64,000 nt of DNA from an uncultured Bacteroidales bacterium (GTDB lineage: Bacteria > Bacteroidota > Bacteroidia > Bacteroidales > UBA932). The stretch is taken from positions 62,001-126,000 of the forward strand of contig CALUQB010000001.1 in the NCBI GenBank assembly GCA_944322815.1. Reading direction: 5' to 3'. Position 1 is the stretch's first letter. Every line of letters begins with the position of its first letter. Below are positions 1-64,000 of this stretch, one piece after another. The notes under the pieces were generated by a model. The model was not told the origin of the DNA, did no database searches, and worked only from the letters and a program-made list of their open reading frames with translations. A program made the translations under genes and the position numbers.

Positions 1-1
1 T

Positions 2-301
2 ATCCACCTTATAAGTCCTGTGCTGCCGCATGATGTGCAGGTATATTATGACCTTGTCGTCGGTGACGGCCTGACAGAGAATGTGGATTTCCGGATTATA
101 GCTTCTACAGGCAGCCCTGTCACTTTCGCACGTGGAATCACATCCATGCCGGTCAGGATAGAGTGGCTCGCGCATCCGCTGGACGGTACGAAGGACAACA
201 CGCTTCGCATCGTATTGCGTTCGTGCAGCGATCCTTCGGTCATGATCGGAAAACCCGGGCCGGATCATATCGGTGCGGAATATACGATTACGAAACGATG
301 A
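2..301 (+). CDS. C-terminal fragment of unknown exported protein
   Basis: The frame is open to the left edge: every codon before the first possible internal start (GTG at 20) is sense, so the gene begins outside the window. About 99 residues are visible and end with YTITKR. The piece alternates hydrophobic and polar residues like a beta-sandwich and has no catalytic motif that I recognise. It lies 28 bases before a lipoprotein on the same strand, so the two are probably co-transcribed. Small beta-sandwich lipoproteins of the Calx-beta/DUF4843 kind occur beside SusC/SusD genes and this could be one, but that is a guess from texture. The protein is not identified. Confidence 0.6.
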   Translation: MHLISPVLPHDVQVYYDLVVGDGLTENVDFRIIASTGSPVTFARGITSMPVRIEWLAHPLDGTKDNTLRIVLRSCSDPSVMIGKPGPDHIGAEYTITKR

Positions 302-329
302 ATTTCCAACACTTTAAATATTATTGCTT

Positions 330-1862
330 ATGAAACGAACATTATTTCCCTTGATCGCCGCAGCGGCGAGCCTGACGATTTGCTGGAGTTGCTCCGAACC
401 GGAACCGGACAACGGAACGGTAGAGAATTCCGACGGAAAGGCCGAATTTCTTACTTACGGCTTTTATGCCGAAGACAACAGCGCACTGACAGAGGATTAC
501 ATTGCGGAAGTGGCTTCCGACATGCTTATCCGTCTGCCTGAGGATGTGGACAAGACCGCTCTGGTCGCACGCTTCACCACTTCCGAGGGTGACAAGGTTT
601 TCGTAGGTTCTGACGAACAGACCAGCGGAGTGACACCTAACGATTTCACTTACCCTGTGGACTACATCGTACGTGATGACGCTGCGAATATCTCCGCCAG
701 CTATACCGTCACTGTCGACAAGATCCTCCCTAAGGTATGGCAGCAAATGACCGTGTTCAACGATGACGGCATGGATAACGGCTCTTTCGCCATGTGTATC
801 TCTCCTGAGGATAATCTTCCTCATTTCTTCCTCACCAGGACGAATGCCGACGATCTGGAGACCGGTGTGGTGGCTTCTTTCAGCGGAAGCACGCTGACGG
901 CAGGATCAGAGTTCACTGTCGATTCCGAAGGTACGAAGATCGAAGCTTCGAAAATAGATATCGCCGCTGATGCAGACGGAAAACTTTATGTTTCGTACTA
1001 CAACAGTGACAAACTTTCGGATGACGAGTACGACAGATCTTATTATGTCTACACCGGCAGCGGTTCTTCCTGGTCACAGGTAGGGGCGAAGTTCGGTTTC
1101 AACGGCAATGACAGCGCCCTGGAGATAGATCCTGCCACGATGCGTCCGGTCCTGGCCTTCCAGTCCAATGACAGAAATGCATCTATCCCTCGCAGAAGTC
1201 TGGGTATCTACACTTTCGACGGCAGTTCATGGAGCGCCGGCAGTGAAATCGCCGATATTGCCGGAATGTCTGTTTACGGGTATCACATGCGCGTCTTCAA
1301 CGGCTCGCTTTATCTGTGCGGCCTTGTCCAGAATGCTCCTGGAACCTATTTCGTGTTCAAATATGAGAACGGCAGCTGGCAGCCGGTAGTCAATGCCCTG
1401 CCTGCAGGCATGTCCCAGACGAATATGGTCGATGCTTCGTTTGCCGTGGCTACCGACGGTACGGTCTACCTCTGCGCAGGAGGGGATGAGGATGCCAACG
1501 GTACCTGGTATATCACTGTCTACAAGTGCGCTCCGGGTGAAACTGCATGGACACGGATAGCGTCTCCGATCAAAGACAACTCCGCTAGTGGCATGTCGAC
1601 TTCCACGAATTTTGTCCTCGATCTGTGCGATGACCTGCCGGTAGTCCTTTACAAGAACCGCGATACGGATATTCCGGAGATCGTGATGCTGAATGCGGAA
1701 ACTCTGCAGTGGAACAGTCCGACAGCTCTCGGCTCTGTCGGAATGGGCAGCTATCTGGCGCTGGAGTTCGCTCCTGACGGCACAGGCTATGCCGCATTCC
1801 TGGACAATGGAGAGACGAGTTCGCTGCATGTCTACAAATTTGACGAGATGCCTGCCGAATAG
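330..1862 (+). CDS. Lipoprotein with Ig-like N-domain and beta-propeller-like body
   Basis: About 510 residues. The start is the ATG at 330; an in-frame TTG six bases earlier is less likely. A signal peptide ends in a lipobox (ICWSC, Cys at about residue 21) followed by an acidic stretch, so the protein is probably a lipoprotein. Residues of about 40-130 look like the DUF5018-type Ig-like domain common in Bacteroidota lipoproteins (SGVTPNDFTYPVDYIV, then SYTVTV). The rest consists of repeated blade-like stretches with aromatic and glycine-rich strands (GSSWSQVG, GSSWSAGSE, NGSWQPV, TAWTRIA), as in a WD40/Kelch-like beta-propeller. There is no catalytic signature, so a carbohydrate- or ligand-binding surface role is an inference. 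It is followed by an inverted repeat and a phosphoesterase. Confidence 0.8.
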   Translation: MKRTLFPLIAAAASLTICWSCSEPEPDNGTVENSDGKAEFLTYGFYAEDNSALTEDYIAEVASDMLIRLPEDVDKTALVARFTTSEGDKVFVGSDEQTSGVTPNDFTYPVDYIVRDDAANISASYTVTVDKILPKVWQQMTVFNDDGMDNGSFAMCISPEDNLPHFFLTRTNADDLETGVVASFSGSTLTAGSEFTVDSEGTKIEASKIDIAADADGKLYVSYYNSDKLSDDEYDRSYYVYTGSGSSWSQVGAKFGFNGNDSALEIDPATMRPVLAFQSNDRNASIPRRSLGIYTFDGSSWSAGSEIADIAGMSVYGYHMRVFNGSLYLCGLVQNAPGTYFVFKYENGSWQPVVNALPAGMSQTNMVDASFAVATDGTVYLCAGGDEDANGTWYITVYKCAPGETAWTRIASPIKDNSASGMSTSTNFVLDLCDDLPVVLYKNRDTDIPEIVMLNAETLQWNSPTALGSVGMGSYLALEFAPDGTGYAAFLDNGETSSLHVYKFDEMPAE

Positions 1863-1916
1863 TTTCCGGTTGATGGTTAGATGACACGTAGATTAAGAGG
1901 CGATTTTGAAGACATC

Positions 1917-1977
1917 GTAACGTCAGTTCGATGAAGTCTCTGGTCCTGAGTGAAATAATTCATTGAACTGACGTTAC
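1917..1977. repeat. 19-bp inverted repeat ahead of phosphoesterase
   Basis: Arms at 1917-1935 and 1959-1977 are reverse complements at 18 of 19 positions, with a 23-base spacer. The right arm ends two bases before the ATG at 1980, so an mRNA hairpin here would enclose the ribosome-binding region. No T-run follows the right arm, which argues against a simple intrinsic terminator. It could be a translation-control hairpin, an operator or the footprint of a mobile or invertible element; the sequence alone does not decide. Confidence 0.7.
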
Positions 1978-1979
1978 TT

Positions 1980-3458
1980 ATGAGACATTTCAAGTGTTTG
2001 TATCTGTCCGTCATGCTGGAATTGGCGGCTTTGCCGTTACTGGCTGACGGAATATCGGGCAGGGTCTTCCGTGATGAAAATTCCAACGGACGTTTCGACA
2101 AGGGAGAACGGCTGCTGCGCGGAGTGGGTATCTCCGATGGCGATACTATCGTATGGAGTGACCGTCGGGGTTTCTACAGTCTGCCTGCCCGGTCAGGCAG
2201 CGTGGTATTCCCGATCCTTCCTGACGGATATGCAATGGCAGCAGACGGTCTGCAGAACCGTGGAGGCGTGATGGCGGGTGAGGTTTCCGCTACTGTCGAT
2301 TTCGGACTCTGTCCTGTAGGACCTGCGCGGGATTTCAGGATGGCGGTTCTTGGAGACATACAGGCTGATACTCCCGGTCAGCTGGAACTTGCCCGCAGGA
2401 CAGTGCTTGGCGAAGTGGCTTCACGGGAGGATGTCACGGAGGTCATCCATCTGGGTGATCTGGTAAATGACTGTCCGCAGCTGCTCCGGACGGCAGCCGA
2501 TGCTCTGGGGATGCTGCCGCAGAGGACATGGACAGTGATAGGCAATCATGATCTTGACACTGATACCAGACCTCGGGCAGGAAGGAATTTCCGGACTGAG
2601 GCAGGCTGTGACGTAGCTGCATTTTTCCGTGGATGCTATTGCTTCGTATTGCTAAACAATGTGGAAGAAGCTTCCGAAGGTCTGCCTGACGCACAACTTC
2701 GTTTTCTTCGGCAGCTTGTTTCCGGATGCCCTGAAAAAACAGTCTTCGTGCTGTGCCAGCATGTCCCTATGTCAAGGGTTGAAAACAGGGAAGAGGTTTT
2801 CAGTATCCTGGACGGACATCGGGTCCTGATACTGTCCGCCCATGCGCATATTACCTTCCGGGAAGAGTGGGGCGACCGGATATCGGAACTTTCGGCAGGT
2901 GCAGCTTGCGGCTCATGGTGGACAGGGGAGTGCGATCCATGGGGAAATCCGGTCTCGCTTCAGCAGTGCGGGACTCCGAGGGGTTATTTCCTGGTGGATT
3001 TCCGGAATGACGGATACGTCTTCCGTTTCAAGGGAACAGGGCTTGATCCCGATATCCAGTCAGATCTGTGGATTTCCGGTACGGAATCTTCGGATTCGCT
3101 TATCGATCCTCTTAACCGGTATCCGCGAGGACTGGCCTGCCTGAATGTCTACGGAGGAGGTGAGACCACTACGGTGGAATACAGTTCCGACCGGGAGCAC
3201 TGGTATCCTATGGAACGTGTGGAAAAAGTCGCTCCGGCTGTTTTCAGGGTCATCTACATGAACCGCCACGGCGGCTATCCGACAGGATTTTCCAGGAGGA
3301 CTCCCCTCAGGCGCGGAGCATCTTCTCCGCATCTGTGGGAAGCCCGGCTTCCGGATTCGCTTCTGACAGGCGGGCGGTGGATATATTTCCGTGTCTCGGA
3401 CGGGCGTGGGCTCGAACCCTTCCATTTCCGGCGTCTTGTCAATCTTCCGGATAAATAG
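1980..3458 (+). CDS. Secreted calcineurin-like metallophosphoesterase
   Basis: 492 residues with a hydrophobic N-terminus typical of export. Three parts are visible: an N-terminal beta domain (about 25-110) with a Ca-binding-like loop (DENSNGRFDKGE), a central metallophosphoesterase domain (about 119-300) and a C-terminal beta domain. The metal-binding motifs are GDIQAD (125-130), HLGDLVND (about 157-164), GNHD (188-191), QHVPMS and SAHAHI. This order matches the MetallophosN-Metallophos-MetallophosC proteins of Bacteroidota. The first motif has Gln where many relatives have His. The protein probably cleaves a phosphomonoester or phosphodiester outside the cytoplasm; the substrate is unknown. 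It follows the lipoprotein after a 117-base gap that holds a strong inverted repeat. Confidence 0.9.
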   Translation: MRHFKCLYLSVMLELAALPLLADGISGRVFRDENSNGRFDKGERLLRGVGISDGDTIVWSDRRGFYSLPARSGSVVFPILPDGYAMAADGLQNRGGVMAGEVSATVDFGLCPVGPARDFRMAVLGDIQADTPGQLELARRTVLGEVASREDVTEVIHLGDLVNDCPQLLRTAADALGMLPQRTWTVIGNHDLDTDTRPRAGRNFRTEAGCDVAAFFRGCYCFVLLNNVEEASEGLPDAQLRFLRQLVSGCPEKTVFVLCQHVPMSRVENREEVFSILDGHRVLILSAHAHITFREEWGDRISELSAGAACGSWWTGECDPWGNPVSLQQCGTPRGYFLVDFRNDGYVFRFKGTGLDPDIQSDLWISGTESSDSLIDPLNRYPRGLACLNVYGGGETTTVEYSSDREHWYPMERVEKVAPAVFRVIYMNRHGGYPTGFSRRTPLRRGASSPHLWEARLPDSLLTGGRWIYFRVSDGRGLEPFHFRRLVNLPDK

Positions 3459-3485
3459 CCTGCATGGACATGGATTGGGAAAATA

Positions 3486-3517
3486 TTGTGAAAGTTAGAA
3501 CAAAAGTCCGATATTTG
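3486..3517 (+). promoter_or_regulatory. Putative promoter of response regulator gene
   Basis: GATATTTG at 3510-3517 matches the Bacteroidota -7 consensus TAnnTTTG at seven of eight bases, and a TTG-containing element begins at 3486, with 20 bases between. A short hairpin (TGCGGC 3532-3537 with GCCGCA 3551-3556) would lie in the 5' leader. Confidence 0.4.
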
Positions 3518-3576
3518 TATTCCATTGCCTTTGCGGCGAATCGGTACGGAGCCGCAGCGATTAAAATTTATCTGAT

Positions 3577-4725
3577 ATGAAGATTCTGGTTATAGACGAT
3601 GAAAGGGCCATCAGGAATTCTCTGAAAGAGATTCTGATGGACGAAGGATATGAAGTGGATGTGGCGGAAGACGGAGCCCATGGCTGCGAGATGGCGGAGA
3701 AGGAAAAATACAGTGTGATATTCTGTGATATCAAGATGCCTGGAATGGACGGGCAGGAAGTCCTGGCGAAGCTCGTGGAGGCCGGAACAGATTCCGCGAT
3801 AGTCATGATTTCAGGGCATGGAGACATCGACACGGCTGTGGAGTGCATCAAGAAAGGGGCTTTCGATTTCATACAGAAGCCGCTTGACCTGAACAGGATA
3901 TTCATCACCATCAAAAATGCCACAGACAAGGTTTCTCTGGTGAAGGAAACGAAGATTCTGAAAAAGAAAGTCTACGGACAGCAGATGATAGGGGAGTCGG
4001 AACCCATGCAGCATATCCGTTCGATCATCGACAAGGTGGCTCCTACTGATGCGCGTGTCCTGATCATAGGCGCGAACGGTACAGGAAAGGAACTTGTGGC
4101 CAGAAGCCTGCATCAGAAAAGCGGCAGGTCTGCCATGCCGTATATAGAGGTGAACTGTGCCGCCATCCCGTCTGAACTTATCGAAAGCGAACTTTTCGGT
4201 CATGAGAAAGGGGCTTTCACTTCGGCCATAAAACAGCACAAGGGCAAGTTCGAACAGGCTGACGGAGGCACTCTTTTCCTGGACGAGATCGGTGACATGA
4301 GTCTGGCTGCCCAGGCGAAAGTCCTTAGGGTGCTTCAGGAAAAGAAACTCTCCAGAGTCGGAAGTGACAAGGACATTACCGTGGATGTCCGTGTGCTGGC
4401 CGCCACGAACAAGAATCTGAAAGCCGAGATCGAAAAAGGAAATTTCAGGGAGGACCTGTACCATCGTCTGAGCGTGATAGTCATAAATGTCCCGTCGCTG
4501 GATGAGCGCAAGACTGATATACCTCTTCTGGTAGACTATTTCATAGACCAGATATGTGCGGAGACCGGGATGCAGAAACGAAAGGTAGAGCCGGATGCAC
4601 TGAAACTTCTCGTCGACAAGTCCTGGTCAGGAAATATCCGCGAGCTGAGGAACGTGGTAGAGCGTCTTCTCATCCTGTCCGGCAGTTCCATCACCGCACA
4701 GGATGTGAAAGACTATGTCTACTGA
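3577..4725 (+). CDS. Response regulator with sigma-54 AAA+ domain, no DNA-binding domain
   Basis: 382 residues. The receiver domain (1-120) has acidic D7/D8, phospho-acceptor D51 (FCDIKMPG), S79 and K101. The AAA+ sigma-54 activator domain (about 137-375) has Walker A GANGTGKE (165-172), the sigma-54 contact loop as GAFTSA (212-217; the usual form is GAFTGA) and Walker B FLDE (234-237). NtrC-family proteins normally continue into a Fis-type helix-turn-helix and reach about 450 residues. Here the protein stops right after the AAA+ helical lid (SGNIRELRNVVERL), so it has no visible DNA-binding domain. Its 3' end overlaps by 7 bases the 3' end of the convergent histidine kinase, its likely partner. 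It may act from solution on sigma-54 holoenzyme; that is inference. Confidence 0.93.
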   Translation: MKILVIDDERAIRNSLKEILMDEGYEVDVAEDGAHGCEMAEKEKYSVIFCDIKMPGMDGQEVLAKLVEAGTDSAIVMISGHGDIDTAVECIKKGAFDFIQKPLDLNRIFITIKNATDKVSLVKETKILKKKVYGQQMIGESEPMQHIRSIIDKVAPTDARVLIIGANGTGKELVARSLHQKSGRSAMPYIEVNCAAIPSELIESELFGHEKGAFTSAIKQHKGKFEQADGGTLFLDEIGDMSLAAQAKVLRVLQEKKLSRVGSDKDITVDVRVLAATNKNLKAEIEKGNFREDLYHRLSVIVINVPSLDERKTDIPLLVDYFIDQICAETGMQKRKVEPDALKLLVDKSWSGNIRELRNVVERLLILSGSSITAQDVKDYVY

Positions 4726-7700
4726 TTTTTAGGGAGCCGGACAGTGAAGCAGGCTCCGTACAGGTTGTAGGATTTGCGGTACAGAATCTCACCGTTGCAT
4801 TTCTCCACAATATTGCGGCAGATGGCCAGGCCGAGGCCTGTGCCGCCGCTCTTGGTGGTGAAATTCGGAGTAAACAGTTTGTTCAGGTTCTCTTCGCTTA
4901 CCCCGGGGCCGTTGTCCTCGAATACGATATCGTAATATCCGTCCAGAGTGCTGTTTCTCAGACATATCAGGATTTCACCTCCGCTTACCGGTCCGCCTTT
5001 TTCTTCTTCCTGTTTCTGCTTGATTTCGATGGCTTGTATGGCATTGGTCAGCAGATTCACGAACACCCTTATCAACTGCGGTTTCGGAGCCGTCACGAAT
5101 GCGTCAGGCATGCCCAGATATTCGATGCGGATATTTTCCCTGTTGTCGAATATCACCAGCTGGTCCCGGAGTGTCGCGTCCAGGTCGATACGCACAGGTT
5201 CCTCGCTGTAGAGCTTGGCAAATGTGGAGAATTCGTTGGCCGTCTCGGTGAGGATGTCTATGTGTTCCAGCACTACGGAACATACCCTGTCGAATTTTTC
5301 ATCCCAGTTCGGGTCGTGTCTCTGCTTGAGCCTGATGAGCCGCTGTATTTCCAGCTTTATGGGAGTCAGCGGATTCTTGATTTCGTGTGCCACCTGACGT
5401 GCCATTTCGCTCCATGCCTTGTCCCTTTCAGCCTGTGCCAGCTTTCTGGTACTTTCGGTCAGGTCTGTCACCATCTGGTTGTAGGCCTTGACGAGTGTGG
5501 ATATTTCATCGTCCCTGTCATATTCTATAGGTTCCAGAGCATGCAGGTCCGTGGATGACATTTTCTCTCCAATGGCAGTGATAGGCTTGAAGATGGCGTT
5601 CACTATTGTAGTGCTCAATACAATGGTGACTACCAGCAGGATAATGAATATGTTTATGATAATGGCGCTGTAGAAGAAGGCTTCATGCCTGAACACGTAG
5701 TTCTGGTCAGTGTAAGGGGAATTGAGTATGGCGACCAGAGTCCCATGGTCATTGAACAGGGGAGCGTACATGGAGTAGAACTTGAAACCTGAGACTTTTT
5801 CCTGGCATATGCAGAATCTCTGGTTCTTGAACCTGATGTTGTAGTATGCTTCAGGATTCATCCTGGTGCCCAGAATCATTCTTTCAAACACTTCCGGGCT
5901 GGTGGACCTGAATACTTTTCCTCCCGGAGTGTACAGCGTGATGTCGGATTTGGTCGTGTTCCTTATGGATTCCATGGCGGCAGCTATTTCTGCGGAATTC
6001 AGGTCGTGCCAGTCATCGGCGTGTCTGGTCCGTGCCTCCATGAGGTTCTGTATGGTGCTGATCTTGTCGGACATCATGTTGTACATGTTGGTCGCGTTTC
6101 TTTTATATACGAAGGCGACGCTGGCCGATGTCATGACTATCAGGGTGGCGAACAGGGAGAGGGAGAGTACGAAATTTATCCTGGAACGGTAGTAGTTCCT
6201 GGAGACAGGCACTTTCCTGCCGTAGTATCTCATCGAAAGCAGATAGAGGATGCCGTATGTCAGGATCGCGAGGTATGAAAAATTGACGAGATAGGTCATC
6301 CATCCCCTCTGTGTCCTGGATGTGAATATGACTTCATCAGGCGAAATCCTGTTTATGAAGTGAATGTATCCGCTTTCCCTGAAATGCGAGGAGCCTTTTT
6401 CTATTTCTTTCTGAACATCAGGCGTGATGATGGCAGGGTACGGATAGTTTCCTCTGTAATTCACCAGTTTCCCGGACAGGAATTTGGCGTAGGAATAGAA
6501 CAGAGGCAGATTTACCTGATCGGATCCCGACGGTCTGTTGAAGATGGTCATGTACCCGTTCACGTTTTTTTCTGTCTTTTTCTCGATTTCCAGAAACATG
6601 TGCACTACTCCGGTAGCCGAAGAATAGTAGATGAACGAGCCAAGGTACATTGAGTTGCCGAATTCATCGTAAACGAACCGGAATCTGGAATCAGGTGAAA
6701 TCGGGGTCCCTGACATGAATTTCCTTCCGAAATAGTCCAGACAGGGTTCTCCCTGCCCGTTGCCGCTGAAATGCCGCACGGCATTGTCCCGGCAGATGCT
6801 GGCTGTCACGGCATAGTCCTGGGAAACACGGTACAGATAGTTTTCGTTGAGCCTGTTCAGGATGATCATGTCGCTTCTTTCAAGCTCGGACAGAGATGCT
6901 ACCATCGGGTCTGAAGCTATGCCGTCTTCGATGGAGCGCAGCTGTATTTCCAGTGACAGGTCCCGGTCTACTGCGAGCCTGTTGGTTATGACCATCAGCC
7001 TGTCTTGTTCTTTCCTGAATCCCAGGACTCCGGCAGTCACTGTCATGTAAAGTGCACAGAATATGGCGAAGCCCAGAAACCATTTCCTGGAAAGTACATT
7101 GTATTTTACTCCCGTAAGCTCTTGGACTATCGGTCTCAGAAGCTGCAGCAGGAGCATTGTACAGAAAAGGAGGGCTATATACGAGACATAGACCGCTACG
7201 GTATAGTAGGACAGATTGAACCACAGGTACAGCTCCAGTGTGATGCCGGAGTTCATGATGAGGCTTACCAGAGTGAGATGGATGTATATGCATGCGGCGA
7301 TGAATGTCAGCATGATAAGCCCCGTGTATATGATCTTGCTCCTGAGTTTTCCTGTGGACAGCATCTTTCTCAGGAACGGCTTCCGGCAGAGGTATATGCA
7401 TATAAGGTAGCACATCACGAAGCAGTTCATGATCAGGAGCGCTCCGAAGGAAAAGAGTACTGATCCGCCTGCAAATATTCCCGGGGAGAAAATGGACATG
7501 ATATTCCTGAGCTGGAGTCCCCAGCTGTATGCCACGCCGGCGGCTGCGGCAAGAACCAGCACCGCGACGGGGAATGTCTTCATGGACGGATGTCTCCAGA
7601 AATATGTCATGACAGCCAGTACGAAGAATATCAGGGCTATCCATCTGAGCAGTATGTTGGCCGGGAACGGGATGTCTCTGGTGGTTTCCGAAATGACTTT

Positions 7701-8324
7701 CAGAAGCGGCTCTCCGTTTATGAAGACAGGGACGCCGCCGGCGTGGTTCAGAGGTGTGACCACGTATTTTTTTGGCAGTTTAAGTGCCGGGTTTACGCCG
7801 GATTCGGAATTCTGCCGGTTTACGAGGAGTGTATTCTGGATTTCAAGGCCGTATATGATGCGGCAGCTTCTGCCGTCGTATTTGCTTTTCATGATATACC
7901 ATTTCGGCCCCAGATTCATATAGCTGGCGCTTTCAGGTATCTCGGCCAGCGGAGAGGATATGCCGGATCTCAGATTCGAAAGTTTCTCTATCACCAGTCT
8001 GGTGCTTATGTTATCGTTGCCGACAGGAAACTGGTTGCTCCAGGACTGCAGCGTATCGTAGACGTACCGGTATATGACCATGTCCCGTGGCAGATCGTCC
8101 AGCTGCAGCCACTTGGTATGGTCTCCAGAGATGGCTTCATCGGCATATCTTTCCAGGATACCCAGCCTCTTCTCGATCTTTTCACTCAGGTCTATGGCTG
8201 TCTTTTCCGCGCTTTCCGAGGTGATTCTCAGCGTGACGGACAGGAGGAAAAGCAGGAGTGACAGTCCCAGAAAGATTTTCCAGCAATTCTCCTTGTAATC
8301 CAGACTATTTATGCTTCTTTCCAT
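4719..8324 (-). CDS. Large NtrY-like membrane histidine kinase
   Basis: 1201 residues, much longer than usual NtrY kinases (about 700-770). One membrane span lies near 14-33, followed by an extracytoplasmic stretch, then about six closely spaced spans between about 220 and 435, a second extracytoplasmic stretch (about 435-665), two spans (about 668-725), a third sensor stretch, and a last span near 885-908. HAMP follows (NAIFKPITAIGEKM). The kinase core has the H-box QVAHEIKNPLTP with His980, N-box LLTNAIQ (about 1094), DNGPG (about 1137) and GGTGLGLAI. The start is supported by an AAGGAGA-like sequence just upstream, overlapping the intergenic space after rlmH (8 bases). It converges on the NtrC-like regulator at 3577 and is its probable sensor partner. 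Confidence 0.92.
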   Translation of the reverse strand: MERSINSLDYKENCWKIFLGLSLLLFLLSVTLRITSESAEKTAIDLSEKIEKRLGILERYADEAISGDHTKWLQLDDLPRDMVIYRYVYDTLQSWSNQFPVGNDNISTRLVIEKLSNLRSGISSPLAEIPESASYMNLGPKWYIMKSKYDGRSCRIIYGLEIQNTLLVNRQNSESGVNPALKLPKKYVVTPLNHAGGVPVFINGEPLLKVISETTRDIPFPANILLRWIALIFFVLAVMTYFWRHPSMKTFPVAVLVLAAAAGVAYSWGLQLRNIMSIFSPGIFAGGSVLFSFGALLIMNCFVMCYLICIYLCRKPFLRKMLSTGKLRSKIIYTGLIMLTFIAACIYIHLTLVSLIMNSGITLELYLWFNLSYYTVAVYVSYIALLFCTMLLLQLLRPIVQELTGVKYNVLSRKWFLGFAIFCALYMTVTAGVLGFRKEQDRLMVITNRLAVDRDLSLEIQLRSIEDGIASDPMVASLSELERSDMIILNRLNENYLYRVSQDYAVTASICRDNAVRHFSGNGQGEPCLDYFGRKFMSGTPISPDSRFRFVYDEFGNSMYLGSFIYYSSATGVVHMFLEIEKKTEKNVNGYMTIFNRPSGSDQVNLPLFYSYAKFLSGKLVNYRGNYPYPAIITPDVQKEIEKGSSHFRESGYIHFINRISPDEVIFTSRTQRGWMTYLVNFSYLAILTYGILYLLSMRYYGRKVPVSRNYYRSRINFVLSLSLFATLIVMTSASVAFVYKRNATNMYNMMSDKISTIQNLMEARTRHADDWHDLNSAEIAAAMESIRNTTKSDITLYTPGGKVFRSTSPEVFERMILGTRMNPEAYYNIRFKNQRFCICQEKVSGFKFYSMYAPLFNDHGTLVAILNSPYTDQNYVFRHEAFFYSAIIINIFIILLVVTIVLSTTIVNAIFKPITAIGEKMSSTDLHALEPIEYDRDDEISTLVKAYNQMVTDLTESTRKLAQAERDKAWSEMARQVAHEIKNPLTPIKLEIQRLIRLKQRHDPNWDEKFDRVCSVVLEHIDILTETANEFSTFAKLYSEEPVRIDLDATLRDQLVIFDNRENIRIEYLGMPDAFVTAPKPQLIRVFVNLLTNAIQAIEIKQKQEEEKGGPVSGGEILICLRNSTLDGYYDIVFEDNGPGVSEENLNKLFTPNFTTKSGGTGLGLAICRNIVEKCNGEILYRKSYNLYGACFTVRLPKNQ

Positions 8325-8332
8325 TATTCTCC

Positions 8333-8806
8333 TTATTCGTGATGGTATGGTTCCCCACGGATGATCGTGAAGCCGCGGTACAGCTGTTCGATGAAGATTA
8401 CTCTGACCATCTGATGCGAGAAAGTCATACGTGAAAGCGAAATCATTCCGTTGCTCCTGGCGTAAACCGCATCGGAAAAACCGTACGGCCCTCCGATGAC
8501 GAAGACCAGGTCTCCCGAAAGGTGGGACATCCGGTCTTCAAGCCATGAAGCCCATGCCGTCGAAGTGAATTCACGGCCCTTTTCATCCATGAGGATGACA
8601 TGATCTCCCGGGTTCAGATTTTTGAGTATCAGTTCCCCTTCCTTTGTCTTGATCTGTTCCCTGCTCAGAGAGGAGGCGTTTTTTATGTCAGGCAATTCCG
8701 TTATAGTGAAATTTGCATAGTGGACCAGCCTGTCTCTGTACACTGCCATTCCGGTACGTACCCAGTCCATGTCCGTTTTGCCTACTGTCACCAGTTTGAG
8801 TTTCAT
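8333..8806 (-). CDS. rlmH: 23S rRNA (pseudouridine1915-N3)-methyltransferase RlmH
   Basis: 157 residues from the ATG at 8806, the standard length for RlmH. A TTG two codons earlier is an unlikely start. The protein begins MKLKLVTVGKT and carries the SPOUT methyltransferase features: a GDHVILMDEKG strand, FVIGGPYGF (SAM-binding knot) and a C-terminal LYRGFTIIRGEPYHHE, the conserved RlmH tail. It methylates pseudouridine 1915 of 23S rRNA on the assembled ribosome. The histidine kinase gene starts 8 bases downstream, so the two are probably co-transcribed. The 5' leader holds two perfect hairpins, described separately. Confidence 0.96.
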   Translation of the reverse strand: MKLKLVTVGKTDMDWVRTGMAVYRDRLVHYANFTITELPDIKNASSLSREQIKTKEGELILKNLNPGDHVILMDEKGREFTSTAWASWLEDRMSHLSGDLVFVIGGPYGFSDAVYARSNGMISLSRMTFSHQMVRVIFIEQLYRGFTIIRGEPYHHE

Positions 8807-8817
8807 GATCAATGTCG

Positions 8818-8888
8818 GTCCGGCGAATTTATTTTACGCAGGACCGGGGAATTCGCCGGACTTGTCGTCAAGGATTTCTCCGAAATCC
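8818..8888 (-). promoter_or_regulatory. Structured leader upstream of rlmH
   Basis: Two perfect inverted repeats: a 12-bp stem (8818-8829 with 8850-8861, 20-base loop) and a 7-bp stem with a 3-base loop (8872-8878 with 8882-8888). The larger stem begins only 12 bases upstream of the rlmH start codon, close enough to affect ribosome loading. No known riboswitch class is recognised. Confidence 0.5.
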
Positions 8889-8977
8889 GTTTTGTATTAA
8901 TCCCCGGCCGCTGTAGCTGCCGATACCATCGGACCTGTGCTGATATTCCGATGATGTCTTCTTATATGCAAGTGATA

Positions 8978-8985
8978 CAAATATA
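8978..8985 (-). promoter_or_regulatory. Putative -7 element for rlmH-kinase operon
   Basis: The minus strand reads TATATTTG, an exact match to TAnnTTTG. Transcription from here would give a 5' leader of about 165 bases containing the two hairpins. No TTTG is seen at the expected -33 spacing, so this is a one-element prediction. Confidence 0.35.
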
Positions 8986-9037
8986 CTTAGCTGGCTTGGA
9001 ATTTGCAATAATCCAAACTCCGTATTTTTTCCAAGGC

Positions 9038-9442
9038 ATGAAAAATCTGATCAGGATGGTGACACTCGCGCCGGCTGTATTGCTCGGCTTCTGTGCGAAT
9101 ATGTCCGCACAGAATTTCGATGTGTTCACACCGATAGCGAAATATATCAGGGTGGGGGATGCAGACAAGCTTTCGGCATGGTTCGCGGACAACCTCGAAG
9201 TCGTGATCATCTCCCAGATAAATGATTCCAGCCGGAATCAGGCCCGCCAGATCATGAAGTCTTTTTTCAACGCTTACAATCCAAGTGCATTCAGTATCAC
9301 GCATCAGGCGGGCAAATCAAACATGAAATATGCTCTGGGTATTCTGAATGCCGGAGGAGAGCGTTTCGTAGTGACCATTTTTGTGAACTGCAGGAACGAT
9401 TCGTTCGAGATACAGCAGCTCAAAATAGAGCGGGTAGAGTAG
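9038..9442 (+). CDS. DUF4783 family exported protein
   Basis: 134 residues from the ATG at 9038, which opens a clear signal peptide (hydrophobic VTLAPAVLLGF, then CANMSAQ). The frame stays open further upstream, but that part lies antisense to rlmH and lacks coding character. The mature part (FDVFTPIAKYIRVGDADKLSAWFADNLE, shown here as separate motifs FTPIAKYI, GDADKLSAWF and DNLEVVI, then QARQIMKSFF) matches the DUF4783 family of Bacteroidota, an NTF2-like fold of unknown function. It is followed by a bidirectional terminator. The role is unknown. Confidence 0.85.
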   Translation: MKNLIRMVTLAPAVLLGFCANMSAQNFDVFTPIAKYIRVGDADKLSAWFADNLEVVIISQINDSSRNQARQIMKSFFNAYNPSAFSITHQAGKSNMKYALGILNAGGERFVVTIFVNCRNDSFEIQQLKIERVE

Positions 9443-9516
9443 ATTCCGGAGTTTGGCACAGGTTTTGCTTATTCTGTAAATCGGTTAGTTTAGTTGTTAA
9501 TAATAGGGTTATAGTT

Positions 9517-9557
9517 CAAAAAAAGGTGACTCGATGTTTTCGGGCCACCTTTTTTTG
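9517..9557. terminator. Bidirectional intrinsic terminator
   Basis: A perfect 12-bp inverted repeat (9517-9528 with 9546-9557) has seven A on one side and seven T on the other around a GGTG/CACC core, with a 17-base loop. It sits between the convergent DUF4783 and der genes and can end transcripts from both sides. Confidence 0.85.
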
Positions 9558-9569
9558 AATGTCTTTGTC

Positions 9570-10880
9570 TTATTTCTGTCTGAAGAATATCTGCATGGGA
9601 CAGCCTTGGAAGTCGAAATTTTCCCGCAACTGATTTTCTATAAATCTTTTGTACGGCGCCTTTACATACTGCGGCAGATTGCAGAAGAAAGCGAATTTCG
9701 GATTTCTGGTAGGCAGCTGCGTCGCATATTTTATTTTCACATATTTGCCTTTCCACGCAGGAGGCGGATATTCCCCAACTATAGGCAGCATCACCTCGTT
9801 GAGTCTTGAAGTGGAAATCTTTTTCGTATAGTTTTCATAAACCTTGGCGGCTGCATTCAGCACATCCAGGATTCTCTGCTTCTTCAGGACGGAAGTGAAT
9901 ATGATGGGAACATCGTTGAACGGGGCAAGTTTCGATCTGAATCCTTCTTCATACCGTTTCAGGGTATTGCTGTCCTTTTCTATCAGATCCCACTTGTTCA
10001 CTACGATCACGCATCCTTTCAGGTTCCTGACTATGAGATTGAATATGTTCATGTCCTGGGATTCCAGGCCGGTCTGGGCATCCACCATCAGTATGCAGAC
10101 GTCAGAGTGTTCTATGGCCCGTATGGATCTCATGACGGAATAGAATTCCAGATCTTCGTGCACTTTCGTCTTCCTTCTCATTCCGGCAGTGTCGACCAGC
10201 ATGAATTCATGGCCGAATTTGTTGTAGTGAGTCGCGATGGAGTCCCTGGTGGTACCTGCCACGGGAGTGACGATGTTCCTTTCAGTCCCGAGCAATGCAT
10301 TCGTCAGCGAAGACTTGCCTACGTTCGGGCGCCCCACTATGGTGATACGCGGCAGGTCCGGAAAATCATCATCTGCCGAGGCGGAATCGTCCGGAAGTTT
10401 TTTCACTATCTCGTCAAGGAGATCTCCCGTGCCGCCGCCGTTTGCTGCAGATATGCTCCATACATCACCGAGTCCGAGAGTGTAGAACTGGTATGAGTCG
10501 TACATCTTTTCTCCGGTGTCGACTTTGTTTACGGCTACCACGACAGGCTTCCCCGAGCGTCTCAGAAGGTCTGCTATTTCTTCATCGTAGTCGGTCACGC
10601 CGGTAGCCGCTTCCACCATGAAAAGTATCAGGTCGGCTTCTTCGACGGCCAGAACCACCTGTTTGCGGATTTCTTCTTCAAATACATCTTCGGAACGGGA
10701 AGTATAACCCCCTGTATCTACCACGGAGAATATGGTTCCGCACCATTCGCATTTGCCGTAGTGCCTGTCACGGGTCACTCCGGCAGTTTCGTCCACGATA
10801 GCCTGACGCATCCCTACCAGACGGTTGAAGAGCGTCGATTTTCCTACATTCGGTCTGCCTACTATGGCTACAAGGCTCAT
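9570..10880 (-). CDS. der: Ribosome-assembly GTPase Der (EngA)
   Basis: 436 residues, with the two consecutive G domains that define Der. G domain 1 has [10 protein letters not shown] (from about residue 8), DTGG and NKVD. G domain 2 has [18 protein letters not shown] and NKWD. A C-terminal KH-like domain follows (about 350-436). Der acts in 50S subunit maturation. The start is the ATG at 10880, giving the canonical [11 protein letters not shown]. The 111 bases upstream hold no gene or clear signal; the neighbour upstream on this strand is the small Cys-rich protein. Confidence 0.97.
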
Positions 10881-10991
10881 AAAACAATTCGAGTCCGACG
10901 AAATGATTCCACTTACGGCCAGGGATTCCGTCGAACTTCGTCTATTCTTATCCCGGTCCGTTTCAAGACTGTCTGCCGCAGCGTCCTGAGA

Positions 10992-11243
10992 TTATTGTCC
11001 GATGTTGCACCCGGCACAGTCGGAGCATCCAAGATCACTGCAGGACGGATGCTTTTTCCCGTTCTTCTTTCCCCACATCCTCAGTTCATCTTCTTTCGCG
11101 CACCGTATGCCAAGCTTCCGCATCTCCTTGTTCCTGCTGATCTCAGTCTCGGGAAATTTTCCGTTTTTCCTGAAAATGATGTTGAAGCACAGTCCGAAGA
11201 CGCTGAGTCCGATGAATATAAGTGCCGCGATGAATATTTTCAT
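10992..11243 (-). CDS. Small Cys-rich membrane protein (NqrM-like?)
   Basis: 83 residues. One N-terminal membrane span (FIAALIFIGLSVFGLCFNII, about 4-23) is followed by a basic linker and a C-terminal cluster of cysteines (CSDLGCSDCAGC) that could bind an Fe-S cluster or metal. The layout of one span plus a CxxC-type cluster recalls NqrM, the small iron-delivery factor of Na+-NQR, and related small Bacteroidota membrane proteins; this likeness is by layout only. It starts 4 bases after the prs stop, so it is translationally close to prs. A complete Rnf complex is encoded 22 kb away. The function is not known. Confidence 0.75.
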   Translation of the reverse strand: MKIFIAALIFIGLSVFGLCFNIIFRKNGKFPETEISRNKEMRKLGIRCAKEDELRMWGKKNGKKHPSCSDLGCSDCAGCNIGQ

Positions 11244-11247
11244 GGTG

Positions 11248-12198
11248 CTAGAAGATGAAATCAGGACTTATCGGTTCGTCATTATATACCTTATATATGA
11301 TGTTTGCGAAGATATCAGCTACGGAAAGTACGGTGATCTTGCTCTTGTCCTTGTCAGGATTCGAAGAAAGAGGTATGGTATCGGTAACGATCACTTCTTC
11401 GAGTGCGGACTGGGCTATGCGCTCGTATGCGTTTCCTGAAAATACCGCATGGGTAGCACATGCACGCACACTGTTGGCGCCCATTTCCTTCAGGACATTG
11501 GCTGCCTTGGTCAGCGTACCTGCCGTGTCGATCATATCGTCCACGATGATGACGTTCTTTCCGGCTACATCTCCGATGGCTGTTATCGAGCCTACCACGT
11601 TCGCCCTTTCGCGGGATTTGTGGCAGATGATCACCGGACACTGGAGATAGCGTGCGTATGCGTTAGCCCTTTTGGCTCCTCCCATATCCGGAGCCGCTAT
11701 GGCCAGATTCTCGATATTCTTCTCCCTGAGGTAAGGGAGAAAAATGGAACTGGCGTATATATGGTCTACAGGGAAGTCGAAGAAGCCCTGTATCTGGTCT
11801 GCATGGAGGTCGCATGTCATCACACGGTCACAGCCTGCAGCATGCAGTATGTTGGCTACAAGCTTGGCCCCGATAGACACGCGCGGCTTGTCTTTCCTGT
11901 CCTGTCTTGCCCATCCGAAATATGGCATTACCGCGATGACACAATGTGCTGAAGCCCTTTTGGCCGCATCAATCATGAGAAGAAGTTCGAAGAGATTCTC
12001 CACAGGCGGGAAAGTCGACTGCACGATGAATACCGTCGCGCCTCTGACGCTCTCGTTGAAAGACGGCTGAAATTCCCCGTCACTGAATGTCAGGACATCG
12101 GACTGCCCAAGCTCTATGTTCAGAGACTTGGCAATCTTCTCTGCGAGAGGTTTGGAACTCCTGCAAGCAAATAATTTCATTTTGTGTTCGTTGTGCAT
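11248..12198 (-). CDS. prs: Ribose-phosphate pyrophosphokinase
   Basis: 316 residues, the usual length for PRPP synthetase. It makes PRPP from ribose 5-phosphate and ATP for purine, pyrimidine, histidine and NAD synthesis. Visible features are the ATP-site FNESVRG, the flexible loop region GWARQDRKDKPR, CDLHADQIQGFF, and the PRPP-binding loop VDDMIDTAGT. An in-frame ATG at 12180 (MKLFACRSS) is an equally reasonable start, leaving 310 residues. The gene lies between engB (12 bases upstream) and the small Cys-rich protein (4 bases downstream). Confidence 0.97.
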   Translation of the reverse strand: MHNEHKMKLFACRSSKPLAEKIAKSLNIELGQSDVLTFSDGEFQPSFNESVRGATVFIVQSTFPPVENLFELLLMIDAAKRASAHCVIAVMPYFGWARQDRKDKPRVSIGAKLVANILHAAGCDRVMTCDLHADQIQGFFDFPVDHIYASSIFLPYLREKNIENLAIAAPDMGGAKRANAYARYLQCPVIICHKSRERANVVGSITAIGDVAGKNVIIVDDMIDTAGTLTKAANVLKEMGANSVRACATHAVFSGNAYERIAQSALEEVIVTDTIPLSSNPDKDKSKITVLSVADIFANIIYKVYNDEPISPDFIF

Positions 12199-12210
12199 CT
12201 CGATATGGTT

Positions 12211-12840
12211 TTATTTATTGTTAACATTTGTCATGTCTGTCCCGTCCAGCTGTTTGAGAACAGACTCTATATAGTCCAGTATTTCCTCTTTTCCCATTCC
12301 GTTCACCGAAGAGCTGACGAAAACGGGCGGGAGCTCTTCCCAGTACTCCAGAATCTGCTTCTTGTTCTTTTCGATCTGGGCATCCCTTGCCGCATCCCCG
12401 CTTTTGTCCGCTTTCGTGAAAATGATGGAGAACGGGATTCTGCTTTCTCCGAGTTCAGTCAGAAAGTCCATGTCCGTCTTCCCGATATCGTGCCTCGAGT
12501 CTATGAGTACGAAAAGGGTTACCAGGTCAGGAGAAAGGCTGATGTAGTTCCTGATGATCTGGTTGAGTCTCTGTTTCCCGCTTTTCGACATTTTTGCATA
12601 GCCATAGCCTGGCAGGTCCACCAGATACCAGGACCGGTTTATCAGAAAGTGGTTGACGACCTGTGTCTTGCCTGGAGTCGCGGATGTCATGGCGAGCTTT
12701 TTGTTGTTGCACAGCATGTTGACCAGCGATGATTTCCCGACGTTGGACCTTCCGATGAAGGCGAACTCGGGAAAAACCTGTTTCGGTCTGTCAGTGACTC
12801 TTGTGCTGCTTCCAGCAAATAATGCTTCCATAATTTTCAT
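12211..12840 (-). CDS. engB: Ribosome biogenesis GTPase EngB (YsxC/YihA)
   Basis: 209 residues from the ATG at 12840 (a TTG one codon earlier is less likely). This is a single-domain GTPase with GRSNVGKSSL (P-loop), a TPGKTQ switch, DLPGYGYA and TKAD, all as in EngB/YsxC, which acts in large ribosomal subunit assembly. It is the first gene of an engB-prs-small protein unit driven by a near-perfect promoter about 27-57 bases upstream. Confidence 0.96.
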   Translation of the reverse strand: MKIMEALFAGSSTRVTDRPKQVFPEFAFIGRSNVGKSSLVNMLCNNKKLAMTSATPGKTQVVNHFLINRSWYLVDLPGYGYAKMSKSGKQRLNQIIRNYISLSPDLVTLFVLIDSRHDIGKTDMDFLTELGESRIPFSIIFTKADKSGDAARDAQIEKNKKQILEYWEELPPVFVSSSVNGMGKEEILDYIESVLKQLDGTDMTNVNNK

Positions 12841-12866
12841 CAATCTTCGAAGAGTAGACTAGCGCG

Positions 12867-12897
12867 CAAAGATAATTTATCTGCGTAATATAACAAA
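12867..12897 (-). promoter_or_regulatory. Promoter of engB-prs unit
   Basis: On the minus strand TTTG (12897-12894), 19 bases, then TATCTTTG (12874-12867): full matches to both Bacteroidota promoter elements. The predicted 5' leader is only about 20 bases. Confidence 0.75.
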
Positions 12898-13016
12898 AAA
12901 TTATTATTCTGTCAGGAAAAAAAAGAAAAAATAGACAAGAATTATAAAAATCTTAACTGAAACTCCGAATCGGAGAAAAAATCATAAGTCCGTGACGGAG
13001 TTTTCGCGAAAATTGT

Positions 13017-13024
13017 TATTTTTG
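13017..13024 (+). promoter_or_regulatory. Putative -7 element for xseA
   Basis: TATTTTTG is an exact TAnnTTTG match 32 bases before the xseA start. No TTTG lies at the expected -33 position. Upstream, a palindrome (12963-12975, CTCCG-AAT-CGGAG) and a competing longer pairing (AACTCCG 12961-12967 with CGGAGTT 12996-13002) occupy the AT-rich divergent intergenic region. Confidence 0.45.
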
Positions 13025-13056
13025 TAAGATTATCAACACGGACTGCCGGAAATTTT

Positions 13057-14181
13057 ATGGGAGAGAATTATATCGATCTTTATGAACTTCAGACCAGATT
13101 GAAAAACGGAGTGGAATCCGTTTTTCCGGGAAAGGTATGGCTGAAAGCTGAGATCAGCGCCGTGAAAGCCCGTCCTGCAGGGCATTGCTATCTGGAACTC
13201 TCCCAGAGTTCGGAAACCGGGATTCTCGCCAAGGCGCAGGCGGTGATATGGAGCTCGAAATTCAGGTTTCTGGCTCCGTTTTTCAAGTCCGTGACAGGTT
13301 CAGACCTGGCGGAGGGCATGAATGTCCTGGTGCAGGTGTCCGTGAATTTCAGCCAGCTGTACGGTCTGACGCTTGTCATCGATGATATCGATCCGTCCTT
13401 TACCATAGGAGAAAAGGAGCAGCTTCGCCGTCAGACGATAGAACGGCTGGAGAAGGAAGGCCTGATGGATCTGCAGAAAGAGCTGGCCATGCCTGTGCTG
13501 CCATACAGGCTGGCTGTAATATCGGCTCCGGATGCTGCCGGATACAGGGATTTCACCAGGCATCTTTCCGGAAACGAATACGGGTTTGTGTTCTGTCCGG
13601 AACTGTATCCTGCTGTCATGCAGGGGAGTTCGGCGCCGTCGTCCATAATATCCGCCCTGGAGTCCATATCCGCTTCGGGTGTCAGGTATGACCTGGTTCT
13701 GATCATGAGAGGAGGCGGGGCCAGGCTGGATCTGGCCTGTTATGATGATTACGGACTTGCGGCGGCCATAGCGCGTTTCCCTGTACCTGTATTCACTGCA
13801 GTGGGGCATGATCAGGATCATCATGTCTGCGACATGGTGGCATACGGATATCTCAAGACCCCGACAGCGATGGCTGATGAACTGGTGGGATGCTATGCCG
13901 ACGAGGATGCCAGACTGCTCTCGTTCGCATCCAGGCTCAAGCTGGCATTCCTGAACAAGATACATTCCATGGAGGCCCGGGTGCAGATGCTGGAGACGAG
14001 GATACGGTCAGCGGATCCGCGGAATATCCTGCAGAGAGGATATGTGCTGGCCCTGGATTCTTCCGGTGTCCCTCTCAAGCGGGCTTCCGACAGGGCTTGC
14101 GGGGACAGGCTGTCTCTGATGTTTTCGGACGGTACGCTTGAATGCGCGGTGCTGAAGAAGATATTGGCCGAAAGGCCGTGA
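13057..14181 (+). CDS. xseA: Exodeoxyribonuclease VII large subunit
   Basis: 374 residues. The N-terminal OB-fold nucleic-acid-binding domain (about 5-100: KVWLKAEISAVK, GHCYLELSQ) is followed by the catalytic XseA domain (about 120-370), with VISAPDAAGYRDF, a GGGARLDL motif, and the conserved AVGHDQDHHVCD and TPTAMAD. The family is usually about 400-450 residues, so this is a slightly short form, as is common in Bacteroidota. With XseB it degrades single-stranded DNA. xseB follows after 33 bases. Confidence 0.94.
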   Translation: MGENYIDLYELQTRLKNGVESVFPGKVWLKAEISAVKARPAGHCYLELSQSSETGILAKAQAVIWSSKFRFLAPFFKSVTGSDLAEGMNVLVQVSVNFSQLYGLTLVIDDIDPSFTIGEKEQLRRQTIERLEKEGLMDLQKELAMPVLPYRLAVISAPDAAGYRDFTRHLSGNEYGFVFCPELYPAVMQGSSAPSSIISALESISASGVRYDLVLIMRGGGARLDLACYDDYGLAAAIARFPVPVFTAVGHDQDHHVCDMVAYGYLKTPTAMADELVGCYADEDARLLSFASRLKLAFLNKIHSMEARVQMLETRIRSADPRNILQRGYVLALDSSGVPLKRASDRACGDRLSLMFSDGTLECAVLKKILAERP

Positions 14182-14214
14182 TATATTGGAGAAGAAGTTG
14201 ATATTGATCAGGTT

Positions 14215-14436
14215 ATGACGAAGAGGGAAAAAAAAGACGCCGCGGCTTCGGATCAGGCTTTCGACTATTCGGAAGCTGTGGCCGAGCTCGAACGCATAGC
14301 GCGTAAAGTAGAAGATCCGGGTACCGGGATCGAAGACATAGACCGGTATATAAAAAAGGCCGGGGAACTGATTTCCGGCTGCCGGCAATACTTGAGGACG
14401 GCCAGGGAGAAGACCGATGCCATGGAAACATATTGA
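14215..14436 (+). CDS. xseB: Exodeoxyribonuclease VII small subunit
   Basis: 73 residues, the expected size. It contains the conserved helical pattern of XseB (FDYSEAVAELERIARKVE, then DIDRYIKKAGELI), forming a small coiled-coil partner for XseA. A Lys/Glu-rich N-terminus (MTKREKKDAAA) precedes the core. It directly follows xseA, which supports the call. The branching enzyme begins 48 bases downstream. Confidence 0.92.
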   Translation: MTKREKKDAAASDQAFDYSEAVAELERIARKVEDPGTGIEDIDRYIKKAGELISGCRQYLRTAREKTDAMETY

Positions 14437-14484
14437 TACTTGGACGGAAAACCACGTCATACGACGCAAAACCACATAAACCAA

Positions 14485-16518
14485 ATGAAAACCGAAAAAA
14501 TGAAATCAGAAAAAATGCCGATGATCTACGAGACTGACACGTGGCTGGCTCCTTACCGGGACGCCATAGACGCACGGCATCAGCGGATTCTGGATGCGAG
14601 GGCCGATATCGAGGAAGACGGCTCGCTGTCCAGAGGTCTGAACAATCATCTGTATTACGGCATGCACCGTACTGCTGATGGAGACTGGATTTTCAGGGAA
14701 TGGGCTCCTAACGCGACGAAAGTATATCTTATAGGGGAATTCAACAACTGGAAAAGGACTGAAGCCTATGCGCTTCACCCTGTAGGCAGCGGAAACTGGG
14801 AAATCACCGTAAAGCAGATGTTCATATCCCACGGAACCCTTTACAAACTGTATCTGGAATGGCCCGGCGGAGGCGGAGAAAGAATCCCGGCCTATGCCAC
14901 GAGGGCGGTACAGGATCCGGAGACCAAGGTCTTTGCCGCCCAGGTGTGGGACCCGGACAAGCCTTACCGTTGGAAACATAAGGGTCCCGGGAAACGTGAA
15001 CATCCTTTCATATATGAATGCCATATCGGAATGAGTTCCGAAGAGGAGAAAGTGTCTACGTTCACCGAATTCCGTGAAAACGTGCTTCCGAGGATCATAA
15101 AGGACGGATACGATACCATCCAGATCATGGCCCTGCAGGAACATCCGTACTATGGTTCATTCGGCTATCAGGTTTCGAATTTCTATGCCCTGAGTTCCCG
15201 GTTCGGAACCCCTGAAGAGTTCAAGGCCCTGGTGGATGAGGCTCACGGAGCCGGTATCGCCGTGGTGATGGATATAGTCCATTCGCACTCTGTGGATAAC
15301 GAACTGGAAGGTCTTGGCGACTTCGACGGCAAGGATGGGGACATGTATTTCTATTCCGGAGACCGAGGACGTCATCCTGCATGGGGATCGAGATGTTTCG
15401 ACTACGGCAGGCACGAGACCCAGCACTTCCTGCTTTCGAACTGCAAGTACTGGATGGAGGAATATCATATAGACGGATTCCGCTTCGACGGCGTTACCAG
15501 CATGATTTACTGGGATCACGGACTCGGAAAGGATTTCGTAGGCTATGACAATTATTTCAATGACGGGGTCGACGAGTCTGCCGTGACCTATCTGGCTCTC
15601 GCCAATATGCTGGTGAAGGAACTGAATCCGGATGCATTCACCATAGCCGAGGATGTGAGCGGAATGGCCGGGCTTGCCGCACCGTTCGAGGCCGGCGGAG
15701 TCGGTTTCGATTTCCGTATGAGCATGGGAGTGGCGGACAACTGGATAAAATGGATCAAGGAACTGTCCGATGACCAGTGGAGCATGGGCGAAATGTGGTG
15801 GCAGCTCACCAACAAGCGTGCGGACGAGAAGACCATCAGCTATGCGGAATGCCATGACCAGGCCATGGTAGGGGACAAGACCATTATCTTCCGTCTCATG
15901 GATAAGGAAATGTATTTCTCCATGAACAAGGAGTCGCAGTCCGATATCGTGGACAGAGGCATTGCGCTGCACAAGATGATACGGCTCGTGACCATGGCTA
16001 CGGCCGGTGACGGATATCTGAATTTCATGGGCAACGAGTTCGGGCATCCGGAATGGATAGATTTCCCTCGCGAAGGGAACGGCTGGTCGTACAAGTACGC
16101 CAGACGCCAGTGGTCGCTTGCGGATCCGGACTATCTCAGGTACAAATATCTTCTGAATTTCGACAACGCGATGATAAGACTCGGTAAATCAGAAGGTATC
16201 CTTTCCGAACGTCCGGAGCTTCTCGTGCAGGATGAAGAGAAAAAAATATTAGTATTCAAAAGAATAAATTGTATCTTTGCGTTCAATTTCAATCCTTGCC
16301 TATCCTTTTCAGACTATGGGTTTTCAGCCCCGTCGGGGAAATATAAGGTGGTGCTAGACAGTGATGAGGCCGAATTCGATGGATTTTCAAGGATAAAGAA
16401 CGGGGAAGAGCACATATCATTGGCCGAGAAATCCCCTAACGGAAACCGGAAATACGACCATACGCTGTATCTCTACCTGCCGAGCCGCTGTGTGTTAGTG
16501 CTGAAGAAAATAGACTGA
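14485..16518 (+). CDS. glgB: 1,4-alpha-glucan branching enzyme (GH13)
   Basis: About 677 residues from the ATG at 14485; ATGs at 14500 and 14515 are alternatives, and a TTG at 14440 is less likely. An N-terminal CBM48-type domain (FREWAPNATKVYLIGEFNNW) precedes the GH13 barrel with DIVHSHS, DGFRFDGVTSM (nucleophile D335), AEDVSGM (acid E389) and a C-terminal beta domain. The FIYECHIGMSSEEE motif is typical of the GH13_8 type shared by eukaryotes and Bacteroidota. It makes alpha-1,6 branches in glycogen. It is the first of five consecutive glycogen genes. An AT-rich stretch in its 3' part contains a promoter-like element, described separately. Confidence 0.95.
   Translation: MKTEKMKSEKMPMIYETDTWLAPYRDAIDARHQRILDARADIEEDGSLSRGLNNHLYYGMHRTADGDWIFREWAPNATKVYLIGEFNNWKRTEAYALHPVGSGNWEITVKQMFISHGTLYKLYLEWPGGGGERIPAYATRAVQDPETKVFAAQVWDPDKPYRWKHKGPGKREHPFIYECHIGMSSEEEKVSTFTEFRENVLPRIIKDGYDTIQIMALQEHPYYGSFGYQVSNFYALSSRFGTPEEFKALVDEAHGAGIAVVMDIVHSHSVDNELEGLGDFDGKDGDMYFYSGDRGRHPAWGSRCFDYGRHETQHFLLSNCKYWMEEYHIDGFRFDGVTSMIYWDHGLGKDFVGYDNYFNDGVDESAVTYLALANMLVKELNPDAFTIAEDVSGMAGLAAPFEAGGVGFDFRMSMGVADNWIKWIKELSDDQWSMGEMWWQLTNKRADEKTISYAECHDQAMVGDKTIIFRLMDKEMYFSMNKESQSDIVDRGIALHKMIRLVTMATAGDGYLNFMGNEFGHPEWIDFPREGNGWSYKYARRQWSLADPDYLRYKYLLNFDNAMIRLGKSEGILSERPELLVQDEEKKILVFKRINCIFAFNFNPCLSFSDYGFSAPSGKYKVVLDSDEAEFDGFSRIKNGEEHISLAEKSPNGNRKYDHTLYLYLPSRCVLVLKKID
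16249..16279 (+). promoter_or_regulatory. Possible intragenic promoter within glgB 3' end
   Basis: TATCTTTG at 16272-16279 is an exact TAnnTTTG match, and TTAG at 16249-16252 (one off TTTG) lies 19 bases upstream. The surrounding 40 bases are markedly AT-rich compared with the rest of the gene. It would add transcription of the debranching enzyme and later glycogen genes. Confidence 0.4.
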
Positions 16519-16546
16519 AAATTATTAACCTATAATATATTAAATT

Positions 16547-18508
16547 ATGGCTTTTTTGAAATTCAACAAGTCAGAATTGGTAAACCTGGAATATTCGCTC
16601 AAACGCGAGATCATCGTGGCGAACAAGACAGGAGCCTATTGCAACACATCCATCGTGACTTGCAATACCAGGCGTTACCATGGACTTCTTGCAGTTCCGA
16701 TCGATAAGCTTGGAGGGGGGAATTTCATCCTTCTGTCTTCCCTGGACGAAAGTCTTGTCGTAGGCGGCAAGCAATTCAATCTCGGCATTCACTGCTACGG
16801 AGATGTCTATGAACCGAGAGGTCATAAGTACATAGTCGATTTCGATGCCGATCCAGCCCCTGAAATTGTCTACAAGGTAGGGGAAATCCTGTTCAGCAAG
16901 ACTATTCTTATGGCTCCGGACTCCGATCAGGTACTCATCAAGTATCATCTCATCGAGGCCCCTGAAAAGGCTACCCTCATGCTGAAACCTTTCCTCGCAT
17001 TCAGAAGCGTGCATAGCCTGACCAGCCAGAATCCGGAGGCTGTGACTGACTGCAAGGAGATCAACAACGGAGTTTCTTTCAGGCTTTATGAAGATTTCCC
17101 TGATCTTAACATGCAGCTCAGTGCCAAAGCTCAGTTCAAGTCACTGCCGTACTGGTACAATGGCGTGACATATTCCGATGAGATGCGCCGCGGCTTCAAC
17201 TGCAAGGAAGACCTTTTCGTTCCGGGTTTCTTCACCGTTTCCATGAAACCAGGCGACAGTATCGTATTCTCGGCTTCTGTTTCCGAGGACGATCCTAAGG
17301 TTCTCAAGAGAAAATTCACGGATGCACTCAAGCGTCTGGGTCATATAAACAATTACCATGATCTTCTGGTCAGGAATGCCGATATGCTTAAATGCTCGAG
17401 AAACGGCCACAAGCGTATCAACGCAGGATTCTCATGGCTTGAAACAGGGCTTCTGAGAGAAACGATACTCTCTCTTCCGGGGCTGACCCTTTATGCCAAC
17501 GGGGACTGCGACGAATTCGAGGAGATTCTCGATAACCTGATAGCAGACGAGCAGGACAGGCTTTTCCATAGGACTACCCAGGTGGAGGCTCCGCTCCTTC
17601 TTACCGATACCATACAGCAGTACATTCATTATCTTGAAGATGAAAAAGGCGAGAAGGATGCAGGCAAGAAAGTCTGGAAGAAATACGGTGCCACGCTGAA
17701 AGGCATTCTCGAAAGCTATCTCCCTGGCCGCAGGAACGAGGTGGCCATGCATCCGAACGGCCTGCTCTGGGCACAGATGGACGGCGTGGCTCTCTCATGG
17801 ATGAACACCTATGTGGGCGGCCGTCCTGTCACTGAAAGGGCCGGCTATCAGGTGGAGACCAACGCCATGTGGTACAATGCCGTATGCTTCGCCATCGATA
17901 TGGAGAAAAAATACGGTCCGAAGAGGAAGAACGAGTTCGTCGAGAAATGGACGCCTATACGTGACCTGATCGAGGAAAATTACCAGAAGACATTCTGGAA
18001 CTACGAAGCCGGCTATCTCGCCGACTATGTCGACAATTTCGGACAGAACATGGATGTGAGACCTAACCAGCTGTATGCTATCAGTCTCGATTACTCTCCG
18101 GTAGAGGATATGATCAAGTCCGATGTCGTCATGACTGTGAACAACGAACTTGTAACACGCAGGGGAATCAGGACACTTTCTCCGAGAAACGTGATGTACA
18201 GGGGTGTTTACGAAGGTTCACAGACAGACAGGGATCTGGCGTATTATCAGGGCTGTGCATTCCCTATCCTTCTCGACCCGTATGTGAACATCTGTTTCAA
18301 GATGATGGGCTCAAATTTCTACAAGAAAGCCGAGTATCTCACGGAGGGCTTCTATGCCGATATCAACAAGCACGGTGTGGGTGCATTCTCCGAGCTGTAT
18401 GACGGAGATCCTCCTCATGAGGCTCACGGAGCCATAGCGTCAGCCTGCAGTACGGCTGCACTGCTGAGAGTCGATTATCTGATGAACAAAAACAAGAAGA
18501 AGGAATAG
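16547..18508 (+). CDS. Amylo-alpha-1,6-glucosidase (glycogen debranching, GH133)
   Basis: 653 residues. The N-terminal part (about 10-260) matches the bacterial/archaeal GDE N domain (EFNKSELVNLEYSLKREIIVANKTG-type opening with NTRRYHGLL). The C-terminal part is an alpha/alpha toroid (GLPGLTLYANGD-type region, HPNGLLWAQMDG, GRPVTERAGYQVETNAMWYNA in sections, HEAHGAIASACSTAALL). This is the GH133 architecture that removes alpha-1,6-linked glucose from limit dextrins. It lies between glgB and a GT4 gene; the GDE-GT4-GH57 order is a known Bacteroidota set. The stop is three bases before the next start, so translation is probably coupled. Confidence 0.93.
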   Translation: MAFLKFNKSELVNLEYSLKREIIVANKTGAYCNTSIVTCNTRRYHGLLAVPIDKLGGGNFILLSSLDESLVVGGKQFNLGIHCYGDVYEPRGHKYIVDFDADPAPEIVYKVGEILFSKTILMAPDSDQVLIKYHLIEAPEKATLMLKPFLAFRSVHSLTSQNPEAVTDCKEINNGVSFRLYEDFPDLNMQLSAKAQFKSLPYWYNGVTYSDEMRRGFNCKEDLFVPGFFTVSMKPGDSIVFSASVSEDDPKVLKRKFTDALKRLGHINNYHDLLVRNADMLKCSRNGHKRINAGFSWLETGLLRETILSLPGLTLYANGDCDEFEEILDNLIADEQDRLFHRTTQVEAPLLLTDTIQQYIHYLEDEKGEKDAGKKVWKKYGATLKGILESYLPGRRNEVAMHPNGLLWAQMDGVALSWMNTYVGGRPVTERAGYQVETNAMWYNAVCFAIDMEKKYGPKRKNEFVEKWTPIRDLIEENYQKTFWNYEAGYLADYVDNFGQNMDVRPNQLYAISLDYSPVEDMIKSDVVMTVNNELVTRRGIRTLSPRNVMYRGVYEGSQTDRDLAYYQGCAFPILLDPYVNICFKMMGSNFYKKAEYLTEGFYADINKHGVGAFSELYDGDPPHEAHGAIASACSTAALLRVDYLMNKNKKKE

Positions 18509-18511
18509 GAT

Positions 18512-19801
18512 ATGAAAGTTCTGATGTTCGGATGGGAATTTCCTCCTCATATCGCAGGAGGACTGGGAACAGCTTGTTACGGTATGACCAAGGGGCTTGC
18601 AGCCAATGATGTCGATGTGCTTTTCGTGATGCCTTCGGCTTCGGGCGATGAAGACCAGAGTGCCGTAAAGATCATCAATGCGAGCGATGTGCCCGTTGAT
18701 ACAGTGTCTACTTCAGTCGATGAGTTCCTCGGAAAGGTGAGGTTCATACACATCGGCACGAATATGGTTCCATACGTTGACCCGCAGGATTTTACCAAGA
18801 TGGTGGAAGACGAGCGGAAGAGGCAGATCAAAAGCTTCAGGGTACAGTATGGCCAGAAATACAAATTCTCCGGCAAATACGGTGAAAATCTGATGGAAGA
18901 AGTGGCGAGGTACGCCATGGTCGGCGCCACCATCGCACTCCAGCATGCGGATGAATTCGATGTCATCCATGCACATGACTGGTTGACCTATCTTGCCGGA
19001 ATAGCAGCCAAGCAGCTGACTGGAAAACCTCTCGTGGTCCATGTCCATGCCACATCATTCGACAGGAGCAGCGATGACAAGATCGATACGAGAGTCTATG
19101 ACCTCGAAAGAAAAGGAATGGAGGCTGCTGACAAAGTAATCGCAGTGAGTGAACTCACAAGGAATATCGTGATCAACAAGTACGGAATCGCTCCGGACAA
19201 GGTGGTGGCGGTGCATAACGCCGTGGATTTCAGCGACCGCAAGACCATCGAAGTCGAGAGAGGGGTAAAGGACAAGGTGGTGACCTTCCTTGGCCGTATC
19301 ACATTCCAGAAAGGACCGGAGTATTTCATTGAGGCAGCTGCGAAAGTTCTTAAAAGGTGCAACCATGTCAGGTTTGTCATGGCAGGAAGCGGTGACATGA
19401 TGAACAGATGTATCCGCCATGTGGCCAGACTCGGCATATCTGACAGGTTCCATTTTACAGGCTTCCTCCGTGGAGCTGATGTGCAGAAGATGTTCGCACT
19501 TTCGGATGTATATGTGATGCCTTCTGTTTCCGAACCGTTCGGTATATCTCCTCTGGAGGCTATGCAGACCAATGTGCCGTCCATCATCTCCAAACAGTCC
19601 GGTGTGGCCGAAGTCCTGAAATACGCCATCAAGGTGGATTTCTGGGATATCGATGCCATGGCGGACGCCATGTACGGCCTGCTGAATTATCCGGCAATGT
19701 CGGATATGGCGGCACGCTGCGGACGAGATGAAGTGGATGCCCTCAAGTGGAACAACGCCGCCTTTAAGATAAAGAAAGTTTACGAGTCAGTCATTAAATA
19801 G
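18512..19801 (+). CDS. GT4 glycosyltransferase of glycogen cluster
   Basis: 429 residues with a GT-B fold. The N-domain opens with MLMFGWEFPPHIAGGLG-like sequence (FGWEFPPHIAGGLGTA), which is the glycogen/starch-synthase style nucleotide-sugar site. The C-domain has VTFLGRITFQKGPEYFIEAA (split: FLGRIT, QKGPEYF) and the E-x7-E motif EPFGISPLEAMQ. It is a GT4-type enzyme that probably extends or primes alpha-glucan. Donor and exact product cannot be read from sequence. It overlaps the cluster function: debranching enzyme 3 bases upstream, GH57 enzyme 23 bases downstream. Confidence 0.88.
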   Translation: MKVLMFGWEFPPHIAGGLGTACYGMTKGLAANDVDVLFVMPSASGDEDQSAVKIINASDVPVDTVSTSVDEFLGKVRFIHIGTNMVPYVDPQDFTKMVEDERKRQIKSFRVQYGQKYKFSGKYGENLMEEVARYAMVGATIALQHADEFDVIHAHDWLTYLAGIAAKQLTGKPLVVHVHATSFDRSSDDKIDTRVYDLERKGMEAADKVIAVSELTRNIVINKYGIAPDKVVAVHNAVDFSDRKTIEVERGVKDKVVTFLGRITFQKGPEYFIEAAAKVLKRCNHVRFVMAGSGDMMNRCIRHVARLGISDRFHFTGFLRGADVQKMFALSDVYVMPSVSEPFGISPLEAMQTNVPSIISKQSGVAEVLKYAIKVDFWDIDAMADAMYGLLNYPAMSDMAARCGRDEVDALKWNNAAFKIKKVYESVIK

Positions 19802-19824
19802 TCTTAACTTAAAATTCCAGAAAA

Positions 19825-21186
19825 ATGAAAAAAAGTATATGCCTGTATTTCCAGGTGCACCAGCCTAACAGATTGAGGTTATATAGATTCTTCGATATCG
19901 GAAAAGATTCCCACTACTACGATGATTTCGCCAACAGGACTATCCTCAGGAGGGTGGCCCAGAGGTGCTATCTCCCTGCCAACGAGCTCCTGCTCGATCT
20001 CATCAACTCCCATAAGGGCCAGTTCAAGGTGGCATTCTCCATCTCAGGATCGGTACTTGAGCAGTTCGACAGGTATGCTCCGGAGGTTATAGACAGCTTC
20101 CGCAAGCTTGCAGGTACCGGATGTGTGGAATTCCTCGCCGAGACATATTATCATTCTCTGGCATCCATAGCATCTCCTGCCGAATTCAAACGTCAGGTGG
20201 AGAAACATAAGGAGACTATCGAACACTATTTCGGCGTTACTCCGAAATCATTCAGGAATACTGAGCTCGTATATTCCGATGAAATAGGCTCCATGGTGTA
20301 TGACATGGGCTTCAAGACCATGCTTACGGAAGGCGCAAAGCATGTCCTGGGATGGAAGAGCCCTAACTACGTCTATTCCGGAGCCCTTGCTCCAAAGCTC
20401 AAGCTTCTCCTGAGAAACTATACTCTCAGCGATGACATAGCATTCAGATTCTCTGACAAGAACTGGCAGGACTGGCCTCTGACTGGAGACAAGTTCCTCG
20501 GATGGATCAAGGCTTCCGCCCAGAATGATGAAATCATGAATCTTTTCATGGATTACGAGACATTCGGAGAGCACCAGAAATCGCAGAGCGGTATCTTTGA
20601 TTTCCTGAGGTACTTCCCTGAGGTGGTCATAAAGGACGGTGAGTTCGAGTTCGTGACACCTGAGCAGGCCGGCAAAAAGCACAAGGCTGTAGCTTCCCTG
20701 GATGTTCCTGATCCTATTTCATGGGCAGATGAAGAGAGGGATATCACCGCATGGCTTGGAAACGAGCTTCAGAGCGACGCCTTCAAGAAGCTGTACAACG
20801 TCACTGAAAAGCTTTCTCTGCTGAGCGAAAGCAACGACCTCTGGTCTGATTTCGGACACCTTCAGGAGAGCGACCACTTCTATTATATGTGTACGAAGTT
20901 CTTCTCGGACGGCGCGGTACATAAATATTTCAACCCGTATGATACTCCGTATGAAGCATTTATCAATTATATGAATGTTTTGAGCGATTTTATTTTGCGA
21001 GTTGATGATGCAATTTCCGTTTCAGATGTTAACTTTGCAGCCGAAAAGAAGACGGCGAAGGCAAAATCTTCTGTAGCTGAAAAGAAGACTGTCAGGAAAG
21101 CAGCGGCAGGGAAGTCTGCGAAGGCTTCGGCTGAAACTGCAGAAAAGAAGCCGTCAGCTAAAAAAACGGTAAAAACGAAGAAATAA
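19825..21186 (+). CDS. GH57 glycoside hydrolase with Lys/Ala-rich tail
   Basis: 453 residues. The GH57 catalytic part (about 1-395) has YFQVHQPNRL, EFLAETYYHSLA, the nucleophile motif NTELVYSDEIG (E147) and the acid motif MDYETFGEHQ (D243). It probably acts as an intracellular alpha-amylase or 4-alpha-glucanotransferase-type enzyme on glycogen. The last 45 or so residues are different: rich in Lys, Ala, Ser and Thr with repeated AEKK units (VAEKKT, TAEKKP, SAKKTV), resembling a histone-H1-like basic tail. GH57 homologues usually end before this. The tail could bind polyphosphate, nucleic acid or the polymer surface; that is speculation. The next gene starts 5 bases later. Confidence 0.92.
   Translation: MKKSICLYFQVHQPNRLRLYRFFDIGKDSHYYDDFANRTILRRVAQRCYLPANELLLDLINSHKGQFKVAFSISGSVLEQFDRYAPEVIDSFRKLAGTGCVEFLAETYYHSLASIASPAEFKRQVEKHKETIEHYFGVTPKSFRNTELVYSDEIGSMVYDMGFKTMLTEGAKHVLGWKSPNYVYSGALAPKLKLLLRNYTLSDDIAFRFSDKNWQDWPLTGDKFLGWIKASAQNDEIMNLFMDYETFGEHQKSQSGIFDFLRYFPEVVIKDGEFEFVTPEQAGKKHKAVASLDVPDPISWADEERDITAWLGNELQSDAFKKLYNVTEKLSLLSESNDLWSDFGHLQESDHFYYMCTKFFSDGAVHKYFNPYDTPYEAFINYMNVLSDFILRVDDAISVSDVNFAAEKKTAKAKSSVAEKKTVRKAAAGKSAKASAETAEKKPSAKKTVKTKK
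21030..21037 (+). promoter_or_regulatory. Possible intragenic -7 element before synthase-phosphorylase
   Basis: TAACTTTG is an exact TAnnTTTG match about 155 bases before the next start, just where the conserved GH57 domain ends and the basic tail begins. The preceding 60 bases are AT-rich. No well-spaced TTTG is seen upstream. Confidence 0.3.
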
Positions 21187-21191
21187 ATTAG

Positions 21192-24100
21192 ATGGACAAC
21201 GATTTGATCAGACCAGATTATCTATTCGAGGTAAGCTGGGAGGTCTGTAATAAGGTAGGGGGTATTTATACGGTGATAGCCACTAAAGCCCTCTACCTTA
21301 AAACGGAATTAAAGAGACACCATATTCTGATAGGTCCTGATGTCTGGATGGATACCGACAAGAGTAATCCCGATTTCATCGAAGATCCGGGACTCTACAG
21401 GGACTGGAAAGCCCAGGCTGAGGCGGAAGGGCTCAGGATATGGATCGGAAAATGGAATATTCCCGGATCTCCTGTAGCCATCCTGGTAGATTTCAAGCAG
21501 TTCTTGACAAGAAAATCAGAGATTCTTACAGAGTATTGGCTGCATTTCGGCGTAGATTCTTTGACTGGAAACTGGGATTACGTGGAATCCGCACTTTTCG
21601 GCTATGCGGCAGGAAAGGTGATTGAAAGTTTTTACAGGTTCAATCTTTCACCTTCCGACCGGGTGGTCGCGCAGTTCCATGAATGGCAGACAGGTGCCGG
21701 CCTTCTTTATGTAAAACAGAGCGGCATACCCGTAGCTACTGTCTTCACTACCCATGCTACAGTGATAGGACGATGTCTTGCCGGCAACAATCTCCCGCTT
21801 TATGATTCCATGCCGCTGTATGACGGAGATCAGAAGGCAAAGGAGTTCAATGTCATAGCGAGACATTCCCTCGAAAAGCATTCGGCGCAGAATGCGGATG
21901 TATTCACTACCGTGAGTGACATCACTGCCAACGAGTGCAGGCAGTTCCTGGGCAGGAAAGTGGATATCGTGACTCCTAACGGTTTCGAAAACAGTTTCAC
22001 TCCTTCGGAGGAAGATTATCCGATGGTACGGTCAGCTGCCAGAGACAAACTGGTCCAGGTGGCTGCAGCCATGTCAGGAGAACCTGTTCCGGAAAATTCC
22101 ATCTTCATAGGTATCGGCGGACGTTACGAGTACAAGAACAAGGGTATAGATGTGTTTATAGATGCTCTCGACAAACTGAACAGGTCAGACTTCCAGGGAA
22201 AGAGCATCCAGGCCTTCATCATGATTCCGTCAGGTCACAAAGGTCCGGACCGCGAACTGATGGCCAAGCTTGAGGGCAAGGAATCTGGGTATGTCACCAG
22301 AACTTCACATTATCTGATGAACGCCGAATATGATACCATATCCAGACGACTTGACGAACTCCATTTCAACAATGCGACGGGTGACAAGGTGAAAGTGTAT
22401 TTCATCCCGTCATATCTGAACGGAAACGACGGTATCTTCAACATGACTTACTACGATCTGATAGTAGGTCTCGATCTGGCGCTTTTCCCTTCGTATTATG
22501 AGCCATGGGGATATACACCGCTCGAAAGTCTTGCTTTCAAGGTCCCGACTCTCACCACGACCCTGGCCGGTTTCGGCCTGTGGGTGAAGAGCCATTACCA
22601 CAAGGATCATCCGGGTATCACCGTACTCGACAGGAACGATTCGAATTATCCTCAGGTCGTGGACGGAGTGGTGGAACGTGTGAAAGAAATCGCGCGTCTC
22701 ACCAAGGATGACAGGAAACGCTATATGGACAATGCGAAGGAAGTTTCCGAGATAGCGTTGTGGGACAACAATATAGTATATTATAAACAGGCTTACGCCC
22801 AAGCCCTTAACAAAATAATAACAGACAGGGGAGCATTCCCTATATTTAAGAGTGACAAACCTATGCAGTACAAGAAAATAGACGTGAACAAACCGTCATG
22901 GAACAGTGTCCTGATCTCGAGGCATCTGCCGGACGGGCTGAAAGATCTCGAGACACTGTCCAGAAATCTCTGGTGGTGCTGGAATGAATCCGCGAAGAAT
23001 CTTTTCAAGAAAATCGATCCGAAAGCATGGCATGAGACAGGGGAGAATCCTATCGCCATGCTGGACAGGGTGAGCCTCAAAAGGTTCCGCGATCTCGAAA
23101 AGAATGCGGAGTTCATGGGAGAATTGAATATTGTCATGAACGAGTTCAACTCGTACATGGCATTGAAATCTGAAAGGAAGGACCCTTCCATAGCATATTT
23201 CTGCATGGAATACGGTCTGGATACATCGTTGAAAATATATTCCGGAGGTCTTGGCATCCTCGCAGGAGACTATCTGAAAGAGACCAGCGACATGAATGTG
23301 AATCTTGTGGCCGTAGGTCTTCTCTACAGATACGGATATTTTACCCAGGTACTTTCCGCACAGGGTGACCAGGTATCGAAATACGATGCGCAGGACTTCA
23401 TGAAGATTCCGGCCACTCCGGTCAGGGATGCGAACGGAAACTGGATGACCATAAGCGTGGCTTTCCCTGGCAGGAACCTGAATGCCAGACTCTGGAGAGT
23501 GGATGTCGGAAGAACCGAGCTCTACCTCATGGACACCGACTATGAAGAGAATCTTCCGGAGGACAGGTCTGTGACACATCATCTGTATGGTGGTGACTGG
23601 GAGAACAGGCTCAAGCAGGAACTTCTTCTCGGAGTCGGCGGTATCAGGGCTCTCAGGAAACTCGGCATCAGCACCCAGGTTTATCACTGCAATGAGGGTC
23701 ATGCCGCATTCACCGGACTCGAAAGGCTGCGTGAATACATCCAGAATGACAGTCTGGACTATCCTGAGGCACTCGAAGTCGTCAGGGCTTCTTCTCTGTT
23801 CACTACGCATACCCCTGTTCCTGCAGGTCATGATTCATTCGATGAAGGTCTCCTGAGAAAATACATCGGACATTATCCGCAGAGACTGAAAATCGACTGG
23901 GAGACCATGATGGGACTCGGAAAGATCAACGGCAGCGACGTGAACGAAAAATTCTCCATGAGCATACTGGCCGCCAATATCTCCCAGGAGGTGAACGGCG
24001 TTTCATGGCTTCACGGAGAGGTCAGCCGTGATATCTTCGCCAACATGTGGCCGGGATATCTCCCTGAGGAACTTCATGTAAGCTATGTTACGAACGGTGT

Positions 24101-25430
24101 GCACTATCCTACATGGACGGCTCCGGAATGGAAGGAAATCCACGCCAAGGTATTCGGCGATGAGTTCAAGACGCACCATTACGACAAATCATGCTTCGAA
24201 GGCATATACAAGGTATCGGATGCCGATATATGGAATGTACGTACGGCACTCAGGAAAAAACTCATATCGGAGATCAAGGACAGGCTTTCGGATACTTCGG
24301 TAGCCAACCACTATTCTCCGCGCCAGATAGTCACTATCAAGGAGACTCTGAGGGACGATGTCCTGACCATAGGGTTCGCCCGCAGGTTCGCTACATACAA
24401 GAGGGCGCACCTCCTGTTCCGTGACCTCGACAGGCTCAATGAGATAGTCAACAATCCTGAAAGACCTGTACAGTTCATCTTCGCCGGCAAGGCGCATCCT
24501 GCAGACAAGGCCGGCCAAGATCTGATAAAGAGCATCGTGGATATCTCGAAGATGCCTCAGTTCATCGGAAAGATCGTCTTCGTGCCTAACTACGATATCA
24601 CTCTCGCAAAACTTCTCGTACAGGGCGTGGACGTGTGGATGAACAATCCTACAAGGCCTCTTGAGGCTTCCGGTACTTCAGGCGAGAAAGCCGCCATGAA
24701 CGGTGTGATGCATTTCTCCGTCCTCGACGGATGGTGGGTGGAAGGCTACAAGCCTGGTGCAGGCTGGGCTCTTCCGATGGAAAGGACCTATCAGGACCAG
24801 AACTATCAGGATGAACTCGATGCCGCCACCATTTACACTATCATCGAGAACGACATCGCTCCTACATTCTACAATATAAGCCGCTCTACCGGCCGCTCTT
24901 CAGACTGGCTCGAGTATATAAAGAATACGATAGCGCAAGTAGCCTGCAACTTCACTACGAACAGGATGCTTACGGACTATATTGATCAGTACTACGATCC
25001 GCAGTCAAAGAGGTTCGAATCCCTTATAGCCGGTGATTACGCCGTAGCGAAGGAGATCGCGGAATGGAAGAGACATCTGCGCCGCGAATGGCAGAATGTG
25101 AATCTCGTATCCATCGTGAAACCGGACAGCGCGAACGAGGACGTATCACTCGGCAAGGAGTTCAAGTCCGAGGTCGTATTGAACATAGGTGATCTCAAAC
25201 CGGAGGAAATCGGAGTCGAAATGCTTTTCGCCACTACGGATTCCAAGGGCAAGCTTCACATAAGCTCGGTAGCCGAGTTCGCTCCCGAGTCTGTGAATGA
25301 TGGCGTAGCCAAATATCAGGCTGTCATCACTCCGGAAGTCGCTGGACTGTATCAGGTGGCAGCACGTATCTATGCCAAGAATGCGCTTCTGCCTCACAGA
25401 CAGGACTTCGAACTGGTGAGATGGTTGTAG
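21192..25430 (+). CDS. Fused glycogen synthase (GT3-like) and alpha-glucan phosphorylase (GT35)
   Basis: 1412 residues, two complete enzymes in one chain. Residues 1 to about 560: glycogen synthase of the eukaryote-like GT3 type (FEVSWEVCNKVGGIYTV near the start, HEWQTGAGLLY, VTPNGF, and EPWGYTPLESLAF). Residues about 590-1412: short-form alpha-glucan phosphorylase (IAYFCMEYGLD, YSGGLGILAGDYLK, FTTHTPVPAGHD, GFARRFATYKRA) with the pyridoxal-phosphate lysine in GTSGEKAAMNG (K1166). One half builds and the other degrades alpha-1,4-glucan. Similar fusions exist in Bacteroidota. No frameshift or stop lies between the halves. It is the last of the glycogen genes; ribF overlaps its end by 10 bases. 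Confidence 0.93.
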   Translation: MDNDLIRPDYLFEVSWEVCNKVGGIYTVIATKALYLKTELKRHHILIGPDVWMDTDKSNPDFIEDPGLYRDWKAQAEAEGLRIWIGKWNIPGSPVAILVDFKQFLTRKSEILTEYWLHFGVDSLTGNWDYVESALFGYAAGKVIESFYRFNLSPSDRVVAQFHEWQTGAGLLYVKQSGIPVATVFTTHATVIGRCLAGNNLPLYDSMPLYDGDQKAKEFNVIARHSLEKHSAQNADVFTTVSDITANECRQFLGRKVDIVTPNGFENSFTPSEEDYPMVRSAARDKLVQVAAAMSGEPVPENSIFIGIGGRYEYKNKGIDVFIDALDKLNRSDFQGKSIQAFIMIPSGHKGPDRELMAKLEGKESGYVTRTSHYLMNAEYDTISRRLDELHFNNATGDKVKVYFIPSYLNGNDGIFNMTYYDLIVGLDLALFPSYYEPWGYTPLESLAFKVPTLTTTLAGFGLWVKSHYHKDHPGITVLDRNDSNYPQVVDGVVERVKEIARLTKDDRKRYMDNAKEVSEIALWDNNIVYYKQAYAQALNKIITDRGAFPIFKSDKPMQYKKIDVNKPSWNSVLISRHLPDGLKDLETLSRNLWWCWNESAKNLFKKIDPKAWHETGENPIAMLDRVSLKRFRDLEKNAEFMGELNIVMNEFNSYMALKSERKDPSIAYFCMEYGLDTSLKIYSGGLGILAGDYLKETSDMNVNLVAVGLLYRYGYFTQVLSAQGDQVSKYDAQDFMKIPATPVRDANGNWMTISVAFPGRNLNARLWRVDVGRTELYLMDTDYEENLPEDRSVTHHLYGGDWENRLKQELLLGVGGIRALRKLGISTQVYHCNEGHAAFTGLERLREYIQNDSLDYPEALEVVRASSLFTTHTPVPAGHDSFDEGLLRKYIGHYPQRLKIDWETMMGLGKINGSDVNEKFSMSILAANISQEVNGVSWLHGEVSRDIFANMWPGYLPEELHVSYVTNGVHYPTWTAPEWKEIHAKVFGDEFKTHHYDKSCFEGIYKVSDADIWNVRTALRKKLISEIKDRLSDTSVANHYSPRQIVTIKETLRDDVLTIGFARRFATYKRAHLLFRDLDRLNEIVNNPERPVQFIFAGKAHPADKAGQDLIKSIVDISKMPQFIGKIVFVPNYDITLAKLLVQGVDVWMNNPTRPLEASGTSGEKAAMNGVMHFSVLDGWWVEGYKPGAGWALPMERTYQDQNYQDELDAATIYTIIENDIAPTFYNISRSTGRSSDWLEYIKNTIAQVACNFTTNRMLTDYIDQYYDPQSKRFESLIAGDYAVAKEIAEWKRHLRREWQNVNLVSIVKPDSANEDVSLGKEFKSEVVLNIGDLKPEEIGVEMLFATTDSKGKLHISSVAEFAPESVNDGVAKYQAVITPEVAGLYQVAARIYAKNALLPHRQDFELVRWL

Positions 25431-26317
25431 CGACAGGATTTTTCGACGGTGTCCACATCGGACACCGTCTTGTAATAGATCAGCTTGTAAAAGCTGCCCG
25501 AAACAGAGGGGATGAGAGTATGGTGGTGACATTCTGGCCTCATCCCCGTACTGTTTTACAGCAGGAGGCCAGAAATCTCCGGCTGCTTACTTCCATGCCT
25601 GAAAAGGAAGCCCTCCTGAAAGGGCTTGGTGTGGACAGAATCGAAGTCATTCGGTTTACCAGGGAGTTAGGCGCCCTGACGACACGAGAATATTTCTCCG
25701 AATATCTTATAGGCCGTTACGGTGCACGGGCGATAATACTGGGGTACGACAACAGGATGGGATGCGATGCCTGCAGCTCCGCCGGAGTCTGCAAGGTGGC
25801 ACAGGATATGGGGCTGGATGTGATATGGACGGAAAAGGTGACTTCAGAGCACGGTATCGATGTCAGTTCCACCAAGATCAGGGCCGAACTGGAACGCGGA
25901 AATGTCACCAGGGCTGCTGAAATGCTGGGTTATGACTATTCCCTTTTCGGAGTGGTCGTTTCCGGAGAGCAGATAGGCTCCAGGGTACTCGGTTTCCCTA
26001 CTGCGAACATGCAGCTTTACGAACCGCTCAAATTCATTCCTGCAAACGGAGTATATCTGGTGAAAGTCAGTACGGTCGGACGGGATTTCTATGGCATGTG
26101 CAATATCGGGAACAGACCTACCGTCCGTCAGGGAAACGCACGTACCATCGAGACGAATATTTTCGATTTCGATGAAGATATCTACGGGCTGGATATCCGT
26201 CTGACATTTCTGAGACGTATCCGGGAAGAGATCCGTTTTACTTCATTTACCCAGCTCAAGGCGCAGCTCGCGCGTGACAAATTCTACTGCAAGTCCCTTA
26301 TCGGACAGATGTGCTGA
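25421..26317 (+). CDS. ribF: Bifunctional riboflavin kinase / FAD synthetase
   Basis: 298 residues. The FAD synthetase domain (1-180) has GFFDGVHIGHR, WPHPRTVL and SSTKIRAELERG. The riboflavin kinase domain (about 185-298) has GSRVLGFPTANM and GVYLVKV with GMCNIGNRPT. It makes FMN and FAD from riboflavin. The start at 25421 overlaps the end of the preceding gene by 10 bases and gives a short N-terminus (MVVATGFFDG); no earlier in-frame ATG or GTG is close. Flavin supply fits the flavoprotein-rich Rnf complex encoded downstream, but a functional link is not shown. Confidence 0.95.
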   Translation: MVVATGFFDGVHIGHRLVIDQLVKAARNRGDESMVVTFWPHPRTVLQQEARNLRLLTSMPEKEALLKGLGVDRIEVIRFTRELGALTTREYFSEYLIGRYGARAIILGYDNRMGCDACSSAGVCKVAQDMGLDVIWTEKVTSEHGIDVSSTKIRAELERGNVTRAAEMLGYDYSLFGVVVSGEQIGSRVLGFPTANMQLYEPLKFIPANGVYLVKVSTVGRDFYGMCNIGNRPTVRQGNARTIETNIFDFDEDIYGLDIRLTFLRRIREEIRFTSFTQLKAQLARDKFYCKSLIGQMC

Positions 26318-26379
26318 TGAATGAAGCATTTCCGATACGATTTTTTCTGGATTTGAGGGTGCCTTTTGAGAAAAATTCT

Positions 26380-26387
26380 TAAATTTG
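26380..26387 (+). promoter_or_regulatory. Putative -7 element for M23 peptidase genes
   Basis: TAAATTTG is an exact TAnnTTTG match 26 bases before the peptidase start. A TTTG at 26352-26355 is 24 bases upstream, slightly longer than the usual spacing. Confidence 0.5.
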
Positions 26388-26413
26388 TACGATTGTGCCG
26401 AAAAATGTCGTAG

Positions 26414-27385
26414 ATGCCAAAGTATATATTCAATAAGGATACTCTTTCGTACGAAGTTTACAAATCATCAGGGAAACTGAAGGTTTTCAGAGGTCTGGCG
26501 TTTTTTGCCGCCAGTGTGGCTGTGGCTTTCCTGTATCTGTGGTTTTATACTTCCGTTCTGGGATGCGATCTTCCGAAAACCGCTTTTCTGAAGAAAAACA
26601 ATGCCAGGCTTAATTCACAGCTCGAACTTCTGAACAGGAATCTGGATTCGGATGCCGAATATCTGGAGTCTTTCCAGTCGAGGGACAACGATATCTACCG
26701 TTCGGTATTCGGAATGAATGAAATTCCTGAAGAGGTGAGAAATGCAGGCTTCGGCGGTGTGAACAGGTATGCATATCTCGATGCCATAGACAGGACGGGA
26801 CTCCTGACGCGGACTGAGGTGCGTCTCGACATTCTCACTAAAAAGGCATACGTCCAGTCCAATTCATTTGACGAAATAGAGTCGGTAGCCAAGAAGGCCG
26901 GAGACATGGCAGCCTGCATCCCTTCTGTGCCGCCTGTAGTGCCTGACAAGAACACATATCGCATATCCAGTTCATTCGGCTACAGATCGGACCCTTTTAC
27001 CGGGACAAAGAAACGTCACACCGGAATGGACTTCGCATGCCATGTCGGTAATCATGTCTATGCTACGGCCGACGGTGTCGTCGAGTCGGTTTCGTCAGGT
27101 TCCTACGGTTACGGAAAATTCATAGTAGTGGATCATGGATTCGGCTACAAGACCAGGTATGCGCATCTTTCGAGCATAGGAGTCGAAGAGGGCATGACAG
27201 TCAGAAGAGGTACGCTGATAGGGCTTTCCGGTAATTCGGGAAGATCTTCCGGACCGCATCTTCACTACGAGGTCATGTATATGGGGCGTTATATGAATCC
27301 GCTGAACTACATGGATCTCGATATGGGGAAAGACGAGTATGCCCAGGTCACTGAAAAGGCTTTGTCATCACGAAATCCTGCATAA
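26414..27385 (+). CDS. M23 family metallopeptidase (membrane-anchored)
   Basis: 323 residues. A short cytoplasmic tail is followed by one membrane span (about 25-45, LAFFAASVAVAFLYLWFY), a helical region (about 55-165) and a C-terminal LytM/M23 domain with the zinc-site motifs HTGMDF and HLHYE. The domain is a peptidoglycan endopeptidase fold; both motifs are intact, so activity is plausible. Closely followed (15 bases) by a paralogue with the same layout. Together they may remodel the cell wall in division or elongation; the exact role is unknown. Confidence 0.92.
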   Translation: MPKYIFNKDTLSYEVYKSSGKLKVFRGLAFFAASVAVAFLYLWFYTSVLGCDLPKTAFLKKNNARLNSQLELLNRNLDSDAEYLESFQSRDNDIYRSVFGMNEIPEEVRNAGFGGVNRYAYLDAIDRTGLLTRTEVRLDILTKKAYVQSNSFDEIESVAKKAGDMAACIPSVPPVVPDKNTYRISSSFGYRSDPFTGTKKRHTGMDFACHVGNHVYATADGVVESVSSGSYGYGKFIVVDHGFGYKTRYAHLSSIGVEEGMTVRRGTLIGLSGNSGRSSGPHLHYEVMYMGRYMNPLNYMDLDMGKDEYAQVTEKALSSRNPA

Positions 27386-27400
27386 AGTCGGAATCTGGAG

Positions 27401-28354
27401 ATGGGCAAGAAAAAATATGTTTTCGACAGTGAAGATTTCAGTGTCGGCAGGCCTGAGCGGAAGGGGAGGAAGGTAGCCTTGCTCGTGCTGAAGTTCTTTC
27501 TTGCCAGCATATCACTGACTGTCGTATATTATGTGATATTCGCCCTGCTTTTCAGTACGGACAAGGAACGCGCCCTGCAGAACGAGAACAGGATGCTGGA
27601 GAGGATGTATCCGGAAATGAACAGAAAGGCCGAGCTCCTCGATGAGGTGGTGGAGGGGCTGAAAGTCCGTGACATGAAGATTTACGAGGATATATTCGAG
27701 ACGGAAGCACCCGAACTGGACAAGATACTTGATGTCAATCTGATGCCGCTCACCGACTCTCTCACCGAAGAAAATCTGGTCAAGCTTACGGAAGCGAAAG
27801 CCTCCAGGCTCATGACCGGAGCCGGAAAAGTCGAGGACAACATGAGGCATGTCCTCAGACTGCTATCCGAAGACGGCTATACGGCTCCTCCCATGCACCT
27901 TCCTCTTTCGAATTTCTCCCTTCCGATGACAGGAGCTTCTGTGGGCAGGAAAATGAATCCGTTCTATAAGGTGACAGGAGAACATGACGGGCTGGATTTC
28001 ATGGCGCCGCTTGGCGATGAAGTGCTCGCTGCGGCGGACGGGACGGTTTCCCAGGTGACACGGTCGAGAAGGGGGGAAGGAAACGTGGTGGTCATGGAAC
28101 ATTCGGGCGGTTACAGTACGAAATATGCGCATCTGCAGGATATTACGGTCAGAAAAGGACAGCAGGTGACACGGGGGACCGTCATCGGACATGTCGGGAT
28201 GTCCGGACTTTCATTTGCACCGCATCTTCATTATGAAGTATGGAAGGATACCGTCCTGTGCGACCCGGTAAACTTTTTATTCGGTTCCGTGGATCCGGGT
28301 GAATATGCCCACATGTTCATCGTGTCGGTTGCCACCGGCCAATCATTGGATTGA
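27401..28354 (+). CDS. M23 family metallopeptidase, tandem paralogue
   Basis: 317 residues with the same layout as its neighbour: basic cytoplasmic start, one span (about 25-47, FFLASISLTVVYYVIFALLF), helical region and C-terminal M23 domain. Its first zinc motif is HDGLDF and the second HLHYE, so the ligands are kept. The sequence outside these motifs has diverged clearly from the first copy, which indicates an old duplication. A MerR-like regulator starts 4 bases after the stop, suggesting translational coupling. Confidence 0.92.
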   Translation: MGKKKYVFDSEDFSVGRPERKGRKVALLVLKFFLASISLTVVYYVIFALLFSTDKERALQNENRMLERMYPEMNRKAELLDEVVEGLKVRDMKIYEDIFETEAPELDKILDVNLMPLTDSLTEENLVKLTEAKASRLMTGAGKVEDNMRHVLRLLSEDGYTAPPMHLPLSNFSLPMTGASVGRKMNPFYKVTGEHDGLDFMAPLGDEVLAAADGTVSQVTRSRRGEGNVVVMEHSGGYSTKYAHLQDITVRKGQQVTRGTVIGHVGMSGLSFAPHLHYEVWKDTVLCDPVNFLFGSVDPGEYAHMFIVSVATGQSLD

Positions 28355-28358
28355 GACA

Positions 28359-28673
28359 ATGGAAAAGATATTCTATAGTATAGGTGAAGTGGCGGATATT
28401 CTCGACGAGAATGTCTCGCTGGTCCGTTTCTGGTCGGATACGTTCCCGAAATTCATCCGGCCCATGCGGAATGCAAAAGGAAACAGGATGTTTTCGGCTG
28501 ATGACGTGCAGACATTCCGTCAGATCCATTATCTGGTACGGACAGGCCTTACTTTGGAAGGTGCAGCACGCCGGTTGCGGGATGATCGCGCTGCTGTGGC
28601 GGCGGAACTGAAGGTGCTCGACTCCCTCAAATCCATCCGGGAACAGCTTCTCGAAGTCCGGGCATCCATGTAG
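28359..28673 (+). CDS. MerR-like DNA-binding protein
   Basis: 104 residues from the ATG at 28359; longer in-frame versions would run into the peptidase gene. The N-terminal winged helix is of MerR type (YSIGEVADILDENVSLVRFW, then NRMFSADDVQTFRQIHYLV) with a helical C-terminus. There is no effector domain and no metal-binding Cys, so it is a minimal MerR protein of the kind found in many Bacteroidota. The target genes are unknown; the neighbouring peptidases are candidates only by position. Confidence 0.85.
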   Translation: MEKIFYSIGEVADILDENVSLVRFWSDTFPKFIRPMRNAKGNRMFSADDVQTFRQIHYLVRTGLTLEGAARRLRDDRAAVAAELKVLDSLKSIREQLLEVRASM

Positions 28674-28703
28674 CGTTATAAGGTATCGAAAAGTTGATGA
28701 AAA

Positions 28704-29483
28704 ATGTATAAGGTCAAGGACATAGTCAGGGTGATAGAGGATTTCGCCCCTCTTTCCATCCAGGAAAAATGGGACAACAGCGGTCTGTCGATAGGCTCCC
28801 CTGAGTCGGAAGTCTCGTCCGTGCTTTTGGGGCTGGACTGCACTCCGGAACTGGTGGACGAAGCAGTGGAATTCGGTGCAGACATGATAGTGACGCATCA
28901 TCCGCTTATATTTTCCGGTCTCAGGAAAATTTCCCCGGATGATCCGACCGGCTCTGCCGTCATGAAAGCCATTTCAGCCGGTATATCCGTTTATGCGGCC
29001 CATACTACCGCGGACAAGGTGATGGCCGGGGTCAGCGGAGCCATGGCGGCACGCCTGGGGCTTGAGTCTGTTTCGGTACTCGATCCGGAAGAAGGCGGGA
29101 CAGGGCTTGGCGTGACAGGAAATTTCGCTTCCCCGATGACAGCTGAGGAGGCGTTGCAATATGTGAAGGAGAAGTTTTCCCTGAAAGTCATCCGATCTTC
29201 GCGTCCTGTCAGCGGACTGATAAGCCGGGTGGCCGTATGCGGCGGTGCAGGCTCCTCCCTTATAGACAGAGCCATGGCAGCCGGAGCCGACCTGTATATC
29301 ACCGGGGATGTCTCATATCATCATTTTTTCACCCGGAATGATTTCATGATCATGGATATCGGACATTACGAGAGTGAGAAAGACATAGTTCACGTATTAT
29401 TTTCATTGATAAAGAAAAATTTTCCTAACTTTGCAGTCCGAATTACGGAGAATTTGAATAGTAACCCGATATATTATTTTTAA
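28704..29483 (+). CDS. NIF3-like dinuclear metal centre protein (DUF34)
   Basis: 259 residues. The metal-binding motifs are THHPLIF, AHTTADKV and a C-terminal GHYESEK, as in the NIF3/YbgI family, with a GDVSYHHFF strand. It is sometimes annotated as GTP cyclohydrolase 1 type 2; that activity is not general for the family, so the function should be left as a metal-dependent hydrolase-like protein. A promoter-like element for the next gene lies within its 3' end. Confidence 0.93.
   Translation: MYKVKDIVRVIEDFAPLSIQEKWDNSGLSIGSPESEVSSVLLGLDCTPELVDEAVEFGADMIVTHHPLIFSGLRKISPDDPTGSAVMKAISAGISVYAAHTTADKVMAGVSGAMAARLGLESVSVLDPEEGGTGLGVTGNFASPMTAEEALQYVKEKFSLKVIRSSRPVSGLISRVAVCGGAGSSLIDRAMAAGADLYITGDVSYHHFFTRNDFMIMDIGHYESEKDIVHVLFSLIKKNFPNFAVRITENLNSNPIYYF
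29406..29433 (+). promoter_or_regulatory. Intragenic promoter for zinc-ribbon protein/dnaB
   Basis: TAACTTTG at 29426-29433 is an exact TAnnTTTG match inside the NIF3 gene, 55 bases before the next start, with a TTG element ending at 29408 (17-base spacing) and an AT-rich stretch between. Confidence 0.5.
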
Positions 29484-29488
29484 GCGAA

Positions 29489-30298
29489 ATGGCTAAGAAA
29501 ACGAAGAAAATTGAAACCCCTATCGACCAGAGGGAAACATTCGTGTCCATCCAGAAAAGCTTTGCCGATTCAGATCTGAGCGTAGAGGAAAAGCTCAAGA
29601 CACTTTACGCCCTGCAGCAGGCTGACACTGAGATAGACAAGATCCTTCAGCTCAGGGGTGAACTGCCTCTCGAGGTGGAATCTCTCGAGAACGAGATTTC
29701 AGAACTGAAAGGCAAGTCAGCCAGTATTTCGGCCCAGATCGACGAGCTGAATGAGAAGATCAACGAATCGAAGCACAATATCGTCGAATGTGAAGCCCAG
29801 CTGGAGAAGTACAGGTCTCAGCTGGAGAATGTGGCCAACAGCCGTGAATATGATTCACTGAACAAGGAAATCGAGAATCAGGAACTGCTGAAAGCCATAG
29901 CGCAGAAGAATATCGATGAATCGAAGGCTGAAATCGCTTCCAAAAAAATGGATCTCGAAGAGATCAGGGAAAAGACAGATGTCAAGAACGAGGATCTGAA
30001 AGCCAAGAATACGGAGCTGGCCACTATCGTGGAGTCTACGGCTGCCGAGGAGGAACGGCTTCGTGCCAAAAGGGCTGTATGTGCAGAGAAAATCGATGCC
30101 AGGACCATGAGTGCGTACGAGCGCATCAGAAACAGCTGCAACAATCATCTGGCTGTGGTGTCCGTATTCAACGGCGATTCCTGCGGAGGCTGTTTCAACT
30201 CCATCCCTCCACAGAGACTCATCGATATCTCTACGAACAAGAAGATGATCATCTGCGAATACTGTGGCAGAATCCTGGTGAATCCGGACTTCGAATAA
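29489..30298 (+). CDS. Coiled-coil protein with C-terminal C4 zinc ribbon
   Basis: 269 residues. Residues about 35-200 form a long heptad-rich coiled coil (repeated ELKGK, IDELNEKI, ENQELLK patterns). The C-terminus has two CxxC pairs (GDSCGGCFN and ICEYCGR) making a zinc ribbon. This is the DUF164/CdsZ (FlgZ-like) family, present in most Bacteroidota. The function is not firmly known; some relatives act as chaperones or RNA-binding factors. It starts 5 bases after the NIF3 gene, as in many related genomes, and dnaB follows 6 bases later. Confidence 0.93.
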   Translation: MAKKTKKIETPIDQRETFVSIQKSFADSDLSVEEKLKTLYALQQADTEIDKILQLRGELPLEVESLENEISELKGKSASISAQIDELNEKINESKHNIVECEAQLEKYRSQLENVANSREYDSLNKEIENQELLKAIAQKNIDESKAEIASKKMDLEEIREKTDVKNEDLKAKNTELATIVESTAAEEERLRAKRAVCAEKIDARTMSAYERIRNSCNNHLAVVSVFNGDSCGGCFNSIPPQRLIDISTNKKMIICEYCGRILVNPDFE

Positions 30299-30304
30299 TC
30301 TTTT

Positions 30305-31816
30305 ATGGCAGAAGACGGAAAAAAAAGATATTCCAGGAAAAATACTGTCAACCTCGATACGCTAGGGCTTGAGATGGGAAACAAACCGCCTCAAGCTCTT
30401 GACGTCGAAGAGGCAGTGATAGGTGCGCTTCTCATAGAGCCTTCCTGTGTGGATGATTCTGTAGAGGAACTGACTCCGTCCGCTTTCTACAGCGAGAAGC
30501 ACAGGATGATATACCAGGCGATAGTCGCCCTGGTGAACGAACACTCTTCCGTGGATCTGCTGACCGTATCCCAGAAACTCAAGGAGCAGGGAAATTTCGA
30601 GGTAGTAGGAGGGGCTTCGGCTCTGGCGCAGCTGACCCAGAAGGTAGGTGCTGCGGCGCATATCGAGTATTACATCAAGATTCTCAAGCAGAAATGCATC
30701 CAGAGAGAGCTGATCACTGCATCGTATGCCATCCTGAAGGATTCCTACGATGACAGCGTGAACGTAGACCAGCTCATCGACATGGCGCAGACGAAGATTT
30801 TCGCCGCCATCCAGAACAATGTCAAGAAAGATGTCCAGGAGATAGGATCTGTCATAAACCAGGCCATATCCGATATAGAAAGACTGCAGGAGTCCACCGG
30901 GCTGAGCGGTGTTCCGTCCGGTTTCCCTTCTCTGGACAGAATCACTTTCGGCTGGCAGCCGTCAGATCTGATCATAGTGGCTGCCCGCCCGTCCATGGGT
31001 AAGACGGCGTTCGTGATGAATATCGCCAGGAACGCGGCAGTGGACCATCACATGCCGGTAGCGTTTTTTTCCCTTGAAATGCCGGCCATCCAACTGGCCA
31101 AGCGAATGATGGTCTCCGAGACAGGTCTTTCATCGGACAAGATAAAGGGAGGAACCAAACTGGAAAGGTATGAATGGGTGCAGCTGGAGGAAAAACTGAA
31201 GGATCTGGCGAAGGCTCCCCTGTATATAGATGATACTCCGTCTCTTCCTGTCATGGAATTCCGTTCCAAAGTGAAGCGTCTGGTAAACCAGAAGGGTGTG
31301 CGTCTGGTCATTGTGGATTATCTTCAGCTGATGCAGGGACCCATAGAACTCAAGGGCATGAGAGAGCAGGAGGTGGCCGCCATTTCCAGAATGCTCAAGG
31401 CCACTGCCAAGGAGATGAACGTGCCGGTCATCGCCCTGTCGCAGCTCAGCCGCGATGCGGTGAAAAGGCAGGGAAGCAACAACCGTCCGCTGCTCAGCGA
31501 CCTGCGTGAATCAGGCTCTATCGAGCAGGATGCGGATATGGTGCTTTTCATCCACCGGTATGACTATCAGGGACTCAATGAAGATGCTTCCGAGGTCGGC
31601 AAGACGGACCTGATCATAGCGAAGCACCGAAACGGAGAGATCGGTGACGTGCCGCTGACATTCCGGGCGTCCGAGGTCCGCTTTGTGGACAATGAAGATG
31701 CCATGATATCGCAGTCATTTATTCCGGTCTCATCCATCATGAATGAAGATACTTACGATACCGGGGGAGGGGCTTTCCCTTCCGCCAACGGTGAATTTGA
31801 TAATCCGGAATTCTAG
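30305..31816 (+). CDS. dnaB: Replicative DNA helicase DnaB
   Basis: 503 residues. The N-terminal collar domain (about 28-130: PPQALDVEEAVIGALL) is followed by a linker and the RecA-like C-terminal ATPase with Walker A ARPSMGKTA (227-235), Walker B VIVDYLQLM, and the LSQLSRDAVKRQG and DLRESGSIEQDAD motifs. It unwinds DNA at replication forks. No intein interrupts it. The C-terminal end has an acidic, Gly-rich tail. The next gene starts 2 bases later. Confidence 0.97.
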   Translation: MAEDGKKRYSRKNTVNLDTLGLEMGNKPPQALDVEEAVIGALLIEPSCVDDSVEELTPSAFYSEKHRMIYQAIVALVNEHSSVDLLTVSQKLKEQGNFEVVGGASALAQLTQKVGAAAHIEYYIKILKQKCIQRELITASYAILKDSYDDSVNVDQLIDMAQTKIFAAIQNNVKKDVQEIGSVINQAISDIERLQESTGLSGVPSGFPSLDRITFGWQPSDLIIVAARPSMGKTAFVMNIARNAAVDHHMPVAFFSLEMPAIQLAKRMMVSETGLSSDKIKGGTKLERYEWVQLEEKLKDLAKAPLYIDDTPSLPVMEFRSKVKRLVNQKGVRLVIVDYLQLMQGPIELKGMREQEVAAISRMLKATAKEMNVPVIALSQLSRDAVKRQGSNNRPLLSDLRESGSIEQDADMVLFIHRYDYQGLNEDASEVGKTDLIIAKHRNGEIGDVPLTFRASEVRFVDNEDAMISQSFIPVSSIMNEDTYDTGGGAFPSANGEFDNPEF

Positions 31817-31818
31817 TC

Positions 31819-32688
31819 ATGTCACCTAAAATCCTGTGTGTGCTCATATCCGTGATACTGCCGTTGTCGGCAGCAGGCCAGACCAGATCCTGGTCGTCAG
31901 GAGGCTGTGTGCCGGTGCAGGACATCGCAGATGGAGACTCATTGGCCTATCAGGCCGGAGAGAAATTCTCATTCTCGATACATTATGAATGGGGTGCGAT
32001 AGATTCCGATGTGGGCTGGGCGAATATCGTTCTGGACACGCTTCGGGTAAACGGGACAAAATCCTGGCATTGCATGGTTTACGGCCGCACTACCAGGCTC
32101 TATGACCTTTTCTTCCCGGTAAGGGAGAATTTCCAGTCCTGGTTCTCCTATGACGGCCTGCAGCCGTTGATGTTTACACGAGATACCCGTGAAGGCAAAT
32201 ACAAGGCGCGGAATACATACGCCTACAGACGCGGAGGTCTGGCCGGAGACCATATCATGGCAGACGTGTTTACCACGAGCGACGGAGACAGGTCTGTCAG
32301 CCTCCCTCTGGATTCCTGCACTTTCGATCTTCCTGCGCTTTTCTATTATGCCAGGAACATGGATTTCGACACTGTAGTGCCGGATGTGAAATATCCCATG
32401 ACATTCGCCATCGATGACGATATCTACAACGTTTATTTCATTCTGCGCGGACGTGAGACCATCAAGGTCCGCGGTGTGGGAACTGTGAAGACCATAAGGT
32501 TTTCCGTGAAGCTTATCTCCGGAAACGTTTTTACCGGAGAGGAAGATCTTTCCGTATGGATTTCCGATGACGAAAACAGGATCCCCGTACTGTTCGAGGC
32601 TCCTATACTGGTAGGTGTCGCCTCGGGCAGGATCACGGACTGGTCCGGGCTGAAACACCCTTTCACCGCATTGATCAAAAAACGATAA
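31819..32688 (+). CDS. DUF3108 exported protein
   Basis: 289 residues with a signal peptide (ILCVLISVILPLSAAGQ). The mature part (QAGEKFSFSIHYEWG, then VVLDTLRVNG-like strands and GRETIKVRG, DENRIPVLFEAPILVG) matches DUF3108, periplasmic beta-rich proteins of unknown function in Bacteroidota and Proteobacteria. It is 2 bases after dnaB and 10 bases before the rseC-like gene. Confidence 0.88.
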   Translation: MSPKILCVLISVILPLSAAGQTRSWSSGGCVPVQDIADGDSLAYQAGEKFSFSIHYEWGAIDSDVGWANIVLDTLRVNGTKSWHCMVYGRTTRLYDLFFPVRENFQSWFSYDGLQPLMFTRDTREGKYKARNTYAYRRGGLAGDHIMADVFTTSDGDRSVSLPLDSCTFDLPALFYYARNMDFDTVVPDVKYPMTFAIDDDIYNVYFILRGRETIKVRGVGTVKTIRFSVKLISGNVFTGEEDLSVWISDDENRIPVLFEAPILVGVASGRITDWSGLKHPFTALIKKR

Positions 32689-32698
32689 ATATCTTATT

Positions 32699-33115
32699 AT
32701 GGCCAAGAATGAAATTTCACACAAGGGAGTCATAAAATCCATCACTCCAGAACTGACGACAGTGGAAATAGTCTCTACATCAGCCTGTGCCGAATGTCAC
32801 GCAAAGGGCATGTGCGGAGTGGCTGAATCGAAAATCAAGGAAATATCCGTACCGACCGACCCTTATTCGGAGCATTCCGCAGGGGATGAAGTCGAGGTCG
32901 TACTGAAAAAATCCATGGGATTGAAAGCCGTATGGATATCTTATGTAATTCCTTTGCTCATTTTAATGATTTTAATATTATCTTTGTCGTCCGTTAACGT
33001 GCACGAAGTCTATGCGGGTCTGGGGGCGATAGCCGGTGTGGCACTTTATTATCTGGTCATATACCTTATGAGGGACAGACTGGCCAATGATTTCGTGTTC
33101 TACATAAAACGATGA
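32699..33115 (+). CDS. RseC/MucC-like protein (SoxR-reducing system)
   Basis: 138 residues. The N-terminal beta part has a Cys cluster (CAECHAKGMC, plus a later Ser/Glu region); the C-terminal half has two membrane spans (about 80-100 and 108-128). This is the RseC family; in other bacteria RseC works with the Rsx/Rnf complex, and in Bacteroidota it sits directly before rnfB, as here. It may help assemble or couple the complex. The gene carries the promoter proposed for rnfB in its own sequence. Confidence 0.92.
   Translation: MAKNEISHKGVIKSITPELTTVEIVSTSACAECHAKGMCGVAESKIKEISVPTDPYSEHSAGDEVEVVLKKSMGLKAVWISYVIPLLILMILILSLSSVNVHEVYAGLGAIAGVALYYLVIYLMRDRLANDFVFYIKR
32953..32986 (+). promoter_or_regulatory. 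Promoter of rnf operon, inside rseC
   Basis: TTTG at 32953-32956, then 22 bases, then TATCTTTG at 32979-32986: both Bacteroidota elements are exact. The stretch is AT-rich and lies in the region coding the first membrane span. It would give the rnf genes a start separate from the dnaB unit with a leader of about 175 bases. Confidence 0.6.
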
Positions 33116-33168
33116 CGGGAACATTCCTGTTAATAACATGAAACTAATTAATTAAAACCTAAATTATA

Positions 33169-34107
33169 ATGACTACAACAATTATCTGGACTATTGTGGC
33201 TATCACCGTCCTGGGAGTCCTGCTTGCGGTAGTCCTTTATCTTGTGGCTAACAAGTTCAAGGTGGAGGAAGACCCGAGAATCGACGAAGTGGAGAAGGTG
33301 ATGCCAGGAGCCAACTGTGGCGGCTGCGGTTTTGCAGGATGCCGGGCTTTCGCCCAGTCCTGTGTCGAAGCAGCCAATCTGGACAACAATTACTGTCCGG
33401 TCGGCGGAAACGAGGTAATGAAAAAGGTAGCAGCCGTCTTAGGGCTTGAAGCGAAAGAAAAAGCTCCTATGGTGGCTGTTGTCCGTTGTAACGGTACCTG
33501 TGCGAACCGTCCGACTGTGAACGAGTACGATGGAATCAAGTCATGCAAGGTCAAGGCTGCCCTTTACAGCGGTGATACCGGCTGTTTCTACGGCTGTCTC
33601 GGCTGCGGAGACTGCGTCGCTGCTTGTCAGTTCGGTGCGATCTCGATGGATCCCGAGACAGGACTTCCTGTAGTGGACGAGGAGAAGTGTACGGCTTGCG
33701 GAGCCTGCGTGAAAGCCTGCCCTAAGAAAATCATCGAGCTCAGGAACAAGGGACCTAAGAACAGGCGTGTATTCGTTTCATGCGTGAACATGGAGAAGGG
33801 CGCTGCGGCACGCAAGGCTTGTTCCGCTGCCTGCATCGGCTGCGGCAAATGTGCCAAGGAGTGTCCGTTCGGCGCGATTACAGTCGAGCACAATGTGGCA
33901 TATATCGACTTCAACAAGTGCAAGCTGTGCAGAAAATGCGTGGCTGTATGTCCGACCGGAGCCATTCACGATGTGAATTTCCCGACCCCGGCGCCAAAGC
34001 CTGAAAAGCCGGCTCCGAAACCTGCTGCCGAAGCGGTAAAACCGGCGGCTCCGAAACCTGAACCGGCCCCCGCGGCAAGTCCTGCAACAGATAAAAAAGA
34101 GGAGTAG
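33169..34107 (+). CDS. rnfB: Electron transport complex subunit RnfB
   Basis: 312 residues. One N-terminal membrane span (about 4-27) is followed by the RnfB Fe-S domain (GANCGGCGFAGC) and then four ferredoxin-type CxxCxxCxxxC motifs (LGCGDCVAAC, TACGACVKAC, IGCGKCAKEC, KLCRKCVAVC). Enterobacterial RsxB has two such motifs, so this is an expanded form like those of anaerobes. The C-terminus is a low-complexity Pro/Ala/Lys tail. It accepts electrons from ferredoxin for the ion-pumping Rnf complex. First of six consecutive rnf genes. Confidence 0.96.
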   Translation: MTTTIIWTIVAITVLGVLLAVVLYLVANKFKVEEDPRIDEVEKVMPGANCGGCGFAGCRAFAQSCVEAANLDNNYCPVGGNEVMKKVAAVLGLEAKEKAPMVAVVRCNGTCANRPTVNEYDGIKSCKVKAALYSGDTGCFYGCLGCGDCVAACQFGAISMDPETGLPVVDEEKCTACGACVKACPKKIIELRNKGPKNRRVFVSCVNMEKGAAARKACSAACIGCGKCAKECPFGAITVEHNVAYIDFNKCKLCRKCVAVCPTGAIHDVNFPTPAPKPEKPAPKPAAEAVKPAAPKPEPAPAASPATDKKEE

Positions 34108-34110
34108 ACT

Positions 34111-35472
34111 ATGAAGAAGACGTTTTCAATAGGCGGAGTTCATCCGGATGACAATAAAATCTCGGCAGGTTGCGCCATAGAAGTGCTTCCTGTTCCCAAG
34201 ACAGTTTACATATCCATGGCCCAGCATCTGGGCGGACCGGCGAAAGCCATTGTCGCTGCAGGCGACAAAGTGAAGACAGGCCAGGTGATCGGAGAGCCTA
34301 CGGGATTCATTTCCGCGTATGTGCATTCATCTGTGACAGGTACGGTGAAGTCGGTAGGTCTGCGCAAGGATCTTGCCGGCATCCCGGTAGTGCACGTAGA
34401 GATAGAAGTGGCACCTGACGAGTGGGCCGAAGGTATCGATACTACCGATACTCTCGTAACTGAAATACCTCAGGACCCGAAATTCATCGTCGACAGGATC
34501 AAGAGCAACGGAGTGGTCGGTCTCGGTGGAGCCACCTTCCCGACCAATGTCAAACTCTGTCCTCCTCCTGACAAGAAGGCCGACATCCTCATCCTGAACG
34601 GTGCGGAATGCGAGCCGTATCTGACTTCCGACTACCGTATCATGATAGAGAAACCGCAGCAGATCATCGTAGGGGCAGCTCTTATGAAACGGGTTCTCGG
34701 TGTGGACCATGTGGTGGTAGGCATCGAGGAAAACAAGCCTGAGGCTATCGCGAAAATGAAGGAAGCCATAGCTTCACTGTCCGCCGCTTCTTCCGACTAT
34801 GACGGGATAGAGGTGGTGACCCTGAAGAAGAAATATCCACAGGGAGGTGAAAAACAGCTTATAGACGCCATCACGCACAGACAGGTGAAGTCCATGGGAC
34901 TTCCGATAGATGTAGGCGCCGTAGTACAGAACGTGGCTACATCGCTGGCTGTGTACGATGCGGTCCAGAAGAACAAGCCGTTGATAGACAACACTATCAC
35001 CGTGACCGGAGAGTGTTTCCCCAAGCAGAGCAACCTCCTGGTCCGTGTAGGTACACCTCTTTCATATATCATAGACTATCTTGGCGGAGTGCCGGAGACT
35101 GCGGCCAAAGCCATCAGCGGTGGTCCTATGATGGGTAAGGCTATCGCCAATCTGGACGCCGCCACCCTGAAAGGGACTTCATCCGTGCTCTTCCTGACAG
35201 AAGCCCAGACCAGAAGGAATCCGGAGACGAACTGCATCCGCTGCGGCAAATGTGCCGAGGCCTGCCCTATGGGACTCGAGCCGTTCCTCCTGAACAAGCT
35301 GGCCCGTAACGGCATGATGGACGAACTGGAGCAGAATGCCGTGCAGGACTGCATCGAATGCGGCTGCTGTCTCTATTCATGTCCTGCAAACATTCCTCTG
35401 CTGGATATCATCCGTGTCGCAAAGGGCGATGTGATCAGGATCATAAGAAGCAGGACTGCTCCGAAGAAATGA
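34111..35472 (+). CDS. rnfC: Electron transport complex subunit RnfC
   Basis: 453 residues. An N-terminal barrel-sandwich part (GGVHPDDNK, HLGGPAKAIVAAGDKVKTGQ in sections), the NADH/FMN-binding Rossmann part (GVVGLGGATFPT, LILNGAECEPYLTSDYR) and two C-terminal [4Fe-4S] motifs (IRCGKCAEACP and IECGCCLYSCP). It is the peripheral NADH-interacting subunit. It begins 3 bases after rnfB. Confidence 0.97.
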   Translation: MKKTFSIGGVHPDDNKISAGCAIEVLPVPKTVYISMAQHLGGPAKAIVAAGDKVKTGQVIGEPTGFISAYVHSSVTGTVKSVGLRKDLAGIPVVHVEIEVAPDEWAEGIDTTDTLVTEIPQDPKFIVDRIKSNGVVGLGGATFPTNVKLCPPPDKKADILILNGAECEPYLTSDYRIMIEKPQQIIVGAALMKRVLGVDHVVVGIEENKPEAIAKMKEAIASLSAASSDYDGIEVVTLKKKYPQGGEKQLIDAITHRQVKSMGLPIDVGAVVQNVATSLAVYDAVQKNKPLIDNTITVTGECFPKQSNLLVRVGTPLSYIIDYLGGVPETAAKAISGGPMMGKAIANLDAATLKGTSSVLFLTEAQTRRNPETNCIRCGKCAEACPMGLEPFLLNKLARNGMMDELEQNAVQDCIECGCCLYSCPANIPLLDIIRVAKGDVIRIIRSRTAPKK

Positions 35473-35502
35473 TATAGTAGAATTTTAAACAGATAAGGAA
35501 AA

Positions 35503-36489
35503 ATGAACAAACTATTGGTTTCACCGTCACCTCATATCCACAGCAAGACTTCCACTCGCAGTCTGATGCTGGATGTGGTGATCGCGCTCCTGCCTTCTGT
35601 GCTCGTGACCATACTTTTCTACGGCTGGTCGGCAGTAGTAATACTTGCAAGCAGCGTGGTATTCTGCGTATTGCTGGAATATCTTATCACCAAATATCTT
35701 CTGAAGAAACCCGGCACCATCGGAGACATGTCCGCAGTGGTGACAGGTATTATCCTGGCCCTGAACCTGCCTCCTACAGCACCATGGTGGGTGGCCATGA
35801 TAGGTGCCATAGTAGCCATAGGCGTGGCCAAGATGACTTTCGGAGGTCTCGGACAGAACGTCTTCAACCCTGCCATCACCGGCCGTGTATTCCTGCTGAT
35901 TTCCTTCCCTGCCATCATGACTACATGGGGCGGAGCGAAAGGCTTCATAGGCGGTGCCGATGCAGTGTCCGGAGCGACTCCGCTCGGTATTGTGAAGGAA
36001 GGCCTCATGCAGGGACAGACCCTGCAGCAGATTTTCGACCTGCATGATTTCTCGTATGCCCAGATGCTCTTCGTGAACATGGGCGGTTCCGCAGGCGAGA
36101 TATCGGCCATAGCCATCATCATAGGCTTCATCTATCTGCTTGCCCGCAAGGTGATCAGACCTTACATCACCCTGTCCATACTGGTGACAGTGGCTGTCTT
36201 CTCAGGAATATTCTGGCTGATAGACCCTGCACAGTATACCGATCCTCTCTTCAACCTGCTTACCGGCGGTGTCCTCCTCGGTTCCGTATTCATGGCTACC
36301 GACTATGTGACATCTCCTATGAGTGACAAGGGCGGTATCATATTCGGTATCGGTATAGGTATCATCACCATGCTGATAAGGTACTTCGGTTCATATCCTG
36401 AAGGAATGTCGTTCGCCATTCTGATCATGAACTCCACAGTTCCTCTTATCAACAAATTCTGCAAACAAAAGAAATTCGGGAGGGCTTGA
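35503..36489 (+). CDS. rnfD: Electron transport complex subunit RnfD
   Basis: 328 residues with about nine membrane spans. The FMN-attachment site SGATPLG is present (in DAVSGATPLGIVKEG), where the Thr carries covalent FMN. The segment GQNVFNPAITGRVFLL is the conserved RnfD/NqrB core. Subunit of the Rnf membrane module. The stop is 2 bases before rnfG. Confidence 0.97.
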   Translation: MNKLLVSPSPHIHSKTSTRSLMLDVVIALLPSVLVTILFYGWSAVVILASSVVFCVLLEYLITKYLLKKPGTIGDMSAVVTGIILALNLPPTAPWWVAMIGAIVAIGVAKMTFGGLGQNVFNPAITGRVFLLISFPAIMTTWGGAKGFIGGADAVSGATPLGIVKEGLMQGQTLQQIFDLHDFSYAQMLFVNMGGSAGEISAIAIIIGFIYLLARKVIRPYITLSILVTVAVFSGIFWLIDPAQYTDPLFNLLTGGVLLGSVFMATDYVTSPMSDKGGIIFGIGIGIITMLIRYFGSYPEGMSFAILIMNSTVPLINKFCKQKKFGRA

Positions 36490-36491
36490 CC

Positions 36492-37139
36492 ATGGCTGTA
36501 AAATCTTCATTCAAGAACATGACACTCTGTCTTTTCTCAGTCTGTCTGGTTTCATCTGCCCTGCTGGCAGCAGTTTATGCAGTGACCAAGGAGCCTATCG
36601 AGGTAGCCAACCAGGCCAAGACGAACAATGCCATCGCCCAGGTTGTGCCGGAGTTCGAAGGTGATCCGGTACCGGGAACCATTGAGGTAGGCGGCAAGGA
36701 GTATTCATATTATGCGGTGAGCAAGGCCGGACAGCCTGTCGGCTATGCCATCACGTCTTCTTCAACAGGCTATGGCGGAGCTCTCGTCCTGATGGTGGGA
36801 ATGACGGCTGACAGGGTAGTGTACAATACAACCGTACTGTCACAGTCCGAAACCCCGGGTCTTGGCGCCAAATGCGTCGAGCCTGATTTCGCGGATCAGT
36901 TCAAGAGTTTCAATCCTGCGGAAAAGAAGCTTTCCGTGAAAAAGGACGGCGGTGACATAGATGCCATCACGGCTTCCACCATCACTTCCCGCGCGTATGC
37001 GAAAGCCGTGGAAACGGCCATAGCAGTATATGACGCCATCACTGCGGCCGGTACTGCAGATGTGGAGTCAGTTTCAGGGGCAACTCCTGAATCCGTGTCC
37101 GGGCAGCCGGTTGAGGATGAAAATCAGGAAATCAAATAA
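36492..37139 (+). CDS. rnfG: Electron transport complex subunit RnfG
   Basis: 215 residues from the ATG at 36492 (a TTG at 36486 would overlap rnfD). One N-terminal span (about 11-30) anchors an extracytoplasmic FMN-binding domain. The FMN-Thr motif reads DAITASTITSRA, which fits the S/T-x-T pattern of RnfG/NqrC. The C-terminal 25 residues (from ESVSGATPES) are an extra Ser/Glu-rich tail that repeats the SGAT letters but sits outside the domain. Confidence 0.95.
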   Translation: MAVKSSFKNMTLCLFSVCLVSSALLAAVYAVTKEPIEVANQAKTNNAIAQVVPEFEGDPVPGTIEVGGKEYSYYAVSKAGQPVGYAITSSSTGYGGALVLMVGMTADRVVYNTTVLSQSETPGLGAKCVEPDFADQFKSFNPAEKKLSVKKDGGDIDAITASTITSRAYAKAVETAIAVYDAITAAGTADVESVSGATPESVSGQPVEDENQEIK

Positions 37140-37150
37140 GGAGAATTATC

Positions 37151-37741
37151 ATGGGAAAAATTCAGCTTATAACCAAAGGTTTTGTAAAGGAGAACCCTAC
37201 ATTCTCCCTTCTGCTGGGTATGTGTCCGACACTTGCGACCACTACCTCGGCCATCAACGGCATGAGTATGGGCCTCGCCACGGTTTTCGTGCTGGTCCTT
37301 TCAAATATGGCCATTTCGGCCACTGCACCCTATATCCCGGACAAGGTCAGGATACCTGCCTACATCGTGATCATAGCCGCGTTCGTGACTATCCTGCAGC
37401 TGGTCATGCAGGCATTTACTCCTGATATCTACGAGACTCTCGGTCTGTTCATCCCTCTGATCGTGGTGAACTGTATCGTTCTCGGCCGGGCGGAGGCGTT
37501 CGCCAACAAGAATTCCGTGGTGGATTCCGCCTGCGACGGTATAGGAATAGGCATAGGTTTCACATTTGCGCTTACATTGCTCGGACTTGTGCGTGAGATT
37601 CTGGGCAGCGGTTCGGCATTCGGATACAAGTTCATTACCGGTGACGGTATCCTGGTGTTCGTCCTCGCTCCGGGAGCATTCATGGCTCTGGCATATCTTA
37701 TCGTGCTTTTCAAGAAGGTGACGGCAAAAAAGGGCGAGTAG
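37151..37741 (+). CDS. rnfE: Electron transport complex subunit RnfE
   Basis: 196 residues with about six membrane spans and the RnfA/E-family core (LGMCPTLATTTSAINGMSMG in sections, LFIPLIVVNCIVLGRAEAFA). The conserved CP and NCIVLGRAE segments hold the residues that shape the membrane [2Fe-2S] site shared by RnfA and RnfE. It lies 11 bases after rnfG. Confidence 0.96.
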   Translation: MGKIQLITKGFVKENPTFSLLLGMCPTLATTTSAINGMSMGLATVFVLVLSNMAISATAPYIPDKVRIPAYIVIIAAFVTILQLVMQAFTPDIYETLGLFIPLIVVNCIVLGRAEAFANKNSVVDSACDGIGIGIGFTFALTLLGLVREILGSGSAFGYKFITGDGILVFVLAPGAFMALAYLIVLFKKVTAKKGE

Positions 37742-37767
37742 AGTTCAACCATTAAAACGAATCGGTC

Positions 37768-38367
37768 ATGGAATATATATTGATCATCATTTCAGCGATA
37801 TTTGTAAACAATATCCTGCTCTCCCAGTTCATGGGTATCTGCCCGTTCCTGGGAGTGTCGAACAAGCTCAGCACCGCTGTCGGAATGTCCGGTGCCGTAT
37901 GCTTCGTCATCACTCTGGCCACTCTGGTCACATATCTGTTCCAGTATTACGTACTGGTACCGCTTCATATCGAGTTCATGCAGACCATTGCATTCATCCT
38001 CATCATCGCCGCTCTCGTGCAGATGGTGGAGATCGTGCTCAAGAAAGTGAGTCCGACCCTGTATCAGGCTCTGGGTATTTTCCTCCCGCTCATCACTACG
38101 AACTGCGCCGTTCTGGGTGTGGCCCTCATGGTGGTGACCAACGAGTTTTCATACGGCGGCGAGCCTCACATGCTGAATCTGGTGGAGTCCATAGTGTTCG
38201 CATTCGCTACTTCGCTCGGTTTCGGTCTGGCTATGATCCTCTTTGCCGGACTTCGTGAGCAGATAGCCCTGAACAAGGTACCTAAGCCGTTCCAGGGTAT
38301 TCCTATCGCTCTGGTTACGGCCAGTATTCTGGCTATGGCATTCATGGGATTTTCGGGACTTGTCTAA
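37768..38367 (+). CDS. rnfA: Electron transport complex subunit RnfA
   Basis: 199 residues with about six spans. It opens with the RnfA signature (IFVNNILLSQFMGICPFLGV in parts) and contains FLPLITTNCAVLGVAL, the counterpart of the RnfE motif. It completes the B-C-D-G-E-A gene order typical of Bacteroidota and clostridial Rnf clusters. The complex couples ferredoxin:NAD+ electron transfer to Na+ or H+ export. A small protein gene and a terminator follow. Confidence 0.97.
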   Translation: MEYILIIISAIFVNNILLSQFMGICPFLGVSNKLSTAVGMSGAVCFVITLATLVTYLFQYYVLVPLHIEFMQTIAFILIIAALVQMVEIVLKKVSPTLYQALGIFLPLITTNCAVLGVALMVVTNEFSYGGEPHMLNLVESIVFAFATSLGFGLAMILFAGLREQIALNKVPKPFQGIPIALVTASILAMAFMGFSGLV

Positions 38368-38394
38368 CTGTCCCACGGATTTTTCCGGAGAAAC

Positions 38395-38616
38395 ATGGAC
38401 AATAAGAATTGCAATATGAATACACCCGGGTCAGCCGAAGAATGGTTTGACCTGGGTGTTTCCTTACGGCAGGATGCCCGTTTCGGCGAGGCGATGAATG
38501 CCTTCATGAATGCGGCCGATACTGATGACGTGCTGTTGCGTTCGAAGGCGCTGGCTTCCATCGAACTTCTCAAGGAGATAAACGGCTTCGTGAATGCCGA
38601 CCTGATGAATCCGTAG
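38395..38616 (+). CDS. Small TPR-like protein
   Basis: 73 residues. The core (AEEWFDLGVSLRQDARFGEAMNAFMNAADTD, seen as WFDLGVSLRQ and GEAMNAFMNA) fits one and a half tetratricopeptide repeats. There is no signal peptide. It lies 27 bases after rnfA and just before a terminator, so it probably ends the rnf transcript. Function not known; a protein-protein contact role is inferred from the TPR pattern. Confidence 0.7.
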   Translation: MDNKNCNMNTPGSAEEWFDLGVSLRQDARFGEAMNAFMNAADTDDVLLRSKALASIELLKEINGFVNADLMNP

Positions 38617-38660
38617 ACCTGTCCGCAGCAATTTCAATCATTGGGAATGGATGGCTATAA

Positions 38661-38704
38661 AAAAGGCGGTGTGTCAAATTATAAATTCTGACTCACCGCC
38701 TTTT
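38661..38704. terminator. Bidirectional intrinsic terminator after rnf genes
   Basis: A 12-bp stem with one mismatch (38665-38676 with 38689-38700), core GGCGGTG/CACCGCC, flanked by AAAA on the left and TTTT on the right. It sits between the convergent rnf unit and the beta-barrel gene. Confidence 0.85.
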
Positions 38705-38719
38705 CTATGTTTCATGTAT

Positions 38720-39184
38720 TCAGAATCTGTAGCGTACCGAGAATGACGGAGCGAAACCGTACATTCCTTCAGTGAAGAAACCGGCCTGCCTGTTGCCTGC
38801 CCAGAGTCCGAACTGAGGCTTGATGTCGACTGCAAGCTGGAGAGGGAACCAGAAAGTGTATTCAAGTCCTACCTGTCCCTGTATGGCGAAGTTCGTATAC
38901 CAGCTGTTGAATCCCAGGGCGAGACCCGGTCCTGCATAGATTCCCCAGTCTCCTCTGCTCGTCCATGCCGGCTGTGCTATCATGAAATTGTATGTGGATG
39001 AAATGTCGAAACTGTCGAATCCGAAAGTACCGAGGTTGGCCTCTACGAAATTCGCGCCTCCGAGGTTATGCTGGTAGCTGATTTCAGTATTCCATCCCCA
39101 CCTCAGACCGATAGCCTTTGGCTGTGCCGCTGCGGCAAAAGCCACTCCCAGTACCAATGCTGCAATCAAAATAAATTTTTTCAT
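38720..39184 (-). CDS. Small outer-membrane beta-barrel protein
   Basis: 154 residues. A standard signal peptide (MKKFILIAALVLGVAFA, cut after AAAAQ) is followed by alternating amphipathic strands with aromatic girdles (GIYAGPGLALGF, GQVGLEYTFWFP) and a C-terminal phenylalanine (SVRYRF) as in outer-membrane beta-barrels. It looks like an OmpW/OprF-type eight-strand barrel. The ligand is unknown. Its upstream region has a -7 element without a -33 and a pair of direct repeats (39265-39285), so activated expression is possible. Confidence 0.88.
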   Translation of the reverse strand: MKKFILIAALVLGVAFAAAAQPKAIGLRWGWNTEISYQHNLGGANFVEANLGTFGFDSFDISSTYNFMIAQPAWTSRGDWGIYAGPGLALGFNSWYTNFAIQGQVGLEYTFWFPLQLAVDIKPQFGLWAGNRQAGFFTEGMYGFAPSFSVRYRF

Positions 39185-39210
39185 CTGTCTTAAATGTTTT
39201 TGTTTAATTG

Positions 39211-39218
39211 CAAATATA
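39211..39218 (-). promoter_or_regulatory. -7 element for beta-barrel gene
   Basis: The minus strand reads TATATTTG, an exact TAnnTTTG match 27 bases before the start codon. No TTTG is found 19-22 bases upstream. Confidence 0.55.
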
Positions 39219-39264
39219 GTTTTTTTATGCCGACTTTCCTATTTTTATCATTCTTTTATGGGTA

Positions 39265-39285
39265 GCGTACATTAGGCGTACATTA
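39265..39285. repeat. Direct repeat pair, one helical turn apart
   Basis: GCGTACATTA occurs at 39265-39274 and again at 39276-39285, an 11-base period. The pair lies about 60-80 bases upstream of the predicted transcription start of the beta-barrel gene, where an activator site could be, and 18 bases beyond the sulfatase stop. Confidence 0.6.
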
Positions 39286-39302
39286 TCGCTTCCTGCGTGC
39301 TT

Positions 39303-40865
39303 TCATTCATGATTGCGGTGCCCCGGGAAATTAGGACCGTAAACCTCCTTTACCTTGCGGACTACAAGTTTCCCGTCCTGCACCCATCCCGGGCCTCTCT
39401 CGGACAGGTGCCTTACCATCGCGGAGCGCATTTCCTCCAGGGTGCTGGCATAAGACGGGCCTGATGACAGGTCTTGCGTCTCTCCCGGGTCCTTGTCAAG
39501 GTCGAAAAGCTGCTCCTTCCCGATTGCACAGTGCCAGATATACTTTACATGTCCGTCTGTAAGGGCTGTCCAGCTGTTGCCGTCCCAGTAGATACGGGCA
39601 TGTTCCAGGTCGATGTATTTTCTCCACACCGGATTTTCCTGCCTGATGAGAGGCAGTACCGACATTCCGTCCATACCTTCCGGACGGCCGGTCCCCACAA
39701 CTTCAAGGAATGTCGGAAGCACGTCCCTCAGCTCTACAGGCGCATCGACAGGACTTCCGGCAGGCAGGACCGTCTCATAGTCTTCAGGTACCTTGAGTAT
39801 GAACGGGATTGCGGATGAGCCTTCGTAGGCGTAAGTCTTCCTCCAGAGATAATGGTCTCCGAGCATGTCCCCGTGGTCAGAGATGAATATGATGATGGAA
39901 TTTTCATACATCCCCTTCTTTTTCAGAGCCTCGATTATACGCCCTATCTGCTCGTCTATGAATGTGATGCCTGCATAGTAGTGTATTCTCGAATTCATGG
40001 CGTATTCTGCCCCGAAATTGCCGATATATGCCGACTTGTCGGATGCCGGATCTTTCCGCACACTCCACTCTTCAGGCTCCCAGCTGCCTGTGTACGGGGC
40101 CGGGGCTGTGCGTCCGCGGTACATGTCAAGGCATCGCTGCGGAGGATCGTACGGGCTGTGAGGCCTTGCGAACGACACTTTCAGGAAAAGCGGCTTGTCA
40201 GAGCTGTAGCCCTCTATCATCTCCACCGCCATATCCCCTGTCCAGCGTGTGGGATGCACTTCCTCGGGAAGCTTGTATGCGGCAGCCCTGTGCTCGTTCC
40301 ATGTGATGCCTGTCTTGTCCGGATTTTCTCCGAAATGCCTGCTGTAGAACCATTTCCGGTAGTCGCTTTCGAAATATTCCGTAGTGTGCCTCCCGCTTTC
40401 GTCGTACAGGACCACGTCGTAGCCGTGTGTATTGTCCTGGGGATAATAGTGCATCTTGCCGACCGCAAGGGCTGCATATCCGGCATCCTTGAGCATGGAC
40501 GGCATCTCATACGGGTATTTTTCTGCCTGGTTGCCGTATCCCAGCATTCCGTGCCTCCACGGCGAGCATCCTGTCAGCAGCCCGGCCCTGGCGGGTGTGC
40601 TGCTCGGTGCAGACGAGTAGGCCGAGGTGAAGAGATATCCTGATGCGGCCAGGGAATCGATGTTCGGTGTGATTACAAGTCCTCCGCTCGTACACCCCAT
40701 GGCATCGCCCCTCTGCTGGTCCGTCATTATCATTATTATGTCGGGAAGCCTGTCTTCTGCCGGGGCTGACGCTGCCTCACCCGTCTGCCTTCCCTGTCCT
40801 GCCGCTGTCAGTACTGCAGGAATGCCTGCTGCCGTGACCGCGCTTATTTTAAGCAGATTCTTCAT
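39303..40865 (-). CDS. S1-family sulfatase, Ser-type
   Basis: 520 residues from the ATG at 40865, chosen because it gives an ATGA overlap with the permease stop and opens a signal peptide. The catalytic motif is S89-T-P-A-R93 followed by AGLLTG, so the residue converted to formylglycine is Ser, which needs the radical-SAM maturase anSME. Other alkaline-phosphatase-fold motifs are MTDQQRGD (D49), GKMHYY, SDHGDMLGDH and the C-terminal substrate region. It is exported and removes sulfate from a sugar. Last gene of the glycan-utilisation run. Which sulfate position it attacks cannot be read here. Confidence 0.94.
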   Translation of the reverse strand: MKNLLKISAVTAAGIPAVLTAAGQGRQTGEAASAPAEDRLPDIIMIMTDQQRGDAMGCTSGGLVITPNIDSLAASGYLFTSAYSSAPSSTPARAGLLTGCSPWRHGMLGYGNQAEKYPYEMPSMLKDAGYAALAVGKMHYYPQDNTHGYDVVLYDESGRHTTEYFESDYRKWFYSRHFGENPDKTGITWNEHRAAAYKLPEEVHPTRWTGDMAVEMIEGYSSDKPLFLKVSFARPHSPYDPPQRCLDMYRGRTAPAPYTGSWEPEEWSVRKDPASDKSAYIGNFGAEYAMNSRIHYYAGITFIDEQIGRIIEALKKKGMYENSIIIFISDHGDMLGDHYLWRKTYAYEGSSAIPFILKVPEDYETVLPAGSPVDAPVELRDVLPTFLEVVGTGRPEGMDGMSVLPLIRQENPVWRKYIDLEHARIYWDGNSWTALTDGHVKYIWHCAIGKEQLFDLDKDPGETQDLSSGPSYASTLEEMRSAMVRHLSERGPGWVQDGKLVVRKVKEVYGPNFPGHRNHE

Positions 40866-42121
40866 ATTATCGCGCATAATGTGCTGACTGCACACAAGGT
40901 GAGTCCTGTCATGCTTTCATACGGAATAAGCCTGAGCCGCTCCTTGATGCCCATACCTACGGAGCCTCCTGTCGCGTGGAAGAATGAACCGTGCGGAAGG
41001 TGGTCGAGCACCGTAGCTCCGGCATTGGTCATGGCGGCACCCCACACCGGACTTACGCCTGCGGCGAGTACCGTAGGGGCGAAAGACGCGGATGCGATTG
41101 TGGCACCTGCGGTGGTGGAGGCTGCAGCCGCCGACATAAGTATGCCTGAAAGAGGTGCCATGAACAGTCCGCCCATGCTCCATCCTGACAGCATGCCTAT
41201 GACAGTGTCCTTGATGTCTGAAGCCGTGATGATGCCTGCTATGGCTCCGGTGCCTGCAAGCAGGACAGCTACGCCTGACATCTTGTCAAGGCCGTAGACC
41301 AGGCATTCTCCTGTCTTCTTGAGGTTGCCTGTGGCAAGTATCCCCACAATACCTCCTGCGGGCAGGGCCAGAAGAGGATCTATCACTATTCCTGTAAGCG
41401 GCCTGAGGGCAAGGAGGACGATTGCCACCACTGGCCCGGATATGCTTGCAATGAAGGAGGGCAGCCTTGTGTCTGTCCCTTCATCGCTGTTGTCCGCATC
41501 ATATCCTGCCTCTCCCTTGCCCAGGAACTTCTCCGCAAGCGGAAGGATGACGAACACTGTGACCAGAAGTCCTGCGGCTGCAGCTATTATGTTGGCTCCC
41601 ATGACAGAGGGCAGGGGAGCACCGTAGTTTTCCGCGGCTATTATCGTGTTGGGATTCGGGGAAATGACATTGCCGCACTTGCCTCCGCCTATCATCGCCA
41701 GCAGCATTGCGGATCTGGAGATGCCGGCCTTTCTCCCGAGCATCAGACCGACCGGTGCGACTGTGATGACAGCCACGTCTATGAATACGCCTGCGGCTGA
41801 AAGTATCATTGTAGGCAGTGCCAGGGCCATGTAGACCGACTTGCTGCCGAGCTTCCTCATGATCGTGTCAGAGATGGACGAGGCTGCTCCTGTGACTATC
41901 AGGGATCCAGAAAGCACTCCTGCCGCCAGTATCCTTAGAATAGCCGGAGTGATGTCCTTCACTCCCGATATCATGTCCTCCACCGTGCCTTCAAGCCCGA
42001 AGCCTGAAAGCAGCCCTCCGGCGACAGCCCCGGCAAGCATGCTGTAGAACGGAGATACTTTTCTGATGATCAGCACTATCGCGACTGTCAGTCCGATCAG
42101 TGCCCCTATGGTGCTACTCAT
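40862..42121 (-). CDS. GntP-family permease (sugar acid/glycerate?)
   Basis: 419 residues with about 12 spans. It contains the GntP-type features: an N-terminal MLAGAVAGGLLSGF, the GGGKCGNVISPNPNTIIAAENY stretch (as GGKCGNVISPNPNT), and the C-terminal TNAGATVLDHLPHGSFFHATGG (as LDHLPHGSFFHATG). The family imports gluconate and related acids with protons. Since the adjacent gene is glycerate kinase, glycerate or a close sugar acid is the likely substrate; that is inference. It overlaps garK by 8 bases and the sulfatase by 4. Confidence 0.9.
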   Translation of the reverse strand: MSSTIGALIGLTVAIVLIIRKVSPFYSMLAGAVAGGLLSGFGLEGTVEDMISGVKDITPAILRILAAGVLSGSLIVTGAASSISDTIMRKLGSKSVYMALALPTMILSAAGVFIDVAVITVAPVGLMLGRKAGISRSAMLLAMIGGGKCGNVISPNPNTIIAAENYGAPLPSVMGANIIAAAAGLLVTVFVILPLAEKFLGKGEAGYDADNSDEGTDTRLPSFIASISGPVVAIVLLALRPLTGIVIDPLLALPAGGIVGILATGNLKKTGECLVYGLDKMSGVAVLLAGTGAIAGIITASDIKDTVIGMLSGWSMGGLFMAPLSGILMSAAAASTTAGATIASASFAPTVLAAGVSPVWGAAMTNAGATVLDHLPHGSFFHATGGSVGMGIKERLRLIPYESMTGLTLCAVSTLCAII

Positions 42122-43286
42122 TTCCGGAAATCCTGATGACGTTCATTATCTGGTGCACTGTCCTTCTTACATTTGCGGAAGCGGTGGACGGTCTCATCGC
42201 TTCATCCTTGTCCATACCGTACGGGGTGACAGGGAATACGGCGGCGAAGCCCTGGCTTGTCTCCATGTCTTCCCCGATGCAGCCTGCTATGGCTATTACC
42301 GGGATTCCAAGTGCCGAAGCCCGTTTTAGGACAGCCGAAGGCACCTTTCCCATGGAAGTCTGCCTGTCTATCCTGCCTTCTCCCGTGATCACGAGGTCTG
42401 CACCGGCTGCCAGGCTGTCAAAGCCGACGGCATCGAGTATCATTTCCGACCCCGGGACAAGCCTTGCACCGAGATATGCCGCCAGGGCTCCTCCAAGTCC
42501 GCCTGCAGCTCCGGCCCCTTTCATTGTCCTTATGTCTTGTCCGCACACTTTCCGTGTCATTTCGGCAAATGACTCCATGCCCTTGTCGAGAAGCCTTACC
42601 GTGTCAGGCCCCGCTCCTTTCTGCGGAGCGAAAATATATGCTGCACCTTCCGGCCCGCAGAAAGGGTTGTCAACATCGCATGCCACGTCGAACCAGGCCT
42701 TGATTATACCCTCCGGCACTCCGCTCATGTCCACGGCTGTCATCCTGGCCAGGTTTTCCCCTGTGCCTTCCAGTATGTTCCCGTCCTTGTCGAGGAATCT
42801 TGCCCCGAGTGCGGAGAGCATCCCCGTGCCGGCGTCGTTGGTAGCGCTGCCTCCTATTCCGAGCAGAAAGCGGGTGCATCCTCTCCGGTATGCATCCATG
42901 ATCATCTCTCCTGTCCCGAATGTGGTGGTTTTCATCGGGTCGCGCTCTTCAGGGGCAAGCAGGGGGAGTCCGCTTGCCGCAGACATCTCCATGATGGCTG
43001 TCCTGCCTGCACAACTGCCGTCCGGCAGGGTACGGCCGTGGCCTGTAATTCCGTAGGTCGCCTTCATCGGACGCATCAGGGGATCATGGACATCCACCTG
43101 TATGGATTCTCCGCCGAGCGCCCTGACGAGGGCTTCTGTCGTGCCCTCGCCGCCGTCAGCTATGCATATCCTGGTGACATTGCATTCCGGAAATACCGCC
43201 CTGATGCCTTCAGCTGCGGCTTCCGCAACTTCTTCCGAAGTCAGTGACCCCTTGAAGGAGTCAGATGCTACTACGATATTTTTCAT
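42114..43286 (-). CDS. Glycerate 2-kinase (GarK family)
   Basis: 390 residues. It opens with the family signature (VVASDSFKGSLTSEEVAEA as ASDSFKGSLTS), then CIADGGEGT, EMSAASGLPLL, LLGIGGSATNDAGTG and DLVITGEGRID. Enzymes of this family phosphorylate D-glycerate to 2-phosphoglycerate, which enters lower glycolysis. The 26-base overlap with the GH89 gene upstream is real, because the conserved N-terminus demands this start. It pairs with the GntP-type permease downstream as a glycerate uptake/use unit. Confidence 0.95.
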   Translation of the reverse strand: MKNIVVASDSFKGSLTSEEVAEAAAEGIRAVFPECNVTRICIADGGEGTTEALVRALGGESIQVDVHDPLMRPMKATYGITGHGRTLPDGSCAGRTAIMEMSAASGLPLLAPEERDPMKTTTFGTGEMIMDAYRRGCTRFLLGIGGSATNDAGTGMLSALGARFLDKDGNILEGTGENLARMTAVDMSGVPEGIIKAWFDVACDVDNPFCGPEGAAYIFAPQKGAGPDTVRLLDKGMESFAEMTRKVCGQDIRTMKGAGAAGGLGGALAAYLGARLVPGSEMILDAVGFDSLAAGADLVITGEGRIDRQTSMGKVPSAVLKRASALGIPVIAIAGCIGEDMETSQGFAAVFPVTPYGMDKDEAMRPSTASANVRRTVHQIMNVIRISGNE

Positions 43287-45489
43287 ATATGTGCCTGCAT
43301 TCTTCTATTTCGTCTCCTGAAGGTGTGGAAGGATAGCTCTCTGAGCTTTCTGTCCATTCCCATTCCCAGTCCTTGCATTTCTCTTCGAAGGCCTTCCCGT
43401 CCATTTCTTTGCCGGAGCGGAGGGCTTCCGTTGCCGTGTCGAAGAACATTTCCCATCTCGGGCGGTAGAAGCCTGACATCATGCCGGACCATTGCCTGCA
43501 TGCATAGTCGTGGAGATAACATTCGCGGTTGCCCCAGAGGGTCAGCAGGTTCCTGGCGTTATGTTCGTACAGGGCCTTTTCTTCCGGCGTGGCACCCATG
43601 TGTTTTGCCGCTTCGAGCCATCTGCCGAGCAGGAATTCGCTTCTTGTAGCGAGCAGCCTGTCCATGTCATCGATGAGTGCAAGGAACTCTGCCGCGTATT
43701 TTTCGAATTCCGGCAGGTTTTTCCTGTGGTATGCTGCCGCGGCCTTCTGCTGAACGTCTGAGGCGTGGTTCGCAAGCACCTGACGAGTGATGTCCACGAT
43801 GTCATACCTGTACCCGTCTCTGTCTCCGAGTGAATCCGCAGCGGAGACAAGCAGGTCCCAGGCTTCCGTGAGGTCCGAGTTGTCATAATGCAGCCTGGTC
43901 GTGGTGGTGCCCCCGGGATTTTTCTTGAATGTAGGTCTTCCTGTGATGATGGATTCCGGCCCGCCGTTGTTCTGAGTATTCTCGAACACTGACCCGAAGA
44001 GGATTTTCCATGCCTTGAAGGCTCTCGGGTCATCCTGTCCGTAACGGTTGCCGAAATACTCATGTATGAATTCGTCTTTGTCTATCGGGGTGTCCCTCCA
44101 GACATTTTCCAGCATGAGCGCATACATGACAGGAGTCTGCTCTATCCCTTCCATGGTAAGCCCGATACCCATGAATTTCCCTGCAGCCGGGTCTCTGAGT
44201 GCAGCTGCCGGCCCTTCGGCCACACTGGATGCATTGCCTGACATGGTGATGTTCTGCCCGAAGTTGTGGAGCATGCACCATATCCACGGTTTGCCGTAAT
44301 ACGCATCTGTCCGGCTCCATACCGGATATCTCTCGCTCCAGAGGTCCAGAATAAGCATCCTGTCATCCGGCACCGCACCGAGAAGTGCCTTGATTTCCTT
44401 GTCTCCCCAGAATTCACGTTCATGGTAGAAAAGCCATCCCTGCATTACCCATGTCGCTTCCGGGTCGGCCGATGCCATGGACTGGTAGACCTTCCCGCTG
44501 ATTTTCCCGAGGAATTCAGGATCGTTTGTCGGAGGCAGGTTCTCGTTGAATGTGTCTGCAGTGTAGTAATGGTTGGTCCCGTACAGTGCCGTCTGTTCTT
44601 CAATGAACATTTTCCCGATTTCGCCGAACAGTTCTTCATCGGGATCGAGGATGGATACCTCAGGGAAATTCACCCAGTCTGTCTTCCTGATATGGGCGTC
44701 CGGGAATTTCTTTTCAAAGGCAGGAGGCACATGTCCTGTGAAGGCCGGCAGCACTGGCGTCATGCCGAGGGACCTTTCAGCGTGAAGAATGTATTTCTGC
44801 AGCTCCTCATGCCTGTCGATGAAGCTCTGAGGAAGGGGTCCGCCCCATCCGTCGAGGTTGCCCATCCAGAACCAGTTGAAATATGCCGGCCCGCTGAAGA
44901 ATGACTCCAGGTCCTCATCGGTGAAGCCGAGGCGCCTGTAGACTTTCTGCCATACGGTGTTCTGTCCGGTCACCGCCAGAGGCATGTTGATACCGTTGAG
45001 TGCCATGAAGTCTATTTCCTTCTGCCATCTTTCTTCATCCCACCAGCTCATGGTATAGTTGAATGTGCAGTAGTTCAGGTAATATCTGTATTTGTACGGG
45101 GATGTCCTGGACACCGTGTCTTCAGGGACCGGCAGCACATCCGGCAGGGCCGTGTCCGACCCGCACCAGCTCAAGTGCCAGCCGCAGCGGTCCTTGAGGT
45201 AGTCTCCGAGGGCGCTTGCCACGCTGATACCGTTGTTGCCCTCAAGGACAATCTTCCCGTTTTTCCCGGCGTAGTACGAGAACCAGTCCCTGCCGTCTTT
45301 CCTGGTCTCTGTGATCTTGACAGCAAAGTCTTCCGCATGTCCGCCGGTCACACGGGCTACAAGGGCTTCCGCCGCTTTCTCCTGTTCGTTCAGTGAAAAG
45401 TCCGTCTTCACGGCACTGTCTTCTGCCATGCAGCTGCACAGGAAAAATGCAGAGGTGATGGCTAATGTCAGTATAGTTCTGGTATTCAT
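43261..45489 (-). CDS. Alpha-N-acetylglucosaminidase (GH89), lipoprotein
   Basis: 742 residues from the ATG at 45489, which opens a lipoprotein signal (AFFLCSCMAEDS); longer in-frame versions begin in non-coding sequence. It has the three-part NAGLU layout: a beta N-domain (about 30-135), TIM barrel (about 135-480) and helical C-domain (about 480-742). Key motifs are WWDEERWQKEIDFMALNGINMPL, FMALNGINMPLAV in the barrel start, DTFNENLPP (acid/base Glu) and MEGIEQTPVMY (nucleophile Glu). GH89 removes terminal alpha-linked GlcNAc, as in heparan sulfate or alpha-GlcNAc-capped mucin. Tandem with a second GH89. Confidence 0.95.
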   Translation of the reverse strand: MNTRTILTLAITSAFFLCSCMAEDSAVKTDFSLNEQEKAAEALVARVTGGHAEDFAVKITETRKDGRDWFSYYAGKNGKIVLEGNNGISVASALGDYLKDRCGWHLSWCGSDTALPDVLPVPEDTVSRTSPYKYRYYLNYCTFNYTMSWWDEERWQKEIDFMALNGINMPLAVTGQNTVWQKVYRRLGFTDEDLESFFSGPAYFNWFWMGNLDGWGGPLPQSFIDRHEELQKYILHAERSLGMTPVLPAFTGHVPPAFEKKFPDAHIRKTDWVNFPEVSILDPDEELFGEIGKMFIEEQTALYGTNHYYTADTFNENLPPTNDPEFLGKISGKVYQSMASADPEATWVMQGWLFYHEREFWGDKEIKALLGAVPDDRMLILDLWSERYPVWSRTDAYYGKPWIWCMLHNFGQNITMSGNASSVAEGPAAALRDPAAGKFMGIGLTMEGIEQTPVMYALMLENVWRDTPIDKDEFIHEYFGNRYGQDDPRAFKAWKILFGSVFENTQNNGGPESIITGRPTFKKNPGGTTTTRLHYDNSDLTEAWDLLVSAADSLGDRDGYRYDIVDITRQVLANHASDVQQKAAAAYHRKNLPEFEKYAAEFLALIDDMDRLLATRSEFLLGRWLEAAKHMGATPEEKALYEHNARNLLTLWGNRECYLHDYACRQWSGMMSGFYRPRWEMFFDTATEALRSGKEMDGKAFEEKCKDWEWEWTESSESYPSTPSGDEIEECRHIYEKYRSSI

Positions 45490-45514
45490 TATAATTATGT
45501 GTCTGGAAAAATTT

Positions 45515-47674
45515 TTATTCTGTTGTCTCAAGGAGCTTCCCCGCTGCCTTCAGGGGATTGGCAAACGGCTGTGGGTCTGCATTATATGGTGTCTGTATCC
45601 ATTTTTCTTCCCATCTGTCAAGAAGTCCTGCATCCTTTGTCCCGTGCCAGAGTTCGATCCGCGGTATATAGTAGTCGGATATCAGTCCGGACCAGTAGCG
45701 CGCCGCATAGTCCTCCTGCCATCCGCCCCATGTGGTGATGAGCCTTTTGGCATTTGCTTCATACTTGTCCTGCATGTCCTTGTCTTCGGAGCATCCGCGC
45801 GCGTATGATACCCAGTCGCCGAGATTCCTGTCAGAATGTGCAGCGAGAAGCTTGTCTGCATTCCTGAGTATGGATATTGTCTTCCCGAGCTCCTTTTCAG
45901 CCTCCGCGTCCTTTCCGCTCCCGAGTGCGGCAAGCGACTTTTCGTAATGCCTGTCCGCAAGTTCTCCGAGCCAGAAAGCCGTGAATTCAATGGCGTCGTC
46001 GACATATAGCGGCGAGCCTGCACATTTGTCGCTGCAGGACAGGAAGAGTTTCACTGCCTTCCCGAAATCGTCGTCTATGTCGTGTGCGCTTATTCTTCTC
46101 TTGTCAGGGACTACCGTCTGCCATGTGTACCTCGGATATGAATACAATGACGAATATACGGTTTCCCTGAAAATTTTCCATGCATCTTTCATTTCATCTC
46201 CGCTGTATCCGTAGCGGGCGTTGCAATATCCCTCGATCCAGCTGTCAAGGTCGATGCTTCCCCTTGTCCAGCCCATGTCTGCGAGGAGTTCGTAGATAAC
46301 ATCGTTGTTGTCGATGCCTTCAGGTGCGGATCCGAAGCCCGCAAGTGTCTTGCCGTAATCTGAAGCAAGTGCCTCGGATGAGGCTGAGGCATACATGGCC
46401 AAGTCTCCTGTCGGCAGGGTCTTGCCTCCGAAATTGGGCACATAGCTGAATATCCACTGCTTGCCGTAGAATCCTTCATGCACCTTCCATGTCTGTTCCG
46501 TGTGCCATACCCATTTCGGGTAGTCATTCCCCAGGTCTACTATGATGAGTCTGTCGTCCGGCACTTCCGAGAGCAGGGCCTGAAGGCTTTCCTTGTCCCA
46601 GAAGTCGTGCTGGTATCCGAATGTCCATCCTTGTGTGACCCATACCGCATCCGGATCCCCGGCACGGATGGAAGACCAGATGGCATTGCCGTACTGTGCC
46701 AGAAGTTCATGCTTGGCCGTGGTGTCGTTCTCGTCCACAGGGAGTTTCATCTCGTTGAAGCTGTCGGACAGCCAGTACTTTGCCTTTCCGAATTCATTTT
46801 CCCATTCCTGAATGAACATTTTCCCGATTTTTTCGAAATAAGGAGAATCCGGGGCAAGCACGCATACATTGTATTTTTCCGGGAATCCTCCCCATTCGAG
46901 GCGGTTGGCCCGTATTTCCGGATGTTTCTCAAGGAATGCCGGAGGTATGAATCCTGCAAATGCCGGTGCCACAGGCTCCATGCCGAGAGAGCGCATCCTG
47001 TCCAGTATTCTGTGCTGGAGCTCTATCTGGGATTCATGCCATTCTTCGTCCAGCGGCCCGTCGAAGGAGTTGATATTGCCCATCCTGTGCCACGGGAGGT
47101 GTGCAGGACCGGTGAAGAACGAATCAGCTTCTTCTGAAGTCAGCCCGAGTTTCATCCACACCCTTCTGGCAATGGCCTCTGAAGCTACGCTTGCCAGCGG
47201 CATGTTCACTCCGTGCATGGCCATCCAGTCTATCTCTTCGGACCATCTGTCCCAGTCCCAGTAAGGTGCGGTATATCCGAAGGTGCATACATTGAGGAAG
47301 TATCTCAGCCTGTACGGGGATTCTCCGGATACGTTATAATCAGGCCACCTGCCCGGGAGAGACAGGTGCTCTCCGCTGCAGGTGACCATTGAATTGCATG
47401 CTTCACGCAGATAGAGATTGAAGGCATAGCATATAGCCGACGGGCTGCTGCCTGTGATGGAAAGTTCGCCGTCAGCTGCCTTGACCGAGAAAGTGTCTCT
47501 GCCGTCGTCTGTCTTGTTGCAGAGGGCGAGTTCTATATTAGCGGATGTTCCTGCCCACCGGACAATCGCTTCTTCCGATGCTTCGAGCATTTCCCCGGTC
47601 ACGGTTTCCCGGCAGCAGCCCGCAGCCGCCATCATGACAGCTGCACAGGTCAGTATATGCAATGGTGCCTTCAT
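45515..47674 (-). CDS. Alpha-N-acetylglucosaminidase (GH89), second copy
   Basis: 719 residues with a lipoprotein-type signal (AAGCCRET). Same three-part layout as the neighbouring GH89, with WDRWSEEIDWMAMHGVNMPL as the barrel opening, SDSFNEMKLP (acid/base Glu) and APEGIDNNDVIYELL (nucleophile Glu). The sequences differ widely outside the active site, so the two copies are an old duplication and may prefer different linkages or chain positions. It starts 27 bases after the lipoprotein gene and ends 25 bases before the next GH89. Confidence 0.95.
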   Translation of the reverse strand: MKAPLHILTCAAVMMAAAGCCRETVTGEMLEASEEAIVRWAGTSANIELALCNKTDDGRDTFSVKAADGELSITGSSPSAICYAFNLYLREACNSMVTCSGEHLSLPGRWPDYNVSGESPYRLRYFLNVCTFGYTAPYWDWDRWSEEIDWMAMHGVNMPLASVASEAIARRVWMKLGLTSEEADSFFTGPAHLPWHRMGNINSFDGPLDEEWHESQIELQHRILDRMRSLGMEPVAPAFAGFIPPAFLEKHPEIRANRLEWGGFPEKYNVCVLAPDSPYFEKIGKMFIQEWENEFGKAKYWLSDSFNEMKLPVDENDTTAKHELLAQYGNAIWSSIRAGDPDAVWVTQGWTFGYQHDFWDKESLQALLSEVPDDRLIIVDLGNDYPKWVWHTEQTWKVHEGFYGKQWIFSYVPNFGGKTLPTGDLAMYASASSEALASDYGKTLAGFGSAPEGIDNNDVIYELLADMGWTRGSIDLDSWIEGYCNARYGYSGDEMKDAWKIFRETVYSSLYSYPRYTWQTVVPDKRRISAHDIDDDFGKAVKLFLSCSDKCAGSPLYVDDAIEFTAFWLGELADRHYEKSLAALGSGKDAEAEKELGKTISILRNADKLLAAHSDRNLGDWVSYARGCSEDKDMQDKYEANAKRLITTWGGWQEDYAARYWSGLISDYYIPRIELWHGTKDAGLLDRWEEKWIQTPYNADPQPFANPLKAAGKLLETTE

Positions 47675-47701
47675 AATATATTATCCTTTTTTCTTGTAAC
47701 G

Positions 47702-48955
47702 TCAGTCAAGGATTTCACACTGTGTCTTGATGTCGAGGTAGAACGGCTTGAGGAAGAGTGACGGTGTCAGCTCAGGGTCGAAGTCTCCGTTGGCATCACG
47801 GACGCCGGTAATGTCAGGTATCAGGCGGATCTGCATGATACCGTAGTAATACTCAGGGTTTTCTGCAGTGCCTCTCTGGCTGCGGATGATGATGTAGTCA
47901 CCTGCACGGAAGTTCTCCCTTGCGTCTCCTGCCTTAGATGTGCCGGCATCAAGGTAGTGGCGCAGATAAGTCTGAGTAGTGATGTTTGTAGGCTCGTTTT
48001 CCTCTCCGAGTGTGGCATTGTCGTATGTCCTCTGGAGTTCTCCGAGCTGCCAGAATGCCTTGAGCTTCTCGTAGTTGGTGTTAGCCTCTCCGATGTTGAC
48101 GAATATCCTGTCTATTGCGGTATAGAATTCGGCGTCGTATCCTTCATACCATGACCCGCGCACCAGTGAAAATCCGAAATTCCTGTCGGTATTGTCCGGC
48201 ACTATTGCGTGGCCGTTTACTTCGTATGCATCGCACTGGCGTCCGATGGTACCGCTGGTCAGATTGTAGGCATACTGGAAGGCATATCCCCTCTGTGTAC
48301 CGATGATAGCCTTGTTCGCCGTGCTCTGGAGCACATTGCAGAATACGAAGCTTGCATTCTGTCCGTCAACGGCACGCAGCTGGTTGAGGCTGAGTATATG
48401 TTCTACCTGTCCGTCGATCTCGACTCCGTGCATGGAGAAGAATGACTTGGTGTCAGAGCCGTTGCCTGTGTTTTCTTCCGGGAAGAGTTCAGGACTGTTC
48501 TCGTGTGTGAACACCAGAGTGTCTGCCATGAACTGTGCGGTGTTGTTGATATACACGTCACCTTTGGCATCTCCTGTCACTGTCCCTGTAGGGAAGTTGA
48601 ACGAAGCCTTGGCATCGCCTGAATAGAGGGTCACCTGAAGCTGGGTCATGTCCTTGGTGTCCGGGAAGAATTCACCGCTGATCTCAGTACCGGATGCCTC
48701 GTATTTCTGCTCTTCGCCCACTGCGTTGCCTTCATCGTCCACGCCGGTGAATGATACGGCATCAATAGGTGAGGCAGAAGTCAGTGTACCTTCCACGGCT
48801 ACCGGTTCCCCGTATGTCAGATCCCCGATTTCACCGGAAAGTTCAAATGTGGCTTCGAGAACCGTGTTCCCGCCGCCATTCTCATTTCCATTGTCCTTGT
48901 TGCATGCTGCGAATGCGAATACCGCGATTGCAGCGACCAAAATGATTTTTTTCAT
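47702..48955 (-). CDS. Lipoprotein of glycan-utilisation locus, unknown
   Basis: 417 residues from the ATG at 48955. The lipoprotein signal is clear (AVFAFAACNKDNG), followed by an Asn/Gly linker, a beta-sandwich-like domain (about 35-130) and a longer C-terminal part with repeated aromatic strands (GSWYEGYDAEF, RAGDYIIIRSQRG, YYYGIMQIRLI). No enzyme motif is recognised. By position after SusD and the EEP genes it could be a surface glycan-binding protein (SusE/F-like role); this is inference. Confidence 0.85.
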   Translation of the reverse strand: MKKIILVAAIAVFAFAACNKDNGNENGGGNTVLEATFELSGEIGDLTYGEPVAVEGTLTSASPIDAVSFTGVDDEGNAVGEEQKYEASGTEISGEFFPDTKDMTQLQVTLYSGDAKASFNFPTGTVTGDAKGDVYINNTAQFMADTLVFTHENSPELFPEENTGNGSDTKSFFSMHGVEIDGQVEHILSLNQLRAVDGQNASFVFCNVLQSTANKAIIGTQRGYAFQYAYNLTSGTIGRQCDAYEVNGHAIVPDNTDRNFGFSLVRGSWYEGYDAEFYTAIDRIFVNIGEANTNYEKLKAFWQLGELQRTYDNATLGEENEPTNITTQTYLRHYLDAGTSKAGDARENFRAGDYIIIRSQRGTAENPEYYYGIMQIRLIPDITGVRDANGDFDPELTPSLFLKPFYLDIKTQCEILD

Positions 48956-48990
48956 AACTGATAAGTTAATAATGTGTGTAATGTGTGATG

Positions 48991-49806
48991 CTAAAATTCT
49001 ATTACCGATACTATCGGCAGATGGTCTGAAAGAGTTATTCCGGAGCATGTCCGTGTCGAAAGCACTTTCATCCCTCCTGATGACTTCCCGAATATGTAGT
49101 CTATCTTCTTGACAGGGTTTGTACTGCTGATGGTGAAGTCGTCATTGGTGAGATTTGTCCATTCCCTGGAGATTTCCGCTATGGCAGGGGAATCCGGGGT
49201 GGCGTTGAAGTCCCCGGCGAGCATGGCCGGTGATATGTCTTCCATCTTCCTGTTGATGAATTCGGCCTGTATGGTCCTTACTTCCGATGAAGACACCTCA
49301 AGGTGGGTGCAAACGAAAGTCACGGTGCGGCCTGACGGAAGCTCTATTTCGGCGAGCAGCATTACCCGCGGTTCCGTCTTGCGCCTGCTTCCGTCATCAT
49401 TGAAATCCGGAAGCCTGATCCTTTCAGACCTGATTATCGGGTATTTGCTGAGCAGCCCGATACCGTAATACCCCTGCCTGTAGTCTATGGATTTGCCATA
49501 GAGCCCGAACATTCCTGTCCGCCAGGCAAGCTCGTTCACGAACCTGACCCCGTTCTGCTTGGGCGCCCTTTCCCTGTATGTGGCCCAGTCGCATTCCTGC
49601 AGGGCCACTATGTCCGGGTCTTCGGAGCTGATGAAGTCCGCGAAATCCGACATTGAGGCAAGTTCCCCGAAGCGGAGGTTGTAGGTCATTACTTTCAGTG
49701 TGTCCTTTCCTTGTGCGGCGCAGATGTCCGTACCGGGACATTCCTGTGCCATCGCCGGCATCAGGCCTGCAATGGCGGCCGCTGCCAATATCAATATCCT
49801 TTTCAT
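48991..49806 (-). CDS. Exported endonuclease/exonuclease/phosphatase (EEP) hydrolase
   Basis: 271 residues from the ATG at 49806; the frame is open further upstream, but that Arg-rich extension lies antisense to another gene. A signal peptide (ILAAAAIAGLMPAMAQ) precedes one EEP domain: TYNLRFGE, IVALQECD (metal Glu), THLEVSSSE, GDFNATPDS and SDHLPIVS (catalytic His). The fold includes DNase I, sphingomyelinases and phosphoinositide phosphatases. All catalytic residues are kept. It is one of two EEP genes in this locus, separated by a lipoprotein gene. Confidence 0.93.
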   Translation of the reverse strand: MKRILILAAAAIAGLMPAMAQECPGTDICAAQGKDTLKVMTYNLRFGELASMSDFADFISSEDPDIVALQECDWATYRERAPKQNGVRFVNELAWRTGMFGLYGKSIDYRQGYYGIGLLSKYPIIRSERIRLPDFNDDGSRRKTEPRVMLLAEIELPSGRTVTFVCTHLEVSSSEVRTIQAEFINRKMEDISPAMLAGDFNATPDSPAIAEISREWTNLTNDDFTISSTNPVKKIDYIFGKSSGGMKVLSTRTCSGITLSDHLPIVSVIEF

Positions 49807-49808
49807 GT

Positions 49809-50624
49809 TCAGTAGATTTTCTCGATATGGATGCGCCAGTATGGAAGCGCGCTTCCGTCTCCTTCCTCGAATTCCCGGCATGCAAATACAGCGGGGCAGA
49901 GGACGAACAGGTCGTATGCACTGCCTTCGGTCCCTGCATAGAAAAGCCTCAGGGCAGGGAAGTCTTTCGCGGCGGTCTCGGATACGGCTTCTTTGATTCC
50001 CGACGAGATTTTCCCGACTGTCACTCCGGAATTGAGTCTGCTCCCGGTCCATTGTGACGCTATCACGCTGAACTGGCCGGCTTCGGTCAGAGTGGTCGTG
50101 TAGATGCCGGTATAGACTGATTTTTCCAGAGGTACCGGGATTGTGACACCGGACATGAATACGCCTTCGCCCGGGACAACACTGTCGAAGTCCTCTATCT
50201 GGTATGGAGTCACCAGGCCTGTCCCTTCCGTGATGTCGGAAGTGCTTTCGGTCTGTACGAAATACGGCCAGTATCCGGTCTCGTACGCTATCTGTACGGC
50301 AGGGTTCGCCTTGCCTGTCTCAAAGTCGGTCCTGTCGAACATGTATGCTACAGGCACCTTGCCCTCCTGTCCCTGAATGTAGCTGACTGCATCTTCCCAG
50401 TCCCTTGTCGCGAAGAAGCTTTCTTCCGAACCGAGGTCTGTGAAGAAGTCTACGGTGAAGACTTTCTCTTCATTGATCTCATCCGGTATTTCAGGGATGA
50501 CCGGGGTCTCTTCCTCCCCGTTTCCGCCGCCGTTGTCCGGAGAGTCCGGAGCAATACCGTCATTGCATCCGGAGAATGCTGCAGCTGCGGCGGCAAGCAG
50601 GAATATGTATCTTGCTGTTTTCAT
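49809..50624 (-). CDS. Lipoprotein between two EEP genes, unknown
   Basis: 271 residues. The lipoprotein signal (AAAAAFSGCNDG) is followed by a Pro/Glu-rich linker (GEEETPVIPEIPDEI) and a single beta-rich domain. No known motif. The C-terminal PYWRIHIEKIY is well conserved in appearance but not assigned. Its tight packing between two EEP genes (2 and 6 bases) suggests a shared task, such as holding the phosphodiester substrate. Not identified. Confidence 0.85.
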   Translation of the reverse strand: MKTARYIFLLAAAAAAFSGCNDGIAPDSPDNGGGNGEEETPVIPEIPDEINEEKVFTVDFFTDLGSEESFFATRDWEDAVSYIQGQEGKVPVAYMFDRTDFETGKANPAVQIAYETGYWPYFVQTESTSDITEGTGLVTPYQIEDFDSVVPGEGVFMSGVTIPVPLEKSVYTGIYTTTLTEAGQFSVIASQWTGSRLNSGVTVGKISSGIKEAVSETAAKDFPALRLFYAGTEGSAYDLFVLCPAVFACREFEEGDGSALPYWRIHIEKIY

Positions 50625-50630
50625 GGTTCC

Positions 50631-51455
50631 TTATTCTGCTGTGAATACTACATCTGCCACAATGAAACAGTGGTCGGAAAGGTCCGGCCTGGCTATCACC
50701 TCGTAGCTTGTGCTGCTCCAGCTTCCCCGGGGATTGCCCATCACATAGTCAAGACGTCTGGTAGGCCTGTCGGAAGGGATGGTGTCACCTGTGCCGGAGC
50801 CGATGTCCTGCCATCTCTTGCGTGTCGCATACACTATCGGGTCGCTGCCTTCATCGGCATTGAAGTCACCGATGAGCAGGGTAGGGGTCTCTTCGTCTTC
50901 GGCGAAGATCTTCGTGTTCAGGTCCGCGATGTGCCTGATGGTGATCTCGGAAGATTCCAGAGCCAGATGGGTGGAGGCGACTCTTACCGTATTCCCGTCA
51001 GGCAGGCTGATATACACCCATCCTGTAGGCCGGAGTTCTCCCGCGCCTTCGATGTCGCTCATGATCTTCTCTGCCTTGAAGAACGGGTATTTGCTGAGAA
51101 TCGCCACGCCGAAATTCCCGGTGGAATACGGACGTGATGCATAGAACGGGAACATACCGGTCTCCATGGCCACGCTGTTCAGCCAGTCACGTCCCCCGTT
51201 CCTGGCAGTTTTGTAGTCCACTTCCTGGCAGCATACGATATCGGGGTCATATTCTTTTATGAGTTCGGAGAAAGGCCCTGACTCATATCCTGCATATTCA
51301 CCTCCCATACGGATGTTCATGGACATTACTCTCAGGGTTATCGTGCCGCCATTCCCGGCTTTTCCGGCACCGTCATTTCCGCCGGTGCCGGACTGGGCCG
51401 AAACCATTCCTGCCGTCAGCAGGAAGGATGCGATTATCGCCAATATCTTTTCCAT
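50631..51455 (-). CDS. Exported EEP-family hydrolase, second copy
   Basis: 274 residues from the ATG at 51455, which gives a TAATG overlap with the SusD stop; ATG at 51461 is the alternative. A signal peptide (ILAIIASFLLTAGMVSAQ) is followed by a Gly-rich linker and the EEP domain: SMNIRMGGE, DIVCCQEVD, STHLALESSE, GDFNADEGSD and LSDHCFIV. It is related to the EEP protein at 48991 but clearly diverged. Substrate unknown: phosphodiesters of glycans, lipids or nucleic acids are all possible. Confidence 0.93.
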   Translation of the reverse strand: MEKILAIIASFLLTAGMVSAQSGTGGNDGAGKAGNGGTITLRVMSMNIRMGGEYAGYESGPFSELIKEYDPDIVCCQEVDYKTARNGGRDWLNSVAMETGMFPFYASRPYSTGNFGVAILSKYPFFKAEKIMSDIEGAGELRPTGWVYISLPDGNTVRVASTHLALESSEITIRHIADLNTKIFAEDEETPTLLIGDFNADEGSDPIVYATRKRWQDIGSGTGDTIPSDRPTRRLDYVMGNPRGSWSSTSYEVIARPDLSDHCFIVADVVFTAE

Positions 51456-53146
51456 TACCATCCTGGATTGTTAGGGAGAAGGTTCGGGTTGAGCTGATAC
51501 TGTGTGAAAGGTATCGGCATCAGGTAGTGGCGAGGGTTCACGAACTGGCGTCCGGTCTCGAGCAGGAGATATTGCTCTCCGTCCTTGTCCTGCCATGTGA
51601 GAGCGTCCAGGTCGGCGACGACACGGTCCTGGTCAAGCCAGCGCCTGTTCACTCCGAGCAGATCCTGGCCGAGAAGTTCGCCTTCCTTCCATCTGATGAT
51701 ATCGAAATACCTGTGGCCTTCGAAGAACAGTTCCACACGCCTTTCCCTGTGTATTTCAGTCCTGATGTCAGACCCTGCAGGAAGGTTGCCTATGGTCATG
51801 TGTACCATTCCGACCCTGTCCCTGAGCCTGTTGACGGATATGTCAAGGTCTTGCTGCGTGAGGGTCCCGAGTTCCATCTTGGCTTCCGCATAATTCAGCA
51901 GGACTTCCCCGTACCTGAGGATGATGATGTCGTTGTCGTCATGGCTCACATATTCCACGGTGGACGGCTCCACATACTTCCTCATGTAGTAGCCGGTGTA
52001 TGTCATGCACCCGTTCCTGGTATTGTTGAGCTTTGGGTAAGTGTATATGGACGGGTCCGTGTTTTCCGGATCTTCCGAGCTAGTGGCTGTCCATTGCGTG
52101 CCTGGGGCAAGGATGGACATGCACATCCTCGGATCCCTGTTCTGGAACACCTCTTCATAGCTGTTGCAGCTCTTCGGGTCCCATATCTGCCCGTCTGCGG
52201 TAAGGTAGCATTCCACCATGCTTGCTGTCGGGACGAAGCGGGCATAGTCGTTCGGCACCCAGCATTCCCTGGACAGGTTGTGCGATGTCCTTGCGGCTTC
52301 TCCGAGATCATAATTGTAGACAAACGCCAGCATCACCTCGTGGTTGTCAGCGTTCCTGGATGCCCTGCCGGTATAATTGAAGAGGTTCACGTAGTCCTCG
52401 TCCGGATTGCCGGTGTCATACAGGTCGTAATAGCTGTTCTGCATGGCTCTTTCCGCCGCATCAGCCGCATCCGCCCATCTCTCGTTGTAGAGATAGATAC
52501 GGGAGAGTAAGGCCAGGGCGGCACCCTGTGAGACCCTGCCGAATTCCGCAGATCCTGCTTCTATGTATTCCGGAAGATTCCTGTAATGGTCCTCAAGGTC
52601 GGTCGTGATCTGGTCTATTACGTAAGACCTTTCGTCCCTTCCGCGGTAAACGTCAGGCGAGTCCACGTTCAGCTCGTCCGTGATATACGGCACGTCTCCG
52701 AAATATGTCGTGAGCATCCAGTAGTTGTATGCCCTGTAGAAATAAGCTTCCGCGGCATATCTTTCACGGACGGATTCGCTCACGGAGGTGGCCCTGCTGT
52801 AGTTGTTGAGGAAATAGTTCACACGACCGATGTTGGTGTAGCAGTCCACCCAGATGGAGTTTATCTGGGATGTCTCTGTCGTTAAGTTTCCTGCCCCTAT
52901 GGTCCTGAAAGCTGTGGTCACTGCCCAAGGTGCGCTGTCAGCCATGATTTCGGTCATGTTCAGCCAGTATTTCCCCTGGAGGGATTCCGTGAACGTGTTG
53001 GCTACGCTCTGAAGATGCTGCTCGTTCTGCCAGAAGTTGGCGTCGGTGAGCTGGTCTTGTGGCGCCCTGTCCAGGAAATCATCGTTGCAGGAGCACAAGG
53101 CGCCGAGCATGAACAGTAATGTATATGTTTTTGTCTTCATTTTCAT
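51455..53146 (-). CDS. SusD-like surface glycan-binding lipoprotein
   Basis: 563 residues. The lipoprotein signal ends LGALCSCNDD, followed by the SusD family opening FLDRAPQDQLTDANFW. TPR-like helices (EAYFYRAYNYW, GRVSQGAALALLSRIYLY in parts) and the C-terminal RagB/SusD motif (ERRVELFFEGHRYFDIIRW in parts) are clear. It is the lid of the SusC transporter, placed 15 bases after the SusC gene as usual. Two in-frame ATGs (53146 and 53140) give nearly the same protein. Confidence 0.96.
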   Translation of the reverse strand: MKMKTKTYTLLFMLGALCSCNDDFLDRAPQDQLTDANFWQNEQHLQSVANTFTESLQGKYWLNMTEIMADSAPWAVTTAFRTIGAGNLTTETSQINSIWVDCYTNIGRVNYFLNNYSRATSVSESVRERYAAEAYFYRAYNYWMLTTYFGDVPYITDELNVDSPDVYRGRDERSYVIDQITTDLEDHYRNLPEYIEAGSAEFGRVSQGAALALLSRIYLYNERWADAADAAERAMQNSYYDLYDTGNPDEDYVNLFNYTGRASRNADNHEVMLAFVYNYDLGEAARTSHNLSRECWVPNDYARFVPTASMVECYLTADGQIWDPKSCNSYEEVFQNRDPRMCMSILAPGTQWTATSSEDPENTDPSIYTYPKLNNTRNGCMTYTGYYMRKYVEPSTVEYVSHDDNDIIILRYGEVLLNYAEAKMELGTLTQQDLDISVNRLRDRVGMVHMTIGNLPAGSDIRTEIHRERRVELFFEGHRYFDIIRWKEGELLGQDLLGVNRRWLDQDRVVADLDALTWQDKDGEQYLLLETGRQFVNPRHYLMPIPFTQYQLNPNLLPNNPGW

Positions 53147-53161
53147 ATATTTATCGATTTC

Positions 53162-56100
53162 CTATTCGAATGTTATGTTAAGCCCTACCACGAAGGTCTT
53201 GACCTGAGGGTAATATCCTCCGCTCGATACAGGGGTCTCAGGGTCATATGCATAGAAGAAGTCGCTGACAGTCATGAGGTTGTCTCCGGAGAAATATACT
53301 CTCAGATTCTCGATTCTTGCCTTTTTCATCCATTTTTTCGGGAAGGTGTATCCGATCTGGACGTTTTTCAGCCTCAGATAGGAGGCGTCTTCGAGCCAGT
53401 ATGTGGAGAATGTGCTCTGGTTGAAGCTCGTGTTGTATGTCAGACGCGGATACGGAGCGTTCGGGTCAGGATTGGAGACCACGTTGTATCTCTGCAGATG
53501 GATTTTCTGCGGATAGGCCGCCATGTCCTGGAATGCATGCCTTGCGCTGCCTGTGAGGTATCCGTCGCATTTGCCCACACCCTGTATCACGAAACTGAAG
53601 TCGAGGTTCTTCCATCCGAAATCGCCTCTGAAGCTGTAGGTGTATCTCGGGATGTTGCTTCCTATGATCGTCTTGTCGTATTCAGGTGTGATACGTCCGT
53701 CCGGCACACCGTCAGGCCCGCTTATGTCCTTGTACTTGATGTCTCCTGGCTGATATGTGTTGCCGAGGATCACAGGTACCTTCGGCAGGTCGTACACATG
53801 GTTCTCATTATCGCAGATCTCGAAGTCTTCAGGAGTCATGAGCCCGTCGGCTATATAGCCGTAGAATGCATCGATAGGGTATCCGAGCATGCGCACCTGG
53901 TCTCCGCTCAGGTCTGGCGAGTTGCCTGCAAGGTCTGTGATCTTGTTCTTCACGTCAGAGAGATTGAAGCCGAAGCCGTAGTAGAAGTCCCCGACCTGGT
54001 CACGCCAGTTGATGTCCAGCTCCCATCCCTTGTTGTTGACCTTACCTGCGTTCTCCTCGGAAGGGGTGGCTCCGATCTGGGCAGGGTAGTTGAGCTGGAG
54101 AAGTATTCCTGAAGCGTTCTTGTTGTACCAGTCGAAGCTGAGATTCAACCTGTTCTCAAGCATGGCGATGTCCACGCCGACATCGAACATCCTGATGGTC
54201 TCCCATGTGAGGCCCGGATTGGCGAGTGTGGACTGCACATATCCTGTGGTGGCCCCGGCACCGATCAGTGAAATGCCGGAAGTGTAGGCTTCGAGGACAG
54301 ACAGGTACGGATAGTTGGATGATCCGACATACTGGTTGCCGAGCATTCCCCATGAAGCCCTGAACTTGATGTTGTCGAAGAGCGGCTTGGCGAATTTCAT
54401 GAACGGCTCTTCCGAGAGCCTCCATCCTGCGGAGAATGACGGGAAGAGTCCGCCTCTGTTGTTCTTGTGGAAACGGGATGAAAGGTCGTACCTGAGGTTC
54501 ACTTCGGCGAGGTATCTTTCGTCATAGTTGTAGCTGATACGTCCGAATCCTGATCTCAGGGCCCAGCTCTCTGCGCTGGCATCGTTGCTCATGGTAGAGG
54601 CGTCGCCCAGGTTGAGTGTAGGGTCGTCTTCAGTGACCAGATTGTTCCTTGAAGCCTCGAAGGTACGGTACTGGTACCATTCCTGTGACATTCCGACCAC
54701 TCCGGATATGTTGTGCTTCCTGATCTGGAAGTCGAAGTTGGTCTGCAGTATGAGTGTCTGCTGGAGACCCTTTGAGTCTATGTTCCTGAGTGTGTTCGGG
54801 TCCTGGTAGTCGTAGCTTGACTCGTCTTCCGGATTGACGAATGATATAGTCTTCCGGAGTACGTCTCTCAGGCCGTTGGTGGATGTGAGATTGTAGGTGG
54901 CGCTTATGTCCCAGCCCTTGATGATGTCGAGCTTGAGGACTTCCAGCACGGACAGGTTTTCATTTGTGGCGATGGAACGTCCGCCGTCGTAGAGTACGGC
55001 TACAGGGTTCGTATTGCCTCCGCCGTATGCCCAGCTTCCGTCAGTGTAGTATATCGGAGCATTCGGCGCGATACGCATGGCACTGTAGATGGCTCCTCCT
55101 CCTGAAGTCAGGGAATTGACGGGGGCTGTCACCTTGGATGATGTGTAGCCTATGTTGGATGACAGTGTGAGCCTGTCTATCAGTTTGGTGTTTATCTTGA
55201 AACGTATATTGTGCCTCTTCTCTCCCGTGGAGTTGCCGACGGTGAGTCCCTTCTGGTCGAAATAACGGTAGGAGAGCATGTAGCCGCTGCTGCCGACATT
55301 GCCGTTGATGGTCACATTGTAGTTCTGCTGTGGCGCATAGTCGTTGAGTACCGCCCCGATCCAGTCAGTGTTGCCGAAATGGTTGGGGTCAGTGCCGTTG
55401 GTCACTGCATCGAAGTCTTCCTGGAACCATGCGGCAGAAGTCCCTACATTGCTTCTGGCTTCGTTGTCCAGTGTCATGTATTCGATGGCATCGGCCATTT
55501 CAGGTAGCCTGGTAGGAGTCTGCATGCCGAAGTATGCACCGAATGTCACCCTTGCCTTGGCGCTTCCGGCATCGTCCAGTTTCTTGGTGGTGATGAGGAG
55601 CACTCCGTTTGCTGCCCTTGCTCCGTAGATTGCTGACGATGCCGCATCCTTGAGGACAGATACGCTCTCTATGTCGTCCGGATTCAGTGATTCCAGGTCA
55701 CCTTCCACACCGTCGATGAGGATGAGAGGGTTGGAATTGCCTATGGTGCCCACACCGCGGACCCTGATGGAAGTGCTGGATGAGCCAGGCTGTCCGGTAG
55801 GATTGACCACTGTCACGCCAGGGAGGAGACCCTGCAGTCCGGAGGTCACGTTGGATATAGGCCTTGAGGCCATGTCTTCGCTTGTCACCATGGACACTGA
55901 CCCCGTGAGGTTGACCTTCTTCTGGGTGCCGTAGCCGACCACCACCACTTCGTCAAGGTACTGCACGTCTTCGGACAGTTCCACGTCGATGACATTCCTC
56001 TTGCCTACGGCAGTAGAGTATGAAGAGAAGCCGAGGTAGGCGAATTCGATGACGGTATCCTGTGAAGGGACTTTCAGCGTATAGTGCCCGTTCTCGTCCG

Positions 56101-56545
56101 TGATGACCCCTGTGGATGTGCCCTGCAGTGTGACACCGACTCCGATCAGCGGCTCTCCGTTCTTGTCCGTGACTGTACCGCTGACCTCAAAGCTGCCGTC
56201 TTCAGAAATACTCCGGGGGGGGGTAGTTTCTAAAGTCTTGTCTTCTTTCACTGTAAGGATGATCTGCCTGTCGTCACGGATTTCATAAGCGATGTCCAGT
56301 CCGGCAAGCATTGTGTCGAGCACCTTTCCGATGCTCCAGTCCGTAGCTTCGACGCTCACCCTGGCATCCTTGCCGGGAAGCGTGCTGCTGTAGAAGAAAT
56401 TGTATCCGCTGGCTTTTTCAAGCTGGGACAGTGCCTCTGCCAGAGGCTTGTCCTGGATGGATACAGTCACTTGTGCGGCTGCCGTCACGGATAATATTCC
56501 TGACAGGCAGACAATCAGTGCAAGTGTCGATAATCTGTTAGCCAT
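53162..56545 (-). CDS. SusC-like TonB-dependent transporter with STN domain
   Basis: 1127 residues. A signal peptide is followed by an STN domain (about 25-95), which marks sigma/anti-sigma-linked receptors, then a carboxypeptidase-regulatory-like domain (SGTVTDKNGEPLIGVGV), the TonB box and plug (DEVVVVGYGTQ) and the beta-barrel. It imports oligosaccharide through the outer membrane with SusD. The STN domain fits signalling through the FecR/ECF pair encoded upstream. The linker between STN and the next domain is coded by a nine-C run (nine G on the plus strand at 56215-56223), so length changes there would shift the frame. Confidence 0.96.
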   Translation of the reverse strand: MANRLSTLALIVCLSGILSVTAAAQVTVSIQDKPLAEALSQLEKASGYNFFYSSTLPGKDARVSVEATDWSIGKVLDTMLAGLDIAYEIRDDRQIILTVKEDKTLETTPPRSISEDGSFEVSGTVTDKNGEPLIGVGVTLQGTSTGVITDENGHYTLKVPSQDTVIEFAYLGFSSYSTAVGKRNVIDVELSEDVQYLDEVVVVGYGTQKKVNLTGSVSMVTSEDMASRPISNVTSGLQGLLPGVTVVNPTGQPGSSSTSIRVRGVGTIGNSNPLILIDGVEGDLESLNPDDIESVSVLKDAASSAIYGARAANGVLLITTKKLDDAGSAKARVTFGAYFGMQTPTRLPEMADAIEYMTLDNEARSNVGTSAAWFQEDFDAVTNGTDPNHFGNTDWIGAVLNDYAPQQNYNVTINGNVGSSGYMLSYRYFDQKGLTVGNSTGEKRHNIRFKINTKLIDRLTLSSNIGYTSSKVTAPVNSLTSGGGAIYSAMRIAPNAPIYYTDGSWAYGGGNTNPVAVLYDGGRSIATNENLSVLEVLKLDIIKGWDISATYNLTSTNGLRDVLRKTISFVNPEDESSYDYQDPNTLRNIDSKGLQQTLILQTNFDFQIRKHNISGVVGMSQEWYQYRTFEASRNNLVTEDDPTLNLGDASTMSNDASAESWALRSGFGRISYNYDERYLAEVNLRYDLSSRFHKNNRGGLFPSFSAGWRLSEEPFMKFAKPLFDNIKFRASWGMLGNQYVGSSNYPYLSVLEAYTSGISLIGAGATTGYVQSTLANPGLTWETIRMFDVGVDIAMLENRLNLSFDWYNKNASGILLQLNYPAQIGATPSEENAGKVNNKGWELDINWRDQVGDFYYGFGFNLSDVKNKITDLAGNSPDLSGDQVRMLGYPIDAFYGYIADGLMTPEDFEICDNENHVYDLPKVPVILGNTYQPGDIKYKDISGPDGVPDGRITPEYDKTIIGSNIPRYTYSFRGDFGWKNLDFSFVIQGVGKCDGYLTGSARHAFQDMAAYPQKIHLQRYNVVSNPDPNAPYPRLTYNTSFNQSTFSTYWLEDASYLRLKNVQIGYTFPKKWMKKARIENLRVYFSGDNLMTVSDFFYAYDPETPVSSGGYYPQVKTFVVGLNITFE
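56215..56223. repeat. Nine-base G homopolymer inside susC
   Basis: A run of nine G on the plus strand codes Thr-Pro-Pro-Arg in the SusC-like protein (minus strand). It lies after the STN domain, about 330 bases into the gene. Runs of this length are prone to slipped-strand change; loss or gain of one base would truncate the transporter. Confidence 0.85.
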
Positions 56546-56579
56546 ATTGTTTGTTTGATGAGTTGTAGTCCGTATCGTG

Positions 56580-57572
56580 TCAGCGTCCGTCCCTGTCTTC
56601 GGAGAACGCTATTACATTTCCAGATATCACGTATCTTACCGGTGAAGTTCCTGAGATTAGCTCCAGTACATTGAGCAGGGAGCTGTTCCTGATAAGTCCG
56701 GTATACGAGAAGTCACCGACGCTGTCATCCTTGAAGATCACCTCCATGTTGTACATCCTTTCCAGGACAACGGCTATTTCCCTCAGGGTCTCCCCGGAGA
56801 ACAGTAGTTCGTTGTCTTTCCAAGGCACAAGGTATTCCGGATTTTCGGCTGTCACGGTCTCTGTCCTGCCGCTCGCCTTGTCAAGCACTATATACTGGTT
56901 CGGAGTCAGGATCTCGCTCTTGCCGGCCATGTCTGTCCGGATGCTGCCCTTGATAAGCGTGGCGGTGATTTCAGGGTCTTCTTCATAGGCCTTCACATTG
57001 AATTCCGTACCCAGTGCGGTGACATCCATCCCGGAAGCCCTGACCGTAAATGGAAGCTTCTCGTTCCTGGCGACCTCGAAATATGCCTCTCCGTCAAGCG
57101 ATACCGTCCTGTTTTTCCTGTTGTAGTCCGAGCGGTAGGTGATGCGGCTTGCTGAATTCAGAGTCACTTCAGTCCCGTCAGGCAGGGTGACAGAGCTTTT
57201 CTGTCCCTTGTCTGCGACTACCTCAAATGTCTGGACCGGTGTAGTATAGACGGCAGCCGTGTATCCGAGTACGGCTGCAGCACAGACACATGCCGCAGCT
57301 GCGATATACCATACAGGTCGTACCGCCTTGCGTGCAGTCCTGCGCATCGTGTTGTCTGTCGTATGTATTTTGGCGAAGAGCTCGGATTTGAGCCTGGTGC
57401 GTGTCTCGTCCGGCATCTCACAGGTGTTGTGCTCCCATTTCCCCCTGCTGTATTCATCGAACAGGGCTTCCATCTCCTGTTCAGGCATTTCGCGCAGTAT
57501 CCTGTTTTCCTCCGGTGAGGTGGTGCCGAGGAAGAATCTTTCGATCAGGTCCGAGTATTTGTTGATATCCAT
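56580..57572 (-). CDS. FecR-type anti-sigma factor
   Basis: 330 residues. The cytoplasmic N-domain (about 1-80) binds the ECF sigma factor. One membrane span (about 86-108, WYIAAAACVCAAAVLGYTAAV) is followed by the FecR domain (TFEVVADKGQKSSVTLPDGTEV as KGQKSSVTLPDGTEVTL, then YFEVARNEKLPFTV) and the C-terminal DUF4974 region that contacts the STN domain of SusC. It transmits substrate sensing from SusC to the sigma factor. It lies 34 bases before susC, but is separated from its ECF gene by three other genes. Confidence 0.96.
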   Translation of the reverse strand: MDINKYSDLIERFFLGTTSPEENRILREMPEQEMEALFDEYSRGKWEHNTCEMPDETRTRLKSELFAKIHTTDNTMRRTARKAVRPVWYIAAAACVCAAAVLGYTAAVYTTPVQTFEVVADKGQKSSVTLPDGTEVTLNSASRITYRSDYNRKNRTVSLDGEAYFEVARNEKLPFTVRASGMDVTALGTEFNVKAYEEDPEITATLIKGSIRTDMAGKSEILTPNQYIVLDKASGRTETVTAENPEYLVPWKDNELLFSGETLREIAVVLERMYNMEVIFKDDSVGDFSYTGLIRNSSLLNVLELISGTSPVRYVISGNVIAFSEDRDGR

Positions 57573-58129
57573 TTCTTATGCGGTTTACATATAATGTATC
57601 CGCAACTTTGGAAATCCCTTACAGCCGCAGGCGTTTTTTTGATGACAGTTCCGGCGTATTTCATGAAAATGTCATTCCTATTGTCTTGCGAACGTTTCAC
57701 CCATTGTTCGCGCAAGGTCGTCGGACGTTCGACCGTCACGCCCTTCGAACGCAGTTCTGCTATAAAGTCATCAATCGCCTTTCCTTTCATGCAGCTCATT
57801 GAATGTCCCCGACGCCGCTTGTTTCCTTTCAGGTAGACAAGAAGTACAGTTCCGGCAACACGGCAATATACCACTTTATCTATATCTTCATACCTGTAAT
57901 GCCTCGACCAGAAACGGTAGACAGCATTCCTGCATACCAGTTCCGTATCCGTAAGTTCAGGATAGCCCCCATACGCCGCAAAAACCAACATTGAAACCAA
58001 TATAATATCCAATATCATCAATAGTATTATCTTGAAACGGATAGTGAACATACATGCAAATATCATCACCAAGCCTACGCAAACTGGCAAAAGCATAGGG
58101 AGATAAGATGTGCAATACTTTGGTCTCAT
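57545..58129 (-). CDS. Membrane protein with PH-like domain
   Basis: 194 residues. Two N-terminal membrane spans (about 8-27 and 32-51, LPVCVGLVMIFACMF and ILLMILDIILVSMLVF) are followed by a small beta-rich domain (DTELVCRNAVYRFW, RYEDIDKVVYCRV, GTVLLVYLKGN) like the bacterial PH/DUF304 fold. The C-terminus is basic. The 3' end overlaps the fecR start by 28 bases, so it is translated just ahead of the anti-sigma factor. Position between the ECF and FecR genes suggests a part in signalling, but no function is known. Confidence 0.75.
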   Translation of the reverse strand: MRPKYCTSYLPMLLPVCVGLVMIFACMFTIRFKIILLMILDIILVSMLVFAAYGGYPELTDTELVCRNAVYRFWSRHYRYEDIDKVVYCRVAGTVLLVYLKGNKRRRGHSMSCMKGKAIDDFIAELRSKGVTVERPTTLREQWVKRSQDNRNDIFMKYAGTVIKKTPAAVRDFQSCGYIICKPHKKWISTNTRT

Positions 58130-58225
58130 GACATTAACACGTTATTTCCTATGTAAATATAGACAAACCCGCCATGCGGCGTAGGGTACTGATACCAGCC
58201 GGGAGCGTACTGTTCTGCAGGCTGT

Positions 58226-58905
58226 TTACATCGGGATTTCGTCACCGTCATAGACATTGTAATCCGGAGCTTCCAACTGTGCTGCCGTGTATGTCTCTGT
58301 CCGATAGATCTTAGTGTCTGTCAATTGGAATTTTCCGTTTGAAGCCACTATGTATGTCTTGTCTACCCGATTTGCCGTAAATGAAGTGATATCATACAGG
58401 TCTATTGAGGTTTTGGAAGTCGGAACCAATCTGGAAGCAATAATCTTGGCGTCTGCAGTTATGCGGTACTGCATGACTGGCATGGCATCGCGTGCAATTA
58501 TCATTACAGCCACCGGCATCTGATCCAAGATCTCGCCTTCGGGAGTAACAGACAGAAGCACATCCGTTCTCCAGTCTGTCACACCTCCAAAAGAAATCTG
58601 AAGAAGGTGGATATTCCGCCCCGGCAGGATAAAGTCATGGCAACTTTCAGGTGTTTCCGCCGGATAGTCACAGGCATTATGCCACTCTGTCAACTGGACG
58701 TTTTCATATAGCCTGTCATCCAGCTTGCCGTCAGCATGATATACGCCTGTAGCACCTTTGTCTCTATAATCATGTTTCTCCCCCTGATATGGAATCGTTC
58801 TGTCAGGAAGCCTCTGCAGTATTTCCTGGATTTTTGGTGGTTGTGCTGAAACATATTGACCAAAAGCCAATAGAATAGTAGTTGATAAAATAATCAGTTT
58901 TTCAT
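58226..58905 (-). CDS. Exported protein with apparent frameshift in signal peptide
   Basis: Main frame is 58226-58870 (214 residues from a TTG). Upstream, the ATG at 58905 starts MKN then a stop, but adding one base to its five-A run (plus-strand T 58898-58902) gives MKKLIILSTTILLAFGQYVS, then AQ, a textbook signal peptide joined to the main frame. So the gene has either lost a base, carries a sequencing error or depends on slippage. The mature part (PPKIQEILQRLPDRTIPY, FLPGRNIHLLQISFGG, DVLLSVTPEGEI) is not recognised. It is repeatedly rich in Asp and aromatic residues. Confidence 0.7.
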
Positions 58906-58928
58906 GAAAATACTTTTAAATGGCTGTA

Positions 58929-58936
58929 CAAAATTA
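58929..58936 (-). promoter_or_regulatory. Putative -7 element upstream of frameshifted gene
   Basis: The minus strand reads TAATTTTG, an exact TAnnTTTG match. The ATG at 58905 would follow a leader of about 16 bases. No TTTG is seen at -33. Confidence 0.35.
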
Positions 58937-58950
58937 CGTATAAAATAATA

Positions 58951-59088
58951 TCATTTACCAGGCTGAACTGTTGTATCATAATTCTCATCATTGTTCGGCC
59001 TTACCTCAGTAATAGTCAGATCCCTATCAATAAGAAGGATACATTGGACTGTCATCCTCCAAATGATCATTAATGCAATCAACGGCAT
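58951..59088 (-). CDS. Possible small ORF after sigma factor
   Basis: An open frame of 45 codons (ATG at 59088, TGA at 58951-58953) with a hydrophobic N-half (MPLIALMII) and a polar C-half (VRPNNDENYDTT). It lies between the ECF gene and the frameshifted exported protein. Nothing else occupies this 233-base gap. No homology is recognised and the hydrophobic half is broken by Arg, so it may be a small secreted/membrane peptide or chance. Confidence 0.3.
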   Translation of the reverse strand: MPLIALMIIWRMTVQCILLIDRDLTITEVRPNNDENYDTTVQPGK

Positions 59089-59112
59089 TCTTGTAATTTT
59101 CTTCCCGGTTTA

Positions 59113-59158
59113 TACAGAGAAGTGATGAAAACCTGGTTTTACAGAGAAGTGATGAAAA
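59113..59158. repeat. 27-base tandem duplication across sigma factor stop
   Basis: A 19-base segment at 59113-59131 recurs exactly at 59140-59158, a 27-base offset. The second copy codes the last residues of the ECF sigma factor and the first copy lies just beyond its stop. A 27-base tandem duplication (nine codons) at the gene's end explains it. Confidence 0.75.
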
Positions 59159-59726
59159 GGCATGCAACAGCGAAGGCCAGCTTGGCGACAGCTGCCCTGA
59201 GTGCGGTGTAGGCGCGGTGTATGTGGGTTTCCACCGTTTTGGGGGAAATGGACATGGTGTCGGCTATCTCTTTGACGGACTTGTCCTGGAAGGCTTTCAT
59301 CATGAATACCTTACGTCTTGTTTCGGGCAGGGAGGCGATGAATTTCTCTATTTCCTTTATTATGAGCATGTAGTCGATGTTGCCGTCGGTGGCCATCTGG
59401 TAACGTTCGAATGTCTCTGTCGCGAAGTCTATGTATTTGGTGGCCACTATCTGCTGCCTTGTCTCCTTGTATATGGCATTGCGTGCCGTGACATACAGCC
59501 ATGCCGGAAGATTCTTGTAGGCGGAGACCGTCTCTTTGTGCTCCCACAGCCGCATGAAACAGAACTGTGTGATGTCTTCCGCCAGTATCTTGTCCTTGAG
59601 CATGGAGTAGGCATAGCCGTACACCATGCCTGCGTACTTGTCATACAAGGCGGAAAACGCTTTCTTGCTTCCGGCATTAAGCTGGATTATAAGTAGGCTG
59701 TCAGTTTTCATAATGGCTGTTTTCAT
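59139..59726 (-). CDS. ECF-type sigma-70 factor
   Basis: 195 residues from the ATG at 59726; the ATG at 59711 (MKTDSLLII) is nearly as good. Starts further upstream fall before the predicted transcription start. Region 2 (FSALYDKYAGMVYGYAYSML, ITQFCFMRLWEH) and region 4 (LPETRRKVFMMKAFQDKSVKEIADTMSISPKTVETHIHRA, seen as MKAFQDKSVKEIA and SPKTVETHIHRA) are clear. It directs polymerase to the downstream locus and is held by FecR. Its C-terminus has a hydrophobic tail (FAVACLF), a pattern seen in Bacteroidota ECF factors. A 27-base duplication lies at its end. Confidence 0.95.
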   Translation of the reverse strand: MKTAIMKTDSLLIIQLNAGSKKAFSALYDKYAGMVYGYAYSMLKDKILAEDITQFCFMRLWEHKETVSAYKNLPAWLYVTARNAIYKETRQQIVATKYIDFATETFERYQMATDGNIDYMLIIKEIEKFIASLPETRRKVFMMKAFQDKSVKEIADTMSISPKTVETHIHRAYTALRAAVAKLAFAVACLFITSL

Positions 59727-59746
59727 GCAATCCCGTTGGACGCCGC

Positions 59747-59778
59747 CAAAAATAGGTGGTATTCCTGTTTCCGGCAAA
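59747..59778 (-). promoter_or_regulatory. Promoter of ECF sigma gene
   Basis: On the minus strand TTTG (59778-59775), 20 bases, then TATTTTTG (59754-59747): exact matches to both Bacteroidota elements. It starts just 14 bases beyond the argH stop and gives a leader of about 15-30 bases. This is the housekeeping-type promoter for the glycan locus control block. Confidence 0.75.
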
Positions 59779-59791
59779 CAAGTGCCATTAA

Positions 59792-61090
59792 TTATTTGTT
59801 ACCGAAATCTGAAGCTTTCTTCATCTTGACGGCAATTTCCCTGTTGCACAGATTGCCGATGCTTCCTGCATGTGTGTGACGGACAGTTTTTTCCGCATGG
59901 AACCTGCCCTCGTTCACCTCGATCCCCACACTCTTGTAAGCATCCCTGAACGGCATTCCGGCAAGGGCCCTTCTGTTTACTTCCTCGACTGTGAACAGGT
60001 AGTCGTAGATAGGTGAGTCAAGGATGTGCCTGTTCACCCTTATCTCGCGGAGCATGAATTCAGTCATGCGTATGCACTTGTGCATGAGTTCCAGGGCAGG
60101 GAAGAGTATGTCTTTCAGAAGCTGGAAGTCCCTGTGGTAGCCGTGGGGCATGTTGCTGCAGAGAAGGGCTATCGAGTTCCCGCACCCGAGAATCCTGTTG
60201 CAGTTGCCGCGGATTATCTCCCACACGTCAGGGTTCTTCTTGTGCGGCATTATGCTGGAGCCGGTAGTGAGTTCGTCAGGGAATGAGATGAAGCCGAAGT
60301 TCGGACACATGTACAGACAGCAGTCAGACGCGAACTTGTTCAGGGTCAGTGCTATGCTGCCGATGGCGGACGCTACTGCCTTTTCTGCCTTGCCGCGGCT
60401 GAGCTGAGCGGCGATGACATTATAGTCCAGATCCTCGAACTCAAGAAGCCGGGTGGTCATCTCCCTGTCCAGCGGGAAGGAGTTGCCGTATCCTGCAGCC
60501 GAGCCGAGGGGATTCTGGTTTACAAGGTGATATGCCCCGTTCAGCATATACATGTCATCAGCGAGGGCTTCCGCATATCCTCCGAACCAGAGTCCGAACG
60601 ACGAAGGCATGGCCACCTGGCCGTGCGTGTATCCGGGCAGCATCACATCCTTGTATTTTTCGCTGAGATCCTGAAGCACGCCGAAAAGCTCCAGGACTTC
60701 TTCTTTCGTTTTCAGCAGTTCGTCCCGGAGGAAAAGCTTGATGTCCACAAGCACCTGGTCGTTGCGTGACCTCCCCGAATGTATTTTCTTGCCGACGTCT
60801 CCAAGCCTCCTTGTCAGGAGAAGCTCGACCTGGGAGTGAATGTCCTCCACATCGTCTTCGAGCACGAAGCTTCCGGCCTCTATTTCTCCGAGTATATCGT
60901 CGAGTGCCGCAGTGAGCGTGTCAAGCTCTTCCGCAGTGAGCAGTCCGATGGACTCAAGCATCCTTATATGCGCCTTGGACCCGATTACATCATATTTTGC
61001 AAGTGCCATGTCGAGCACCCTGTCATTCCCCACGGTGAAATTTTCCACCACGTCTGAGGCCTTTGTTCCTTTGCTCCAGAGTGTCGCCAT
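59792..61090 (-). CDS. argH: Argininosuccinate lyase
   Basis: 432 residues. The superfamily signature GSSIMPHKKNPD is present with the flexible catalytic Ser, plus SGRSRNDQV (as HSGRSRNDQVLVD) and TGHGQ-like HGQVAMP. It splits argininosuccinate into arginine and fumarate, the last step of arginine synthesis. The length is a little under the E. coli enzyme (457). It starts one base after the mgsA stop. The ECF promoter begins right after its end. Confidence 0.97.
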   Translation of the reverse strand: MATLWSKGTKASDVVENFTVGNDRVLDMALAKYDVIGSKAHIRMLESIGLLTAEELDTLTAALDDILGEIEAGSFVLEDDVEDIHSQVELLLTRRLGDVGKKIHSGRSRNDQVLVDIKLFLRDELLKTKEEVLELFGVLQDLSEKYKDVMLPGYTHGQVAMPSSFGLWFGGYAEALADDMYMLNGAYHLVNQNPLGSAAGYGNSFPLDREMTTRLLEFEDLDYNVIAAQLSRGKAEKAVASAIGSIALTLNKFASDCCLYMCPNFGFISFPDELTTGSSIMPHKKNPDVWEIIRGNCNRILGCGNSIALLCSNMPHGYHRDFQLLKDILFPALELMHKCIRMTEFMLREIRVNRHILDSPIYDYLFTVEEVNRRALAGMPFRDAYKSVGIEVNEGRFHAEKTVRHTHAGSIGNLCNREIAVKMKKASDFGNK

Positions 61091-61091
61091 G

Positions 61092-61547
61092 TCAGAGTTT
61101 CCTGTTTTTGTATGATTCGATGCAGGCAGGGATGATCCTTTCGTACGTGCTGTCGAGGAAGAGCGGCGATGAAATGATGAAATCCGCGGTACTTCTGTTC
61201 GTGGCGAAAGGTATGTTGTAGAGAGAGGCGAGTCTTACCAGGCTCATGACATCGTTCTGGTGTCCCTGCATTATGAGATTGTCGCAGAAGAATACCAGCA
61301 TGTCGACCCTGTCTTCTGCTATCATGGATCCTATCTGGGCGTCACCTCCGAGCGGTCCGCTGAGAAGCTTTGTCACTACAGGCGCCTCATCGCCCAGCAC
61401 TTCCCGGAGAGCGGCTTCTATAAGCCGTCCTGTAGTGCCCGTGCAGAACAGTTCACATTCTTTCAGCGAGCCGGCATTGAATTTGACCCAGCTCACCAGT
61501 TCCTGTTTTCTGGCATCATGTGCCACGAGTGCTATTTTCTTTATCAT
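61092..61547 (-). CDS. mgsA: Methylglyoxal synthase
   Basis: 151 residues, matching the usual length (about 152). The phosphate- and catalytic-site motifs are HDARKQEL, CTGTTG, SGPLGGDAQIG (catalytic Asp at about residue 69) and PFATNRSTADF. It converts dihydroxyacetone phosphate to methylglyoxal. Its place between argE and argH, with 1-base spacing to argH, suggests co-transcription with arginine genes, an unusual companion. Confidence 0.96.
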   Translation of the reverse strand: MIKKIALVAHDARKQELVSWVKFNAGSLKECELFCTGTTGRLIEAALREVLGDEAPVVTKLLSGPLGGDAQIGSMIAEDRVDMLVFFCDNLIMQGHQNDVMSLVRLASLYNIPFATNRSTADFIISSPLFLDSTYERIIPACIESYKNRKL

Positions 61548-61574
61548 AATAATTATAATTTTTTTAAACCGTTT

Positions 61575-62720
61575 TCATTCCGCCACCTGCCGTCTTCTGA
61601 CCGTTTCCGCGAAACGATTGATGAAATCAATGTAGCCACGTATTGCCCCTTCGATTTCGGAGACCAGTATGTACTCGTCCTTCTTGTGCGACCTTCCGGA
61701 TTCTCCGGGGCCCATCTTGACGGCGTCGCATCCTATTCTTATCCAGTCGGATGTGGTAGGGGAGGAGTATGTCTCTATGCCGGATTCCGCCAGGCATTCC
61801 TTCAGCGGGGAGTCTCCGAATGTGGCTGAAGACTTGTTTCTGAGATTCCTTGCAGTCAGCCTGCTCCTGCATACGGCCTGGAGCATTTCAAGTATCTCGC
61901 TGTTATCGTACATTTCCGTTGGCCTGATGTCCACCACGAAACGGCACCTGTCCGGTATGACATTGTGTGCCGTGCCTGCTTCTATCTGTGTGACGGAAAG
62001 CCTGACCTTGCCCGTTTCCGGGGAGATCCGGGTGAATTCGAAGTCCCTCAGCCGGTCTATGTCATCCAGTGCGATATAAAGGGCATTGACTCCCTCTCCG
62101 CGTGCGGCATGCCCGCTGACACCTTCCGCTTCCGCGTCAATTACGAGCAGTCCGCGCTCCGATGTGGCGGCTTTCATTCCGGTCGGTTCGCCGACAATGG
62201 CCCAGTCAGGTCTTCCAGCCTTCCCGAAGCCTGGAATCTCATTGTAGTGTTCCCATATCCAGGTCATCCCGTCAGGACCGGACCGTTCTTCTTCACTGCT
62301 CAGAACAAGCACAATGTTGAATGGAAGCTCTTCCTCCATGAAATGTCCGAATGCGGCGCACATTGACACCACTGACCCTCCATCGTCGTTGCTGCCGAGT
62401 CCGCATACGATTTCATTTTCCGCATGTCCGAGGACTTTTTCCGCGCAGGCATAATCGGGGCGGTACGGGTCGAATGAATATTCGCTGTTGGGAGGGACCG
62501 TGTCCATGTGGGCACACAGCATCAGCGTCTTTTTCTCGGGGTCGAAGCCCTGCCCTGCTGCCACAATGTTGTTCTTTATCATGTGGTGCATGATGCCGCG
62601 GCTTTCAAGCACTTCGGATATGTAGCGGCAGACTTTCCCTTCATCAAAGGATACTGACGGTATCGCCACCATCCCCTTCAGCATGCTGACGGCATCGCTT
62701 ATGGTCTTTTCCATATCCAT
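61575..62720 (-). CDS. argE: Acetylornithine/succinylornithine deacylase (M20, ArgE-like)
   Basis: 381 residues. M20 metallopeptidase motifs: CAHMDTVP (metal), GLGSNDDGGS (bridging Asp), SSEEERSG (catalytic Glu) and VGEPTGM, with a dimerisation domain (GVSGHAARGEGVNAL). In an arginine operon this is the enzyme that frees ornithine or citrulline from its acyl form. Relatives include DapE and general M20 peptidases, but the neighbours favour ArgE. An in-frame ATG at 62714 is an alternative start. Confidence 0.93.
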   Translation of the reverse strand: MDMEKTISDAVSMLKGMVAIPSVSFDEGKVCRYISEVLESRGIMHHMIKNNIVAAGQGFDPEKKTLMLCAHMDTVPPNSEYSFDPYRPDYACAEKVLGHAENEIVCGLGSNDDGGSVVSMCAAFGHFMEEELPFNIVLVLSSEEERSGPDGMTWIWEHYNEIPGFGKAGRPDWAIVGEPTGMKAATSERGLLVIDAEAEGVSGHAARGEGVNALYIALDDIDRLRDFEFTRISPETGKVRLSVTQIEAGTAHNVIPDRCRFVVDIRPTEMYDNSEILEMLQAVCRSRLTARNLRNKSSATFGDSPLKECLAESGIETYSSPTTSDWIRIGCDAVKMGPGESGRSHKKDEYILVSEIEGAIRGYIDFINRFAETVRRRQVAE

Positions 62721-62728
62721 TCCCGGTG

Positions 62729-63526
62729 TCAGCTGTGGCAGACTGTCTGCCTGTCGTTCAGTATGTTCCCGGAATTCTTGATGACCACTTCCGCCACACC
62801 GTCCTTTATGGCCTTGAATGCGTTTTCCAGTTTCGGAAGCATTCCGTCTGCCACTGTCCCGTCTTCCTTCAGTTTCCGGAAGATGTCAGGGGTGATCTCA
62901 GGTATCAGGCTGCTGTCATCGTTCCTGTCGGCCAGCACCCCGTCTTTCTCGAAGCAGTATATAAGGCTGGTGACGGCCTTGGAAGCAAGGCTCACCGCTA
63001 TGCTTGAAGCCACGGTGTCCGCATTGGTATTCAGCAATTCCCCGTCACGGCTGCATGTTATGGCGCAGAACACCGGTACAAGCCCCATGTCCAGCAGGCT
63101 TGTGATGAAGCCGCTGTCTATGTCTGACGGATCCAGGTCTCCCACGAAACCATAGTCTACCGTCTCGCCGCTTGAGGCTAACCTGACAGGAGGCCTTTTC
63201 GTGGCTTTGATCACGGCTCCGTCCGCTCCGGACAGACCGATGGCATTGCATCCGTTTTTCTGCAGGAGGGCCACAATGCTCTTGTTGCACCAGCCTGCAT
63301 AGACCATGGTCACTATGCGGAGCGTCGCGGCATCTGTCACCCTTCTGCCTTCTATCATTACGGGAGACTGTCCGAGTTCTTTCTGCATGGCGCTTGCTAT
63401 TGCCCCGCCGCCATGTATCAGGACCTTGCGTCCCGGGATGACTGAGAACTCCTCTGCGAATTTTTCAAGGCGCGCACGGTCATCCACGACGTTGCCGCCG
63501 ATTTTGAATACCTTTATCTTTTCCAT
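62729..63526 (-). CDS. argB: Acetylglutamate kinase
   Basis: 265 residues from the ATG at 63526 (MEKIKVFKIGGNV); a longer version would begin with weak start codons. The amino-acid kinase motifs are FKIGGNVVDD, IHGGGAIAS, GLSGADGAV and NTNADTVASSIAV. It phosphorylates N-acetylglutamate (or the succinyl form in some Bacteroidota). It ends 8 bases before argE. Confidence 0.95.
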   Translation of the reverse strand: MEKIKVFKIGGNVVDDRARLEKFAEEFSVIPGRKVLIHGGGAIASAMQKELGQSPVMIEGRRVTDAATLRIVTMVYAGWCNKSIVALLQKNGCNAIGLSGADGAVIKATKRPPVRLASSGETVDYGFVGDLDPSDIDSGFITSLLDMGLVPVFCAITCSRDGELLNTNADTVASSIAVSLASKAVTSLIYCFEKDGVLADRNDDSSLIPEITPDIFRKLKEDGTVADGMLPKLENAFKAIKDGVAEVVIKNSGNILNDRQTVCHS

Positions 63527-63564
63527 TCCAGAATTTCCTTTACTCACTGATGCCGGCCACTGCG

Positions 63565-64000
63565 TTACAGTGACAGGAGTATCTCCTTAATGACGGTCTG
63601 GGCGGACACGACCCTGTTCGCAGCCTCCGGTATGACTATGGATTGAGGACTCTCTATGACCTCGTCAGTCACTATCATGTTCCTTCTGACAGGCAGGCAA
63701 TGCATGAAATATGCGTTGTCAGTCAAGGCCATCTTCCGGCTGTCCACCGTCCAGTTCCTGTCCATGTTCAGGACTTTTCCGTAGTTTTCACCGCTGTAGG
63801 CAGCCCAGTTCTTCGCATAAATGAAATCCGCACCCTCGAAAGCCTTGTCCTGGTCGTATTCTATACGGGCATTGCCGGTAAATGCCGGATCCAGTTCATA
63901 CCCGTGCGGATGAGTGATCACGAAGTCGCAGTCCATCAGGTTCATGCCTTCGGCAAATGAGTTCGGTACCGCCTGCGGCAATGCCTTCGGATGCGGCGCC
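63565..64000 (-). CDS. N-acetyl/succinylornithine carbamoyltransferase (partial)
   Basis: The frame is open to the right edge, so only about the last 144 residues are visible. The stretch APHPKALPQAVPNSFAE followed by THPHGYELDP and the MHCLPVRRN motif mark the acylornithine carbamoyltransferase branch (ArgF') rather than ordinary OTCase. The residue near 90 that separates acetyl- from succinylornithine users lies outside the window. It is the first visible gene of the arginine run, with argB 38 bases downstream. Confidence 0.93.
   Translation of the reverse strand, partial: APHPKALPQAVPNSFAEGMNLMDCDFVITHPHGYELDPAFTGNARIEYDQDKAFEGADFIYAKNWAAYSGENYGKVLNMDRNWTVDSRKMALTDNAYFMHCLPVRRNMIVTDEVIESPQSIVIPEAANRVVSAQTVIKEILLSL

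Follow-up and report, generated by a model that had tools for sequence, protein, structure and literature searches.

What does a Bacteroidales bacterium feed on with a gene run that sets two GH89 glycosidases beside phosphoesterases and glycerate genes? The run lies on the minus strand of the window, the 64,000-nucleotide stretch of an uncultured Bacteroidales genome analysed here, and spans 12 genes with intact frames from FecR through a sulfatase (39303-57572; Table 1). Measured from likely ATG starts, the gaps between genes are, in order, 34, 15, -7, 6, 2, 35, 27, 25, -26, -8 and -4 bases; together with the intact frames, they confirm the packing claimed in the initial annotation, with overlaps or gaps of at most 35 bases. 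A scan found 18 promoter-like sites against 14.6 expected and 5 terminator-like sites against 15.3 expected. Pfam and NCBIfam profile scores, read against their cut-offs, assign the genes to FecR, SusC, SusD, Exo_endo_phos (two genes), NAGLU (GH89, two genes), Gly_kinase, GntP_permease and Sulfatase, and no Pfam family scores above its cut-off in the frames at 49809-50624 and 47702-49048, which encode lipo271 and lipo448. With neighbouring SusC and SusD genes 15 bases apart (TIGR04056, PF07980), the run is a SusC/SusD polysaccharide utilisation locus (PUL). The ECF sigma gene lies two genes upstream of FecR in the window and adjoins FecR in 17 of 20 relatives; the sequence part examined holds none in the other three.

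Table 1. Features of the locus and its surroundings in the window, with the evidence for each assignment
Feature	Coordinates	Strand	Evidence
ECF sigma factor, proposed FecR partner	59139..59777	-	TIGR02985 132.4 bits
FecR-type anti-sigma factor, PUL regulator	56580..57572	-	PF04773 68.0 bits, PF16344 58.6 bits
SusC-type TonB-dependent outer-membrane importer	53162..56545	-	TIGR04056 926.7 bits
SusD-type surface glycan-binding lipoprotein	51455..53146	-	PF07980 169.6 bits
EEP1, exported EEP-fold phosphoesterase	50631..51461	-	PF03372 73.6 bits; GDxN, SDH motifs
lipo271, 271-aa lipoprotein, proposed surface phosphoglycan-binding	49809..50624	-	hhalign kinship to EEP
EEP2, exported EEP-fold phosphoesterase	48991..49806	-	PF03372 79.5 bits
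lipo448, surface lipoprotein, proposed glycan-binding	47702..48955	-	417 aa counted from conserved start
GH89b, alpha-N-acetylglucosaminidase, glycerate-linked clade	45515..47674	-	PF05089 411.2 bits
GH89a, second alpha-N-acetylglucosaminidase	43261..45489	-	PF05089 483.9 bits; human NAGLU 4xwh 581.5 bits
GarK-type glycerate kinase	42114..43286	-	TIGR00045 439.5 bits, cut-off 168.45
GntP-family inner-membrane carrier, proposed glycerate uptake	40862..42121	-	PF02447 76.2 bits, cut-off 22.5
S1-type sulfatase, accessory	39303..40865	-	PDB 7oz8 628.2 bits, next best 249.2

The core of the locus is conserved among relatives that include, to judge by their record names, MAGs from the guts of chickens and ruminants and, at the other end of the range, a Paludibacter MAG. 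EEP1 is found in all 20 loci of named genomes, and because EEP1, lipo271, EEP2 and lipo448 recur in the same order in 20/20, the grouping exceeds chance. These loci share descent, so their counts are not independent events. The 20 include L028, nearly identical to the window and kept out of the alignments and tree, and count once the loci L011-L015, which hold the same genes as L030, L031, L041, L040 and L038; L034 was omitted from two alignments (A5, A6). SusC identity is 61-99% among relatives where the protein is seen.

Both phosphoesterases carry the N, QE, H, GDxN and SDH motifs, which we take to be catalytic. Across an alignment of 29 chosen EEP rows, drawn from part of the EEP1 and EEP2 proteins of the 20 loci, N49, E80, H165, D199, N201, D263 and H264 are invariant, and GDxN, THL/VHL and SDH are present in 29/29. 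L078 has a fusion of EEP2 and GH89b, L093 has the two in a single open frame, and a relative of EEP2 (57%) adjoins pstS/pstB/phoU in L016. The lipoprotein lipo271 is probably an EEP-fold relative without catalytic motifs. Its sequence-profile kinship to the EEP profile is moderate (hhalign probability 95.2, E 2.7e-8, 140 columns), and a control profile aligned to the signal peptide alone. GDxN, SDH and THL/VHL are missing from the window lipo271 and from 16 of the 19 lipo271 rows; L029 and L035 have a single GDxN, L032 has a single SDH, and two motifs occur in no row. The initial annotation named neither a substrate nor the EEP kinship of lipo271.

The GH89 enzymes, both lipoproteins as judged by eye from their signal peptides, are the only GH89 genes in the window genome (a 64-contig draft). 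Human NAGLU aligns with them in the NE and PEG/MEG regions, and the aligned glutamates presumably correspond to E483 and E601 of CpGH89. In that enzyme these two residues are described as catalytic (PMC8225759). In a tree that does not include Bt0438 and Bt3590, GH89b falls in a clade of its own, whose 24 rows come from loci with EEP and glycerate genes. The second GH89 of rearranged loci derives from a different branch, so GH89 pairing seems to have had more than one origin. Kin of GH89b are not tied to glycerate, because in L069 the GH89 pair and an EEP are accompanied by PL8, GH88 and GH92, and glycerate genes are absent.

Of the 20 loci, 16 are not truncated by the end of a contig, and 13 of these have both a glycerate kinase and a GntP carrier; the contigs of L036, L037, L043 and L044 end at the GH89 genes and are left out of this count. 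The exceptions are L040, with neither gene, L031, with only a fused GarK/GntP remnant, and L038, with GntP alone at a contig end. All five rearranged loci (L078, L090-L093) keep GarK, GntP, GH89b and an EEP, and 0/33 other GH89 sites have GarK, GntP or such an EEP, in control stretches of 5 to 20 kb, several of them cut by contig ends and one (L087) without a tblastn hit for GH89. In the Paludibacter MAG L046, the kinase is replaced by a MOFRL/DUF4147 kinase-type protein unrelated to GarK, accompanied by a different GntP. GarK, the sole PF02595 match in the 64-contig draft, scores under two equivalog models, and the scores do not distinguish 2- from 3-kinase. Because GntP falls under the TIGR00791 gluconate cut-off and the MOFRL protein under the NCBIfam equivalog cut-offs, the carrier's cargo and the kinase's substrate can only be suggested; glycerate is proposed as the GntP cargo from its partner GarK.

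Read from their families, these parts would jointly demand a substrate with alpha-GlcN(Ac), a phosphoester and glycerate. The initial annotation had proposed an alpha-GlcNAc-containing glycan with a phosphoester or glycerate, and this proposal is strengthened because the comparative data call for both features. One polymer was found with all three: the PS-III lipoteichoic acid of clostridia. Its repeat is given as [6)-alpha-D-GlcNAc-(1-3)-[P-6]-alpha-D-GlcNAc-(1-2)-D-glycerate] (PMC5270738, PMC6972965), worded with "seems" in a further paper, in which about 15% of one residue is free glucosamine (PMC10642750). PS-III of C. difficile, here a candidate substrate and not a homologue, thus combines two alpha-GlcNAc residues, some of them GlcN, a 6-P-6 phosphodiester and D-glycerate. 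The material drawn on treats it as a surface antigen and gives no account of its breakdown by microbes (PMC5270738, PMC6972965, PMC10642750); antibodies to it also recognise other clostridia (PMC5270738), and synthetic repeat units have been made (PMC6972965). We consider it somewhat more likely than not that the locus is a PUL for a phosphopolymer decorated with alpha-GlcN(Ac) and containing glycerate, most probably the PS-III lipoteichoic acid that C. difficile and its antigenic relatives among the clostridia make.

Enzyme families for alpha-GlcNAc, phosphodiester and glycerate stand together in the one locus, and the two alpha-GlcNAc bonds could be matched to the two GH89 enzymes, the phosphodiester to the two motif-bearing EEPs and glycerate to GarK and GntP. 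No genes for the glycolipid anchor (Glc3-glycerol) or the D-alanine ester were recognised. In the pathway we propose, in which substrates, order of steps, enzyme-to-bond matching and cell location are all predicted from sequence, SusD, the probably dead EEP lipo271 and lipo448 would capture the polymer on the cell surface for import through SusC. EEP1 would open the 6-P-6 bridge, and EEP2 would take off the remaining 6-phosphate next to the GH89b cleavage site. The GH89 pair might then cut one alpha-GlcNAc bond after the other, first or second the (1-3) bond to GlcNAc and the (1-2) bond to glycerate. Freed D-glycerate would be taken up through GntP and converted by GarK to phosphoglycerate, and GlcNAc would be consumed via NagB, which the window genome encodes.

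Some relatives encode a membrane enzyme resembling HGSNAT, which may first N-acetylate the glucosamine residues. Such genes occur in 3 of the 16 uncut loci and, by tblastn, in L090-L092 (PF07786 43.1 bits in L092; E 2.7e-15 against human HGSNAT for L014). The window locus has none, and a distant 31% partial match lies elsewhere in the genome. These genes are not specific to the set, since 9 of 17 ordinary GH89 sites have one next to them as well. In the lysosome, the end-degradation of heparan likewise runs through HGSNAT and then NAGLU. The locus relatives with an HGSNAT-like gene beside GH89 share this logic, alpha-GlcN being acetylated before an alpha-N-acetylglucosaminidase acts, whereas the substrate proposed here is a bacterial phosphopolymer and the window locus has no HGSNAT-like gene.

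The sulfatase stands apart from this core. It is nearest to BT1918 (7oz8), its closest solved relative and by far its best match, over residues 45-526. BT1918 is a 3-O-sulfo-GlcNAc sulfatase of subfamily S1_46 (PMC10154620), and the window enzyme takes that label from its nearness to BT1918 and from this paper. Whereas the window gene closes a PUL, BT1918 itself is described as an orphan gene with a role in the breakdown of heparan (PMC10154612). The initial annotation made sulfate a property of the substrate, but a sulfatase is carried by just 7 of the 16 uncut loci and so looks like an accessory. The published PS-III structure, as given in the sources above, offers no site for a 3-O-sulfo-GlcNAc-type sulfatase. 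This S1_46-type enzyme hints that the range of substrates may be wider or different, and the substrate could be some other, undescribed glycerate- and phosphate-bearing alpha-GlcN(Ac) glycan (capsule, exopolysaccharide or teichoic-type), 3-O-sulfated in some hosts and degraded by the same pathway logic. That logic fixes only alpha-GlcN(Ac), phosphoester and glycerate, and the MAGs of L044 and L046 may be non-gut, a habitat guessed from record names. We nonetheless regard an undescribed glycan as rather unlikely, for it postulates an unknown polymer although PS-III fits the core, partial de-N-acetylation included.

A host glycan is less probable still. Here the substrate would be mucin that is sulfated and capped with alpha-GlcNAc, or else fragments of the heparan type; phosphate decorations would be the target of the EEPs, and the glycerate genes would form a metabolic side module. 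We know of neither mucin nor heparan supplying glycerate or a phosphodiester. Gastric-type mucin, which the initial annotation had in view, is therefore unlikely, the more so as related loci occur in Paludibacter and SZUA-422 MAGs, whose names suggest non-gut habitats. Known targets of GH89 enzymes do include heparosan and alpha-GlcNAc-capped mucin (PMC8225759), and the assignment of BT1918 to heparan catabolism points the same way (PMC10154612). Yet the glycerate genes keep company with the EEP/GH89b set, with none at any of the 33 other GH89 sites, and Pfam and NCBIfam detect no lyase or further glycosidase within the 12 genes, heparin/heparan lyases and GH88 included; the earlier argument against whole heparan sulfate stands on the same ground. 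Two lipid substrates fare worse. Bacteria of the Thermus/Deinococcus type are, to our knowledge, unusual in chicken and ruminant guts, which counts against a phosphoglycolipid of their kind, built of alpha-GlcNAc-(1-3)-glycerate, 2-phospho-diacylglycerol and an alkylamide. It does hold alpha-GlcNAc, a phosphodiester and D-glycerate (PMC3398001), but with one alpha-GlcNAc bond rather than two; glycerate release would require an amidase, and none was recognised in the loci; and a small lipid is unlike the glycans of SusC/SusD systems, leaving this substrate very improbable. GPI- or GIPC-type glycolipids, with alpha-GlcN(Ac) towards inositol phosphate and sphingomyelinase-like EEPs, seem the least probable of all. 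EEP1 does exceed the cut-off of a PGAP2IP nuclease-like model (30.3 bits against 27; EEP2, at 21.4, falls under it), the EEP profile weakly matches sphingomyelinases (36.1 bits), and the HGSNAT-like genes agree with alpha-GlcN, but mannosidase, glucuronidase and inositol genes are absent from the 12 genes and a conserved, once replaced glycerate kinase would be left unexplained.

Bacteroidetes PULs, like the window locus, gather SusC, SusD, ECF/FecR, exported hydrolases and an inner-membrane carrier in one run; the window locus adds two EEPs, a third, probably dead one, and the glycerate kinase with its carrier partner, and literature searches limited to open-licence papers turned up no described PUL with these additions. 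Bt0438 and Bt3590 of B. thetaiotaomicron belong to GH89, as does the window pair, and Bt3590 releases alpha-GlcNAc from oligosaccharides of heparosan (PMC8225759); the window pair differs in its neighbours, the EEP and glycerate genes. We give about even chances that this is the first recognised system in Bacteroidota for using a teichoic-acid-type polymer, with gut and environmental Bacteroidales feeding on clostridial glycerate-type lipoteichoic acid through paired EEPs, paired GH89s, a dead-EEP receptor and a dedicated glycerate pair.

PULs have been studied mainly for dietary and host glycans. If the PS-III reading is true, EEP genes in PULs would gain a function, the glycerate kinase beside GH89 would be explained, and dead EEP-fold proteins might serve as phosphoglycan receptors. 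The locus would also be a source of candidate enzymes acting on lipoteichoic acid of the glycerate type, of use in analysing that antigen. Bacterial cell-surface polymers would join the gut food web, and the growth of Bacteroidales would be linked to the turnover of clostridia.

The glycan locus comprises 12 intact genes, which Pfam and NCBIfam place in the order FecR, SusC, SusD, EEP1, a 271-aa lipoprotein (lipo271), EEP2, lipo448, GH89b, GH89a, the glycerate kinase GarK, the inner-membrane carrier GntP, and a sulfatase; the same check assigned no family to lipo271 or to lipo448 (417 aa counted from its conserved start). Measured from likely ATG starts, the intergenic gaps are 34, 15, -7, 6, 2, 35, 27, 25, -26, -8, and -4 bases, so the initial annotation was right to describe packing with gaps of at most 35 bases or overlaps. 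The genome (2.68 Mb, 64 contigs) has no GH89 beyond this pair, and its one PF02595 glycerate kinase is GarK itself. Among named records, a Candidatus Cryptobacteroides intestinipullorum MAG (locus L028) is closest, its versions of the 12 proteins being 96-100% identical.

Features of the locus, its flanks, and selected comparison loci
Feature	Stretch	Coordinates	Strand	Remark
12-gene locus	window	39303-57572	minus	FecR to sulfatase
154-aa protein	window	38720-39184	minus	after sulfatase; no Pfam match
Interval gene	window	57545-58129		between ECF sigma gene and FecR; no Pfam match
Interval gene	window	58226-58870		between ECF sigma gene and FecR; no Pfam match
ECF sigma gene	window	59139-59777		two genes upstream of FecR
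EEP2 relative	L016 (G237)	11000-11764		beside pstS, pstB, phoU
GH89 pair and EEP	L069 (G408)	5383-16296		beside PL8, GH88, GH92
Three EEP genes	L090 (G1165)	14549-19393		GH127-like gene in between

A profile of the 448-aa ORF gathers 20 orthologous loci among named genomes, hosted by Cryptobacteroides and other Bacteroidales MAGs, Alistipes, Rikenellaceae, Tidjanibacter from ruminants, a Paludibacter MAG, and MAG SZUA-422. The loci are of common ancestry and counts across them are therefore not independent. The order EEP1-lipo271-EEP2-lipo448 is kept in all 20, and both GH89 genes are visible in 17; L036 is cut, L038 has GH89a only, and L040 has GH89b only. The ECF sigma gene adjoins FecR in 17 of these relatives and is not seen within the available stretch of the other three. 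Relatives of the two interval genes occur at that place only in L028 among the 20 loci, and ORFs related to the 154-aa protein occupy the same place in L028-L030.

Downstream counts are based on 16 loci, the contig ending at the GH89 genes in the other four. GarK and GntP are present in 12/16, the sulfatase in 7/16, and an HGSNAT-like membrane acetyltransferase gene in 3/16. L040 has neither GarK nor GntP, L031 retains a broken, fused remnant of the glycerate genes, and L038 carries GntP on the opposite strand at the contig end. The Paludibacter locus (L046) encodes a different GntP (PF02447, 303.8 bits) and a MOFRL/DUF4147 glycerate-kinase-type protein (PF13660, 270.7 bits; PF05161, 118.0 bits) that falls under the NCBIfam equivalog cut-offs. 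To our mind, no other single finding argues more strongly for glycerate as the true product than this kinase from an unrelated family at the same step.

EEP1 and EEP2, exported EEP-fold phosphoesterases, keep the EEP catalytic motifs in 29/29 rows, and a free-standing EEP2 relative (57%) in L016 lies beside phosphate uptake genes, which fits phosphate liberation. That gene is divergent to the pst-phoU run and also neighbors an outer-membrane barrel gene. Lipo271 matches the EEP profile in hhalign (probability 93.3 with 6 rows; 95.2, E 2.7e-8 with 19 rows), while the match of a control profile is confined to the signal peptide. GDxN, SDH, and THL/VHL are absent from 16/19 lipo271 rows, and a single one of these motifs occurs in the other three (L029, L035, L032); we read lipo271 as a catalytically dead EEP lipoprotein and putative phosphoglycan binder. 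The lipo448 model has an Ig-like domain and a C-terminal domain, with a DUF4466 protein of Parabacteroides as best solved match, a weak lead. GH89a and GH89b align with human NAGLU over the catalytic regions. The sulfatase is closest to BT1918, reported to take 3-O-sulfate off GlcNAc (PMC10154620, PMC10154612).

GH89 is rare, occurring in 16/395 genomes sampled across the class, and the gene neighborhoods of those GH89s that lie beyond the orthologous set were compared. Five loci in further genomes (L078, L090-L093), from three genera and two family labels, encode a GH89b 58-63% identical. In every one of the five, GarK and GntP accompany between one and three EEP genes, and the gene order differs from that of the window locus. 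In L078, EEP and GH89b form a single 952-aa protein (Exo_endo_phos 72.4 bits, NAGLU 417.5 bits), and in L093 both matches lie within one stop-free open frame. An HGSNAT-like gene is found by tblastn in L090-L092 (PF07786 in L092, 43.1 bits, cut-off 22). The triple EEP and GH127-like set of L090 may act on a decorated version of the polymer. At 33 other GH89 sites (17 of 19 regions in one set, 16 of 20 in a second), tblastn at E 1e-6 over 5-20 kb finds no GarK, GntP, MOFRL kinase, or EEP1/EEP2-like gene at any. In an 81-row tree with rows labelled by locus, including loci whose contig stops before the glycerate genes, a single branch (SH-aLRT 96) separates the 24 GH89b rows of linked loci from the rest; L069, a locus with no glycerate genes, lies next to this group (SH-aLRT 100). 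In this tree (quick method, midpoint root), GH89a and the second GH89 of the rearranged five belong to separate branches. Further GH89b-like proteins, about 36-44% identical and encoded by open frames 839-1006 aa long, make up a second tier (L095-L100, L102-L109) that has no EEP or glycerate genes nearby. HGSNAT-like genes stand beside ordinary GH89 genes at 9/17 sites (L070-L076, L079, L083), suggesting that alpha-GlcN acetylation ahead of GH89 is common in bacteria.

These parts call for a substrate that contains alpha-linked GlcNAc (in some cases free alpha-GlcN) together with a phosphoester and glycerate, the glycerate having to be freed outside the inner membrane before its uptake. The C. 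difficile lipoteichoic acid PS-III holds all of these features: its repeat is described as [6)-alpha-GlcNAc-(1-3)-[P-6]-alpha-GlcNAc-(1-2)-D-glycerate] (PMC5270738, PMC6972965), with about 15% of one residue reported as GlcN (PMC10642750). The polymer is probably not limited to one species, since anti-PS-III antibodies are reported to cross-react with other clostridia (PMC5270738). A Thermus/Deinococcus phosphoglycolipid likewise combines alpha-GlcNAc, phosphate, and glycerate, as reported (PMC3398001), but it offers one GlcNAc bond only and contains an amide for which no enzyme is recognised, making it a very improbable substrate. Among open-licence papers, none was found that connects SusD, GH89, or PULs with teichoic acid in the manner proposed here, or a PUL of this type with glycerate kinase.

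For a PS-III-type polymer, SusD, lipo271, and lipo448 would capture the chain at the surface and SusC would import it. EEP1 would open the 6-P-6 bridge and EEP2 take off the leftover phosphate; the GlcNAc-(1-3)-GlcNAc and GlcNAc-(1-2)-glycerate bonds would each be cut by one of the two GH89 enzymes, and GH89b may act directly after EEP2, an order suggested by the EEP-GH89b fusion. Glycerate would be used through GntP and GarK, and glucosamine through NagB, which the genome encodes. In some relatives, HGSNAT-like enzymes would acetylate glucosamine beforehand, the same logic as in the lysosome, where glucosamine is acetylated first. What is shown is which genes are present and how they are conserved; every assignment of a substrate or a step is an inference. 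The published PS-III structure offers the sulfatase no role, and this enzyme may act on sulfated variants or another glycan. Given the sulfatase, the lack of a recognised lipid-anchor gene, the L040 and L031 exceptions, and the shared ancestry of the loci, utilisation of a PS-III-type polymer by this locus is not a demonstrated pathway but a strong, testable prediction.
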